Assembly (NCBI GenBank): GCA_025201375.1
Contig: JAIWZP010000001.1
Location: forward strand, 854,501 to 918,500
Reading direction: 5' to 3'
Source: Gongronella butleri
Taxonomy: Eukaryota > Mucoromycota > Mucoromycetes > Mucorales > Cunninghamellaceae
Length of the DNA: 64,000 bases
Under the pieces are notes generated by a model. The model was not told where the DNA came from and searched no databases. It worked only from the letters and a program-made list of their open reading frames with translations. A program made the position numbers and the translations under genes. Of this stretch, positions 1 through 64,000 are shown piece after piece (the stretch's first letter is position 1; each line of letters opens with the position of its first letter).

Positions 1-879
1 TCAAGCCTATCGTTTTGCGCCAAGGCGTTTCGAGGCTTTGCAGTCCTGGTTTGCCGATTTTTTATAAAAAATTTTATCATAACACGTTTTATTCACTCTT
101 GTGTATCAATTATGCATTTTACTCGCATGAAACCGCGTGCATGACTATTTTTCTGTCGCATTTTGTTCAGAAGTATATAGAAAAATGCGAAAAAGGCAGA
201 CTAACTTGGCAAAGCGCGTCAAATTTATTCATTTTCTATTTTTGCATTAGGTGGTATCATTTTCATTGCCATTTCCATTACATGGTTTGCATAGCATGGC
301 AAGGCGGAGCAAGAGACCAACAAAGAAATATTTTAGGCGCTACGCATGCTGTATGTTTCGTGAAAAACAAACACATCCGGGCGAAAAAGAAAAAAACCAA
401 TAGCATACTACAAGACGAGAGGAAAGGGGGAATCTACGAGCAGTGCAGGCGTGCCTCATCTTGAATTAGGCACGCTGGACACCATATCAAGTATACGGAC
501 GCGGTGCAAGACGCGTTTAAAAACAATATGACGGAGATCAAAGTGGTTGCCGCAGTTTTTTTTTTTTTGATGGCACTCAATTGATCGCTCAGCAAGATCA
601 AAGGTTAAAAAACGACGCATCTTTTCTTGCATTGTGAATCAATAAATGCTTCTCTGAGCACGCTGCAGCTCTGAAAATGACAAAAACAGGCTTGCGCCGA
701 CATTGTCGTTGCGCCGCGGCCTCGATATCAGATGCAATCCCCCGAAAAAAAAAAGGTGGAGGCAAACACCGGTCCCTTTTGCTCCACACAGGCTTCATTC
801 TGGTCAACATGTTTTACTAGCACTTTTAAAGGTGAAATGCGCTGAAAAGGCTGCACGTGGTGGTGCCGCCAGAGATGCA
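1..879. other. Upstream region, no supported gene
   Basis: Only AT-rich sequence with short open frames of no recognisable character. The longest frame, at 15-464, has composition typical of non-coding AT-rich DNA. It may contain the promoter or an upstream exon of the gene starting at 880. Confidence 0.5.
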
Positions 880-2079
880 ATGCATAAGGATGGCCTGGTT
901 TTGTGCCTGTTTATAGGGGGCGTCAGGAAAGTTCAATTCCCGATTGAAAAGGATGCCAGCTCAGACGGATTGGACTTTTTTCGCGTTTCATTCTCAAATG
1001 TGAATTTGTCGCTTGCCATGGACGAGGAAGAACGCAAAAAGTTTGATCATTTGCTCATGTGGCTAAGCATGGAAAAGTATACAAGGTAAGAAAAAGGGCA
1101 AGGAAGCTCGGAAAGGGTGGTGTTTGACTTTTTTTCGCCATTTTAGCGACGAAGCGCTGTTTTTCAAAGCAGACACGCCCGAGAACGCACCAAAGTTCCC
1201 GGAGCGACGGCGGCGGCTACTCAAAGCGCGACACGCGCGGGTGATGGAGCGACTGGTGCGCTACCATGCGAGTGAGCTGCAGGCGCTGCACAAGCGGATA
1301 GGGCAATCCATCGACCTGGCGCTGTGGCCCGACGAAAATGAGCCATTACACCAGCTTGTGAGTGGCAAGGCGTTCCTGGATGCGAATTATGACGTAATCC
1401 GCTGCATCATGGCTGGAATTCCACTCTCCCCTAAGCTCAATGGCCAAGATCCCGTCGAAAACAAGATGCGAGAAGCCAAGGCGGCTGAAAAAAAGCAAGA
1501 CAAGCTCAGACGGTTGCAATACAAGGCCATCATCGAGGCAAGGATCCATCGGGAAAGAGCAATAGAGGGTACCAATCTCACTTTTTTTTTTTTTGTTTTT
1601 CTGGTTTTTTTCCCCAGGAAAAAGCACAAGCGGCGTTCGATTCTTTGTTTCTCAAGCAGCGAGAGCAGCGCACGATTTTGCGCCTTTATCAGGCTGAAGA
1701 GCTCGCGAGTGCGGCGGTGTCACGATCCAAAAATATAACCACGCCCGTGCCTCGCGCGCCGCAGATTGATTTTCGCGCATCATCACACGTTTCTCGCCCA
1801 CCCATAGCCGCCGGTGCCCCTTCCGTGCTTCCAACACCAGCCACATACAGCACCACACCACTTGCCAGTCGTCCGCCGACGAATTCTGCACCTATGACTA
1901 GCAATTCCATCTCGTCCCATTACGCAACATACCCGGCCCACACCAGCCAACCTGACACAATGCCATTTTACCGCCCCGTCCATCACACCGACGTCTCACG
2001 CGACCCGCGCCGCCAACATCAGCAGCAGAAACCGGCGAATGTGCCTGTTTTTTCTGCCAAAGCAGCCCCCACTGAATAA
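880..2079 (+). CDS. Hypothetical protein, three exons, about 360 aa
   Basis: Exons are read as 880-1085, 1147-1568 and about 1625-2079. The first intron is clean (GTAAG donor, TTTTAG acceptor) and keeps phase. The second begins GTACC; only the acceptor at 1624 keeps frame, because one at 1617 would shift it. Residues 1-70 hold a hydrophobic stretch and an acidic EEER segment. Residues 75-220 are a charged, probably helical Arg/Lys/Glu-rich region. The last 130 residues are Pro/Ser/Thr/Gln-rich and look disordered. I recognise no domain family. The ATG at 880 is the first that fits; an earlier exon is possible. The gene converges with the F-box gene, about 235 bases away. Confidence 0.55.
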
Positions 2080-2195
2080 AAAAACATGGATTGGCTTCCT
2101 CCGGTATCTTTTTTTTTTTTTTACGCGCTGCGGTCGTGAACAGAATCCGTCTCATTCAGAGGATGCGTTCAATGAAATACACGAAGAGATGAACA

Positions 2196-2236
2196 TGTAA
2201 AAAAATAAAAAATAAAAAATAAAAATAAAAAATAGT
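2196..2236. repeat. A-rich (AAAAAATA)n tract between convergent genes
   Basis: Short tandem A-rich units with interspersed T lie between the convergent stops at 2079 and 2315. They resemble polyadenylation signals (AATAAA) and could serve 3' ends on the + strand. Confidence 0.5.
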
Positions 2237-2314
2237 GTGCAAAGATGAAAAAAGACGAGACGAGATACATTCCTTGATTTTTATTCAATCAGATTGATGA
2301 CCAAGAGGCAATGG

Positions 2315-4330
2315 CTACGAAAATGGCCAATTCGTCGATTCCAGGTGATGGTCAATGCGGATTCCTTGTCCCTCGACACTAAAACTTTGAAGGTACGGGC
2401 AGGAGATGACAGTGATGAAGTTGTCTTCCAAGAGACGGCAAGCTTCCTCGTAGAAGGAGGGATTGCTCGAGGCTCGTCGATCACGATGAGGATCAAGCCA
2501 TTCTTGGAAGTGGGCCGCCGCGTACGAAAACAAATGCCCCACATCGTCCGACGAGAGCTCGTAGCAGTTCCCAATGCGGCTGTTGGTTCGTCCTGAGATC
2601 CAGACGCGCGTTGCAGGACCGCATGCAAGCTTTTTGCTCTGTAACACAAAAATTACGCGGATAGCGGCGCCTTGGCTGCTGAATTTCAGGTGTAAAATGC
2701 TCTCTGGAAGCGACCACCATCCAAAATTCGCGATGTCGAACCATTGCTGGGCCTCATGCAAGGGCGTCAAAATTGGCACCCATGGATTGTCCAAATTCAT
2801 TGTGCCGAGGGGACCATGATTACAAAAGCACTTGTCCAGTGTCAAATGGCGGGGCAAGAGGCATGTGCGCAACAGCTCGTCAAATGTTCTGGGGCCGACC
2901 ACATCACACTCGCTCATTTTCAGGTGGTTGAGATGAATGGGCGCGGTTTGCGTGCTCAGACCGAGATGCTCCAAACAAAGATCACGCGCGGACAAGACCA
3001 TGAGCGACGTGAGCGACGACAGCAATGGCAGAGCAGGAATTAGATGCGGCCAGAGAATTTGCCGTCGAGTATTATCGTGCACTACGAGCGCAGCAGCTTG
3101 GCCGGAGGAATAATCAAAGACCAGAGTATGGACCGTACCAATTGGAAGAAACTCAAAAAGATTGATCATGGCCGAGGAATTCGAGTTTCGTATGTAAATC
3201 TCTTGCAAATGGCTGCTGCTTGTGCTTTTGGTTGTGTCCATGGTGGGCTGCTGTGGAAAGAGAGGCTGCTTCGGACCGTACTTGACGCCGTCGGCAACGT
3301 AGAGCACGCGAGGAAAGCCAATGTGTGCCCAAAATGGGCGTGTCGCGTCATAGGGTGCGGTGCTGCGGTCGACGTTTTGCAGTGGCAGCGCGCGTCTCTC
3401 GTTGTGATTTGGATGCTTGATGATCAGCTTGTCCAGGCATGGGGCAATGTAGAAGAAGAAGAATAACAGGCGCGCTAAATTGATGACCCCAGGGCGATTT
3501 CCGCGTTGGCAGGTGTATGAGAGCTCCTGGATATGTCGATTTTGCTGTAAATTGGCGAGACCCTCCGCCGCAAAGCGCTCGAGGGGCTGATCATTGAGAT
3601 TTGACTTTTTGCTTAGCTCAACATGCAAGATCACCAATTGCGGCAGTTGCTGAAGGAAATTCAGAATGGCGCGCAGGTCAAAATGGCCAGCCAGGTGAAG
3701 GACAGTGAGATTTGACGAGAATGCAGACGGGCTTGGGTAAAAAAGCATGATTTCGGGCAAGAAAAGCTGCAAATGGCGCAGTTTTGAGAGACAGAAAACG
3801 TGCCGAAGAACGCCCCATTTCACGCGATGCAGGGTCGTGGTGGCCATCTGTTGACGAAAAACAAGACTCAGCGTGTGCACGCTCGACAATAGCGGCTCAA
3901 GTTGACCAAGCGTTTGGATGCCGCCGTCATCGTAAATCCAATCAATATACCGGTAATCAAAATTGAGCGTTTGGGTGCCCTCGTCGTCATCCTCAATCGA
4001 ATCAAAGTCATGCGTTTGGATGCTGCTTTCATCATCGTCATCAACAACATCATCAGCAATGTAATCAATAATGTCACGCGTAAAAAACCACGCAAAAGGG
4101 CCCAGCTTCAGGTGTCGAATTGGCAAAGTCGTGGCACATGAGCCTGTGGTGGAAAGATCTTGAAGTTTCTGCAGCTGTTGCCGATTGTCGATAAGCACCT
4201 TGGTTTTGCTAAAATACAAATCGGAGGCCACGTCTCGAATCGATCGGCTAATCAAGCGCATCTTGAGCAGCTCGGCCGTTGGCACAACGTCAAACACAAG
4301 GTACAGGAGCTCAGATGGCAGGCGGTCCAT
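2315..4330 (-). CDS. F-box protein with leucine-rich C-terminal region
   Basis: A single uninterrupted frame of 671 aa. The chosen start at 4330 places MDRLPSELL at the N-terminus. Residues 2-42 match the F-box pattern LPxELLxxVF...LLKMRLISRSIRD, which binds Skp1 in SCF ubiquitin ligases. An acidic Asp/Glu stretch follows at about residues 85-130. The remainder has irregular leucine-rich segments typical of fungal F-box/LRR-like proteins. The substrate is not predictable. The frame extends 27 codons upstream of this ATG, but that part is a Phe/Ser-rich translation of a T-rich leader. F-box identity is inferred from the motif; the C-terminal fold is less certain. Confidence 0.75.
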   Translation of the reverse strand: MDRLPSELLYLVFDVVPTAELLKMRLISRSIRDVASDLYFSKTKVLIDNRQQLQKLQDLSTTGSCATTLPIRHLKLGPFAWFFTRDIIDYIADDVVDDDDESSIQTHDFDSIEDDDEGTQTLNFDYRYIDWIYDDGGIQTLGQLEPLLSSVHTLSLVFRQQMATTTLHRVKWGVLRHVFCLSKLRHLQLFLPEIMLFYPSPSAFSSNLTVLHLAGHFDLRAILNFLQQLPQLVILHVELSKKSNLNDQPLERFAAEGLANLQQNRHIQELSYTCQRGNRPGVINLARLLFFFFYIAPCLDKLIIKHPNHNERRALPLQNVDRSTAPYDATRPFWAHIGFPRVLYVADGVKYGPKQPLFPQQPTMDTTKSTSSSHLQEIYIRNSNSSAMINLFEFLPIGTVHTLVFDYSSGQAAALVVHDNTRRQILWPHLIPALPLLSSLTSLMVLSARDLCLEHLGLSTQTAPIHLNHLKMSECDVVGPRTFDELLRTCLLPRHLTLDKCFCNHGPLGTMNLDNPWVPILTPLHEAQQWFDIANFGWWSLPESILHLKFSSQGAAIRVIFVLQSKKLACGPATRVWISGRTNSRIGNCYELSSDDVGHLFSYAAAHFQEWLDPHRDRRASSNPSFYEEACRLLEDNFITVISCPYLQSFSVEGQGIRIDHHLESTNWPFS

Positions 4331-5060
4331 GATGGATATGATACAACAGTATCCGACAAAGAAATATGAAAAAGAAAAGGACCGCACGCCAGAAAAAAAA
4401 GAGAAAAACACAAAAAAAAGAGGAAGAAAAAATGGACATTGATTTTGATCAGTCCCTTTTTTTGTCCTTCATGCAACATGCAAGTCAAACCAGCAGTGCC
4501 GACCAACCCCCTGGAAATCGCTAGAAAATCCCAATTTATTAAAATCAACACTGCTCGCTACAGTTTCACGTGTCCGCCAGGCCATGAAATTACTACAGTA
4601 TAGACATTTGTGTGTTTTAATCATTTTTTCGAAAACAAAGGAAAAGCCGGGGGTTGCTCTGGCCGTTGACGAGAAAAAAATCGATATTTTTCTAGAAATT
4701 CACAATTTCAACCCTGGTGCACTACTGTAAATTGTTATTCGATCATGCATGCTGAAAACTTGCAAATTTATAAAAGAGACGTGCACGAGGATCATTATAT
4801 TTTAGCAGCGCGACAAAGCCGATGAGCAACTTTTACTGTATCCACTCGGGACGCCAGATTTAATGTTTCAACTCCAATTATTACAGTATTTTCTCGAGAA
4901 GGAACGCACGAATAACTCACGGCAGGCTTGCAGTGAAAAAAGATCTAGAATTTGATTCTCTGTCAAATGAGACCACTTTCACTGACGTGCGACCAACACT
5001 GGTCGAGAAATTAAAGTTTCTAAATAATATGACTTTGTTAGCTTTTTATTCTCGATCCGT
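4331..5060. other. Gene-free spacer with dispersed TACAGTA/TACTGTA heptamers
   Basis: AT-rich, no credible open frame. Heptamers occur near 4593, 4723, 4834 and 4883. These are the first members of the footprint-like motif described in the findings. Confidence 0.5.
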
Positions 5061-5061
5061 C

Positions 5062-5104
5062 AAGTCAACCCCCGATTTTTATTGCAAATTTGCTTATATT
5101 ATTA
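5062..5104 (+). repeat. Short fragment of R1 repeat (left-arm sequence)
   Basis: The segment CCCCCGATTTTTATTGCAAA matches the R1 left arm near 33360 and 57735. It carries the uninterrupted TTTTTATTGC form, so it is useful as the unmodified allele when comparing footprints. It ends where the LINE relic begins. Confidence 0.55.
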
Positions 5105-5865
5105 GAAAGAGGGGATCTCCTCTTTGGCACCGACGTCACCCTTTTTTCCATCAACGGTTTCCAGGCAGAGCCATTCCGCCAGGCACAGGGCCTCCGGCCC
5201 CTCCGCCGCCAGGGCGATCCCCTGCCACTGCTCTTGTTCAATCTCATGATGATTGAACCATTGATCCGCAGCATCATCAAGGAACCGGCCATCAGAGGGA
5301 TAGCACCTTTTGGGGGTAGCCATCATGCAAGCACGAGTGCCAATGCACGCCCCACGTATCGCGTCAAGAAGATCATGGCCTACGCGGATGATCTTGCCAT
5401 TATGCTCCAGAAACCAGCGGACTGGGACGTGATACAGTAATGGAGATCTACGACAAATACGCCCTCGCTTCCAGCGCGCGCCTCAACGTCCACACGAGAT
5501 CATTACTACTACGGTATATCCTTGCTTGAGTGGCAACCCGCACCTCCTGGCATGGTGACAGGTGAGACAACACGCCACAACAGGTGCTCAATGGCACGAC
5601 AAATTGACCACAAACGCAGCAAAATATCTCGGATTCCCTCTATACTGTCGACGCCCGCGCAATTGAAGAATACTGTACCTTTTTGGCTGATCTGACACGC
5701 AAGCACGGTGGAAATACAATAATGCCAGAGACGCAAACGACGGAATCTGTCCATCCGAGGTTCCAGTTTGGTCACCAATTCATTGATTCTATCCAAGATT
5801 TGGCATGTTGTCCGTGTCACGACACCCGTCCCACTCACTTGCTGCACGGTGGTGTTTGCGCATAA
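5105..5865 (+). pseudogene. Degenerate LINE (non-LTR) reverse transcriptase, palm to thumb region
   Basis: Frame 5090-5440 shows LINE reverse-transcriptase hallmarks in order: NGFQAEPFRQ..GLR, RQGDPL..LLFNLM, then the catalytic AYADD box followed by LAIML. After the stop at 5438 the reading continues in another frame as MEIYDKYALASSARLNV. It then shows KYLGFPLY near 5620 and NSLILSKIWHVVRV near 5775, all typical of the LINE region after the RT. At least four frame changes and several stops are needed to read it, so it is a dead copy. The 5' part (endonuclease, ORF1) is missing. Only removal of CAGTA at 5435 is needed to repair the first break. Confidence 0.8.
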
Positions 5866-7060
5866 ATTCATTTTCTATTTCTTTTTGTGTCATTTTTTTC
5901 TGCTTGTTACACGAAGTGAGGTCGACAGCCATGGGCTCGGGTGCATTTTTGGCGTCGCCAATGGCACTGTTGTTAGTGACACCATTTAGTTGGTCGATCT
6001 GCACTTGTTGGGCTATACGTGCGGTATATTCCGCGCGAGTGCGTCTTTGTTCCAAAAATTCACGATAGCGGTGACCAGGCGCCCAGGGACGTTGGCAGTG
6101 GCGGCAAGGAGGGTTGCCAGAGCCTGAGGGACCAGTGACATATGATAGGGACGTTCTTGTTGACGATTATTTCCAGGCGCTGGGTCACGATCTGAACGCG
6201 AGTGGAAGCGATTTTCGCGAGGAGATGCGGCGTGATTTCGGCCAAAGTTGTTGTTGTTGTTACGGACATCGTCACGCATAGACAAGCGTGTGTTGATGGG
6301 GCGATGGTCACGGTTGCGATTGCCACGATGGCGAGTTTCATAGTGAGCGGATCGCGCAGAGCGAGAAGAATGCGTCGCGTGGTTGCTGTTGTTGCCATGG
6401 TTGCTCTGATGGGTGCGTTGATGCAAGTCCCATTTCTCACTGAAGAGTCTGGGCGCGCGGTCCATGATGAAGGCCACAGTCAGGGCTTCTTCACGGCGGT
6501 TGCTGGGCGGAATGGCGTGGACAGTGCGCACCTGGGCAGTGAGTCGATCGAAACAAAAGTCGAGCTTTTCCAAAAGCATGGCGCCAAAAGCAATCGAATC
6601 TTGCACAACACCTGCGGAACGCAAAGTGGTGGTAGCGGGCAGATCAATGAAGTCCAGCAGATTATCAGTTTTTTTGCAACGCATAGAGTGGAGCTCCGCC
6701 AGGTAGTGTGCGGCGGCCAAATGGTCACCCTTGAACTTTTCCATAATGATGGTACGCGCTTTTTTGGCCCAATTGCAATGGCATTTCATCAAATCGGCCA
6801 TGAATGAACCATTCTGTCTTGAGCGTGCGTGGAGTGTTGGACAGACATAACAACCATGCATTGCTTCCATTTTACTGTATGTCGAGCTCGATGTTGTGCT
6901 GATATGCGACGAGGAGTTCGAACAAGTTGATAAACTTGTCCACCGCCGTGAACAGAGGTTTGTTGATCAAGGCATCTTCGCCACCCACGAATTGGAGGCT
7001 TGGTAAGTTCTTTGGGAGACGGATGGCTGGCTACAGTAAACAAGGTTCGAGCACGTGCAC
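5789..7060 (-). pseudogene. Inverted gag-like (LINE ORF1-type) relic
   Basis: On the minus strand, 6870-6013 is open for 285 codons, including KCHCNWAKKARTIIMEKFKG and a His/Asn/Arg-rich tail with poly-Asn. A second frame (6055-5789, EQRRTRAEYTARIAQQVQ) overlaps and probably continues it after a frameshift. A third frame upstream (about 7010-6875) encodes a helical segment ending in a stop at a TACAGTA motif. The arrangement resembles a retroelement gag or ORF1 coat protein. No CCHC knuckle is visible. It interrupts the plus-strand LINE in opposite orientation. Retroelement identity is inferred from context and composition. Confidence 0.45.
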
Positions 7061-7199
7061 GCTCATCAATAATAATACTGTACTACACAAGGTCACGCCA
7101 CGACTCATTCGACACACGCAGCACCCACGCTTCCAAGTTCCAACCCGACACAATGATTGATCCAGCCACCACCACCACCATAATACCTCATGCGCCTCG

Positions 7200-7640
7200 A
7201 CTGCGACCGACGTGACTACTGGAGACGGATCTGGAAACATTGAGACATCGCACACAAAACGTGTACAATCTGCAGGTGGCGCCTACTCGCTCACCGACGA
7301 CGAGTGCCTACCCACTGCAGCCCACATGTTCAAGCGCCAACACCGAGATTTCCCGAGAATCCCGACGCCCATGTGCCAATTTTGCCACAGCACCACCATC
7401 GAAAATGACATTCATCTCATCTTTGCATGCCCACCAAAACACGCGATCTGGACCCAGCAACAAGTGGACCACAAGGTACAGCAGCAGCTCCTCGATTCCG
7501 ACATCAAGTTTTGGCTCCGTCGACCCTCTCGGTGCCCGGCCAATTTCCTCCCCCTCTTCAATGCCTCCATCCTTGCTGCCTGGAAACACCACTTTGAACA
7601 AGTTGGCCCACCCATCGACGCCTCACGCAAAAGAAGCTGA
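7200..7640 (+). pseudogene. LINE C-terminal zinc-binding region (zf-RVT-like)
   Basis: The frame 7212-7640 contains YSLTDDECLPTAAHMFKR and then MCQFCHSTTIENDIHLIFACP, the Cys-x2-Cys...His-x4-Cys arrangement found near the C-terminus of many LINE ORF2 proteins. It ends IDASRKRS followed by a stop at 7638. It lies on the same strand as the RT relic at 5105-5865 and is probably the 3' end of the same or a related element. The connecting 300-400 residues expected in a full LINE are missing and replaced by the inverted gag-like piece. Confidence 0.65.
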
Positions 7641-8500
7641 TCACCTCAGCCCCCCAGTCATCACTTGATTGTTATTTTTTAATTCTCTTTGCTCCTCCTC
7701 CTCCATCCCCCATCCCAGCAGCAGCCTGTAAAATTGGTGGGTGGAGAAATGTGACAAGAAAACAAAAGACAAGAAATACAATCGCAAACAGATACGGTTT
7801 ATTGAAATGTAAAACGATTCTCTATTTATACAAAACGTGAAAGGACAATGGTATCAGATCGTGAGATGCGGAGGAGAAACAACGCTGTAAGAGAGAGCTG
7901 TCGAGACTCTCCGTGTCTGAAGCAAAACATATTATTTATCGCTTTGCATCAATTGTGAAAAGACCTCGGATCGGTATCAAGGGCGTTTGTTTCAATCCAT
8001 TGAATGCCATCGACATGCATATACATGGGGCTGATCAGGGCATGGCTATTGAGCCGGTGAAACCAGCGCCTGCGGCGCGCGACTCTTTTTTTTTTTATAT
8101 TCTATTTTTGCCATGCTTGGCCCGAGCTCGTGGCTGGTCATGGCCAAGCCACGACTCTGCATGTCTGGATCATTTGTATTAAGGGCATTGATGGATGCAT
8201 CACGTAATGAGCGCGTACAATTCAATGTGAGAGCATAAAGGATGATAAAGGTGCGCATTCCTTATTTCGGGCATCATGATTACAATGCGATGCGGATGAC
8301 GGCCCGACAGCGGCCTGAGCGAGAGCGGGGAATCAAACCCCAGATTAGGAAGGAGCGTCGGAGCGACGTGTGCGGCAATTGCCTATATTTACAGCACTGG
8401 TAAAAATACCAAGTACGCGCCATCATTGCGCGTCTAAACAACTTGATCGCTTATGCTCTGAGGACGGCAAATACAACACAGCCCACCAGTGAACAAAAAT
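7641..8500. other. Gene-free region after LINE relic
   Basis: No credible coding frame. Short frames at 7913-8182 are AT-rich noise. A segment near 8290-8395 resembles a tRNA T-arm on the minus strand (GGGG-TTTGATT-CCCC), but no acceptor or anticodon stem could be paired. Confidence 0.4.
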
Positions 8501-8539
8501 AAATTGCTATTTTGGGAAGGAGATAAACATGAATCGGCG

Positions 8540-9165
8540 AAAAAAAATCTTGACCAAAGTAGGCACTTTTTTTTCAGTCGATCGGCGTTCATGCGTCACT
8601 CTTTGGGCACTTTTCTCGGTTTGAGGCCGACCTGCCATCTCGTGTGCCAATAGCAAATTGCCAGAGTTACCTGTTTGGGATGCATTGATCACTCGGAGTT
8701 CAAAATTTCCCAAATTAGACATTTCTGAGATTGAAATCTGTGACCCCTGAGTGACCCCTGAATTTTTCAAAAGTGGTCGTAGTGCTTTGGGGATTTAAGC
8801 TTTTTTGTTGGAAATTTTGCGCTGATTTCGATGCGGCTATTTTTGAGCGGGGTCGACCATGCAGATAGCGAGATGAATGCAAAAGAGGGAAAATAGAAGG
8901 TTTTAGAATTTGCAGGCTCAATAAAAATCGGACGGGCCAGCAGTCGCGAGCACTGGGCTGTACCGTACTGTAGTTCGTGCCGTGACGCAATTTTCATCGG
9001 CGGGCAGCGCAGGTAGGCTGTAAAAAAATTTCTGGAGGCACAAGAAGCCGTCAAAGTCTCGAAAACAGGCCTTTTCGTTTTCCAAAGGCCAGCGTGAGTG
9101 CTTTTTTGTGCAGTGTAGCGCGACACGCCGACACCGCAGGTATTGAAATGATAGCACGCATCAGA
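8540..9165 (+). repeat. R1 interspersed repeat, copy 1 (right arm)
   Basis: About 625 bases shared with copies at 33600-34260, 61320-61676 and 63628-63925. Anchors include GTTACCTGTTTGGGATGCAT, GACCCCTGAGTGACCCCTGA, GAGCGGGGTCGACCAT and TTTCTGGAGGCACA. All copies lie in the same orientation. No long frame is conserved among copies, so it is either a non-autonomous element or an LTR/UTR fragment. A TACTGTA near 8965 is absent at the matching place of copy 2. Confidence 0.8.
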
Positions 9166-9660
9166 TTCTGTCTATATATAGTACTACAGTATACCGGTCG
9201 ATCAATAAAATGCAAGGACAAAACACATTACTGTACGTATTTGCAGTGTAAAACTGTAAATCTGTAAAATGTTCTTATTTCGCATGATTAGCAATTTTCA
9301 TGGTCTTAAACGTCCGTACCGGCCTGGCAAAAGGTGCCACATGGACGCCAAGATTGAAAGATGTCAACTACTCTTATGATACAGTATTCAATGGTGTTTG
9401 CAATGGAAGTGTTTTTTGTCTATGATACGATATTTTAGTGGGGAAAGCGGCGCAAATCTGCAAAATGCAAAATGTTGAAATCATGTATCATATCATACTG
9501 TAGAGTTGGCATGGTGTCTGCAAGTCATCAAGCATCAAACATTGTGGATAAAAACACACATTTATTGTCATTCAAGGAAGATGGGGGGTAACAGGTGAGA
9601 GAAAAAAAATCAATAATACAAAAAAATCGAAAAAAAGGCGAAAAAAAAAGAAAAATGAGC
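9166..9660. other. Spacer rich in TA-NNN-TA motifs
   Basis: Contains TACAGTA/TACTGTA near 9184, 9230, 9380 and 9497 and TATGATA/TATCATA units beside them. Forms the 3' flank of the Vps10 gene; no open frame of note. Confidence 0.5.
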
Positions 9661-12600
9661 CTAGAGCTCGCTGGCGTCGCTGTCCGAGGCATCATAGTCG
9701 TCTAGTAGGACATCCGTCTCGTCCTGATCCAAGGGGCTGTAGCGCGGGCCGCCGCGCTGCATGAATGAGGGCAGGCGGATGTTTTGCAAAAAGCTCATGT
9801 CGCCAAGATTGCGTGGTAACCTGACCCTCGACAGCAAGCCGACGATGGCAACAGGCACAATGACCATGGCAGACACGACCTTGGTGAGGATCGGATGAGA
9901 CAGCAGCGAGTCAGCCGACGCAGGCGCGCCATCGGGCAAACGGATGGAACTAGAAAGGAAAAGAAAAGAAAAGAGATGAGCATGTGCTGCGTCGCGTCGC
10001 GTCGCATTTATGGTCTTTTTTTTTTTTTTTTTTTTTTTTACCCGAATCGGCCGTGTGATCTAAAGATATGGCGGTAGCGGAAGCAGGCAAAGACGGCTGC
10101 GGCGCCAATGACCGGACCAAAGAGGAACCAAGCCCAGTTTGAGCTGCCTGGGCGGCCGGGACAGCGGATCATGTCGCCCTGCTTGTCGAGCTCGTCGCCG
10201 CCCTGGCAGGTGGATGCTGCGATCTTGCGGTAGCCGCTCGGATAATACACAAAGTCCACGGAGCCATCGCACTCGGGCACAATTGGCTCGTAGCCGGATA
10301 CAAGCACGCAGTCGCCCTTGTCATTGCGCACAAAGTTGAAGTCACTAGAAAAGAAAAGGAAGCCGTGAGCTCCCCGTGATATTTTTTTGTCTTTTTTTTT
10401 CCCAATTTTTTGTCTTTTTCTTTTTGATCTGCGTACCATTCAAAGTCCAGGGCCGAGCAAGAGCAATTGCGGACGATGTCCTTTGGTTGGACGAGCTTTT
10501 CACCAATGTAGCAATCACGTTCTTGGATGCGGCGGTAATAAAGCGTCTCACGGCCAAACATACACTTGTCACCACGGACATCGACGGGGCTCCAGAGCTC
10601 AAAGTCGTCGTCGTCCTCGTGTTGGATGTCCAGCTTGCACTGGGTGGGGTGCAGCTGTGAAAAGTCAATGTGATAGGCGACGAATTTGCCCGAAGAGCGC
10701 TCGGAGCCAAGGATCAGATACTTTTGACTGGTGCCGTCGGGTTGGGTGATGATGTCCTCGACCTTGATGCGGTCCTTTTTGTTGCTGAATTCGTATGTTT
10801 CCCAGGTGAGGCCCTGGTCGGACGTGTATTTGAGCTCGTGGGTCTCGTCTTCGTCGTCAACGAGAATCAAAAGGCCGCCCTGATCGGCAAATTCCCAAAT
10901 GTGAGCGCCCTTGTACACCTCTGTCCATGTTTTGCCGGCATCGCGCGTCATGAAGACGTCGCCGACGCGGTAATCGGACAGCCATCCACCAACATTGCCG
11001 ACACCGACCATGAGACCGACGGCACTGGACGTGCTGAAGAGGTCGCGTGGATTGCGGCGCTCTGAGTAGCTGTGCAAGTGCAAGAAGCAATCGTCTTTGT
11101 TGATGCAGTGGTAGGGCTCCTTGCGGCTGTCGAGGTTGGGGGCAGCAATGGTGTTCCAGCTGCGGCCGGCATCGGCGGTCAGCTTGGTCACCAGCTTTTT
11201 GGGGTCGCCCATGTTGGCCTGACTGGGATTGGACAATTGATTGGCAAGTGCAATGCCATCAATGCCTTGCATCTTTTCAAAGTCGACGATGCCCATGTCG
11301 TTGCGATTGGCGTCGGGCAGCGACATGACAAAATACGTGCCATTGGAATTGGACGTGAAGATGTTGCCGTACTCGGAGCCCTTGCGCGTGTTGGTCGACA
11401 CGTGGATCCACATGCTGTACTGGGACTCCATGATGGTGAATGCCTCGGGCGCCACGGCAAAGCTCTCTGGGAAATGCGCAGGCGCATACGTTTTGCCATC
11501 CAGGCTGACGTGCAATTGCAAATTGGCGCCGCCATGTTGAGCGACGGCAACGACCATGAACTTGCCAAAGACAGCGACACCGACCATGTCCTCAAACAGG
11601 TATTGCTTGGATTCAAAGTACGAGTCGGACGAGACAAATTGGAGTGGATTGGACAAAAAGGTGCGCTGGTTGCCGCTCTTGTCGTGGTACTCTTCGCAAA
11701 AGATGGCGTCGTGCTCGGCATGCTCAATCTGGCCGCTGCGGCCCCAGATGCAGTTGCGCACATATGTGCCGATGCTGCGCCACGTCTGTCCGGAATTGTG
11801 CGTGTAAAAGGCCTCGGAGTGGCAGTTGTTGGTGATGAAGCCATCGCAATTGTCCTCGCCAATGAAGATGGCATATTCGTCCTCGTCGCGGTGGAAGCTA
11901 AAGATGTTGCCGACAATGGAGCTGAGCGGTGGCAATGGCGTGGTGATCTCGTTGAAATTCGAGCCGCGGTCCGTGGTGACAAAGTGGGAGCGGCCCTTTG
12001 TGATGAAATACGCAATCTTGTCGTGGTGTGGATTCTGGTACATGGCAATCACCTGGTGGTTCTCAAACACCTGCATCCAATGGTCACCATCGTCGTCGCT
12101 GCGCCAAATCTTGTTGTCGGCCGTGCGCAAAAACACGCGATTGGTGTCTGTAAAGTAAATGTAGTCGACCACACGATCGCCAAACACCATTTTGGAGCTT
12201 TGCACGCGGCCCTCCTCGCCACAGTCCCATTCTTGCTGCTTTTCGAGGTCAATGCCGCCGCGACACGTGCTCTTGGCGTTCTTTTTGTATCCAGAGCGGC
12301 CCGTGAACTTTTTGCCAGGACGGCAGTCCGTCGGCCGGTCAGGGTGTCGGTTGATGAACTCGCACTCGCCCTTTTCATTGCGCCAAAAGCCGAAATCGCT
12401 ACGTTTTTATGAGAAAAATGAGAAATTGGGATCAGATTTCCTTTCTTTTTTTTTTTTTTTCCTCCCTCTCGTTGCTTTCCCAAAGGGATGGCGCAGCAAT
12501 TTCTGATCGCCTCCAATTCGCCTCCGATTGCCCTCCATTTTGTTTTTTTTTTTTTTTACCATTCAAAGTCAATGTCGCGGCATTCGCAGTTGTCGACGAC

Positions 12601-15600
12601 GGTCTCTGGGTCCTTGAAGCGATTGCCGACCTTACAGATGCGGTCTTTTTTGCGGCGCCAGTAGGCGGTCTTTTTGCCCAGTAGGCAGGCATCGTCGCCA
12701 TCATCGTCCTTTGGAATCCATTTTTCAAAGTCGCTCTTGTCTTCGTTGCGCTCGTCGAGGTTGCACTGCTTGATGTCCTTTGTCTCTGTGAAATCGACGG
12801 TGATGATCTCGGGCTTGCGCGCTTTGCGATTGTGGCCAATGATGACGAAGCGCAGCGTGGTGGACTGCGGGTCTGTAGTAAGCGTGCGCACACGCATCGG
12901 CTCGTCGGCGAACTGGTACTTGTGGAAGTGGTCGCCCTGGTCCCACGAGTACAGCAGCTCGTTGGTGGGGCCCTCGTCGTTGATCAGAACGAGCAGTGAC
13001 CCTTGGTCGCCGAATTCGTACAAGTGCTCGCCCTGCTGGATGCGCGTCCACGTGTGACCCGCGTCGCGTGTCAAGAACGTGTCGCTCTGCGCATAGTCGA
13101 GAAGCGCAGGGCCCACGTTGCCGACGCCCATGGCAAGGCCAGGCACGCCGCCTGCAGAAAAGATGGCGCCGGGCCCGTGGATGTCGGTGCGGCTATGCAA
13201 ATTGAGCGTGCAGTCCTTTGCGCGGCAATCCATGTTGCGTGGCGGCTCCAGAGGCTGCCAATGGCCACCGTCGTCCCAGCTGATCATCGTGCGCACACGC
13301 TTGGCCACCTCGCGCCCACCACCAACAAGATCTTCGGGATTCATCACCTGATTCGCCAAAATGATCCCATCAACGCCTTGCAGCTTCTCGAAATCGACAA
13401 AGCCCATGGCATTGCCATTCGTGTTATCCAGCGCAACGTGGTAAAACGTGCCATTCTCATTCGACTTGTACAGCGTGCCATGCGCCTTGCCGGACGTGAT
13501 GGACTTGAAAATGTTGAGCAACACCGAGTGCGTTGTCGACTGCAGCACCGTAAACGTCTAATTGCATTGGTAAGAAAAAAAAAAAGAAAAAAGAGTGAGT
13601 TGACGTTCGAAAATAACAATGGCACAGGGAATTAAAAAAAGTTCCTTTTCTTTTCTTTTTTCTCCATATTCTTCCAACTCACTTCGCGATCAATGTACTG
13701 CCCAGGAGGGAAATGGGCCTCTGCAAAGTGCTCGCCATCAATGCTCACGTGAACGTTGAGTTCACCGCGCGTGGTGGCTGCCACAGCCATGAAATCGTCA
13801 ATGACAAAGAATTCGACGAGATTGTCAAAGAGGATTTCCTTTGCCTGGCCCCAATCGACGGTGCGCGCGAGCTGGAGCTGCGACGACTGCGGCGACGCGT
13901 GCACTGAGCAGTACACGGTCTCTTTGCGGATATCAAACTTGGAATCACGGCCGAAAATACACTTTTCGACATGCATGTGGAACGCGGTCCATGAGCCACC
14001 ATGGTCATGCGAGATGTACGCGTCGGTGCGGTGTGTGGCCACGTCGTCGGCCGCGAGCAGCAGCCATTCGGGCTCGGTGGGGTGGAAATCGATCACCTGT
14101 GGGCCGAGAGTGCGTGCAGGCGTGCCTGGGGTGTCCACCTTTTTCCAGTTCTCGCCTTGGTCCGTGGAAACGTACATATTGGTATCTGTGAATGCGTACG
14201 CGCGCTCATTGTTGAATTCGTGCATGACCACGTTCAAAATGCGGCCTTGGTCGGCAAGTACTTGCTTCCACGACAGACCGTGTTCGGGCGAATACCACAA
14301 TTGGCCATTCTCGAGACGCATCAGCACACGTGGTGCATGCGCAAAGTACATGAATTGCGCGATTTCGTCGTCGAATGCCGTGTGGAAGCTGCGGATGCCG
14401 TCCTCGGCAGGGTCGGCGGCGGTCGTCACGCCATGGTTCTTGTTCTTGTCGTCTGCTTCATGGTTGTTGCTATCTTGCTGAATGTGCACGTCATTGTCGC
14501 TGCATGGACGCTGCACGGGATCATCCAGGGCCTTTGCGTCCTTTTGGAGCTCGCAGGTATTGCCGGGGATCAGACGATAGCCACTGGAGGCCAAGTACGT
14601 GTCGCTTTCATGCTTGCATTCATCACTGGACACAATGTCGTGGTCAATGCGTGTGCACTTGCCCTGGGCGTCGCGTGCAAAGTTGTAATCGCATTCATAA
14701 TCGGCTTGTGTGCACGGGCAATTCTTCATTTCCACTTCGGGTTCCTGGAAATCGCGGCCAACATAGCATGCGCGGTCGATCTTGCGGCGATAAAACATTT
14801 GCTCATGGCCCATGAGACAGTCGGGGCCCTCGGTCAGGTCGCGCGCGTAAAAGCGTTCGAAATCGCTCTTTTCGTCGTTTTCTTGGTCAAATACGCATTG
14901 TTTGTCGTGGATGGCAGTGAGATCCAGATGGATGGCCTCAATGCTCTTTGCAGCATGTTCCAGAGACGCCACGAGCAAAAAGTGGCCGGAAGTCGACTGC
15001 GGGTCGGTGGTCAGGATGTGTGCACGCACCTTTTTGCCAAGATCGTGTCTTTGCCAATGGTTTCCGCGGTCGCTGCTCCACCACACATGATCCGTCTCCT
15101 TTCCATCCTCGACCAGCACCAGGATCGCGCCCATGTCGCCGAATTCGTACTTGTGCGCACCCTCCATGGCCAACTGCCACGTCAGGCCACCATCCGATGA
15201 CAAGAACGTGTCGCACGCGTCGTAGGACGCCAAACGATCACTGTAGCTGCCAACACCCATAATCACGCCTACGGCTGTCGCCGACGAGAACACCTGGCCC
15301 ACATTGTGGGGCGACGTGACGGAATGGAGGTGCAATTGGCATTTTTCGCCATCTTTGGCGTTGCAAGGCATGTCGCGACCCTCTTTGTCCTTGACATGGG
15401 AAATCGGTGCCCATGATGCGCCATCGTCAAAGCTCATGCGCGTCTGAAGCACCTTTTCACGCCCGCGTTGCACAACGTCGTCGGGATTCGCCACCACATT
15501 GGCCAGCATCACACCTTCGACGCCCTGGATACGTTCAAAATCGATAATGCCCATGGCATTGCGGTTCGTGTTCTCCAGACTCTTGACAAAGAACGTGCCG

Positions 15601-16831
15601 TTGGAATTCGATCGGTAGAGCGATCCGTACGCGGCGTGGCTCGCCAGCATATCCACCAAAAGCGCCGTGCTCGTCGATTCGACAATGGTATACGCTTCTT
15701 CTTGCGCGGCCGCGCCCGCAGGGAACACCGCTTGGCTCCAATTCTCGCCATCCAGTGAAACGTACAAATCCATGTCGGTTTCGGCCGGCGACGGCTTGAC
15801 GGCGGCAATCATATACCGATGAATCGCGCTTACCGCCACAACGCCATTCACGCTCTTGCCCGTGCCAAAGTCCATCAATTGCTCCTTTTCAAAAAAGTTT
15901 TCCGATTGCACCAGGCGGAATTCCTTGGGATCCAGCCAGCTGAACAGGTCCTTGTGCTCCGCAGGCACAGGCTCCACGCACATCACCTCGTCCGTCGGCG
16001 TCGTCGTGAATTGCGCGCTCGATTGGCTCCAAATACAATGCAACACGTGGCTGCGCAGCGAATGCAGCTCGTCAAAATTGTTGGTCGTATAATGCGCCTA
16101 CAAGAAGCAAAAGGAGAGTGAGCCACAAAACCAAAAAAAAAAAAGGGGGGGAAAAAGGAAAAAAAAAAAAAAGATAAAAAAAAGAGAGCTCACCTCGACG
16201 TGGCAATCAGGAGCACCAAGCGCCTTGGCATCGCATTGAAAGCCAAAAAAGATGACATGGCCAGGGCGCTGCGCGTGGAAGCTCAACAGCTGGTTACCAC
16301 TCGCTGGTTCGTTTGGCGTGTCAAAGGAATGCCATGTCACGCCCTGGTCGTCTGTTTTCCAATGCTTTTTACTGTTGCTGAGGACATACGCCTAGGAACA
16401 TTTTTTTTAATTCAAAAAAAAAAAAAAAGTCAGTGCGCATTTCGGTGCAATTGGGTCCTTTTTTTTTTTTACCTTGTCCTTATCGTAAGGATGCTCGTAC
16501 AATGAATATGCCTGTCCGTCGTCAATGTCCGTCACCTTGACCCAGTCCTTGCCATAGTTCTCCGAACGATAGAGCGCGTGCGAGTTGGCGTCTAGCCATA
16601 GCAAGTTCTAAAAAAAAAGCGACAAAACTATGAGCCAATGCCACACAATTCGCGAATTGAGCGCGTTTTCCACAAACTTACGTCCGAGTCTTTAAAGTAG
16701 TGCAGCTTTTCAGGAAGCCTGTCAAAGGGCGTGCTGCCGGTAGCGATACGCTGAGCCGTGACGGCGCCAAGGGCAGATGCCAAGACGAGCGCAACGCACG
16801 CAAAGCGGCGAAACGAAGCCCTTGTGCGCAT
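9661..16831 (-). CDS. VPS10: Vps10/sortilin-type sorting receptor with three Vps10 modules
   Basis: Eight exons keep phase: 16831-16682, 16607-16473, 16391-16194, 16097-13683, 13557-12560, 12398-10437, 10344-10042, 9949-9661; about 2149 aa. Residues 1-27 are a signal peptide ending VTAQ. Three Vps10 beta-propeller plus 10CC modules follow, starting near residues 40, 730 and 1365. Each shows Asp-box-like S/T-x-D-x-G-x-T/S-W turns (SSDGGLTW, TRDAGHTW, TRDAGKTW) and ends with a Cys-rich C-x-C...DFECDF block. A membrane segment WAWFLFGPVIGAAAVFACF lies near residue 2030. The tail carries YSPL (YxxPhi) and ETDVLL (acidic dileucine) sorting motifs. Yeast Vps10 sorts vacuolar hydrolases between Golgi and endosome and has two modules (about 1580 aa), so three is unusual. 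Confidence 0.92.
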
Positions 16832-17582
16832 GATGAGAAAGAGGGACGCGCACCAAGAAGAACCGAGAGAAGAAAAAAAGAAAGAAAGAACAGGTGCCGC
16901 GATATGCTCGTCAAACAATAAAAAAGCCAAGACGTCCACGTAAAAAGCCTAAAAAGATGCAAAAAAAAGTGAGAAAGCCGCGGTAAAAAAAAAAAAAAAA
17001 GGCGCAAGCATAAGCTGCGCGGCACGTAGAGACGCGTGAAAATCAAGGCAGAAACATACACAAGAAGGAAACAAGAGCTGTTACGTGAAAAAAAATCAAA
17101 AAGGACGTGGCAAAAAAATGAAAAGAAAGAAAAGCGAGGAAAAGGCAAAAAGAGCCAAAACGAAAAAAAAAGGGCGAAGCGCTCCTTTGTGCCTTTTTTG
17201 ATTGGGCGCTCAGCCCGTGCATGGACCAGCTTTTGGAAACATCCAATAGGCCATGACGCGTCAATTTTACAAAAAAGATGCGTCAATGAGACCACTTTTA
17301 CATAAATTTCTCCGCATGTCAAAACAAAATAAATTGCGCCAAGCATCAAGTGCCAAACGAGAAAAACAAAGTCTGGGCTGGGTGCGCAATGGATCACGTA
17401 TCAAGGCAAACTTGCCAAGTTGCAATGGCAAAAGGACCAAAAAGAGCCATTTTGGGCGAGGCGCCGGGCTGGTCCGGCGGCCTTTTCCAAAGCGGGTGAT
17501 GACGTTGAAAAGGGGACGCGTACGCATCTTTGCACCTGTTTTTTTTTCTTTTTCTTTTTTATTCTTTTACCTCTTTTTCGCC
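16832..17582. other. Divergent promoter region, VPS10 / proteasome beta-7
   Basis: A/T- and purine-rich spacer of 750 bases between divergent start codons at 16831 and 17583. Long A runs on the plus strand near 16960-17190 and a T-rich leader just before 17583. No coding frame supported. Confidence 0.6.
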
Positions 17583-18777
17583 ATGGACCACTTTCCTTCC
17601 AACTGGGGCAAGCCCCGCAACGAAGCCATTGACCAGTACAGCACGGTCCCCCTACACAAGACGCTGCCAGACGGCCTGGCCCAGTCCGCCTATGGCCCCA
17701 CCACCAGAACACAGTAAAAAAACGCTCGTTTTGGCGCTTTTATTCAGAGATGAGCTCACTTTTTTGTCTGTTTCATAGGCAACCCATGATCACCGGTACT
17801 TCTATCATTGCCTTTAAATACAAGGACGGCATCATGATGGCGTCGGATATGCTCGGTACGCTCTTTGCATGCTTCCATTGCCTTCCAAATGGCTCATTTC
17901 AGCCATTCTTTTTTCTTTTTAGGCTCCTACGGCTCGCTCGCGCGTTTCCGCGATATCCAACGATTATGCCCTGTGGGCACGCACACCATTGTCGGCGCCT
18001 CGGGCGATGTTTCCGACTACCAGTATCTGCAGCATCTGCTGGAATCGCTCATGTAAGATCTTTTTTGCTGATTTACCCCGCGACCAAGAGCCAATTGAGG
18101 CAACGCACGAACAAACGGACAAATGAACAAAATGGACCGCACGATTGACACTTTTTTTTTTGCAGGATCAAGGAGCATTGCGCCGACGACGGCCATGTGC
18201 TCGGCACCAAGAACATCTACGAGTACCTGTGGCGCGTCATGTACAACCGACGATCCAAGTTCAACCCCCTGTGGAACGCGCTCGTGATTGCCGGCATCGA
18301 CAAGGACGAAAAGTAAAGAAAACAGGACAATTGACACGCATCACGCTCTCTGACACGGACCAAATTCTTTTTTTCTCTCTCTCTGTTTTTTTTTCGCTCA
18401 GATTCCTTGGCTTTGTCGACTTGCGAGGCACCACGTACCAAGCGACCACGATTGCCACCGGTTTCGGTGCGCACCTTGCCACCCCTATCCTACGAAAGCG
18501 CGTCGAGGGCCGTGAGGACGAAATCACCGAAGAAGAAGCCAGGGAGATCCTCAACGACTGCATGCGCGTCCTCTTTTACCGAGATGCCCGTTCCCTGAAC
18601 AAGGTAAAATTCTCAAAATACAAAAGCGCGAAACGCGACCTGCTGACGCGTCTTTTTTTCTTTCTTTTCTAGTTTCAATCCGGCAAGATCACCGAGGCTG
18701 GCTTGGAAATCAGCGAGCCCTACTCGGTCGAGACGGAATGGTCCTTTGCTGAGAGCATCCGCGGCTATGGTGCGTAA
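17583..18777 (+). CDS. PRE4: 20S proteasome subunit beta-7 (Pre4 type)
   Basis: Six exons: 17583-17713, 17779-17855, 17923-18052, 18166-18312, 18402-18603 and 18673-18777. They encode 263 aa, close to yeast Pre4 (266). A propeptide of about 45 residues precedes PMITGTSIIAFKYKDGIMMASD, the proteasome beta fold start. Later landmarks are GDVSDYQYL, IKEHCADDGH, YNRRSKFNPLWN and FLGFVDLRGTTYQATTIATGFG, all characteristic of beta-7. Beta-7 is non-catalytic but forms part of the inner beta rings of the 26S proteasome. All junctions are phase-consistent GT-AG introns with T-rich 3' ends. The gene ends 108 bases from the convergent reductase gene. Confidence 0.93.
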
Positions 18778-18885
18778 ATGATGTTTTTTTTTTCTTGTTC
18801 CCAAATAAATCCCCAATCACCCCCCTTTTTTTGTTGTGTTCTTCTTGACAATGTGTCAATGGCTACATTTTAATAATGTTACAAA

Positions 18886-20164
18886 TCAGGCCTGGCCAAG
18901 CTCCTTGGGCGACGGCGACTGCCACGAATAATCCTTGTAGGGAGCGAGAATGGTGTGGATCTGCTCGAGCACCTTGGCTTCGTTGGCGGGGATCGTCTCG
19001 GTGCCATCCTCACGCGCCTTGACCGTCTTCCACGCAGCAACAGCCTTTTGCACCTCCTCTTTGCGCTCGAGACCAATCACCGTGCTGTCCAAATTGAACG
19101 TGGCACGCCCGCTAAACGCAAAAAGCGACGCCAGCGACGAAATATTCAAGCCATTGGCCGCCGCAAGCTCGCTGCACTGCTTGGCCGCCGCGCGCAGCTC
19201 CGCGTGCGCAGGATGCCACTCAGGAGGGCCAGCATCACGGAACAACGCCATGTTCAACGGCGACGCGCTAAACACAGTGCGCACACCCGCCGCACGGAAT
19301 TTCTCAGCATACTCGGCCAGCTTGGTGTTTTGCAAATTGTAATGGCTGTACGAAAGAACCACATCCAGCGGCTGCCCCTTTTGCGCCTGGTGCTCCGCAA
19401 TCTTGAGCAAAACAGGCAATGGATACCCTGAATTTTAACATTTGAGTCCAATTTTTTCGTTTTTCGTTGCCCCCCTCCCCCAGTATCCATTTACCTGAGC
19501 AACCAACGTACTTGATCGTGCCCTGTGCCTTGAGCTCAAACAAGGCACTCAGTGCGCCATTGGCACCGACAACATCCTCAAAATCGACAAATTCAACGTC
19601 GTGGCAAAGCACCGTGTCCAAATAGTCCGTTTTGAGTCTGCGCATGCTCTCAGCAACCGATTCTTTCGTGCGCGCTGCAGAATAGTCAAAGTCCTTGGGC
19701 ATGTACCCATAGCGGCCAATCTTGGTCTGCAGGTAATATGTCGATCGTGGGAATTCTTGCGCAATTTGCGCCAGCGCGTCGCCCAAAATGAACTCGCTGC
19801 GACCGTAGTAGGGTGACGTGTCAAATGTGTTGATGCCTGAAAAAAAAAAAAAAATGGACCGGAAACAGGGGGAAAAAATGAGTGCCGCTTGCCTCTTTTT
19901 CATCATTTTCCCCTTTTAAAAAAAACAAAGCAGCAACGAACCTGAGCCAAGCGCCTCGCGGCACGCCTCCACGGGCCAGTGGTCCGCAATAGCATCGTAT
20001 GCACCCGATAGCGCACCGGCGCCAAAGGAGATCTCGGACGGCTTGTATTCCGTTTGACAAACAGGCTATAAAAAAAAGAGACAAATGCGCGTCGTTAGCC
20101 ACACAACCACCCCTCGCCATCTGAAACATAAAAAAAGGTCGGCCCTTGCACTTGCCTTGGCCAT
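18886..20164 (-). CDS. ARA2: Aldo/keto reductase, D-arabinose/L-galactose dehydrogenase type
   Basis: Four exons: 20164-20156, 20065-19942, 19836-19495, 19427-18886; about 338 aa. The AKR tetrad is visible: Asp and Tyr in INTFDTSPYYG, Lys in LQTKIGRYGY, His in TVLCHDVEF. VVLSYSHYNLQN and TVIGLERKEEV fit the Ara2/L-galactose dehydrogenase subgroup, which oxidises aldoses with NAD(P) toward erythroascorbate- or ascorbate-type products. Exon 1 encodes only Met-Ala-Lys and is followed by GCAAGT, the strong consensus of a rare GC-AG intron; joining it to the CCTGTTTGT exon keeps frame. The N-terminus is the least certain part. Exact substrate cannot be decided from sequence. Confidence 0.85.
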
Positions 20165-22582
20165 GATAATAGTAATAAAAAAAAAGGAACGCGAAACAAA
20201 AACGAGAGAATTGCAGAAATATCGACGTGGGAACCTTTGCAATCCCGACCCGGGCATTAGGAAAAAAAATGACAGCCCGCAGCCGCAGCGCCAGGGCGTC
20301 CTTGAACCTTGATTCACTAGCGCACGGCAAAAGGGGTTGAGTCTTTTATTTTATTCTTCTTTTTCCCTGAATGCCCACATTGAGCGTGTTTTTAACTTTT
20401 TCTGCAATGATCCCTCGCTTGACGTTTTGCTAAACGCACCACAAAAAATCGAATGGATAGCCATGCACGCGTCGGTCCGTGCTCAACTTTTGGGGAAAAT
20501 CAACGAAAGCTGCGCTTTGACTTTTATTTGCCTTGCCAAATGCCTGGACACAATTTCACTGCCATGGTTCTATCGTCAATCGAAAGATCTTGACTCGGAG
20601 ATGCTGGTGTGTGCGATTTAAAGCAGCCTCGATCATCAGCTTTTGCTTGCCAGCAGCTATCACTCCATCTTAAATCATTAGCAGAGAGATGACAAGAAAT
20701 TGCAGTAATTCAATGACCGAGAAAATGTGCCATCCTTTGCTTCATACCTCTCTCCACTTGCTTTTCAATTTTGTGAACATTTGGGTACGTTCATCCCGAG
20801 ATGTTATTTGAATGCTTGATTTTGGCGAAAAATTGACTGTGGCCGGTTGACCGGCCATTGTAGCGCCACGAAACTCCACACAACGTGGAACGACGAGCTA
20901 GAAATCTGAAGTAGATTAAACGTGCAGCTGTAAAAAGCCATTGGGGGCACGCTACAGTCAAATCACAAAATGAGCTGATTTGATCACCCGAGAAGAAATT
21001 GAAAACTTAGGTCCTCAAAATCGCGCCAAACTTACACACATGCTGCGCGGCATGGAGAAACGACGAGAAATGCCAAAAAAGAGCTGGGTCCAATACCTCG
21101 TTGGCGAGTAATGAGCGATTTTTGTTGAAATTTCAACAGCGAATTGCGTGAGAAAAACGTGCCCATCGCGCCGCGCCGGCACGTCCACTAGAAGAGAGAT
21201 ACCAGGAGCATGTAATTGATGAAGAAACAGACGCGCGTCACTCGACGTCTGACGCGGTTTATCACGCGTCCAAGTTTGCCCGCAAAAGGGCTGCTTGCAA
21301 CAAATTTGCCTGGAATCCGTTTTTTTTGGAGTGATCATTGATATTCACTTATGCAGCAGACCGTGCTCGTTCCGATGGTTTCTGTTTCGCGGCTCTGCGG
21401 CCAATTTCCATCGACTCTGCCTTTGTGGCGTAAAAAAAAGGCAAATTGCGATTTACGCGATAACCAGGCGATGGACTTCAGTTTTTATTGCTTTTCTGTG
21501 ATTTTCTAGAGAGTGTTTACCATGTCGTTGAATTACATGGCGATCTGGGGGTCTAAATTTGCCCATTTGAAAGTCCTCGACCATACCCCTTGGAAACCCG
21601 CGATTTTGAAATCGACATTGCTCGGCATCTGGCGATCGCAGTGCCGCATGGATGAGCTTATTCGAAGGAGAAAGTACGGAATCATCGGTACAAGCAGCTG
21701 ATTCCGGAGTAAACTGTAAAAGAGATTGACAAAAAAGCAAATTACAATAAAATAACGTCAAGCAGTACTTTTCTCGTTTTTCTACATGTGTCTCGTCCTC
21801 ATGTTTACTTGCCCCATCCCGCAAAAATTTCCCAACGCGTGTTTAGCACTTGCCTACGGTCCAGCACCTCATGGAGAATATGTTTCTCGGCGGCCAAAAA
21901 TTTAATTGTCTTTATACCTTCTGTGTTCTTGGTAGAAACGCGACCAGTTACTTTGAGCGATAATGGAAAGTGAATTTCGGTTCAATGATGCATCGAATGG
22001 TCAATACGAACTTGACACTCCCAGCCGGCACATCCACGGCTGAGCTACAATTAACCAAAGAAGCCCCTTGGGTAGTGCAAATTCTAAAAAGTGAACCACG
22101 CTCGTTTACTTTTTTTCGATCTTTGCGATGCCTGATTTAACACACAGGTGAAGATGGAACGAATTGGTGGCTCTGGATCATCTGTCACGAAGTAAGCTGC
22201 TTTTTTTCGTATATTTGGCGGATCTTCATTTCAGCAAGCGAAACGATCATCCTTTACTGCTTGTACACGTGTAAATGATATCATGGAAGCAACCTGAGCG
22301 CTGTGCACCGTGGTATTTTTTTTTATGACTTTGTCGGCAATTGACGCTAGGCCGCGTAAAATGACAAAAAGGGATGAAATTTGCTAATTGGAGCAGCGGC
22401 GCTTGTTGCATGAACTGCTCCAAAAGACTCGTGAGAAAATAGGTGTTGCACAAAAGCTGTGATTGGCCGCGGTGGCTTCCTTGTGTGCGAACTCCAGAAA
22501 AAGCGCGGTGTTTTTTTTTTCTTCTCGTTCTCGTTCTCCCGCCTTTTTTTCTTTCTTTTCTTTCCCTCCAACTGATAAGAAC
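20165..22582. other. 2.4-kb spacer without supported gene
   Basis: Several 60-120-codon frames exist (for example 20337-20621 and 21453-21824 minus) but none shows splice context or known motifs. Contains a perfect hairpin GGCCGG-TTGA-CCGGCC at 20841-20856. The last 100 bases before 22583 are T-rich like other leaders in the window. Confidence 0.45.
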
Positions 22583-24844
22583 ATGTCTATTGTGGACCAT
22601 AGCAGCTTAGCAAATTTGTCTGACATTGTCACGACGCACCTCCACCTCAATTGGACGGTTTCTTTTGAAAACAAGAACTTTGACGGCTCGGTCGTGCTTG
22701 ATCTCAAGACGCTCAAGGACGATGTGCGCCAGGTGATCTTGGACAGCAGCTACCTGGATATCAAGCAAGTCGTTGACGGCAATGGCCAGGAATTGAAGGT
22801 AAAAAAAAAAGAAAAAAAAAGGAGAAATTATGTGTTTTTTTTATATCTGCTGTGTATCGTGGACGCGTTTTGACGCGTGTCTGTTTTTTTTTTTTTTTTT
22901 TTTTTTGTGTCTTATTATATAGTTCCACGTGGGTGAGCGTCGGGGTGCGTTGGGCTCGCCTCTGACGATTGACTTGGCTGCGGCTGTTCCTGCGGACAGC
23001 AAGGTGCAATTGAAGATTGTGTATGCGACGACGGCACAATGCACTGCCGTGCAATTCCTGACGCCCGAGCAGACGGTGGGCAAGAAGCACCCGTACCTGT
23101 TCTCGCAGTGCCAGGCGATCCACGCTCGCGCGTTTGCGCCATGCCAAGACTCGCCCGCGGTCAAACTCACGTACACGGCCAACGTCACGTCGCCCCTGCC
23201 CGTGATCATGTCTGCGCTGCGCTGCGGCCAAGAGGACGCCGCCAATGGCGCCGTCACGTACAAGTTTGAACAGCGCACCACCATCCCCAGCTATTTGATC
23301 GCCATCGCCGCAGGCAATATTGTCGAAAAGGAGATTGGCCCCCGCAGCTCGGTCTGGAGTGAGCCCGAGGTCATTGAGAATGCTGCCTGGGAATTCGAGG
23401 TAAAGAGAGAAAGAAAAAAATGGACGCGACGCGTCTTTTTTTTTATTTTGCTCGTTTTTGCTGATTTTTCTCTTTTTTTGCATATTAGAGCACGGAAGAT
23501 TTCATCAAGACCGGCGAGGATTTGTTGACACCTTATGAGTGGGGCCGCTATGACTTGCTCATTCTTCCCGGCTCGTTCCCCTATGGTGGCATGGTAATGA
23601 TTTCCCGACATTTTTCAGATGATTGCTCATTCTGTGACTATTTTTTAGGAAAATCCGTGCTTGACGTTTGTGACGCCCACTCTCTTGGCCGGTGACCGCA
23701 GCGCTGTGGATGTTGTTGCGCACGAAATCGCGCACAGCTGGATGGGCAACCTTGTGACGACGCGCAATTGGGAGCATTTCTGGGTAAAAAAGTCGAAAAT
23801 TGGGGGCACATGGCCATGAGACTTAACTGTTTTCTTTTCTAAAAGTTGAACGAGGGCCACACGGTGTTCATTGAGCGCAAGATTGGCGCGCGTCTGCATG
23901 GCGAGGCGGAACGACAATTCAGCGCGATCATTGGTTGGAAGGCGCTCAAGGAGAGCGTTGAGCATTTTGGGCATGATTCGCCTGCGACGGTGCTGAAGCC
24001 TGATTTGAGCTCGGGGATTGACCCTGACGACTATTTCAGCTCTGTGCCGTATGAAAAGGGCTTCAACTTGCTGTATCATATTGAGAAGCTGGTGGGTGGC
24101 GGCGCCGTGTTTGAGCCGTTCCTCAAATCGTACGTCTACAAGTTTGCTGGCCAATCTATTACCACCGAGATGTGGAAGGCGTACCTGTACGAATACTTTT
24201 TGGAACACCACGGCCAGGCCACCGTCGACAAGCTCAATACCATTGACTGGGACACGTGGATCAATGGCACTGGCATGCCCCCCGTCGACCCCGAATTCGA
24301 CACCACCCTCGCATCGCAATGCTACGACCTCGCAGACCGCTGGGACAAGGCTCGCGATCAAAAGGACCTCTCTGGCTTTGCCGAATCCGACGTTGCCAGC
24401 TTCTCGGCCGGGCAAAAGAGTAAGTGATATCCTCATCCGAAAAAAAGCACTTTTTTCTTTCTTTTTCTCATTTCTTTCCTCCCTTTTTTTCTTTTTTCTT
24501 CTTTAGTCGTGTTTTTGGAGCGTTTGACGGACTGCGCACCGCTTCCCCACGAGCTCCTTGCCAAGATGGACGAATTGTACAATTTGACACCCGTGCGCAA
24601 TGCCGACATCCGCTTCCGCTGGCAGAACTTGTGTGTCATGGCGAGCTACGAGCCCATCTACCCGGACGTTGTGGCTTTCCTCACCGAGCAGGGCCGCATG
24701 AAGTTTGTGCGCCCCTTGTACCGCCTGCTGCACCAGGCCACCAATGGCGAGCCCCTGGCCACTGACACTTTTATCAAAAACAGAGATTTCTATCACCCCA
24801 TCGCCAGCACCCTCATTGCCAAGGACTTGGGCATCCAGCAGTAG
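22583..24844 (+). CDS. LAP2: Leukotriene A4 hydrolase / M1 zinc aminopeptidase
   Basis: Six exons: 22583-22798, 22923-23399, 23489-23593, 23649-23783, 23846-24419 and 24507-24844, in phase; 614 aa, the usual LTA4H length. The substrate-binding GGMEN loop is split across an intron (PYGGM|ENP, about residues 264-268). HEIAH at about 291-295 plus LNEGH with Glu at about 314 give HExxH-x18-E zinc ligation. PYEKG near residue 380 supplies the transition-state Tyr. The C-terminal helical repeat domain ([11 protein letters not shown] to the end) defines the LTA4H branch rather than general aminopeptidases. In fungi these act as cytosolic aminopeptidases with weak epoxide hydrolase activity. Ends about 200 bases from convergent TMEM223. 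Confidence 0.93.
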
Positions 24845-25044
24845 AGCTCCCCCTTCTTTTTTTTTTTTTTTTGAAAAAAATAAAAATTCTGATTGGTGTC
24901 CAATGCTACAAATCATGCAAATTGGCGCGTCGCGCTTCAAATTCATCATAAAAATGCCCAATTCGTCCGCTGCCCCGTCACTTTTTCTCTCTCTCAATAT
25001 GTTGTATGCGTCTAGTGGGCTTGTATTGTGATGGAAAAGAAAAG

Positions 25045-26027
25045 CTACAATTTCTGCTTGGGCGTGTACCAAAGACCGTCAAACAGCTTGCTATCCATGA
25101 ATTTGCCTTTTCTATCGAGCATGAAGCCCATGCGTTGGCCCTTGCTGCGCAAAAAGATGTGTGAAGATGTCGTCTTGCCAAGAGCATCCGTGCCGACGGC
25201 GCCGGCGCCCGTAAAAACCTTTTGCTGGCATGACAGATGATCAATGGGGAATGTCTTGACTTGATGCGATTTGATCCATTTGGCGTGCGTCACGAGCTTG
25301 ACTTGTTCGGCACCTTTCATGAGAATGAGCTTGTCCACGTACCTAATCGGCGAGCATGAGCGTGTCAGACGCGTCACATGCTGTCAATGGGACCATTTCA
25401 GGCCCAATTTTTAATTTTTACCTCCAAGGATACAGGCACATGGCCGTCGCAACGCCGACACCGAGCAAGACCAAGCCGCCCGCAATGGCCATGCGCTGGC
25501 CCTTTGGTGCCAAGACATTGGGCGCGTCCGGCTCGTCACTAGTTTTTTTTTTAAAAAAAAAAAAGAGCCCAAAAATAAATTAATGCGCTCTTTTTTTGCA
25601 CAGCGGTTCATGCTTACGATTCGGGTTTGCTGTAGGTGACATACGCGAGGCTCGCGAGGTTGCCCCAAAACATAAGCTGCACAGCCGAGCACACGTACAT
25701 GAGCGTAAACGTGCGCTTTGCACCCTTTGGTGCCTCGTAAAACACAACGTCCTGGCGCTGTAGCGCCTTTAGCAACTGCTTGGCCTCGAACTGAACCGAT
25801 TTTTTGCTGAACGCAACGTTGGACGCGGGCCGGGTTGATCGTGGCGCAAGTGACAGCGACAGTCCTTTGTGAAATACGGGAAAAAAAAACAATAAAATTG
25901 CGCGTTAGCGCGCAAAACACGTGAATGCTGGCAGAAAAGATTGCTTTTATACGAAAAATGTGCGTGTTTTTGGCCTACCTCGCTTGCAAAAAAAGGAACG
26001 TGAGCTCTGCCAGAGGATATTATTCAT
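25045..26027 (-). CDS. TMEM223: TMEM223-like mitochondrial inner-membrane protein
   Basis: Four exons in phase: 26027-25979, 25864-25618, 25538-25422, 25342-25045; about 236 aa. The N-terminus MNNILWQSSRSFFCKRGLSL is basic, Ser-rich and acid-free, as in mitochondrial presequences. A first hydrophobic segment (LMYVCSAVQLMFWGNLASLAYV) and a second (MAIAGGLVLLGVGVATAMCLY) are followed by a matrix- or IMS-facing domain ending FLRSKGQRMGFMLDRKGKF..SKLFDGLWY. This layout and the YVDKLILMKGAEQVKLVTHA block match TMEM223, which in animals assists cytochrome c oxidase (COX1) biogenesis. Exon 1 was inferred because it provides the only upstream ATG with a good GT donor in phase. Confidence 0.8.
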
Positions 26028-26549
26028 TGTCAAAATGTAAAAAGGTCCTTTTCGGGCTCGCTGCTGCAGAAATGCCATGCTTTGAGGGGCCTGCTGTCAA
26101 GATTAAAAGTCCGCCTCGAGCCATTCAAGAACCGGACAATGGATCCCAAAAGAGTGATCATTACGCGCTCATTTCGGCTGCATTTGCAAAAAAAAAAAAA
26201 AAAAAAAAAAAAAGAAAAAAAAAGAGGGCCTATTGACAATGGCTGCATCTGTGCAAAAGATAATGCAAATTTCTCACGCTCGCCATGAGATCCGCGCACT
26301 GCGCTGCAATGCATCCATTGCATGCATGACATCCTGCAAATCGACGCGTAAAAAAAAAAAAAAAAAAAAAAGGCAAATTGCTTCTTGCATGAGCCGTACA
26401 CCGAGAAGCACATCCATGCGCCAAGGAGCTGCAAAGCACGGCGTCAAGCAGCTTGCATCTAGTTTAAAAAAAAGAAAAGAAAAAATAGAAAAATGGGAAT
26501 GATGCTTTATTTATGATGAATTTTTCTAAAAAAATAAAAAATAGACTTT
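26028..26549. other. Spacer with two long poly-A runs
   Basis: A runs of more than 20 bases at about 26188-26222 and 26350-26370. No supported gene; lies between TMEM223 promoter and the 3' end of the Kelch gene. Confidence 0.5.
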
Positions 26550-28736
26550 CTACGTGCTGTTGATGCTATTTAGGGAATGATGATGCAAGTCATTAGCGTT
26601 TAAGGATTTCCGCGACTGATCCGAGGAAAGGATGCCGCTGCTAGAGGAGATGGTGGCGCCACTGTAGCGGTTCATAACGGAAAGATGGCGGGACGACGTG
26701 GGGTCGGTGGCGACGACATCCATGTCGTCATTGAAACCAACCCATTGGACAGACGTAACGGATTTTGCGCCGAGCGAGTCGCGTGCGGCAATGTGTGGGG
26801 CGTGGTCGTGCGTGGACAAAAGGCGAGAAAACCGGAAAACACTGGTCCGGCGTTTGGTATCGTTGGTGTGGCCTTGTTGGTGCTGGCTGCGGCGCGGGTG
26901 CAAGTGAGTCACATCGATGGCTGTGGCGTCGCCGGCCAGGGCGGCAATTGTATAGCGTTTGTTGGGAACGGGCGCGTCGGCGTGCGGTGAGGAAGGCGCG
27001 TCGTCGCCAGGACGGAACAGACTGAGGCGGAAACGCTTCGACGGTGTGTGACTGGCACGGCGCGTGGGCGACACGGTCGATGACAATGGCGACGTGGCGT
27101 GCGACGCGGCATGATGGCTGCTCGAGGGTGCTCCATTGGCCAGAGGTGGGGGCGGCTCAGACAAAAACGGGTAATTGGGCGCGTGTCGCGTGGATGGCGA
27201 CGCGGACAAGCCAGAAGACGCGTGGTTGAGTTGTGCGGGCACAGGCGTCTCGCAGATCCAGTTGGTGTACAATTGATGGCTCGGGCTTTGAAGTGCAGAC
27301 ATGTGGTTTAAACTGCCATTGCCGGCGTCCCCGTCCACGCTGCCACCGGCAAGCGAAACGTGGAAATCAGACCCAAACGACATGTGGCTCAGGCGTGTCC
27401 TTGCTGGTTCCGGCTTATTCATCACGGGCCGTGGCAAAGCGACGGATTCGCTTGAACGAGGTGGTTGCGACGATAAACTAAAACGCGCCGCGCGCGACGC
27501 GTGCAAATCGTACTGCAGACGCTTGCGTCGCCGCTTCATCATCATCCACGACAAACCACCAATCCCGGCAATCACCACCAGAATGCCGATCACAATCCCC
27601 GCTACAGCTCCACCAGATAAGCCATTGTCTGTCTGTTCTTGGTCAGATGCGCCGACTGCGCGCTTGACAAGCGAATGCCCAGGGTTGTGAGTGGAGGTGG
27701 ACGATGCCAATGGGTGCACAAGTGTCGTTATTCGCGAATTTACATCGATAACCATCATTTCCGGGGAATTCGAGCTAGATGAATCGAATGAAGACACATG
27801 ATCAATGCCTCCGTGAACGAATATAAGTGTCGATTCAGGAATCACGTCGATACGATGGTGTGCGCGTGGACTGGCATGCATCAATGGGCGCCATACGAGC
27901 AATGGCGATGATTTTGTGGAAATGGGCGAAATTGTGGAAATGGATGACAATTTAGAGTGGTCCAGCCACCAAATGTCGTCAAGTACGTCGGTACCCCCGG
28001 GTCCTTTTCCAATGCCGCCGTATAGTAGCGCATGCGTCGCATTGTACGCGGTCAATGCAGGAAAAGCGCGTCGAGATGGACCAACAAGCGCAATATCGTG
28101 CCATTGGAACTCCGCAGGATCAAATACCGTGCAAGACGGGACAAAGAGATCGTCGTTGCCCCTGCCAAAGCATTGGAGCACCAATTGGCCCTCGGTGCCA
28201 ATGGCAATCGCGGTGTGGCCGTGTCGCGCGGCGCTCGGATGCATCCCAAGCAACGACCACGCGTGCGTTGCCCAGTCGTACCGCCAAATATCGTCAAGCA
28301 CTTTGCCACCGAGGCTTTTGCCCCCGAGAACAAGGACATGCGCGTCGCTGAGCACCACGGACGCGTGTGTGGAGCGCTGAAGAGGCAAAACGCGCGATTT
28401 CTCGGGTGTTGTTGTTGTCGCCATGGCGGACGACGTTGCCATGGCAACGTCTGTGTCAAGAGGCTCGGACAGAATCGACAGTGGTGGCTGGTCAGGTGCT
28501 CCAAACAGAGACACAAGCTCATTTCTGATCCAATGAATGGTGTGACCAAAATGAGGCACACTGCTGCCCCCATCATCGAGATAGCGGTCGTGCAGCTGCA
28601 ATAGCCGCATTTTCGTCGTCGTATTCTGCGGATTCGAGCGAAAAGTTTGAGCCAACAACCAAAGCTGCGCGTCGTCCCGCATCAATGCATACATTGTTGT
28701 TTGCGCCTGAGCAACAAATGCAATCTGAGGCATCAT
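26550..28736 (-). CDS. Kelch-repeat single-pass membrane protein
   Basis: One open frame of 728 aa. Residues about 110-340 contain Kelch-type blades (HASVVLSDAHVLVLGGKS..DDIWRYDW; HNAT-like HALLYGGIGKG..DDIWWLDH; LIFVHGGID). GGAVAGIVIGILVVIAGIGG at about residue 373-395 is a transmembrane helix followed by KRRRKR, so the 330-residue Ser/Pro/His-rich tail is probably cytosolic. The arrangement recalls fungal attractin/Kelch cell-surface proteins. No signal peptide is visible; a TTCTTGCAG acceptor sits directly before the first ATG, so the leader may contain an intron. Ligand unknown. Divergent from the DASS transporter, 495 bases apart. Confidence 0.75.
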   Translation of the reverse strand: MMPQIAFVAQAQTTMYALMRDDAQLWLLAQTFRSNPQNTTTKMRLLQLHDRYLDDGGSSVPHFGHTIHWIRNELVSLFGAPDQPPLSILSEPLDTDVAMATSSAMATTTTPEKSRVLPLQRSTHASVVLSDAHVLVLGGKSLGGKVLDDIWRYDWATHAWSLLGMHPSAARHGHTAIAIGTEGQLVLQCFGRGNDDLFVPSCTVFDPAEFQWHDIALVGPSRRAFPALTAYNATHALLYGGIGKGPGGTDVLDDIWWLDHSKLSSISTISPISTKSSPLLVWRPLMHASPRAHHRIDVIPESTLIFVHGGIDHVSSFDSSSSNSPEMMVIDVNSRITTLVHPLASSTSTHNPGHSLVKRAVGASDQEQTDNGLSGGAVAGIVIGILVVIAGIGGLSWMMMKRRRKRLQYDLHASRAARFSLSSQPPRSSESVALPRPVMNKPEPARTRLSHMSFGSDFHVSLAGGSVDGDAGNGSLNHMSALQSPSHQLYTNWICETPVPAQLNHASSGLSASPSTRHAPNYPFLSEPPPPLANGAPSSSHHAASHATSPLSSTVSPTRRASHTPSKRFRLSLFRPGDDAPSSPHADAPVPNKRYTIAALAGDATAIDVTHLHPRRSQHQQGHTNDTKRRTSVFRFSRLLSTHDHAPHIAARDSLGAKSVTSVQWVGFNDDMDVVATDPTSSRHLSVMNRYSGATISSSSGILSSDQSRKSLNANDLHHHSLNSINST

Positions 28737-29231
28737 GCTGCAAGAAAGGGTAAAAAAGGAAAGGAAAGGGGGGCCAAAAGAAGGGAAACGAGGGGGGAAA
28801 CGGGTCGATGAATGAGAAATAAAAAAAAGGGGGAGACGGGGGCAACGAGGGGAAAAAGCCAGAGGAGCAGCGGTGACTTTTTTTTTGCGATGACGACACC
28901 CAGGCTACTCGCAATCAATCTTTCAAAATGAAAATGACAAGGAATCAAGGGGAGCAGAGAGAGCGAGAGACGCCAGACAGAGGGGGAGAGACGAAAAGGC
29001 GAAAAGAAGGAGGACAATCAAAAAAAAAAAAAAAAAAAAAGAGGGATCTGGCCTTCTCCTCTCTAAAAAAAAAAAAAAATTGGGTTACACAGTGCTGATT
29101 TTTGCGAACAGTCTTTCAAAGGGGACGCCCCCCCCCTTTTTATGCCTATAAAAAGCGTGTCGGCTTTCATTTTTTTTCTTTTTCTTTCTTTTTTTCGTCG
29201 TAAAATCAAAAAAAAGTGCTTGATCAAAGGA
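28737..29231. other. Divergent promoter region, Kelch protein / DASS transporter
   Basis: Strongly purine-rich on the plus strand (GGGGAAA and GAGAG blocks) up to 29100, then A runs and a C8/T5 junction near 29127. No ATG occurs on the minus strand from the Kelch start until beyond 29160, so the Kelch leader is non-coding here. Confidence 0.55.
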
Positions 29232-31784
29232 ATGGGATCAGCGTGTCATTATCTGCAAGCCGGTATTAAATCTGTTGACCTCTCTGAAGATTCGCCATTG
29301 CTACCTATTCTGAATGATGTGCGCAAATCCAATCGCAAATTGTCCATCAGCCAATGTAAACCCGTGTTTCCAGGTGGTTTGTGACACGCGCAACCTGCGG
29401 GTGCCACAAAAGGCATCGTTCATGCTTACTTAAAAAAAATTTCTGTCTTCGCGCTTGTGGATGAATTTGGTGAAATTATGTGTTTTTAGGTTTCAAGTCC
29501 ATTGTGCAAAACCCTTCGTTTGTCATGCTCGCGCCAATTGCTGTCGGCATCGCGTTGTGGTTTGGTCTCGAGCCTACGGACGGCCTCACACCCACCGCCA
29601 TTCGATTATTGGCTGTTTTCACTAGGTATAGAGAGGCGCGTCGGTTTGTGGGTTCTTGCACTGACATGGAGCCCTTTTTTTTTTCTTTCCAGCTGTATCA
29701 TAGCATTGATTATGACCTCCATGGACATTTCAGTAATTGTATTGACCGGATTGACCCTGCTGGCCGTCACCCAGTCGTTTGAGTGCGTGGACAAGGCGAC
29801 GGGCCTGTCCACCGAATGCCGGCTGTGCGGCGAGGTGAATCCCTTGACGGACAATGTGTACGACTGCCACGGCCCAAAGGACGCGTTCAATCAGTCGCTA
29901 AAGGGCTTTTCGAGCTCCGTTGTCTGGCTCATCTTCGCCGCTTTCCACCTGGGCAAGGCCGTGCAGGTGACCCAGCTGGGACGCAGGCTGTCACTTTGGA
30001 TGATCGCCATGTTTGGCAAGCATATCCTTGGCCTGGCCTATGCCATTGTCTTGTCAGGTACGCAATTGCCATTTTGGATGCAAATTAAACCTTGTTCCAT
30101 CCATGGAAGAGGGTTAGGCATTCTTTTTTCATGGCAAAAGGAGGGGAAAAGGGGGGAAAAAACAAGGGGCGCGTCCTTGATCCAATACACGGATTCGATT
30201 TTTTTTTTACGTGATCATGCTGACTCCTTTTTTTTATCTTGGGCATGCAGAGCTTGTATTGGCACCCTTTGTGCCAAGCAACACGGCGCGTGGGGGCGGC
30301 ATCGTGCTGCCAGTCGTCCAATCTATTGCAACAACGCTCGGGTCCAGCCCACAAAACAATTCAGCCATTGGCGCCTATCTGATGCTCGTGGCTTCTCACG
30401 CCAACCTGCTTTCTGCATCAATGTATCTTACAGGTAAGCGTGCAGCTCCCTTCTCCTTCCCCCACCTCCACGCGCAAAAAAAGAAAAAAAACAAAGATGC
30501 ATCACAACCTGCAACGTTATCAAACGATGTGTACTCATATTCTTTCTCTTTTTACTTAGGTATGGCCTCCAATCCCATTGTTGTGGCCAAGGCCAATCAG
30601 TTGTTCCCCCACCTCAACTTTGGCTTCGTGACATGGTTCACAGGTAGCATCGTGCCCGCGCTCTTTTGTGCCATTGCGCTGCCCATCCTCCTTTACCACT
30701 TTTGCGGCATGGCAAGCAAAAACGAGCAAATGTCCTCGGGCGAAAACATTACAAAGCACGCACAGGTTGAATTGGAAGCCATGGGATGCATGTCCTTGCG
30801 AGAATGCGTAAGTTGGGCGTTTATTTTACGCCTCTTTGTGTTGCTGACGCGTCGTTCTTTTTTTTTTTGCCCTCCTTGTTCGTCGCTTATCACAGCAATT
30901 GTGCTTCGTGCTGCTGGGCTGCCTCTGCTTGTGGATCTCCACTAATATCACTGGCCTGGATTCCACACTGGTTGCGCTCCTTGGCATTGTGTGCTTGCTC
31001 CACATGCGCACCATCACCTGGAAGGACATTGCTACCAATACAAGCGCCGTAAGTTGGTTGGAGCGTGCCTTGCGTCCCCCCATCCTCCTTTACCCTCTAC
31101 CCCTATTTTTTTTGACTCCTCATCTTGGGACCTGCCAAGAGAAAAAAAAAAAAAAAAAAAAAAAGAGAGAGAGAGAGAGGGTGCGGCGTCTTCCCCTTAC
31201 GCACACAAATTGCCATGATGTCTACCCCCAACCCACATTGCTCCTTTTTTTCTCATCCATTTCTTGCACTTTTAGTGGGACACGCTGTTTTGGCTCGGTG
31301 GCTTTGTTACCATTGCCGAGCAGCTGTCAGAAACAGGGGCATCCGCCTACCTTGGCCAGTGCATCTCAGATGCCATCGAACAGCTCGCCTTGCCTCCAGT
31401 GCCAGCCTTGGCAACAGCCTATTTCCTCACTACATTCATGTTTTCCTCGCTCAGCGCCCACACCGTCGCCTTTGTCGCAACCTTCTTGGAGGCTGCCAAG
31501 TCCGTTGGAGCTCACGCGCAAATTCTAACTGCCCTACTGGCCTACTTTGGCGCACTTGGTGGATGCATGGTAAGAATGATAAAAAAAAATGAAGCGGCCG
31601 CTGAAATTCTCTTTTTTTTTACGCGTAGACCAACTTCTCGACAGGCAGCGCTGCCATGTTTTACGCCCAAGGATATGTGCACCGATCGACATGGTTCATC
31701 GTCGGCTTGAAGCTTGCACTTTTTTATCTTGTTGTCTACTTTTCGATTGGCATGCTTTGGTGGAAGATGCTTGGCTGGCACTAA
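29232..31784 (+). CDS. DASS-family (DiT/SLC13-like) anion transporter
   Basis: Eight exons in phase: 29232-29373, 29490-29625, 29693-30057, 30251-30433, 30560-30807, 30896-31048, 31276-31569, 31629-31784; 558 aa. Many hydrophobic helices follow a short cytosolic N-terminus. The signature SNTARGGGIVLPVVQSIA is that of the divalent-anion:sodium symporter family, and closest in style to bacterial/plastid 2-oxoglutarate/malate translocators rather than yeast Pho87/90-type SPX carriers. LTTFMFSSLSAHTVAF and a final TNFSTGSAAMFYAQGYV resemble the second re-entrant ligand loop. Likely moves dicarboxylates or related anions; substrate, membrane and cation coupling are not decided. An AATAAA lies just after the stop. 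Confidence 0.85.
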
Positions 31785-32889
31785 TTTTTCTTATAATAAA
31801 AATATTCATATTAATCTTAATGACAGCGATTCAAGCAACGCTAAAAAAATACACCCCATGCCAACTTGGCACGAGCCAACCCGGGCAAGTACCTCGATGA
31901 ATACAATTTCCTCTGTTCAATGCAGAAGGTCTCGGTGATCTTTTTGAAAACAAGGGGAAAACGTTCGCCAAAAGCAACCCCTAACTCTCGGAAATGATGA
32001 TTTGCATCATTAGGCTTTTCATTTGCGTGCTTTTATTTCAATTTTTGGTTTTCAACGAGCAGACCAGCAGTGAAATCACACCGCCTTGGGCATCTGCCTG
32101 TTAGAACTCGTTTACTTTTCACAGATCACCGGCAGCCATAAACGCAACAGATTGTGTTATCAGCATATCAGGCATACGTATGATACAGTAGCGCGATAAA
32201 TTGTGCCTCGATCGAGCTGAAACTTGCACTTGTGGAAATGATACACAACACTCGATGGTCATTTTGTCTTTGCCCGGCAATATGATAATGCCGATACGTG
32301 ACCACCTTTGTATCATACACTTGCAACGCGTGATCAAACATTTCAATCTCAATTTTCTCGGCAGTATCATACTGTAGATACAGTACACAATAATGTAAAA
32401 ATGAGGCACATTGCTGTGACAAAAGACGCGACTTACAGTACGACTTTTGACGACTTACAGTATCGGATGTGCTCAGTTTCACACGCGTGCGACCAAAACT
32501 GATGGTGATGTGATAGAGAAATCCGTGTTTCTACTGTTGTAATACAGTATAAGATTTGGTTTTACGATACTGTAAAATCGCGATTATCATATGTAAAGAC
32601 CTGGCGACAGCAGCCATTACAACAGTATTGTGTGAGCGGGGCTTGATTAGCCGGACTACTGTAGGTAAGTGCCCGGCCATCTGGATTTGAATCCAGGGAT
32701 GCGGCACTGAGAATGCACGTCGTCGCGATTTGCATCATCGCGTTTGCTTTACAGTATTTCTTTTTTTTTCTTTTTGTCCCAACTTGTGAAATACTGTATG
32801 ATACAGTACAAGTCGTCCAGACACGACCAGCGCGTCTGACTTAGGGTAATCGCACATTCTCTTTCACATGGATGTGTCCATTGTGATTT
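31785..32889. other. Gene-free spacer dense in TA-NNN-TA motifs
   Basis: No supported gene. Contains many TACAGTA/TACTGTA and TATCATA/TATGATA units between 32160 and 32810. A short tRNA-like stem around 32688-32710 could not be completed into a tRNA. Confidence 0.5.
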
Positions 32890-34275
32890 TTACTTAATGA
32901 GATCACGCTCTGCAAGCAGCAAATACAACACAGTAGTACAGTATGTACTGTACAGTACTGTACAGTACAGTACTGTATCATACAGACGAAATATTTTGTG
33001 GATCGCGGTGAAAATGGCACCAATCAATCGAAAGAGAGGATGCTGCGCTCGGATGACATTTTCTGATTGTTTGTTCGCCCGATGGACTAACTTTGCACGC
33101 TTGCAAAAGTCAATGTGTCGATCAAACATTGATTTGATTGATTTTCAAAGTCAATTTTTTTCTTGACAACTGGAAAAAGCAACCAGAATGCAGCGGTGCT
33201 TTTACAGTAACGTGTGCTCGAATGCAACTGCTGAATCTTCTCCGTCGGATGAAAAAAGTTTCATCGCGACCTGTTCAAATCTGACGGAGAAATCTCAGCT
33301 TTTTTTTGACAAATTCTTTAATGTCGGTTTGCTCGACAGCGGCCTACTACTGTAGTAATTGACCTCCGATTTTTATTGCTGCAGATTTGCTTGAAACCAC
33401 GGGTAAAAGCATCTAATGGGATGACTTGCAGCGCGCTAACATACCGTAGCTTGAGTTTGAAAATTTTGCATCGGTCATTTCTGCAGGTTGCAGCCCACCA
33501 AGTGCATAAAAATGTGCAACACGAAAAATACGGTAAAAAAATGAAAAAAAATAAAAATTCCATGCAATCCACTGCCTTAATTTGGAAGTATTAAACCTTA
33601 AATTTTTGCAAAAAAAACTTGCCCAACGTAGGCACTTTTCTCAGTCGATCGGCGTTCATGCGTCACTCTTTGGGCATCTTTCTTAAAGTTGGGGCGATCT
33701 ACCATTTTGTCTGCCAATAATGGCAAATTGACGGAGTTACCTGTTTGGGATGCATTGATCACTCGGGGTTCGAACTTTCCCAAATTTGGCATTTTGTGAG
33801 ACTGAAATGTGAGACCCCTGAGTGACCCCTGAATTTTCAAAAGTGGTCGTACATATATAGCGCTTTGGGGGGGGGTTTAAGCTCTTTTTTTTGTCGTAAA
33901 TTTTGCGGTGTATTCGATGCAGCTATTTATGAGTGCTGGGGTCGGCCATGCAGATAACGAGATGAATGCAAAATTGTACAAAAAGGAGACTTTTGTCATT
34001 TTCGAGTCGAAAAAACATCGGGCGGACCCGTTTTGAGCACCGGGCGGTCGTTTACCGTACGCCTTGATGCATTTTTCATTAGCGAGCAAGTAGGCTGTAA
34101 AAAAATTTCTGGAGGCACAGCAAAGCGGCAAAGTCTAAAACACGCTCTTCGGGTTTTACAGTAAAAGATATTAAATATCTGTGTAAGTTTTGTGCGGTGT
34201 TGCGCGATGCAACAGGCATTGAAATCATACAGTACCACCTGTACTACTGTAGCATCCTACGTAACACGCGTCAGT
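32890..34275 (+). repeat. R1 interspersed repeat, longest copy
   Basis: The left arm (about 32980-33590) matches 57310-58000, and the right arm (33540-34260) matches 8540-9165 and the split copy at 61.3/63.6 kb. Shared landmarks include TTTGTGGATCGC, TTGCTCGACA, GGGATGACTTGCA and the right-arm anchors listed for copy 1. The joint presence here shows the two arms belong to one unit of roughly 1.3 kb. No conserved long frame. Carries several TACAGTA insertions missing in other copies (for example 34157 and 34228). Confidence 0.75.
32937..32981. repeat. Compound array of TA-CAG/CTG-TA units
   Basis: About seven overlapping TACAGTA/TACTGTA heptamers sharing TA dinucleotides, followed by a TATCATA unit. 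Reads as TA separated by CAG or CTG triplets in mixed order rather than a uniform microsatellite. Confidence 0.85.
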
Positions 34276-35262
34276 TTTATTACAGCATACTGTACCTATG
34301 ATATGATATCACACCGTGAGACGAGAAGCTGAAAGCGGGCCGGATCAAGAGTGTACAGTATGTACGATAAATCCAAAACGGATGAATACAGTATCGTGTT
34401 TTTCTCGAGCGTTTTGCTGATATTACTACTGATTAGTGATTATAGTATCATATGACATAACATTACAGTATACTGTAATTTTTTTGAAACGGATATTGGA
34501 CGACGCGATTCATGCTTGTACAGTAGCAGCATCCTCACCAAATTGAGAAGAGGTACAGTACTTGATATGAATGGCACGAAAATGACTAAAAATGCAAAAC
34601 ATCGTGCTTTCTGTAATTTTTTTTCTATGATACTGTATGATAGACCGTGGACGAGCCAATGTTATGCTACCGTATAAAATTGCGACTGATGACGCGCTCT
34701 ATGCAGTGCCGTGTACGCTCTATCATAGAAAGTCGCTTAGAAAGAATGATGCGCAATCTGCAAAAAGCTCAAAAAGCTTTTGCATGCCTCGCTTTAAGTG
34801 ATTGAGGGTCTTAAGTCGTCCCCTGAAAACATCAAACTTGAAGTAGAGGATGTGTTTTTTGTTCTTGGTGTGCGTTGGAGAGGATGGTCCAGCAGGGATG
34901 GATGCAAACTGAGAGACCGCGAAAATACATGGCTTTTAATTATTGGTCGTCTTTTTCTTCGGGTACGAAATTGATATGTGAAGGGATTTCAAAGACTATT
35001 ATACACTCCATGCAGTGCCATATTGTAAGTAATTGACAAGGTTGTCAAAGTATTAAAGGGATGAAAAATGCAAAAACGTCGAGTTGTCGCATTTCCAAGT
35101 ACCTTTTATGTCTGTGCTTTGCAGCTCGTGGCGGTCATCATTGGACGCGATCGCTGCAGGGCTGGCTGGCTGTCAAAAAAAAAAAAAAGCGGGGTAAAAA
35201 AGTCGGCTCGTTCCGCGGGTGGGGGGAACTTGTTCTCCCCTTTTTCTTTTTTATCGTCAACG
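34276..35262. other. Spacer upstream of PFK-2 gene
   Basis: The first 400 bases contain about eight further TA-NNN-TA motifs, including a TATGATATGATA run at about 34295. From 34740 to 35262 the motifs stop and the sequence becomes leader-like, ending in a T-rich stretch before the ATG at 35263. No other gene supported. Confidence 0.5.
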
Positions 35263-37748
<2,486 letters not shown>

Positions 37749-38275
37749 AAATGCCACGCGCTGGAGAGTGGAATTATATTTTATTCTATTTTTTTTGTTG
37801 TTCATGCATCATGAGAATTAAAATGAGCAAGGTTACGCATCCACCACTTGCTTTTGAACCGTTGTAAACAGACCACATGATACAAATCATTCTTTTGGCA
37901 ATCGGGTTGGCCAGGCCATCGTCATCCCCCCACCCGTGTCACCCGGTCGGAAGAGGCTGGTGACAGATGGCACTGTCAACGTCCAGTTGAGTTGTGCTAC
38001 TTTATTTTTTTATCTTGTTTTGTAAATGATGGAGAAAGAAAGAATGCTTTTTTTTATTTTGCCCTATGTTTTAATTTTTTTTGGCACACGTTTGGATGCA
38101 AGATATAAGAGTGGATATGACGATGAATGACGAGTGCTACGATGAAACTGTTTTTGAAAAAAAAAAGGAAAAGGTGGGCAGTGAAATGAGGGGAAAGGGG
38201 GTGATGACAGAAATGTCCATGAAAGAGGGGGCGCAAAGACGGCACCGAGGCCCAACAGCGCTACCAGACGCTAAT
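37749..38275. other. Spacer between convergent genes
   Basis: No supported frame. Holds poly-T/A runs near 38048 and 38158. Separates the PFK-2 stop from the stop of the small zinc-knuckle gene on the other strand. Confidence 0.5.
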
Positions 38276-38518
38276 TTATCTGAGCAAAGGACAGACAGCT
38301 CTCAGGTGGCCATACCTTCCACAATGACCGCTGGAAAAAAAAAGAACAAAAAAAAAAAAAAAAGCGACGCGTCAGAGATCTTTTTCAATTGATCAGCCGC
38401 CGAGCTTGCATAAATAAGCTTACCATTGGCCTCCGCTCGTGTTGATGGGTTTTGGTGGGTGGTAGCCATTCGTGGTCTGAGTGACAATGGCGGTCTTTGA
38501 TGGGCAGCAGGATTTCAT
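38276..38518 (-). CDS. Small CCHC zinc-knuckle protein, 49 aa
   Basis: Two exons, 38518-38424 and 38330-38276, joined by a 93-base GT-AG intron with a long T tract, in phase. The product starts MKSCCPSKTAIVTQ and ends with CGHCGRYGHLRAVCPLLR. The first Cys of the knuckle is created by the splice (TG|C), giving an exact C-x2-C-x4-H-x4-C zinc knuckle. Such knuckles bind single-stranded nucleic acid or protein partners. That the spliced frame, not the unspliced one, completes a perfect motif argues that the gene is real. No larger family assignment is possible; expression evidence is lacking. Confidence 0.5.
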
Positions 38519-39199
38519 GATGAATTGTCTGATTTTTGTTGTTATGATGGGCACTGGCGAAGGAACCAAGCTTTTTTTTTTCTTGGAAAGGAAGAAAAAT
38601 GACCATGAAAATGAGATGCCTTTATATAACTTTGGCGTGTGCGGCTTGAGACTTTTTTCTTTCTTTTTTTGCGCCTGTGGGAAACTTTTTGGCTTTTATT
38701 TACAATGTCATGTCAATCTTTTTTTTTTTTTTTTTTTTTTTTTTTGTGGGATTGACTTTCCAAACATGACGACGGGGTTATTGCAAATGAGGAAAAAAAA
38801 AAGTAGGACGCACACTTTTGTTTCTTGTTTACGGAGGATTGGCGTTGGTGGCAAAACGCACCTCCTTTCATGCATCAAGGACACACGGACATCCGTTTGG
38901 CATCGTAGTAGCGCCAAAAATAACCAACGGGGGGCGGGCCTGGACAAGCCAGCGAGGTCACAATGAACGCGCTTTCCAAATTGGAGACGCGACCCGGTGC
39001 ACGACGCGCACTTGCGCGTGGGCTCACGCTGCGAGGCAAAATGAGACAAAAGGGGGGGAGGGTGGGCCCAGGTACCAACTTTTTTTATTTTTATTGAATG
39101 CGATGGATGAAGATGTTATTGAGTACAAATTAAAGTTGCATGGTATGGCAGGTCGCATTTCTAAAACTAAATTCGCAAAAGAGAGCGAGTACACAGACT
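38519..39199. other. Spacer upstream of zinc-knuckle gene
   Basis: T run of about 25 bases near 38720-38745, then GC-rich sequence with several GACGCG/CGCGTC motifs around 38985-39030. No supported gene. Ends at the DUF202 stop codon. Confidence 0.5.
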
Positions 39200-40427
39200 T
39201 CAATTCTTGTCTGCAATGATCACAACAAACATGGCGACCAGCACCGCCAACACTGAGGCTGATCCGAGCAACACCGCGCCGCGGCTCGCCGGGAATTGAT
39301 TCTGCGTCATGGCATATTGCGCGTGGAAATAGCGTGCATTGGCAAAGTACAAAAACACAATGCTCAGGCCCACAAAGGTGCCGCCAAGCGCCTTGCCGAT
39401 CAGCTTCTTGTTGCCACCAAGCTCGCTGGAATTCAATTCGTACAATTGGGTGATGGCTAAAGGATAAAAGAAAAAAAAAGAAAAAAAAAGGCTTGTGTCA
39501 CTCGATGTTTGCAATGCAAACAAACAATACACCCAAAACGATTGCCGCCCCTCGATGACCCTTCCCTCCTTCAATCGATGTGTCTCGTCTCACTTTTTGA
39601 TCGCATCACATCGCATCGATGCGAATTTTGTTTGCCTTTTGTTTTCTTTTTTTTTTCCCAAGGGCCATCGTGTCGCGTCTTTTGTCTTCCCATCCCAATC
39701 GATTTACCTACGCCCACCGTGATGAGTGACAGAGACGTTCGCAGCCATGCCAAAAAAGTGCGTTCGTTTGCTACACAAAAACATAAAAAAAAAGAAAATT
39801 AGGCGCTTTGGGCGTCTCAATTGGCGCCTCCCCCCTCTTTGTCTCGCCTCACCCACCCCCCTTCCCTGCACATGTTTTCCCCCGGGTCACCTTTGCCTTG
39901 TTTGATGTTTTATTGGAGGGGGGTGGCAAAGGCTCTTTTTTTCTCACTCTTTGGCCCCCCCTTTCTCCTTTTTTTTCGGTTTCTGCGCCAACCTGGTCCC
40001 CAGACCACCTCTTCTCCAACACTCATTTACCTAAATGGTCACGGGCAACACTTGCTTTGTTTTCCAGAAGCCACGACATGGAAAGTCGTTTATACCAAAA
40101 CTTGATCCAATTGTTTTTGAGGGGCCGGCCTGACCCGGAAGGCTCGGTCATTGTTTGTTCGTGGTATTCCGAGCGCATTTGGTCTTTTTCTTTGTTGGTC
40201 TTTGTGCGCACGAGGAAGGGCAAGGGGAATTCAGTGAGCATTTGTTGATCTGGCTGTGTGGAAGTCGTGCTTGTTATGGAAGCGGCGTCGTCGCCCTGTG
40301 CACCGTCCCGTTGTGACTTTGCGTAGCTCTGCTGTTGCTTGGGCGAGCTGCTGCTGTGGCTGCTGAGACTGTGTCGGCTGCTATTGTCTGTGGATGGCAT
40401 GTCCGTGGGTGCAACAAGGTCCGCCAT
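39200..40427 (-). CDS. DUF202-domain membrane protein
   Basis: Three exons in phase: 40427-40031, 39770-39708 and 39456-39200; about 238 aa. Residues 1-130 are Ser/Gln/Asp-rich and probably disordered, ending in a basic segment. ARDHLANERTFLAWLRTSLSLITVGVA is a textbook DUF202 (PF02656) opening. Two more hydrophobic helices follow (ALGGTFVGLSIVFLYFANARYF; AVLLGSASVLAVLVAMFVVII). DUF202 is shared with Vtc1 of the vacuolar polyphosphate polymerase complex and bacterial YidH. Here there is no SPX or polymerase domain, so only membrane location can be claimed. The N-terminal extension is longer than in Vtc1. Confidence 0.85.
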
Positions 40428-41595
40428 GATGGTTAAGAAAGAAGAAAAAAGGAAAAAGAGAGCGGATTGTCGACGAGCGCCATACTTTTTTTTTTATTTT
40501 TTTTTTTTTATTTTTTACCCGCTCGCAGCAACAGCAGGGTGGAGCGAGAGAAAAAAAAATCATTGAATCCTTTAGCGCTGACTGTTCGGAGAAAAACCTT
40601 ATTTTTCGGCCAGCACACCTATGATTGCCGTTTTTCATGATTCATGATTCATGATTTACGGCAGAAAATAAAAAGAGTTGGGAAATGCAGAAAGAAGCGA
40701 CAAAAAATAGGGATGATGGGTCATTTATGCAAGCTGCGATCATGCAACGATCAGGTTTGCATAAAGATGGCATCATCGCCTTGCGCCATCATTGGCATCG
40801 CTTTGGCGGCCAGCCGGGGGGCAAGGGGGTCTTTTTCGCTTATGCCATCCTTAAAAAACTCCGCTTGTTTCACCTCAAAAACAGAAAAAAAGACGCGGCG
40901 GCGGCCACCTCTCCCTTTTTAAACCCTCACGTGGCCCATTGGATGGAGGCGTGTCACGTAGATCGGTGTTCAAGTTCAACGCAAATGGATCCATTGCCAT
41001 GGCTCGCGTCGCTCGGGATGGAACGGAGCATAGGCTTATGATTGCAGGTGTCCTTTTTCCCTCGTTTTTTCTTTTTTCTCTTTTCTTACCTGTGTTTTGT
41101 GGCCCCCTCTTATCTTTTTGTGTTTCTGTTGCTGGCAACACGAGGAGTTCGTGGCCAGCACTAGTTCATGCCATTGGTGCGCCGGCCTTGGCGCCTTGCA
41201 TCGCAGAATACCCTGTCACCCCCTTGAAAATTCTGCACGCATGACCACAGATCGTCGCTAGCAACATCCCGGGAATGTGTGTGAGTTGTTGTGGGTGCGC
41301 GAGCGCGCGTGCGTGCGCGCGTGCGTCATTGACATTATTTATTTGCTCCGTGCCACCTCCCACCACCTGCATTGGCCACGGAAAACATCACAAACTCGAG
41401 GCACATGATCCAGGGACCGCATCGCGTGCCTGAATTGAACAATCCATTGCCTCGCTGCTCCCCTTTTTTCTTTCTCCGCGAGTGCAAGCTCTTTCATGTC
41501 GCACACATAATTATGCAACCGATTTTGAGCGAATTTATTCATAATGTACAAAATTGAGATGAAAATACACCAATTGCGATAGTCCAGGCTTCCAT
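40428..41595. other. Spacer; includes alternating purine-pyrimidine tract
   Basis: No supported gene, though 40945-41047 encodes a short coding-like peptide without recognisable homology. The stretch 41140-41240 resembles 43780-43880 (TTCATGCCATT..GCGCC), suggesting it is part of the duplicated Tvp18 block. 41295-41326 is an alternating GTGCGCG tract. Confidence 0.4.
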
Positions 41596-43464
41596 TTAAA
41601 CGATTCTGTCCATCGTGCCACCGAGCACCCTGAAAAATAAAAGGCGTGGGGTGAGCACAACCCATGCCTGATGCTCAATTCAGTCTCAACACGCTTTTTT
41701 TCTTACCTCGAGCTAGCAAAAGGCTGACCCAACATGCCCGCAGCAACTGCACAACAACAAAAAGATACAGGTTAAGTGATTCAGTTCGTCATCTTTGCTC
41801 AGGCGTGTTTTTTTTTCGAGCGGCAATGCCAATCCAGCACGTATCAGCGTTTCACGCGATACAAAAGCAATCACTGTGCGATCAGCCACGCATCCAATGG
41901 CACTTACGGTAGCAGAGGCAGGTCAGTATCAACGCGACAGCGGGCGCAATTAATGGTGTTGGGCCATTGAGAATGTTTGACAGGAACATCACCACGGAAA
42001 ACCTGTAGAAGTCCGAAAATAACCTCTTTTGAGTACATGCACGGGCCCAATGCCGTGGATGGTAGCTTACACAAGGTACATGATGGAACGAAGAATGCAA
42101 TGCTCATAGAATAAAAGCATCGAGTTGCTAAAATTTCAAAACAAAAAAAAAAACGAGAAAGCAAGATGTACATTAGCCATCGTCAGCAAGAAGCACTGCA
42201 AAAAAAAAAAAAAAAAAAAGGAGCGGATCAGGTGCGCTCATGCAGGTAGCCTTACACTGCACGAGTCCTCGGTAGCACCTGAATTGCAGGGGGAAAAAAA
42301 AGCAAAAAAAGAGGGAAAAAAGAAGCAAAAGTGAGTAAAAGTGAACCATGGGCATTGAATTGCGAATCTATTACCCTGAGAGTAAGAGGCACCTCCACAA
42401 ACACCAGAATAATCGCAATGACCCTGTTGCAAAAGATAAGAATAAGGGTCAAAAATGTCACATGACTTGTCAACTAGAGTCGTACCAGCCAACAACGCTG
42501 AACACGACGTGATCAAGAAAACCCACAATGCCCAAGACAATCAGCACTAAGACAATGTGTTAGAAGGGACCCATTGGATATGACTTGCACAAGGAGAAAC
42601 TTACAAACAATGGAAAGAATGCCCATCCTGGCAAAAAGTAAGAAAAAAAGTGAGTGTATGCGTGCGCCGAGCCACAATTGCTGAGTCGTTTTGGTATGCA
42701 TGCCCTCCGTTTTTCACTCTCACTCTCTATGACACGCAAAAAAAGTATCATCATCGCCCTTTTTTGTTTCGCTGTTTCGACGCGCCGCCTCGTTTAATTG
42801 TCAAAAGACGTGTTTTCGCGAGCCCGACCGTCTTGCAAGAAGTCTTCGCCAATCTCCGCTCTGATGGAGAGACGCGTCCCGCTCGCCCAATTCCATCCAT
42901 ATTGACTTACCACTGGCCGTAAAACGAAAAATTCATTGATTTTGCGCCGCCAAACAATTTTTCGTTGTGTTTGGGCTGTTCGATGGCCTCGTGGGCCAGT
43001 TGTGGCTGATATTGGTTGGTCGGTCTGTATTGCTGGACGTTGTCCGGCATCAATTGCGCTTGAGTATTGTCGGAAGGCGGTGAATAGTGGTAGTGGACGG
43101 GCTCGGGCGACATTTGTAGTTGTTGTGACTGAGAATAGTCGGAAGACGCGTAATGGCTGGCGTCGGGCATCACTTGCGCCTGTGGTGCGCTGGGTGGTGT
43201 GTAGTAATCGGCGGCATTCGGCATCGGTTGCATTGGAAGAAGATGGTTGGGCGGCGTGTAATGTTGGTGGACAGGCTCAGGCATCATTTGCGTGTGAGGC
43301 GGATGAGCATGGCTGGCTGACGCGTCGTGATCGGCAGCGTCGGGCTTCATCTGCGCCTGAAGATGGCTGGCAGGCGCCTGATCATCGACAGCATCGGGTT
43401 TCAATGGCATTGAAAGCGGTACGGAAGGCGTCTGGCCATCAGCAGCGTCTGGTTTCATTGGCAT
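41596..43464 (-). CDS. Tvp18-like Golgi membrane protein with repetitive N-terminal extension
   Basis: Nine exons: 43464-42911, 42627-42605, 42546-42486, 42423-42375, 42278-42256, 42127-42071, 42002-41908, 41746-41707, 41629-41596; about 311 aa. Residues 170-311 follow the Tvp18 plan: KSMNFSFYGQW, then four hydrophobic helices (LLIVLGIVGFLDHVVFSVVGW, VIAIILVFVEVPL, SIMYLVFSVVMFLSN, PLIAPAVALILTCLCY). Residues 1-167 are a Pro/Met/His/Gln-rich extension of degenerate repeats around QMKPDAAD and MPEPVHxHYTPP, absent from the neighbour copy. Seven internal exons have the same lengths as in the copy at 44147-45600, proving tandem duplication. Tvp18 sits in late Golgi membranes in yeast. Confidence 0.8.
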
Positions 43465-44146
43465 TGGAAAGATTTAACAAGGAAAAGAAAGGATAAACGG
43501 GCCAAGGCGACTTTTTCTGAAAAAAATGGGAGAAAAAATGCAAGATCTGGTGCAACCTCGGAGCCCTGTGCCACTCTCGTCCCTTGACCCAAAGACATGG
43601 CCCGTCCTTTTTTTTTTTTTTTTTTTAGCAGGGTTTCCACGGCAATTGCACTGACCTGCGGCCGTGGGCGTTGCCATCTTGGATCATGCAACGAACGTCA
43701 TTGGTAAATTTTACATGCATCGGAGCTCGGCTTTCCAATTGCCGTCTTTTTTTTCTTTTTTTGTTACGAGCGTCCTTCCAGGACTCGCTTTCATTCGCAG
43801 TCGATGCCGACATGAGCATGGTGCGCGTGGCGTCACTTGTTCATGCCATTTGCCGCGCCATTGCGCCACATTGCCCTGTCATCCCTTGTTTTGCTGTCCA
43901 AACAGCGAAACACATGATCCACGGAGTCCCTCTTGGCGTCTCCATGCCTCTCTTCTCCGTGCCCCATCCGCCATTGGCGCTTGTGGGTGGCTCCTCGCTC
44001 TGAATGGCCACGGAAGGCAAATTTTGCCACGCCACGCCAAGAATTGGCTCTTTCACCTCACACTTTGATTATGCAGCTGATGCTGGAATTTATCATGGAT
44101 TGTACTGTACAAAAATAAGAGATGAAAATACACCAGACGGGTCGTT
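43465..44146. other. Spacer between tandem Tvp18 genes
   Basis: No supported gene. Parts (TCATGCAACG..GTCATT near 43685; TTCATGCCATTTGCC near 43840) have counterparts at 45860 and 41160, consistent with duplication of the whole gene block. One TACTGTA lies at about 44103, the only one seen close to a gene 3' end in this region. Confidence 0.45.
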
Positions 44147-45600
44147 TTACACGACATTGTCCACACCAGTGCCACCGAGCACTCTGAAAACAAAGAAAAA
44201 AATGGGATCAGTCTCCTTGCTTTTTTTTTTTTTACATTCCGTCTCGACGCGCTCCTTTTTCTTACCTCGAGCTAGCAAAGGCCTGGCCCATGACGGCAGC
44301 AGCGCCTGTGCATCAAAAACAAAAGAAAACGATGAGTGGCGCGATCTTGTCATTTTTGCCAAGCACGCTGCCCAATGCGCGTCTTTTTCTTTTTTTCTCG
44401 TGTCACATGCATGGCCCCGCGCGTCCTCGGGTGCGCCAAGCGATGCTCAGCGTGCAACGGGAGCCAGCGTTCGCAGCCACGCGTTCAATGAGCAAACTTA
44501 CAATAACAGATGGCGGCAATCAGCAAGGCGACAGCAGCAGCGATCAAGGGAGTGGCGCCATTGAGAAGGTTGGACAAGAACATGACCACGGCAAACCTAG
44601 CGAGATCACTTGTGAGCACAACTCGCAAACCCAAAAACGGCGCGCAACTCAACAAAAAAGCTTACACAAGGTACATGGCCGCGCGGAAGTAGCAGTTCTC
44701 AAAGTACGCGAGGAACGAGTCCCTATTTAAAAAAAAAAAAAATAGAGACACATCAGTGCTTGCCCAACAGCGTAAAAACCAGGAGCAAAAAAAAACTTAC
44801 AACTTGGGGCTCGTGGGGCACATCTAAATCGTAAAAAAAAAACGAAAAAACAATAAAAACAGTGGGTCATGAGCCATGAACCGTTCCGAACATCATGCAG
44901 TAACGCATCCTTTCCTACCTTCATACACAGAGGCACCTCTACAAGCACCAGGAGGAACGCAATCACCCTTTGAAAATAGAGAAAGAGAAAAAAAAACGTA
45001 TAAACGCCCCCATTGTGCCCATTGTGCGCCAAATTGCACCAATATTGCTCCAGTGCGACCCCACGGTGGTCATATTTCCTTACCAGCCGACAATACTGAA
45101 CACGACGTGGCCGGGGAGACCCACAATGCCCAAAGCAATCAGCACTAAAATGACGATTTAGCAACAATACTCGTAAAACACCCCAATGACCCCACTTACA
45201 GATGATCGAGATGATACCCATCCTAGCAAGAGTAAAAAAAAAAAAAGAGTGAGAACTTGTGCCAAGACACCCTTGCCGAGTCGCCACGGCCCGTCAATTC
45301 CTTCATGAAGCGCAAAATAATAGCTAAAAAATAAAACGCATCCCACATCCATTCCATGCATTTCGGTGCCCTTTTGCCCATTTTCTCCATTGTTTCGACG
45401 AGGTGTCCCCACGACAACAACATGAAACACGCACTTCTTGGCCCACTCTTTCCCGCGCGTCCAGCTTCTCTTATCGTTTTTTTTTAAACGGCACTCAACA
45501 CGAGCAAAGGACCTGTGCACCGCGTCCAATTCACCCAATTCACTTACCACTGGCCGTAGAGGGAAAAGTTCATCGATTTCGCTTCGTCAAAGCAGCCCAT
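44147..45600 (-). CDS. TVP18: Tvp18-like Golgi membrane protein
   Basis: Nine exons in phase: 45600-45548, 45222-45200, 45144-45084, 44967-44919, 44823-44801, 44722-44666, 44596-44502, 44305-44266, 44183-44147; 145 aa. Starts MGCFDEAKSMNFSLYGQW, the Tvp18 signature (yeast has an equivalent NFSLYGRW). Helices follow at LLIALGIVGLPGHVVFSIVGW, VIAFLLVLVEVPLCM, AAMYLVFAVVMFLSNLLNG and LIAAAVALLIAAICYC, with the conserved KMCPTSPK loop. Yeast Tvp18 is a Tlg2-vesicle/late Golgi protein of 167 aa; molecular role is poorly known. Three exons are only 23-40 bases. Divergent from the ABC transporter. Confidence 0.85.
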
Positions 45601-46012
45601 ATTATACACGTAAAGATGTTTTAAAAGAACAAAGAAAAGAAAAAAAAGGAAAATCGGGCCGCCAAGGCGGCCTAGCACAGAAAAAAAAAAAAAAAAAAGC
45701 GAGCGAGACAAGATCTCAACTCCGATCGATGCGCTTCTGGCGTTTTTGTGTCACCTGGTTGGCCCAAAAGGCATGAGCACCCGCCAACCCTTTTTTAATC
45801 TTTTGTGTTTTTGGCCACGCCGCTCGGCTGGGTGCTCGGCCGTGGTACCATCTCGGTTCATGCAACGTCATTGACATCTCTTGCCGCGTGAATTGTATAT
45901 AAAAAATAAAAAAAGAGTCAATGCATCGAGAACAAGCATTTTTTTCATTTTTTCTTCATATTTTTCATTTTTTTTTTCTCTCGCTCTCATTTTGTATTGT
46001 TTCTTGGCGCCG
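45601..46012. other. Divergent promoter region, TVP18 / ABC transporter
   Basis: 412-base spacer with an A18 run near 45681 and a T-rich leader before the ATG at 46013. No coding sequence supported. Confidence 0.55.
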
Positions 46013-49000
46013 ATGGAACAAGAAAAGGCAAAGGAAAAGGTCAAAACAATTGCGATTTACCAATTGTTTCGGTTTGCGACGAAAAAGGATTTATTTTTGA
46101 TGAGCATTGGTGCGCTCAGCTCGATTGGCCTTGGCGCGCTGCATCCAGGCAGTGTGCTCATCTTTGGGCGTCTGCTAGGCAATATGGAGATGCTTGACGC
46201 GTCGCACATTGTGGCCACGGCGCATCCATTGGTGCTTGGGCTCGTTGTGCTGGGCACGTGCGCGCTTGTGCTTGCATACGTGTCGAATTGCGTGTGGGTG
46301 AGCTGCGGCGAGCGGCAGGCGCGCAAGATTCGGCTTGCCTTTGTGCATTCGATCTTACACCAAGACATGGCGTGGTTTGATCAAGCGGGTGAAGGATCGC
46401 TGACGACTCGGCTCGTGGCGGACACGCAGAGGATCCAGGACGGCATGAGCGAGAAATTCGGGTTGTTATTGACGGCCATTGCGCAGTTTGTTACGGGCAT
46501 TGTGATTGCTTTTGTGACCAGTTGGCGATTATCGGTCATCATGCTTGCTACCGTGCCCGTTCTGGCTCTCTTTGGCAGTGTGATGCTCATGCTGATTACG
46601 CGGCACACGGTGCGCGCCCAAGACGCGTATGCCGACGCGGGCGGACTTGCAGAACAGGTATTTTCGGGCATTCGTACTGTTTACGCGTTCCAATTGCAAG
46701 CGCGATTCGCAGACAAATACGAAAAAGTGCTCAGCAAGGCGTGGCGTGCAGGCGTCAAGCGCGCAATCGTGACCGGGTCCGGTTATGGCGGATTCATGTT
46801 CATTTTATTTGCAACTTACGCGCTTGCCTTTTGGTACGGCGCACGTCTCGTGCACGACGGCGTCATTCGTGGCCCCACGGTCTTTGTCGTGTTCATGGCC
46901 ATGGTCATGGGCGCCATGGCCGTGCTCAATGTGCCGCCCAACCTTTCCGCAGTGGCCAGCGCCAAGGCAACCGCCACCAAGATTTTCGCCACCATTGATC
47001 GCAAGCCAGAAATTGCACACGACGACACGCTCCCGCCGCCACCATTGCCATCCAAAGGAGACATCGACTTTCGGCACATCGCCTTTGCTTACCCGACGCG
47101 CCCTGACGTGCCCATCCTGCATGATTTCTCATTGCGGATCCGACCAGGCATGACTGTCGCCCTCGTGGGCACATCCGGATCCGGCAAATCCACCGTCTTC
47201 CAGCTCTTGCAGCGCTTTTATGACCCGGCGCGAGGCAACATCCGCCTCGACGGCGTCCATCTGCACCAATGGCCCCTACATTTGCTGCGCCACCAAATTG
47301 GCATCGTGTCCCAGGAACCCGTGCTCTTCAACATGACCATACGCGAGAACTTGTGCCTTGGCACCACATGGCCCACCTCGGCCATCGCATCGTCGTCTGA
47401 AAAGGAAGAAGGCGACAAAAATCGCACCCAGCTCGACTTTTCCCACGTCACCGACGATCAGCTCATCCACGCATGCAAGCAATGCCACTGCCACGAATTT
47501 ATATCCAAGCTGCCCGACGGCTACGACACCATGATCCAGAGCTCCATGCTCTCAGGGGGTCAAAAACAGCGCATCGCCATCGCACGCGCTATTCTCAAAA
47601 ACCCGCCCATTCTGCTCTTGGACGAGGTAGGTCCAGAAAAAGACGAAAATGAAAAAAAAGAAAAAACGGCAATTGGGCCACTCTGACCATTCTCCCCCCC
47701 CCTTTTTTTTGCCTGTTTGCCTTCTTTTATTTTTTTATTTTGGTCATTTTTGCGCCTCTTTTTCTCTTTTCGTTGTTTGTTTTCCTTATCTTGCAGGCAA
47801 CATCTGCCCTGGACACCCAATCGGAGCGTCTGGTGCAAAAGGCGCTTGAAGCCGCGTCGGACAATCGCACAACTTTGGTGATTGCCCATCGTTTGTCGAC
47901 CATTCGCAATGCTGACATGATTGTTGTCATGGACAAGGGCCGCGTGGTCGAGCAGGGCACGCACCACTCGCTGTTGCAATCCAATGGCGTGTATGCGTCC
48001 CTTGTCGCTAAGCAGTCCATCTCAACGAAACGCAAAACGACAAATGTGAAGGATGGCAACGTCGACAGTAACGATAACAATGATAACGATGATGAGGGGC
48101 ACGTCGACGACACCGTCGTGGCCGATGATGAGGATGAGGACGACGAAAAGCGAGAGAAAGAGCCAATTTTCGATCCACGGCCCACGAGTTACACTGGCAT
48201 GATTGCTGCGGCAGCATCGCGCGCTCAAAAGGCGCGTCAGGGCAGATACTCGACTGGGATGATGATGAATGCCAACCGTGTGCGTCCTGCAACCATGGCA
48301 GCCGCAGAAACAGCGCAAAACGCCATTGCCGAAGAAGAAATCCATGAAAATGCGCACAACAATGCATCAAACGTGCGCGCACGCGTGTCCTACCGCAACA
48401 GTAGCACCGTGGACCCCTACCGGTTGTCTGTGCATCGCATGAGCGCCATTCTCAACCCCATGTCGCCCAATCTCACTTCATCTGCATGGTACGAGACAAA
48501 TTCGCCTCAAACAGAAATGATACCCGCGCGACCCGTCCAGCCGCGCCAACGACAACGACAACGACCGCAGAGAAATGCTACCGTGCCAATACCACGGCGG
48601 TCGTTGCACGACAGAGGCACCGATCCCATGGAAATCGACGTTGACGACGACAATGACGAAAACGACGACGCAAACGACGCAAATGACGAAGTAAGCGCGC
48701 CTAATTTGCACACGATGCTGCGCGTGCTTCGAACCATGCGCCCGGAATGGCCATTGCTCGCTGGCGGCTGTTTGTGCGCAAGCATCAGCGGCACCATCTT
48801 TCCATTGTACGCCCTGCTCTTTGGCTCCGTCACCGCATCCGTCCTAGGCCCCGATTTCGGGCAAAAGACCTACGGACCCCTCGAGGGACCCAATTATTAC
48901 GCATTCCTCTTTGTCATGCTGGGCATTGCCGCCTTCATCGGCTTTTTCGGTCAAACCTTCTTTTTCGAGGTGGCTGGCGAACGCTACACGCAGAGATTGC

Positions 49001-50955
49001 GTCACCAGCTCTTTGCCCAGTACCTCAAGCAGGAGGTAAAAACACTCGAATGCCAAAAAAAAAAAAAGCAAAAAGGGCTGTTTTTAGACATTTTCCTTGT
49101 TTTTTTATTAATTTAGGTCGGTTATTTTGACCACGAGGACAACAAAGTCGGCGCCGTTACGTCGCGACTTGCCGTTGACGCTCAAAACGTCAACGAGATG
49201 ATCACCAAAGTGTGGGGAGACCTTGTGCAACTTTCTGTCACGGCGTGTACCGGTAAAAAAAAAAAAAGGTAGAAATCAGGTCCAAAAGCCGCCTGACACG
49301 CTGATTTTTTTAGGTTTCATTATCGCCTTTATTTTTACATGGAAGTTGACATTGATTGTCATGTCCATGCTTCCATTGATGATCTTGTCAGGCGCCTATG
49401 AATCGATCATTCAGAAACGATTTGAAGAAATGTCGCGCAAAGCCAACGAACACAGCGGCCACGTAGCCGGCGAGGCCATCCACGAGATCCGCACCGTGGC
49501 CATGCTCAACAGGCAGGCCTATTTCGAAGCAAAGTACTCCGAGGCCACAAGGAAAAGCCACGGAAAGGCGCTACTCAAGGCATATCTAGCGTCCATTGGC
49601 TTTGCATTGAACAACGCCGTCGGTCTCTATACCAATTCGGTTGCATTCTATGCCGGCTCGCGCATGATTGCCAATTACGAGGTCGACATCCAATCCATGC
49701 TTGTGGCCATCATGTCGTTTCTCATCACGTCGCAAAACATTGGCCGCACGAGCATTTTTACAACAGCCTTTGTCCGCGCAAAACATTCAGCATTGCAAGT
49801 CTTTGCTCTCATGGACCGACAGTCGCTCATTGACCCCGACGCCGAGGGTTGCGAGCCCGCCACCGTCGACGGCAAAATCGATTTCAAAAATGTCGATTTC
49901 CACTACCCTGCGCGGCCCGACGTGCCCATCTTCCGCGGTCAATTCAACCTTCATGTCCCTAGCGGCAAAACCATTGCACTCGTCGGAGCAAGCGGATGCG
50001 GTACGAAATACGACAAAAAAAGGGGGAGGGATGGACGGGAAAAAAAGAAGAAAAGAGCAAGGTGTCGCGCCGCGTCGCGCTTTTTATTCATTTATTTATT
50101 GGGCGCGCGAAACGTAGGCAAATCCACAACCATTGGCTTGCTGGAACGATGGTACGATCCTGTGTCCGGCAGCGTGTCAGTGGACAATCACAATGCCAAA
50201 AGCTTCTCGCTCGGTAACCTGCGCAGCCACATGGCCCTGGTCGGCCAAGAGCCAGTGTAAGACATCGAATTCACAAATGAACCCAAAACACGCGTCTCAT
50301 TCATGCCATTTATAGGTTGTTTGATATGTCCATTGAAGAAAATATCCGTTTTGGCGTGCCAGACGATACGGATATCAAGGAAGAAGATCTTGTCAGGGTG
50401 TGCAAATTGGCAAATATTCACGACTTTGTCCATTCTCTCCCAGAAGGCTATAAGACGCGCGTCGGAGATAAGGGGTAATGCCAAAAATAACAAAAAAAGC
50501 GTAATCCACGTGATTTCATCGTTTTATTCTTTTCTATTATCCAGGTCCCAGCTCTCAGGTGGACAAAAGCAAAGAATTGCCATTGCGCGAGCCCTGATTC
50601 GGCAGCCCAAGATCCTGCTGCTAGATGAAGCCACGTCTGCCCTTGACAGCGAATCGGAAACACACGTGCAAAAGGCCATTGACGATATTCTAAGGCTCGG
50701 CGACAGGTCCACCATTTCCGTGGCGCTGATCATCGCACACCGCCTCTCGTCTATCCAGGTAAATGCGCGATTTGCTTCCAATTGACCGCTGAATCATTCT
50801 TGTTTTGTCTTTTTTTCAATTTTTAGAACGCAGACATTATCTTTGTGCTGGACAATGGCCGCGTCATCGAACAGGGAGATCATTACACGCTGCTGGAACA
50901 GGATGGAGTGTATGCTAATCTTGTACGCCAACAATCACTGAATGTCGACACGTGA
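46013..50955 (+). CDS. Full-length ABCB (MDR/Ste6-type) ABC transporter
   Basis: Eight exons in phase: 46013-47626, 47797-49035, 49117-49252, 49314-50000, 50118-50256, 50316-50474, 50545-50758, 50827-50955; about 1438 aa. Order is TMD1 (residues 30-330), NBD1, linker, TMD2 (from about 850), NBD2. NBD1 has Walker [10 protein letters not shown] (about 386), signature LSGGQKQR (about 513), Walker B ILLLDE split by an intron before ATSALD, and H-loop IAHRLS. NBD2 has GASGCGKST (also intron-split, about 1219), [20 protein letters not shown] and IAHRLS. All catalytic residues are present. ABCB exporters move lipids, drugs or peptide pheromones. The linker (about 625-840) is unusually long, with an acidic Asp/Glu run and Arg/Gln tracts. 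Confidence 0.92.
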
Positions 50956-52808
50956 TGTCAATCTATTACCATTTTCCTTTTACCACTGCAATAATAGCGC
51001 GTCAAAAATATAATAAATTGGTTTGAACAAGCATTAAGAAACATCCATATTCTTTATAACAAGGTGCATCCAACAATGCCAAGTCTTTTCAAAGTGAAAA
51101 AAATGATCAAAATAATTTCTATCCCCATAATTTAAACGTGCACGAGACTAATTCCTCGTTTGACCTAGCATAAGCAATCTGAAATTGAGTAGCTTTTCTT
51201 GGCTCACATTATCCAGCAACAAAAACGGGAGACCAATCACGTGATGATCAAGAAAATAGCAAAAAGGACATTTTGACGGACTTTTAGTCGATTGTCAGTA
51301 AATATACAACTGATCATGCCCTCTGCTCATTGATACAACACTTCCCAAATGTCTCGTTCAAATTAACCCACACACGAGGCTCTGCGGCTCCTGGATGGTG
51401 CAAAAGCGCCATTTCAAAAATGTCGAATTTTCCAAGGGGTGCAGTCGAGGATTTGAAAATGATACAGTAAAATTAAGTCATGGGATCGACGCGCCATTCA
51501 ACCACATGGTAAACTCGTCTCCATGACCGATAAAACTGCATTAAAAATCAAGTGCTTATTGACTGACTTTTGAGTAAAATGCAAATTGCGCTCTATTTTC
51601 AGCCCAAGGCTGGCTCGACCGAAAATGGCTGCAGCATCTTGAAACACATGCCATTAAAAAGAGCTTGCTCTGCCGCATACGGCGATGCTAGTGATCGACG
51701 GCAACAGCGGCGTTTTGGTATGAATAAGCACGATACTATTCATTTTCGACGCTCGAGCAGCGGGTACAGCCATCATATCCGCTCCTTGCCCTTGAGTAAT
51801 TTATGTCCCTGGAGCATCTTTTGCTAGTGGACGCGTTAGCGCGGCTTCTTGACGCGTTTGGTCATCGCAATTCGTGTGGAAATTTTATATTAAATTACCA
51901 ATTGCTCGGCACCGAGTCGATGGATCGCCATGTATTTTAGAGTTTTCCGTCATTTCGCCATTCCAGCTCTCTTGTATGCAAATTTGGCGTAATTCTGGAG
52001 AGATGATTTTTCCATTTTGGCTTTGAGCGCTCATCGCGATCAAATTTTGATTTGCGAAAAACGCCTTTAAATTGGTACATGGCAGCTACAAGCTGAACCT
52101 TACTCGGTGTTTTCGGCTAGTTCATTCATTCTTGGACGCGTTTCGGGTCCGTGCGATGTGACCTTGGCAATTTTCATCATGATGCGCACAAAAAATGATC
52201 ATCTGATCCGTTCCGCCGGATTGACTTGGTTTGAATAAAGGAAAAAAAGTCGAGCAAAAGTCACTGCATACAGCCAGGGACTCGGCCACTTCTCGGCCAC
52301 AGCAGTAGACTGGAGAAAAGCGTAGCTCGCTCTTGTTTTTTTTTTCTCTCTCTCTCTCTGTTTTCTCAATCGCACTGGCTGCTGTCCTATTTGCTCACCT
52401 ATTGGGAACTTATTTTAAATTCTGTTTTTACGCGCTTGATGACGAGATATTCGGGTTCACGTGAGTATTACTATTGTTATTTTTGGATGCAGATATTGGA
52501 GAAAATTTGGTGAAAGGGCCGCGCGCAAGGTTGGTGGGTATATGACCTTTGCATGCATGCGCCTCTGAACATTGGCGCACCCTCGACTCAAGCTGCTCAA
52601 ATATTCAAAATGCACGAATGCGGGGAAGGCGGCAAAAAAAGGGGGGCAAAGACCGGGCGTCGGCCCTCTTTTTCTCTTTTACGCGACAGCAGGCCATGTG
52701 CATGGGCTCCAACAAAATCTGTCGCGACCCTTCATTCAACCTGGAGTAGCAGCAAGCCATTTTACCGGGGTTAGACCATCGTCTGATTGAAAAATGGGTG
52801 ATTTTATT
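50956..52808. other. 1.85-kb spacer, no supported gene
   Basis: AT-rich with scattered short frames (longest 51570-51827) lacking motifs. One TACAGTA at about 51469 and a CT microsatellite near 52346-52360. The 3' ends of the convergent ABC transporter and PIG-S genes flank it. Confidence 0.5.
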
Positions 52809-55081
52809 CTATTCTGTTTTTGTCTTGGCTGCGGCACGCTCGGCCTTGTATTTTTTCAAGGTTTTGATGAGCACCATGACGAGCGGCACCGAGATGGGGA
52901 CAAAGAGAGGCATGTAGATGGCGTATTTGTGTTCGTCTGGGAAATAGAGCATGGACACCATGGTGGGGTCAAAAAAGGCTTTTTCGGACATCTCAATGGC
53001 TTGGATGGACGACGCGAGCGCGGCGTCATAGTGGCCGTCGGCTAGCGCGTCTCGTACAGCCTGGATGCATGTCAATGACTGGTGCACTTGGTCCTGGATC
53101 TGATCTAGCACCACCATGTTGGGGATGTCGCGCACCAGCTGGCTAAGCGACCGCAGCGTCGCAATGGCATTGATCACATTCTCCATGGTGCGGCGCCGAA
53201 TCAAATTGTCCCTTTCAAACGTGGTAATCCCCGTTTGTGGCGCAAGCAAAAAGGTCATGTTGATGTTGGACGGCAAACCGGTGGTCGTTGCCCCGGCATC
53301 TTGGATACCCATGAGACTGCGCACCTGCGACACAAAAATCTTCATGATCGGCTGCAGGTCCGTCTTGGCAATGGCAAAATGGCCCGCTGCGAGCGCCGAT
53401 TTTGGCGGATTTTTGATGCTGACGCCGCCCCAGCGTGGAATCAGGAACGAATTGCTGAGCAAAGGGTTGCCCTGCGCGTCGTGAATGCGCAGTGGCGTCT
53501 CCTCGGCCGAAGGGATGTACAAAATGAAGTTGATGACAGGGTGCAATGAGATGCTCGAGGCTAGTTTACGCGTTTAAAAAAAAATAGCAAAAGATGAGCA
53601 ATGGCACGCAGTCACCGTTTCCTTTCTCTCCTTTTTTTTTTTTCTTCTTCCCTCCCTTTCTCTCTCTCTCTCTCTCTCTCTCATTCGCATACCCAAGTTC
53701 CAATCGGCTGAATTGATAAAGTGAGGGAGCTGCTCGGGATCGAAATAATGATAATTCGGGCGATTGACGCGCTCTTTGTAGTGCGGCTTTTGTGAAAGTG
53801 GCGCGTAATTTTGAATCTAAGTGAAAAAGACGCGTTTAGAAACGCCATTGCGTATCTACCTTGGTGCGCGCCATTCGTCATACCTGAGAATCGACGGTAA
53901 AATTGGAAAGATCTTTGAGCTCGTGCAAAAGTGGGGACATGTACTCTACAAATCAGGGGGGGAGAAAAAATGAGCACCGATGAGCAACACACACGCCACG
54001 ACGAAGGCACATGATTTACGATTGATGGCGTGGCGAATGTCCCACTCGGTGGATAGCGATTGTGGATTGTTGTTCATGAGACTGAATGTAATTTGGTATT
54101 GTGACGAGTATTTGAATGTGCGCATGCTGTTTGTGTCGTACTAGAGGACGCGGTAGGGGAACGAGGAGTGTGTGAGAGCCGCAAGATGGCCGTCTATGGC
54201 TCTTATCTTGTTTCTTACCTTGTCGGCCTGGTCTGATGAGCATGCAATGTTGCTGAGAGCGCGCAATTCGGACCGGAAGATGGCCGGGATCAGCGCAGAC
54301 ATGATCTCGTCGATGAATGCTATAAAGGCAGGCATGAATGATGAATTGATCTCCCATTTCCTCTCCCGCACGAAAAAAAAAAAGAAAATTTACCAGGCTC
54401 ATGATCGTCAGGATGGATGTCAATGAGGCTATTGCGGCCATTGCCCATCTGGACATTGGCGGTGTGTCGCTGCTGTGTCGGTGAGGTATCGATATAAAAA
54501 TTGTATTGACCCACATCAGCATCCGACGCGTGTTTGAGCAATTCATCCTTGGCAACTATAAATGTATGCATGAGCACACATCCCTTTTCCATCCCATTGA
54601 CTTTTTTCATCATGGCACAATTCTTACGTTGTGAAGGACTTGTTGGCTGCCATGCGTGCCATTGGATCGACAGTGGAAACGTGGCACACGCACCATGAAA
54701 GGCCTGCTGAAGCTTGCCCTGCAGGGCATCGGACCTAGGCATTGATGAATGAATATGAATGGTCGTGGGAAGTTGGAACGTGGCGACCTAAAGACGGTGA
54801 AAGTAAACAGCTTAGAATCCTTTTGCGCCGCCCTATACCCACCAAAGACAAAAAAAAAACTCCCCTTACGTCGCGTGTTTGCCATGCGTCAATATCGGCA
54901 AAAGGCAGACTGGCACGATATACCTCGGTGGTCTTCCACCAAAAGGGCACACCGACGAGCACAACCGCCCAAAACGCCAGTACGACCTGGAGCGTGGTAT
55001 CTAGAGCCAAAAAAAGTCGCGTCAGCTAAGGTGCTGCGTTATTTGCGTGTCGTTTTTTGTACCTTTGACTAGATGGGTCAT
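52809..55081 (-). CDS. GPI17: GPI transamidase subunit PIG-S (Gpi17)
   Basis: Nine exons in phase: 55081-55063, 55000-54870, 54787-54628, 54555-54394, 54319-54219, 54140-54020, 53945-53884, 53816-53693, 53560-52809; 543 aa, the normal PIG-S size. Begins MTHLVKDTTLQVVLAFWAVVLVGVPFWWKTTEVYRASLP, the classic first transmembrane helix and WWKTTEVYRA motif. The lumenal part contains YSSQYQITFSLMNNNPQSLSTEWDI, HPVINFILYIPSAEE, FLIPRWGGVSIKNP. A second helix near the C-terminus (YMPLFVPISVPLVMVLI) precedes a basic cytosolic tail. PIG-S is part of the ER complex that attaches GPI anchors to proteins. Exon 1 encodes six residues and is inferred from splice phase. The intron 8 pyrimidine tract is a CT microsatellite. 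Confidence 0.92.
53656..53682. repeat. CT microsatellite in PIG-S intron
   Basis: About 13 uninterrupted CT dinucleotides close to the splice donor side of intron 8 (minus strand GA repeat). Likely length-polymorphic. Confidence 0.8.
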
Positions 55082-55269
55082 GCCAAAAGTGGGGAGAAGA
55101 AGCCGAGAAGAAGCCGGGGAAACGCATTCGCTTGCGGTCTTTTTTCTACTTTTTTTTTTCGGGCATCCAGCGGCCTTTCAAATGAAATAGACGATAAAAT
55201 GCAGGTTGCGCCACCTTGTGCCTCGCATTTTCTTTTCATTTCAGTCCCTTTTTCTCGCCTTCATTCGCC
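55082..55269. promoter_or_regulatory. Short bidirectional promoter, PIG-S / LOG
   Basis: Only 188 bases separate the two divergent start codons at 55081 and 55270. Both 5' leaders and core promoters must lie here. Contains AAAAGTGGGGAGAAG and a T11 run near 55149; no TATA box is obvious. Confidence 0.55.
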
Positions 55270-56149
55270 ATGCCTCCCAAGTTGACTAATCCTGTTCCTC
55301 CTCCTGCTGCCATCAAGAGCGTATGTGTATTTTGTGGCAGCCATGCCGGCGCGGACCCTATTTACGTCGAACAGGCTAAGCGTAAGGCGACGAAAAAAGC
55401 GCAAAGCCGCATATTCTGACGCTTTCCCCTTTCTTTTTTCAGTCCTTGGCGCGCAATTGGCCAAGCACGGCATTCGCGTGGTCTATGGTAAGGAGGCGAG
55501 GGTGGGACAAAAAAAGCAACGTGAAGTGACTCATTTTTTTTTAATTTCTGTCCATTGCAGGTGGCGGCTCGGTGGGCTGCATGGGCGCAGTGGCCCAGGG
55601 GGCGCTAGAGAACCAGGGTCAGCTCTTGGCCGTGGTCCCGGAGACGCTGGCCAAGCAGGGCAGCCGCCAACTTTGTGAAACGATCATCGTCAAGGACATG
55701 CACGCGCGCAAAAAGACAATGGCCAACGAGAGTCAAGGCTTCATTGTCATCCCCGGCGGCTATGGCACCATGGAAGAGATGCTCGAAATGATCACCTGGT
55801 CGCAATTAAATATCCACTCCAAGCCCATCATTCTGCTCAACACCAAGAATTACTTTGACCACTTTGTCCAATGGGTGCGCCATTGTATCCAAGGTAAGCG
55901 GCTCTTGAAAAAAATGACCAGCAGTGAGTCAGCGCACCACTCATCATCGTTCTCTTTCCATTTCATTATTTCCGCATAGAAAAATTCATTCCTGACGGCA
56001 ATGCCGAAATCTTCAGTGTCTGCGAGACCATGGAAGAGGTCATTGCCTCACTCGAGACTTACTCGGCCCCAGTGACGCGCTATGGCTTCGATTGGATCGA
56101 TGAGCAAGATCAAAAGGATCAACAGGAGCAAAACGCGTCTTTGGTGTAG
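55270..56149 (+). CDS. LOG-family nucleotide phosphoribohydrolase
   Basis: Four exons in phase: 55270-55381, 55443-55487, 55561-55893, 55980-56149; 219 aa. SVCVFCGSHAG starts the Rossmann-like lysine-decarboxylase-like fold. GGGSVGCMGAVA and PGGYGTMEEMLEM (about residues 120-130) are the family's nucleotide-binding and catalytic PGGxGTxxE motif, with Glu intact. LOG enzymes release free bases (for example cytokinins) from nucleoside 5'-monophosphates; many fungal homologues have unknown substrates. Although annotated widely as lysine decarboxylases, no such activity is expected. The C-terminus is charged (Asp/Gln-rich). Confidence 0.9.
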
Positions 56150-57289
56150 ATTACTGTAAATCGAATGACTACATTTAGCGTCAAATAAAAATTCAATTAC
56201 TGTACACAGCATTTTCAGCGAGAGCAAAGCGCGATACAGTATCATGCTGTAGCGCGCCCTGGCAAAGCACTTGAGCGGAGGGTACGTCGTCTGTCAAACA
56301 CACACTCATATGATACATATTTTATCGAGAGCAATGGAGGTCGGTCATAATTGGTTGCCTGTGCTTAGTATGATAGATCAACATTTATTTTATAGGACAT
56401 CTATGCCTTTAAAGTCTTTTTAATTGCACTGAACATTGTCTCCCGGGAAGACACTGTGGCCTTATACCCGTGTCTTTGCTTCGGTCCCGATTACGTAATC
56501 AATTGGTTTGCAAATGATTAACTAGACGCGTTTTAAACAATTAGACAAATTTTGAACAAAAAGACTTGCCCGATCGCCAATGATCAGCAGTATCAAAAAA
56601 AAAGGCATTTTTACTCCGCACTGATTTGGAAAACGCAGGGCACACCGGGTCACCGGCTGGGCAAATACAGTACGTAATTCAGCATCGGATTTTTGTTATC
56701 ATAGATGAAAGTGGTTTCATCAGTGTCCAAGCATGAATGTATCATCGTGTGTCAATCTTGACAGGGATCATTAGAGGAGCATGCAAGGCAGCAGATCACA
56801 GCCAAGCAAGATTCATTCTCGGTCGCACACAAGGCCTGAAATCTTGCTTTTCCTACTACATACCGGTACAGTAGCACACGCTCGACGCTCCTCCATCTTA
56901 GTGCGTAAAGCACAGTACTGTATCAGCAGCATGTTCTGCGGCTATCATACGCGTGAGGCGTGACGCTCATGCATTACTGTACTGTACAGTATTAGCACAC
57001 ACATTGCCCCTTTGTGTACTGTACGTAGCATTAGGACTACGGTACGTAGCATGACGCGCTGGATGCAAAGGGTGCCCACCAATGCAACAACGCATTGATG
57101 CCCGTGATCGGACCCTTTTACAGTTTTACTGTAAGCCATTTCGTCGCGTTTTTTTTTTTCAACAGAGCGTTAGAAAGATGGAAAATTGGAAACCCAGAAG
57201 TCAATAATTGAGTCGTTGTGCAGAAGATGAATTCAAAATTTATTGACATTTTTTCACAAATTCAGCAGTAGTATCATACAGTAGCTCGA
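56150..57289. other. Gene-free, TA-NNN-TA-rich region
   Basis: At least ten TACAGTA/TACTGTA motifs, including a three-unit array near 56975-56995. No supported gene. Confidence 0.55.
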
Positions 57290-58025
57290 CTCTTCTTCTC
57301 AAAATACTGTATCATACTGTACGTATTTCGTGGATCGCCGCCAAGAAACCGGCACCATTCAAATTTCAAAACATCAAAATTACCGTATTTCCTCATGGAT
57401 CCGTGACCTTGTTTACTGTACTGTACTGTACAGTACGTACGCTTGTGAAAGTCGTTCTCTCGTTCAACATTTCAAAAATTTCAACCTCGGTGTTCTCAGC
57501 AACGGATTGAACAACACGCACGCGGCGCTTTTGACGTCTTCTGTCGAAAGCACCTGAGTTGCATTTACAGTACTGTACTGTAATAATTACTCAGTATTTC
57601 TATCGAATGAGATCATCATCATCAGTTTGATCGATGGATGGCTATCATACAGTACAGTATCATAAAACTCACAGAGAAAATCCACTTTTTCATCAAAATC
57701 TTTGATCGCGATTTGCTCGACAACGGTCTAGTCAACTCCCGATTTTTACAGTACTGTACAGTACGTATTGCAGTTTTGATAACAAACAGGAGGGAAATCA
57801 TCTACTGTAGTGGGATGACTTGCAACGCGCTACAGTAGTACAGTAGTACAGTATGATAGCTTGGGTTTCAACTTTTTGCATGTTGTTCGTCGGTCATTTC
57901 TTCACCAGACTGCAGACTGCGATCTGCGACCCACATGCGACATGATGCCCACTGGTCATCACTCATCAGTGCACAAAAATGTGCAAAATAAAAAATAAAA
58001 AAATACAGTACTGTACTGTACTGTA
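57290..58025 (+). repeat. R1 repeat, left-arm copy heavily invaded by TA-NNN-TA units
   Basis: Matches 32980-33590 (CGTGGATCGC, TTGCTCGACAACGG, GGGATGACTTGCAACGCGCT, TCGGTCATTTCT). Compared with that copy and with 5062-5104, it has extra TACAGTA/TACTGTA blocks at 57414, 57565, 57747, 57832 and an array at 58004-58025 with one CAG and three CTG units joined by TA. Confidence 0.7.
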
Positions 58026-58250
58026 TCTGACACCTGAGTCACAAGTTGTGTTACACGAGTGACAACGAGTGACAAAATCACAGCCAAATTTTAGCCCAGT
58101 GACAGCGGCCATTTGTCGGGGTCACAAGAAAATGGCACAATACATAATGTATTGTACCATGTCTCGCCTCATTTTTGTCAAGTACACAATGTACGTGACA
58201 TTTTCTGAGTGACACGGCCCTGAGGTTCCGGACCATGATATTGTAGTGAC
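58026..58250. other. GTGAC/GTCAC-rich segment
   Basis: The pentamer GTGAC or its complement occurs about ten times in 225 bases (for example GAGTGACAACGAGTGACAAA). The same pentamer ends each unit of the following minisatellite (GTGGTGACC) and recurs inside R1 (GAGTGACCCC) and near 61190-61235. Confidence 0.55.
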
Positions 58251-58257
58251 CTTTTTT

Positions 58258-58400
58258 TTTTTTGCGCGTTGATGGATGGGTGGGCTCAATGTGGTGATCC
58301 CCCCTTTTTTTTTTTTTTTGCGCGTGGATGGATGGGCTCAGTGTGGTGACCTTTTTTTTTTTTTTTTTTTGCGCGTGGATGGATGGGCTCAATGTGGTGA

Positions 58401-58436
<36 letters not shown>

Positions 58437-58710
58437 GCGTGGATGGATGGGCTCAATGTGGTGACCTTTTTTTTTTTTTGCGCGTGGATGGATGGGCTTA
58501 ATGTGGTGACCTTTTTTTTTTTTTTTTTTGCGCGTGGATGGATGGGCTCAGTGTGGTGTTCTTTTTTTTTTTTTTTTTTTTTTTTTTGCGCGTGAATGGA
58601 TGGGCTCAATGTGGTGACTTTTTTTTTTTTTTTTTTGCGCGTGGATGGATGGGTTCAGTGTGGTGACCTTTTTTTTTTGCACGTGGATGGATGGGTTCAA
58701 TGCAGCATAA
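58258..58710 (+). repeat. Minisatellite with variable poly-T tails, nine units
   Basis: Nine tandem units. Each has a conserved core of about 35 bases (GCGCGTGGATGGATGGGCTC followed by AATGTGGTGACC or AGTGTGGTGACC) and then a T run varying from about 9 to 34. The first and last units are the most diverged. On the minus strand it reads as repeated IHPRAKKKK peptides, which I regard as incidental. Confidence 0.92.
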
Positions 58711-58836
58711 TGTACGCTAGCATGATGGTACACATGGAAAAAAAGTGCAAATACCCCTTTCTTTTCTGTTTTCGGCGCGCCTCTGGACGCGTCGTTTTAT
58801 AAAAAGAATATTTAATATCATTTTTTTTCGTAAAAA

Positions 58837-61068
58837 CTACTCATTGGAAGAATTTTTGAGTGCGTACGTCATGAACTTGCTCAATGTCCAATTTTTTTGT
58901 TTTCTCTCGTTGTCCAATCTTGCAGCAATGTCATATACCGACACACCATCAGATGCTGCCAGGCGCTCAATTTGGCTGATCACTCGCTGGCGGCGAGAAT
59001 AGAATTGTCGCTCTGTATACAATAAAATAAAAAAAATATCATAAATCAACAATATTCTTGTCACAGAATTCAGCACGTTTTACCTTTATGATCACTCCTC
59101 CAAGAGGAACCAAACTCGGCATTCAAACTAACCACGGATGGCTTGCTTGGCGGAAGTCCATCAAACCATTCCTTCACCAGATCGGCCAAGCTTTGCACAT
59201 TTCTATCAAGGCGATAGGTAGATGTTGTGGCTGCATGGTCTTGGCCATTGTTGTTGCTTGGAGCACCTGCATTGGGAACCATTGTTGCGCTGTGAGGATT
59301 CACAAAGTACGCGCAGGCTAATTTCAGGTGTTCCAGGTGATTTTTGACAACACCGACATCTTGCTGAACACTGGCGATCTGAGCAGAATCAGCACTCGTT
59401 GTCGCTTGCTGCTGAGATATCATGCTCCTAATAATCGCTTGGTTGCTGTCGATTTTGTTGCTCAAGTTCTGCAATTGCTCGCTGACCACGGGCAAGGCTC
59501 GGCGAACAAGAAGGTCTTGAGGTTCTTCCGCTGTGTTGATGGCAGAAAGCAATTGTTGCTCAAATGTGATGAATTCAGGGTCGCTGAAAACATCGTGCCA
59601 AAACAAGGGATGGTCAGGGTGGTCAACGCGGTGCAGCACGGAATCTTGCAGAAACACGCGGCGCATTGTCGCCAGAAGGTTGAGAAACGCTTCCGCGCAA
59701 ATGGAATATTCTGTTCCATCGAGTTTGCGCGTGACCTTGTTGAGCCATTCTTCAACTTGCGGAAAGATTTTCTTTTGCAGCGACTCGGGGGGGTCCAAAT
59801 TTGCTCGGGGCAGCCAGTAAAATCCCTTTTCCGAGGAAAAACCATTGATGATGCGAATGGATTTGCGAGGGAGAGCAAGCAGGTAGCACTTTTCCATGCT
59901 TCCAGTTTCCCAACGACCGTGGCGGCGCAGGTCTTCTTCCGTCGCACCATCGATTTCCGCCAATTGGGCACCACTTCCACGGCCAGAATGTGTTTTCTTG
60001 GAAATGCGAATGTTCAAGGCCTCAAACACGCGATTCACAGCCCTAAGCTGCGTTCGATAGGTCATTGCATTTTCCGGGTGGCCATTCTTGAATGCCTTGA
60101 CATCGAACCAAGTCGCGTTCTTCTCAAAATTTGGAAATTCTTCGCCTGAGATGTGCCATCGATAAAAAAAGTACTGTGCAAGGGCACCAAACGCACACAC
60201 ACGGTGGTCCTTGTGTCGGATGGCGCCACCGAACTCAACCTTGCCGAACTTGTTAGTTTTTCCATGGTCGAGACGAACCACCAACGCAGGACATTCGCTG
60301 AATCCTTCATCAGGGAAGACCACCTTGCAAAGATCCGCCAAATCAATGTCGCGCGAGCTTTCGCTTCGCAACAGCATCATATGCTGGAGCAGAAACCAAG
60401 CACGATCCCTGAGAGAGATCTCTTTTTTTTGGCCAAACAAGAACATCGAGACTTGCACAAGCTGTTCAGCAGAGTAGCCGTCTTGGGCAGAATGCGCACC
60501 ACGATCCACATACTCTTCTCGCTTGCGTTTGTGCTCCGCAATGCGCTTGTTCTTCAACCAGGCTTGCAATGCCGTGCCTCGAATCTTCCCAGGTTCAGCG
60601 ATTCTGTCAATGACTTGCGTGGAATGCAAATCAATCAGCGCCTTCACCTCCATTGAATACGATTCGAAGGATAAATCGCAAGGCATGCCATCTTCGCGTT
60701 TTTTGTGTTGGTGGCCACGGCGAGACACGACATCCTCCAGATACACCAAGATCTTTTCCTCCGTGACTGCTGGACCATCAACATATTGTCTTTCGGCACA
60801 GAATTTCTATACAAAACATTCAATTAGGCCTCAAATACGCTCTTTTACTGCAATTGTCCTCGCTGCGCAGCTATTCATGGCTTACACTGAATTTCTCTTG
60901 TCTTGTTTTATAGCTAGCATGCGTGTTTGCTGGTCTCACTTCTTGGGTGAAAGTATTCATTGTCTGGCGCACAACTTCTTTGCCACGCTCCGTGTTTCTA
61001 TCATGAGCAGCAGATGTGCTGCTGCTAGCAATCACACGTGATGCAGATCGATTTCGTGTAGGGGGCAT
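58837..61068 (-). CDS. Crypton tyrosine recombinase with GCR1_C domain
   Basis: Three exons in phase: 61068-60886, 60806-59084, 59012-58837; 693 aa. The N-terminal part (VRPANTHASYKTRQEKF, AVTEEKILVYLEDVV) is the SAM-like core-binding domain. The catalytic set of tyrosine recombinases is complete: Arg about 208 (LLRSESSRD), His-x-x-Arg about 334-337 (THSGRGSG), Trp about 360 (HGRW) and Tyr about 369 (EKCYLL). Residues 600-693 (VKEWFDGLPPSKPSVVSLNAEF..WRSDHKERQFYSRRQRVI) match the GCR1_C DNA-binding domain found in fungal Cryptons. No frameshift or stop is visible, so the copy may be functional. Element ends were not located; Cryptons lack terminal inverted repeats. Confidence 0.88.
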
Positions 61069-61274
61069 AATAAAGAGGATTTTCTGCAAACAAAAAAAAG
61101 GCAAAGGGTGGAATTGATCCCCTTTTTACCCCCTTTTTTATATCATCGTTTTAGATCCCCGCAGCAACATGCAGCCAAAAAAGGTATTTGCCATCGGTGA
61201 CATTCAGTGACAGACAGGCCGGTGACACATTTGTCACTGAGCTTAAACTTTTGGCACATACCTTCACTGTACTG
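61069..61274. other. 5' flank of Crypton
   Basis: Short spacer with GTGAC motifs at 61195-61235 and A/T runs. May contain the left end of the Crypton, which cannot be defined from one copy. Confidence 0.4.
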
Positions 61275-61676
61275 AGTACTGTAAGAAAATAAAAATTTCA
61301 TACAATCCACGAACGTAATTTGGAAGTGTCAAACCTTAAATTTTTGCAAAAAAAAACCTTAACCAAAGTAGACACTTTTCTCAGTCGATCGTCGTTCATG
61401 CGTCTCTCTTTAGGCATTTTCTTAAGTTGGCGAGCAACCTGCCATTTTGTCAGCCAATAGCAAATTGTCGGAGTTACCTGTTTGGGATGCATTGATCATT
61501 CGGAGTTCGAAATTTCCCAAATTTGGCACTTTCTGTGATTGATGAAATGTGTGACCCCTGAATGACCCCTGAATTTTCAAAAGCGGTCGTGGCGCTTTGC
61601 GGGTTTAAGCTTTTTTGTTGCAAATTTTGCGCTGAATGCGATGCGGCGAAGTTTGAGCGGGGTCGACCATACAGAT
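61275..61676 (+). repeat. R1 repeat, split copy, left piece
   Basis: Matches 33535-33950 and 8540-8870 up to GAGCGGGGTCGACCATACAGAT. Ends abruptly at ACAGAT (61671-61676), the same hexamer at which the right piece restarts at 63628. Confidence 0.75.
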
Positions 61677-63627
61677 TGTACTTGTATAAATTCTACAACT
61701 TTTTTTTTTTGACTTAGACCCACTTTCCGATCCGCATTTTCCACCCGAGTTCAATGGTGATAACCGCGATCCCCGGATTTATAGTCGCGTTTGCGTGAAA
61801 AATCGCCTTAAAGTTGAAGATTTTACAGCCAAAATAAGGTTCACCGCCATTGGTGCCGCGCTTTTGAGTTTTGGAGAGACCTTGGCTCAGAGCATTTGTA
61901 AGGAAAAGAATTTGCAGTTACTTTGGCTAATGCAACCTGCACCTTGCCCCGCGAAAATTTCGAGAAAAACGCGCTCGAAAAGTGTCTTTTCCGGCATTCT
62001 GATTGGCTCATTCCTTTTGCCGCGTTTTCCGCCTGCACGTTTGAATTTGAGCGCGTCATCGATTAAGGAGATGTGTAGAGAATCCAATTCTGAGCAACTT
62101 TGTCCGCCACACCTTCCCCGGTTGTCTATTGATTTTCAGAGTTATCCGCTGTTGAAACTTTTGAAAATTGGATTTTCTGATTGGTGCAAAGAAAAATCGC
62201 GGCCCCATTGGGCGACATGCATGCTGTTCGTGTCACCGACCCCTGATTACCCGAGAGTTCATGTCACCTTGCCCGAACCACGACGAAAATAGCGCGACAC
62301 ACGTGTTTTTTTCCACACTGTGGATGTGCGGGTGTGGGTGGGCTGGGTATGGGGGTGTGGGGGTGTGGGTGTGGGTGTGGGTGTGGGTGTGGGTGGGCTG
62401 GATGTGGTGCGTGGGGGTAGGCGTGGATGGGGGCAGGGGGTGAGGGGGTGTGGATGTGAGGGTGGTGGGGGCGGTGGGGGTGTTGTGGATGGGCAGGGTG
62501 TGGGTGTGGGTGTGGGTCAATGTGTCAAAAAAAAACGTGACGTGACCTGACGTGACGCGTGAGTGTGGGTGTGTGGGGGGGGGAGGGGGCAGGGTGAGGG
62601 GAGCGGTGGGGGTGTGGATGTGTGGATGTGAGGGTGGTGGGGGTGTGGATGTGGTGGGTGAAGTGGGTGTGTGGATGTGAGAGTGGGTGGGTGGTGGAGG
62701 CGAGGGTGGTGGGGGTGTGGATGGGCAGCAGGACGTGGGGGTGAGTCAATGTGTAAAAAAAAAAAAAAAAGACGCGACGTGACGCGTGGGTGTGGTGGGT
62801 GTGGGGAGGCAGGGTGGTGGGTGTGGTGGGTGTGTGGGGGGGGGAGGGGGCAGGGTGAGGGGAGCGGTGGGGGTGTGGATGTGTGGATGTGAGGGTGGTG
62901 GGGGTGTGGATGTGGTGGGTGAAGTGGGTGTGTGGATGTGAGAGTGGGTGGGTGGTGGAGGCGAGGGTGGTGGGGGTGTGGATGGGCAGCAGGACGTGGG
63001 GGTGAGTCAATGTGTAAAAAAAAAAAAAAAAAGACGCGACGTGACGCGTGGGTGTGGTGGGTGTGGGGAGGCAGGGTGGTGGGTGTGGTGGGTGTGTGGG
63101 TGTGTGGATGTGTGGATGTGTGGATGTGAGGGTGATGGGGGTGGTGGTGTGGATGTGAGGGTCGTGGGTGTGGGGGTGATGAGAGGGGGGGTGAGGGTGA
63201 GGGTGGTGAGAGGGGGTGGTGGGTGGTGAGAGGGGGTGGTTGTGAGGGTGGTGAGGGGGGGTGGATGTGAGGGTGGTGGGTGTGGGTGTGAGTGCGAGGC
63301 GCGTCGCACGTGTTGAAGGCAAAATAACGCGTTTGGCAAGATTTGCTTGCGCGGTGAGCCAGGAAAAAAGGGCATGCGGCGCGACTCACTTGGTTTTTTC
63401 GAATTCGCGCCAACACGCACAATGCCCGGTGTTACACAGACGTTGCACAACCCACGCTACAAATTCAATCGCCGCTTTAACGTGTCCAACACTCCTTTTT
63501 CTCTAAAGACCTCTTTACTTTCAACACTTTAAAGACCTCTTTCCTTCAAGCGAGACAAAGACCTGCGTACTAAGTACCTTTAGCGAACGGGCATCAAAGG
63601 GCCGTAGGCCCGCCCGTGAGCTAGTGA
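61677..63627. mobile_element. Insertion of about 1.95 kb splitting R1, with G-rich satellite
   Basis: Everything between the two R1 pieces. It is bounded by a direct repeat ACAGAT (61671-61676 and 63628-63633) that could be a target-site duplication. The left 600 bases contain a 165-codon frame (61795-62292) without known motifs; the rest is the G/T satellite. No terminal inverted repeat or transposase is visible, so the element class is unknown. Confidence 0.45.
62330..63290 (+). repeat. G/T-rich satellite with strong strand asymmetry
   Basis: Nearly 1 kb of GGGTGTG and GTGGATGTG words with almost no C on the plus strand. A higher-order unit of about 230-260 bases is marked by CAATGTGT plus an A run plus GACGCGACGTGACGCGTG, seen at about 62518, 62748 and 63008. 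Several G runs of 5-10 (for example near 62574) make quadruplex formation plausible. Minus-strand frames rich in His/Pro/Thr are an artefact of the repeat. Confidence 0.9.
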
Positions 63628-63925
63628 ACAGATGAATGCAAAGTAGTGGGCAAATAGGACGCTTTTGGCGTATTCGAGTCCAAAAAAATTGGGCGCGCGG
63701 GTCCGCCTTGAGCACTGGGCCAGATTTAATGTCGTGACGCATTTTTCATTGGCGGGCAGGCAGGCTGTAAATTTTTTTCTGGAAGCACAGCAGGCCGCCG
63801 AAGTCTGAAAAACACGCTCTTCGGTTTTTAAAGGTACGTAAATCGTAAACGTGTACGTAAGTTTAGTGATTAGTGTATTGCAGCGTGATGCCTCAGGTAT
63901 CGAACAAACGATAGAATGCGTCAGT
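63628..63925 (+). repeat. R1 repeat, split copy, right piece
   Basis: Starts ACAGATGAATGCAAAG and matches 8865-9165 and 33955-34260 (GAGCACTGGGC, TTTTTCATTGGCGGGCAGG, GAAGCACAGCAGG). Provides the unmodified TTTTTAAAGG at the place where the 33-34 kb copy has TTTTACAGTAAAAG. Confidence 0.75.
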
Positions 63926-64000
63926 TTCTGTCCACTAAGATTGAAACATGGACGGATCAATTACTTTATTTGTACGCAAAATCCAAAAGGGATGAAAATC

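Follow-up and report, generated by a model that had tools for sequence, protein, structure and literature searches.

The window, the whole 64-kb stretch of the Gongronella butleri genome analyzed here, raises the question of why the heptamer TACAGTA, or its reverse complement TACTGTA, recurs so often in it. A previous reading of the sequence alone had estimated about 70 occurrences and explained them as excision footprints of a Sleeping Beauty-type Tc1/mariner transposon located outside the window.

Abundance and distribution of the footprint words

The strong excess was confirmed, but the figure was too low: the window contains 82 exact heptamers, compared to a mean of 1.45 and a maximum of 4 in 100 dinucleotide shuffles. 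In the 33.0-Mb genome, the two words occur 16,213 times. A second word, TATCATA, which the sequence-only reading had missed, is present 32 times in the window (2.2 expected) and 9,529 times in the genome. Together, the CAG and the TCA class account for about 25,700 occurrences per genome, far above chance.

To survey all TA-NNN-TA words, we scanned the window and five 10-kb control loci, which we had picked at round coordinates. In this set, TA-CAG-TA was found 97 times compared to 1.8 expected with an order-1 model (35-fold enrichment with order 2), TA-TCA-TA 50 times compared to 3.1 (12-fold), TA-CTA-TA 5 times compared to 0.8 (5.4-fold), TA-CCG-TA 11 times compared to 1.8 (3.3-fold) and TA-AAA-TA 27 times compared to 7.6 (2.8-fold). 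Enrichment of the heptamer over composition models, which the sequence-only reading had anticipated, was strong in both counts. The first and third bases are complementary in CAG, TCA and CCG; the enriched words CTA and AAA break this rule, and the AAA enrichment probably reflects A-runs.

As had been noticed before, the heptamers lie almost exclusively in three gene-poor blocks (79 of 82, compared to 470 of the 1,981 TAs of the window), and three are located outside:

4594..9502, no strand: Block 1, 14 CAG/CTG footprints with interspersed TCA and CCG words (exact word counts)
32184..34637, no strand: Block 2, 31 CAG/CTG footprints, partly within a dispersed repeat of about 1.2 kb (word counts, repeat alignment)
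56152..58025, no strand: Block 3, 34 CAG/CTG footprints, many of them chained, in repeat-derived DNA (word counts, paralogue alignment)
44103..44109, reverse strand: isolated heptamer (exact word match)
51463..51469, forward strand: isolated heptamer (exact word match)
61277..61283, reverse strand: isolated heptamer (exact word match)

As a stand-in for exons, which are not annotated, stop-to-stop open frames of at least 250 aa were used (21 frames; 22.2 kb; 433 of the 1,981 TAs). Only one of the 82 heptamers is located in these frames, at position 6873 in a 317-aa frame without Pfam family, and none in the ten frames that we chose from the 21 as likely coding (327 TAs). This agrees with the earlier observation that coding sequence is avoided.

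A transposon with matching ends

The footprint reading predicts elements that are flanked by TA, have CAGT ends and encode a DD34E transposase, and such elements are present in the genome. Exact TACAGTGCCCnnnCAAAA ends occur 204 times, and the backwards sequence used as control does not occur. These ends are borne by elements of about 1.0 kb and about 1.33 kb, the latter encoding an intact transposase of 341 aa; three copies of 1,334/1,333 bp show zero mismatches and one 1-bp indel. The 341-aa ORF matches PF01498 and PF13358 (HTH_Tnp_Tc3_2, DDE_3) above the curated cut-off, has 34 residues from the second D to the E as counted by hand, and its only match among PDB sequences at E ≤ 0.001 is SB100X (Sleeping Beauty; E = 2.9e-29). 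The CAGTGCCC ends that were inspected have TA flanks on both sides, and empty-site comparisons agree with a TA duplication by the CAG element, though some of them are ambiguous. For example, positions 61191-61283 of the window represent an element-free site whose paralogue, the sequence to the left of an intact CAG element, lies in L094; the right side of this comparison is ambiguous. The footprint consists of the duplicated TA and CAG, the first three bases of the element.

Judged by its sequence, the CAG element fits the Tc1 clade of Tc1/mariner (IS630) in domains, DD34E spacing, TA duplication and footprint. In the 1,334-bp copies, the ungapped inverted repeat comprises only about 34 bp, whereas Sleeping Beauty has inverted repeats of about 220 bp, each end carrying two direct repeats to which the transposase binds, as described in PMC7827188. 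The CAG element probably works like Sleeping Beauty; identity with Sleeping Beauty itself is not claimed.

The source had been placed outside the window, and indeed no TACAGTGCCCnnnCAAAA end was found inside it by the exact-end search, whose listing covers all of contig C1. A separate end scan took in CCCTA/CCCCA-type ends only, so the conclusion that the window lacks a source is drawn from the exact-end search. Profile searches for transposases gave 74 matches, and 30 loci were examined in sequence. Among the other words, the CCG scars fit the L028-type family, whose ends are CCGTGG. For the TCA class, a TIR scan of the examined loci revealed no source, and pogo-type transposases (PF03184) gave three matches, all with stops. 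For the other DDE_3 families, L009-L023, a search for element ends gave no result.

Insertions of 5 bp at TA in paralogous sites

An excision footprint should be visible as a 5-bp length difference between sites with and without the motif. Paralogous copies within the genome were compared in place of strains, among other things in a 22-copy repeat alignment; of the matches to the dispersed repeat, the 20 best-scoring copies besides the window were taken. The window features used in the comparisons are:

32989-34238: window copy of the dispersed repeat of about 1.2 kb, whose consensus has one TACWGTA (repeat alignment)
33203..33209, forward strand: single CAG footprint at repeat-consensus position 247; the same TA has CGG in L072 and TGA in L083
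34053..34059, forward strand: CCG footprint, an exact 5-bp insertion relative to the repeat consensus (repeat alignment)
57747..57767, forward strand: chain TA-CAG-TA-CTG-TA-CAG-TA-CG-TA, where paralogues L055 and L056 have just one TA; best deletion 19 bp (alignment)
57803..57809, forward strand: single TA-CTG-TA, a TA in paralogues L052, L054 and L056; TA-CCG-TA at the same TA in L057 (alignment)

For 34 of the 67 footprint chains in the 22-copy alignment, exact removal alone fitted the consensus best, and for three it was tied. At random TAs, removal of 5 bp was best in only 1 of 244 cases. As counter-evidence, 26 of the 67 chains lie in insertions for which another removal length fits best, mostly longer ones, and four fit the consensus without removal. 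Among 233 well-flanked insertions, 14 of the 26 with a length of 5 bp had the form TA-NNN-TA (8 CAG, 3 CCG, 2 TCA, 1 AAT), compared to 7 of 54 with 3 bp, 2 of 17 with 4 bp and 0 of 8 with 6 bp. In the young L028-type transposon family, one of 20 arms carries TA-CAG-TA (L038) and the other 19 a plain TA; L038 has one CAGTA insertion at a TA and is otherwise close to L028, with 7 mismatches over 1,630 bp. The site of this scar was a bare A-TA-G in a flank without CAG. Among paralogues, CAG, CCG and TCA words also substitute for one another at the same TA. The exact 5-bp difference was thus seen between paralogous sites.

Based on these data, the heptamers are very probably footprints left by the excision of Sleeping Beauty-like Tc1/mariner transposons with ends beginning CAGTGCCC, as the sequence-only reading had proposed. 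Enrichment, 5-bp insertions at TA and matching sources with an intact transposase can be read from the assembly itself. The process behind them, from the length of the stagger and the annealing of the overhangs to repair by NHEJ and activity at the present day, is inferred as follows. An element would insert at a TA and duplicate it, and the transposase would excise it with a 3-nt stagger, a value deduced from the footprint length alone. The 3′-overhangs CAG and CAG would be end-joined with a central A:A mismatch, which would be fixed as TA-CAG-TA or TA-CTG-TA with a net gain of 5 bp. Reuse of the same or a new TA could then give chains of the type TA(CNG-TA)n, and elements with other ends could leave the other words. 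Sleeping Beauty excision leaves TACAGTA/TACTGTA and 5 additional bp (PMC4378557), which is ascribed to 3-nt overhangs joined by NHEJ (PMC7827188); in the review PMC2874221, the footprint is given as TAG(T/A)CTA, which is the PMC4378557 word read backwards.

CAG scars were found in repeats of differing divergence. The large burst of cut-and-paste transposition proposed earlier holds with respect to the transposition, but a single burst is less certain, given this divergence and the at least two other footprint words mixed in. Excision footprints are usually counted singly in assays; since the words here exceed chance so far, transposition flux and its dependence on flanking sequence could become readable from one assembly. 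In the G. butleri genome, 5-bp indels at TA should not be taken as ordinary mutation.

Transposon ends adjoining scars

Genome-wide, a TACNG scar adjoins 178 of the 204 CAG-element ends (87%), compared to 1 of 19 ends in the L028-type Tc1 family and 4.6% of the TA sides in the window. By a hand tally among the places listed, 42 of 55 elements have a scar at each end, one end being listed for the other 13. In these 42 elements, which come from the first 100 of the 178 places listed, the flanks are direct in 23, inverted in 13 and unequal in 6 cases. A second scar follows the first in 918 of 14,600 CWG chains (6%) and a third the second in 394 of the 918 (43%), chains in repeated DNA possibly being counted more than once.

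We give even chances to the idea that CAG elements target, or get trapped in, their own scars, with CNG-TA-CNG as preferred landing or trapping site in an autocatalytic process. Each excision would leave TA-CNG-TA, so that scars would beget elements and elements scars. Autocatalysis would explain the slow nucleation and fast growth of chains as well as the residency at scars. Trapping in scar chains is favored over pure targeting, because the recent scar in L038 arose at a bare A-TA-G, yet bare sites are hardly occupied. If autocatalysis holds, the scars would be a self-made safe harbor or sink for the transposon, a simple feedback at the level of the sequence, which might keep gene damage in check. 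In the titles and beginnings of abstracts listed, we found no report of genome-wide scar chains or scar-resident elements.

It is unlikely that the flanking scars simply build up in place by local hopping into adjacent TAs, with no self-targeting involved. Cut-and-paste transposons are reported to hop locally (PMC7827188), and two elements were caught abutting another end, but the L028-type family in the same genome shows next to no scarred ends, and most CAG elements tallied are scarred on both sides. Quite unlikely in our judgment is that the true ends of the CAG element lie 5 bp further out (TA followed by CNG-TA-CAGTGCCC), which would make TACNG a part of the element and not an older scar. 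The frequency of TACNG at the ends fits this assumption, which would also account for the dominance of single scars; L031 is readable with an outer TA duplication when compared to paralogues, and so is L037 if two bases were lost. However, the middle base can be T, A, G or C, and copies free of mismatches differ in it (CGG beside L093, CTG beside L094). The mixture of direct, inverted and unequal flank pairs also argues against outer ends, as do two abutting elements in L092 that share one bare TA, a flank in L125 that likewise abuts another element end, and the missing outer TA on one side in L037 and L094.

Chains and orientation of neighboring footprints

Besides the chain described above, the window contains the following ones:

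32946..32982, forward strand: longest chain, TA-CTG-TA-CAG-TA-CTG-TA-CAG-TA-CAG-TA-CTG-TA-TCA-TA, with seven footprints in mixed orientation and of two classes
57414..57435, forward strand: chain of four CWG footprints
57643..57664, forward strand: chain TA-TCA-TA-CAG-TA-CAG-TA-TCA-TA
58004..58025, forward strand: chain of four CWG footprints

A functional motif under selection in intergenic DNA, e.g., a protein-binding site, would shun long open frames as the heptamer does. This explanation is very improbable and was rejected, as the 5-bp insertions are private to single repeat copies; moreover, CAG, CCG and TCA interchange at the same TA, and resident transposon ends supply the CAG. Slippage of a 5-bp unit (GTACA/GTACT) could produce heptamers and chains in a microsatellite-like manner without transposition, and chains do have a 5-bp period, one being called by Tandem Repeats Finder at 32935-32977. 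We consider this hardly credible and rejected it, since single units dominate (13,682 of the 14,600 CWG chains) and neighboring footprints are randomly oriented (47 same, 26 + 22 opposite, in a count that takes in loci chosen for holding transposons), whereas slippage would copy one orientation. Furthermore, the insertion in L038 arose in a CAG-free flank, and the 19 other arms are unscarred. Internal eliminated sequences of ciliates, which are TA-bounded with Tc1-like ends and whose programmed precise excision leaves one TA in the somatic nucleus, were rejected, as 5-bp footprints persist here instead of a single TA and the host is a fungus.

Comparison with known systems

Sleeping Beauty shares with the G. 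butleri system the footprint words, the 5-bp gain and the TA target (PMC4378557, PMC7827188), and its transposase is related in sequence. In contrast to this engineered system, for which 8 to 153 footprints per tumor are estimated, G. butleri has a natural genome in which the words number in the thousands, form chains and are adjoined by resident ends. Impala of Fusarium oxysporum reportedly leaves a CAG-type footprint, and we know of no genome-wide scarring or scar chains for it. It is likewise a fungal Tc1/mariner element, described as active (PMC2874221). In a beta-amylase intron of Triticeae, several Stowaway/mariner footprints and current elements enclosed in footprints occur at one site (PMC1925063). 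That case concerns one intron of one gene, whereas the association in G. butleri is genome-wide. Finally, the target preferred by SB, Bari and ZB is, as described in PMC7913693, a palindrome centered on the target TA, ATATATAT, whereas the residents in G. butleri sit at CNG-TA-CNG.

Abundance and Placement of the Heptamers

The heptamers TACAGTA and TACTGTA (TACWGTA) occur 82 times in the window, compared to a mean of 1.45 and a maximum of 4 in 100 dinucleotide-preserving shuffles, and 16,213 times in the 33.0-Mb genome. The excess noticed in the sequence-only reading is thus real. Read backwards, TACAGTA occurred 6,355 times in the genome, a weaker contrast than for TATCATA (9,529 against 1,031 backwards; 32 in the window against 2.2 expected). 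The shuffles were given more weight than this control, because its word, ATGACAT, contains no TA. Words of the TATCATA/TATGATA class are found genome-wide, with window examples at 32179 and 9486.

As that reading had stated, the heptamers are concentrated in three gene-poor blocks (4594-9502, 32184-34637, and 56152-58025), which hold 79 of the 82. Its further statement that they avoid exons held for exons as represented by 21 stop-to-stop frames of at least 250 aa, which cover 433 of the 1,981 window TAs and include a single heptamer, besides 4 of 32 TCA words and none of 10 CCG words. Among the words listed for five 10-kb control loci, heptamers were unevenly distributed (13 in locus L039, one each in two loci, none in the other two). 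For the window and these loci together, an order-1 model gave the following excesses of TA-NNN-TA words: CAG 53-fold, TCA 16-fold, CTA 6.3-fold (5 cases), CCG 6-fold, and AAA 3.6-fold. The 4-nt word TACCGGTA was also over-represented (7 versus 0.21 expected).

Repeat Copies as Empty Sites

The genome's repeats serve as empty sites for the footprint words (scars). In the alignment of window positions 57664-57832 to paralogues elsewhere in the genome, TA-CTG-TA of the window corresponds to a plain TA in L052, L054, and L056, and to TA-CCG-TA in L057; the window chain TA-CAG-TA-CTG-TA-CAG-TA-CG-TA is a plain TA in L055 and L056. For the dispersed repeat of about 1.2 kb in the second block, the 20 best-scoring copies and the two window copies were aligned, and their consensus contains one TACWGTA. 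The copies carry 233 well-flanked insertions, 26 of them of 5 bp, and five 5-bp deletions. Fourteen of the 26 are TA-NNN-TA (8 CAG, 3 CCG, 2 TCA, 1 AAT), and at consensus TAs 247, 964, and 1167 differing words are inserted in differing copies. Exact removal of the footprint chain was the unique best fit to the consensus for 34 of 67 chains and tied for 3; another, mostly longer, removal fitted best for 26, and no removal for 4, which look like one common consensus position (~1195). At random TAs, removal of 5 bp was best in 1 of 244 cases.

The cleanest case does not require an old repeat. For a Tc1 element of 1,630 bp (L028 family), ten copies were compared, which differ from that in L028 by 0-11 mismatches. 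In the L038 copy, with its 7 mismatches, a single insertion of 5 bp lies outside A-runs (...CAAA-TA-CAG-TA-GGGC...), and 19 of the 20 arms, including the other arm of this copy, have the unscarred word. The insertion is a CAG footprint of recent date, left at a bare TA. Together, the paralogue, repeat-copy, and L038 comparisons show between paralogous sites the 5-bp difference that the first reading had required between orthologous sites with and without the motif.

Source Elements and Probable Excision Mechanism

That reading had placed the source element outside the window. The exact end TACAGTGCCCnnnCAAAA occurs 204 times in the genome (backwards control 0) and nowhere in the window, the ends listed covering the whole of contig C1; they are mostly inverted pairs spaced by ~1.0 or ~1.33 kb. 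Three copies of the 1.33-kb Tc1/mariner element with these ends (CAG element; L092, L093, L094) show 0 mismatches and one 1-bp indel. The encoded 341-aa protein has HTH_Tnp_Tc3_2 and DDE_3 matches above cut-off and 34 residues, counted by hand, from the second aspartate to the glutamate; compared by sequence with the PDB, it matched only Sleeping Beauty (SB) SB100X at E ≤ 0.001 (2.9e-29). L095 holds a related element with 73% DNA identity. Non-autonomous CAG elements of ~1,005 bp lie in L037 (392-1397), L092 (199-1203), and L097 (152-1156); the inverted arms of that in L037 (423 bp, 99%) form a nearly whole-length hairpin.

The L028-type family, judged by its ends (CCGTGG), fits the CCG footprint. 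A source element for the TCA (TATCATA/TATGATA) class was looked for and not found. Elements with the related ends CCGTACCC or CCGTCCCC lie in L008, L024, L025, and L027, with TACWG flanking 7 of 8 ends; three of these four loci were sampled for a DDE_3 match. The DDE_3 transposases of L016-L021 form one family whose near-identity extends beyond 1 kb; because a contig end cuts five of the six loci, they are possibly subtelomeric.

The proposed SB-type excision was right. SB is described as being cut three nucleotides inside the element, and end-joining of the 3-nt 3′-overhangs yields the footprint (PMC7827188), given as TACAGTA or TACTGTA with five bases added to the original site (PMC4378557); a review gives TAG(T/A)CTA instead (PMC2874221). 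With such a stagger, which we infer here together with the repair route, the outer bases of two CAG overhangs would pair and the central A:A mismatch could be resolved either way. The random orientation of neighboring footprints (47 same, 26 + 22 opposite) agrees with this. CCG overhangs pairing through CG would leave the 4-nt word CCGG. Pairing of the outer overhang bases is possible for CAG, TCA, and CCG and impossible for the enriched words CTA and AAA.

Chains of Scars and Elements Beside Them

Relative to known SB-type scars, the novelty is the scale, the chains of scars sharing TAs, and resident elements adjoining scars. In the genome, the word occurs 16,213 times singly counted, 1,613 times as an adjacent pair, 695 times as a triple, and 301 times as a quadruple (backwards controls: 12 pairs, 2 triples, 1 quadruple). 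From these counts follow 14,600 chains, 918 of at least two and 394 of at least three scars. A second scar follows the first in 6.3% and a third the second in 43% of cases; the quadruple-to-triple ratio is likewise 0.43. The term 'burst' used in the first reading is not supported.

TACNG directly precedes 178 of the 204 CAG-element ends, so that their TA adjoins a CNG scar. As background, TA sides in general are scarred in 184 of 3,962 cases for the window and in 32 of 2,412 for the five control loci. For the L028-type family, 1 of 19 ends is scarred. Throughout 58 flank rows of CAG elements (one of them wrong), G precedes the TA, and 43 have exact TACWG. GTAC alone is insufficient for scar-adjoining ends, since 137 of the 187 window GTAC sites lack a scar on either side. 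Among the places listed, 42 elements have scars at both ends (hand tally: 23 direct, 13 inverted, 6 unequal), and the two are therefore not mutual copies; 13 more have one end among those listed, and the element in L096 has neither.

Three readings of this adjacency remain. Elements may land at many TAs, abandon bare ones, and be retained in scar chains; the recent date of the L038 scar and the dominance of single scars speak for this reading, unless another CAG family made them. Alternatively, the transposase may prefer CNG-TA-CNG, whereas the target preference reported for ZB, SB, and Bari is ATATATAT (PMC7913693). Less likely is the third reading, that the true element tip lies 5 bp further out, since the middle base of the flanking TACNG varies among mismatch-free copies and abutting elements have one bare TA in common (L092, likewise a flank in L125). 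For elements within old footprints, a single Triticeae intron offers a precedent (PMC1925063).

Other Features of the Window

One further ORF was recognized by domain search:

59070-60806, minus strand, ORF with NDC10_II and GCR1_C domains

We take this ORF to be Crypton-like. The 243-bp repeat at 56336-56578 recurs at 13 other places with 98-100% identity among the matches scored; it looks like a solo LTR, because contigs C45, C59, and C100 each have two copies 3.53 kb apart, like the LTR pair of a short element. T-runs and a GC-rich spacer make up a tandem array at 58252-58694; among the scored matches, nearby 58004-58100, or most of it, has copies at 14 further places. Judged by the named proteins closest to a VPS10 gene of the window, which belong to Rhizopus stolonifer (53%) and Phycomyces blakesleeanus (50%), the host is probably a member of the Mucorales or a fungus related to them. 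At 10169-16097 on the minus strand, adjacent long ORFs resemble more than one sortilin/VPS10 gene; among those tested, VPS10 domains were present only in 13632-16097.
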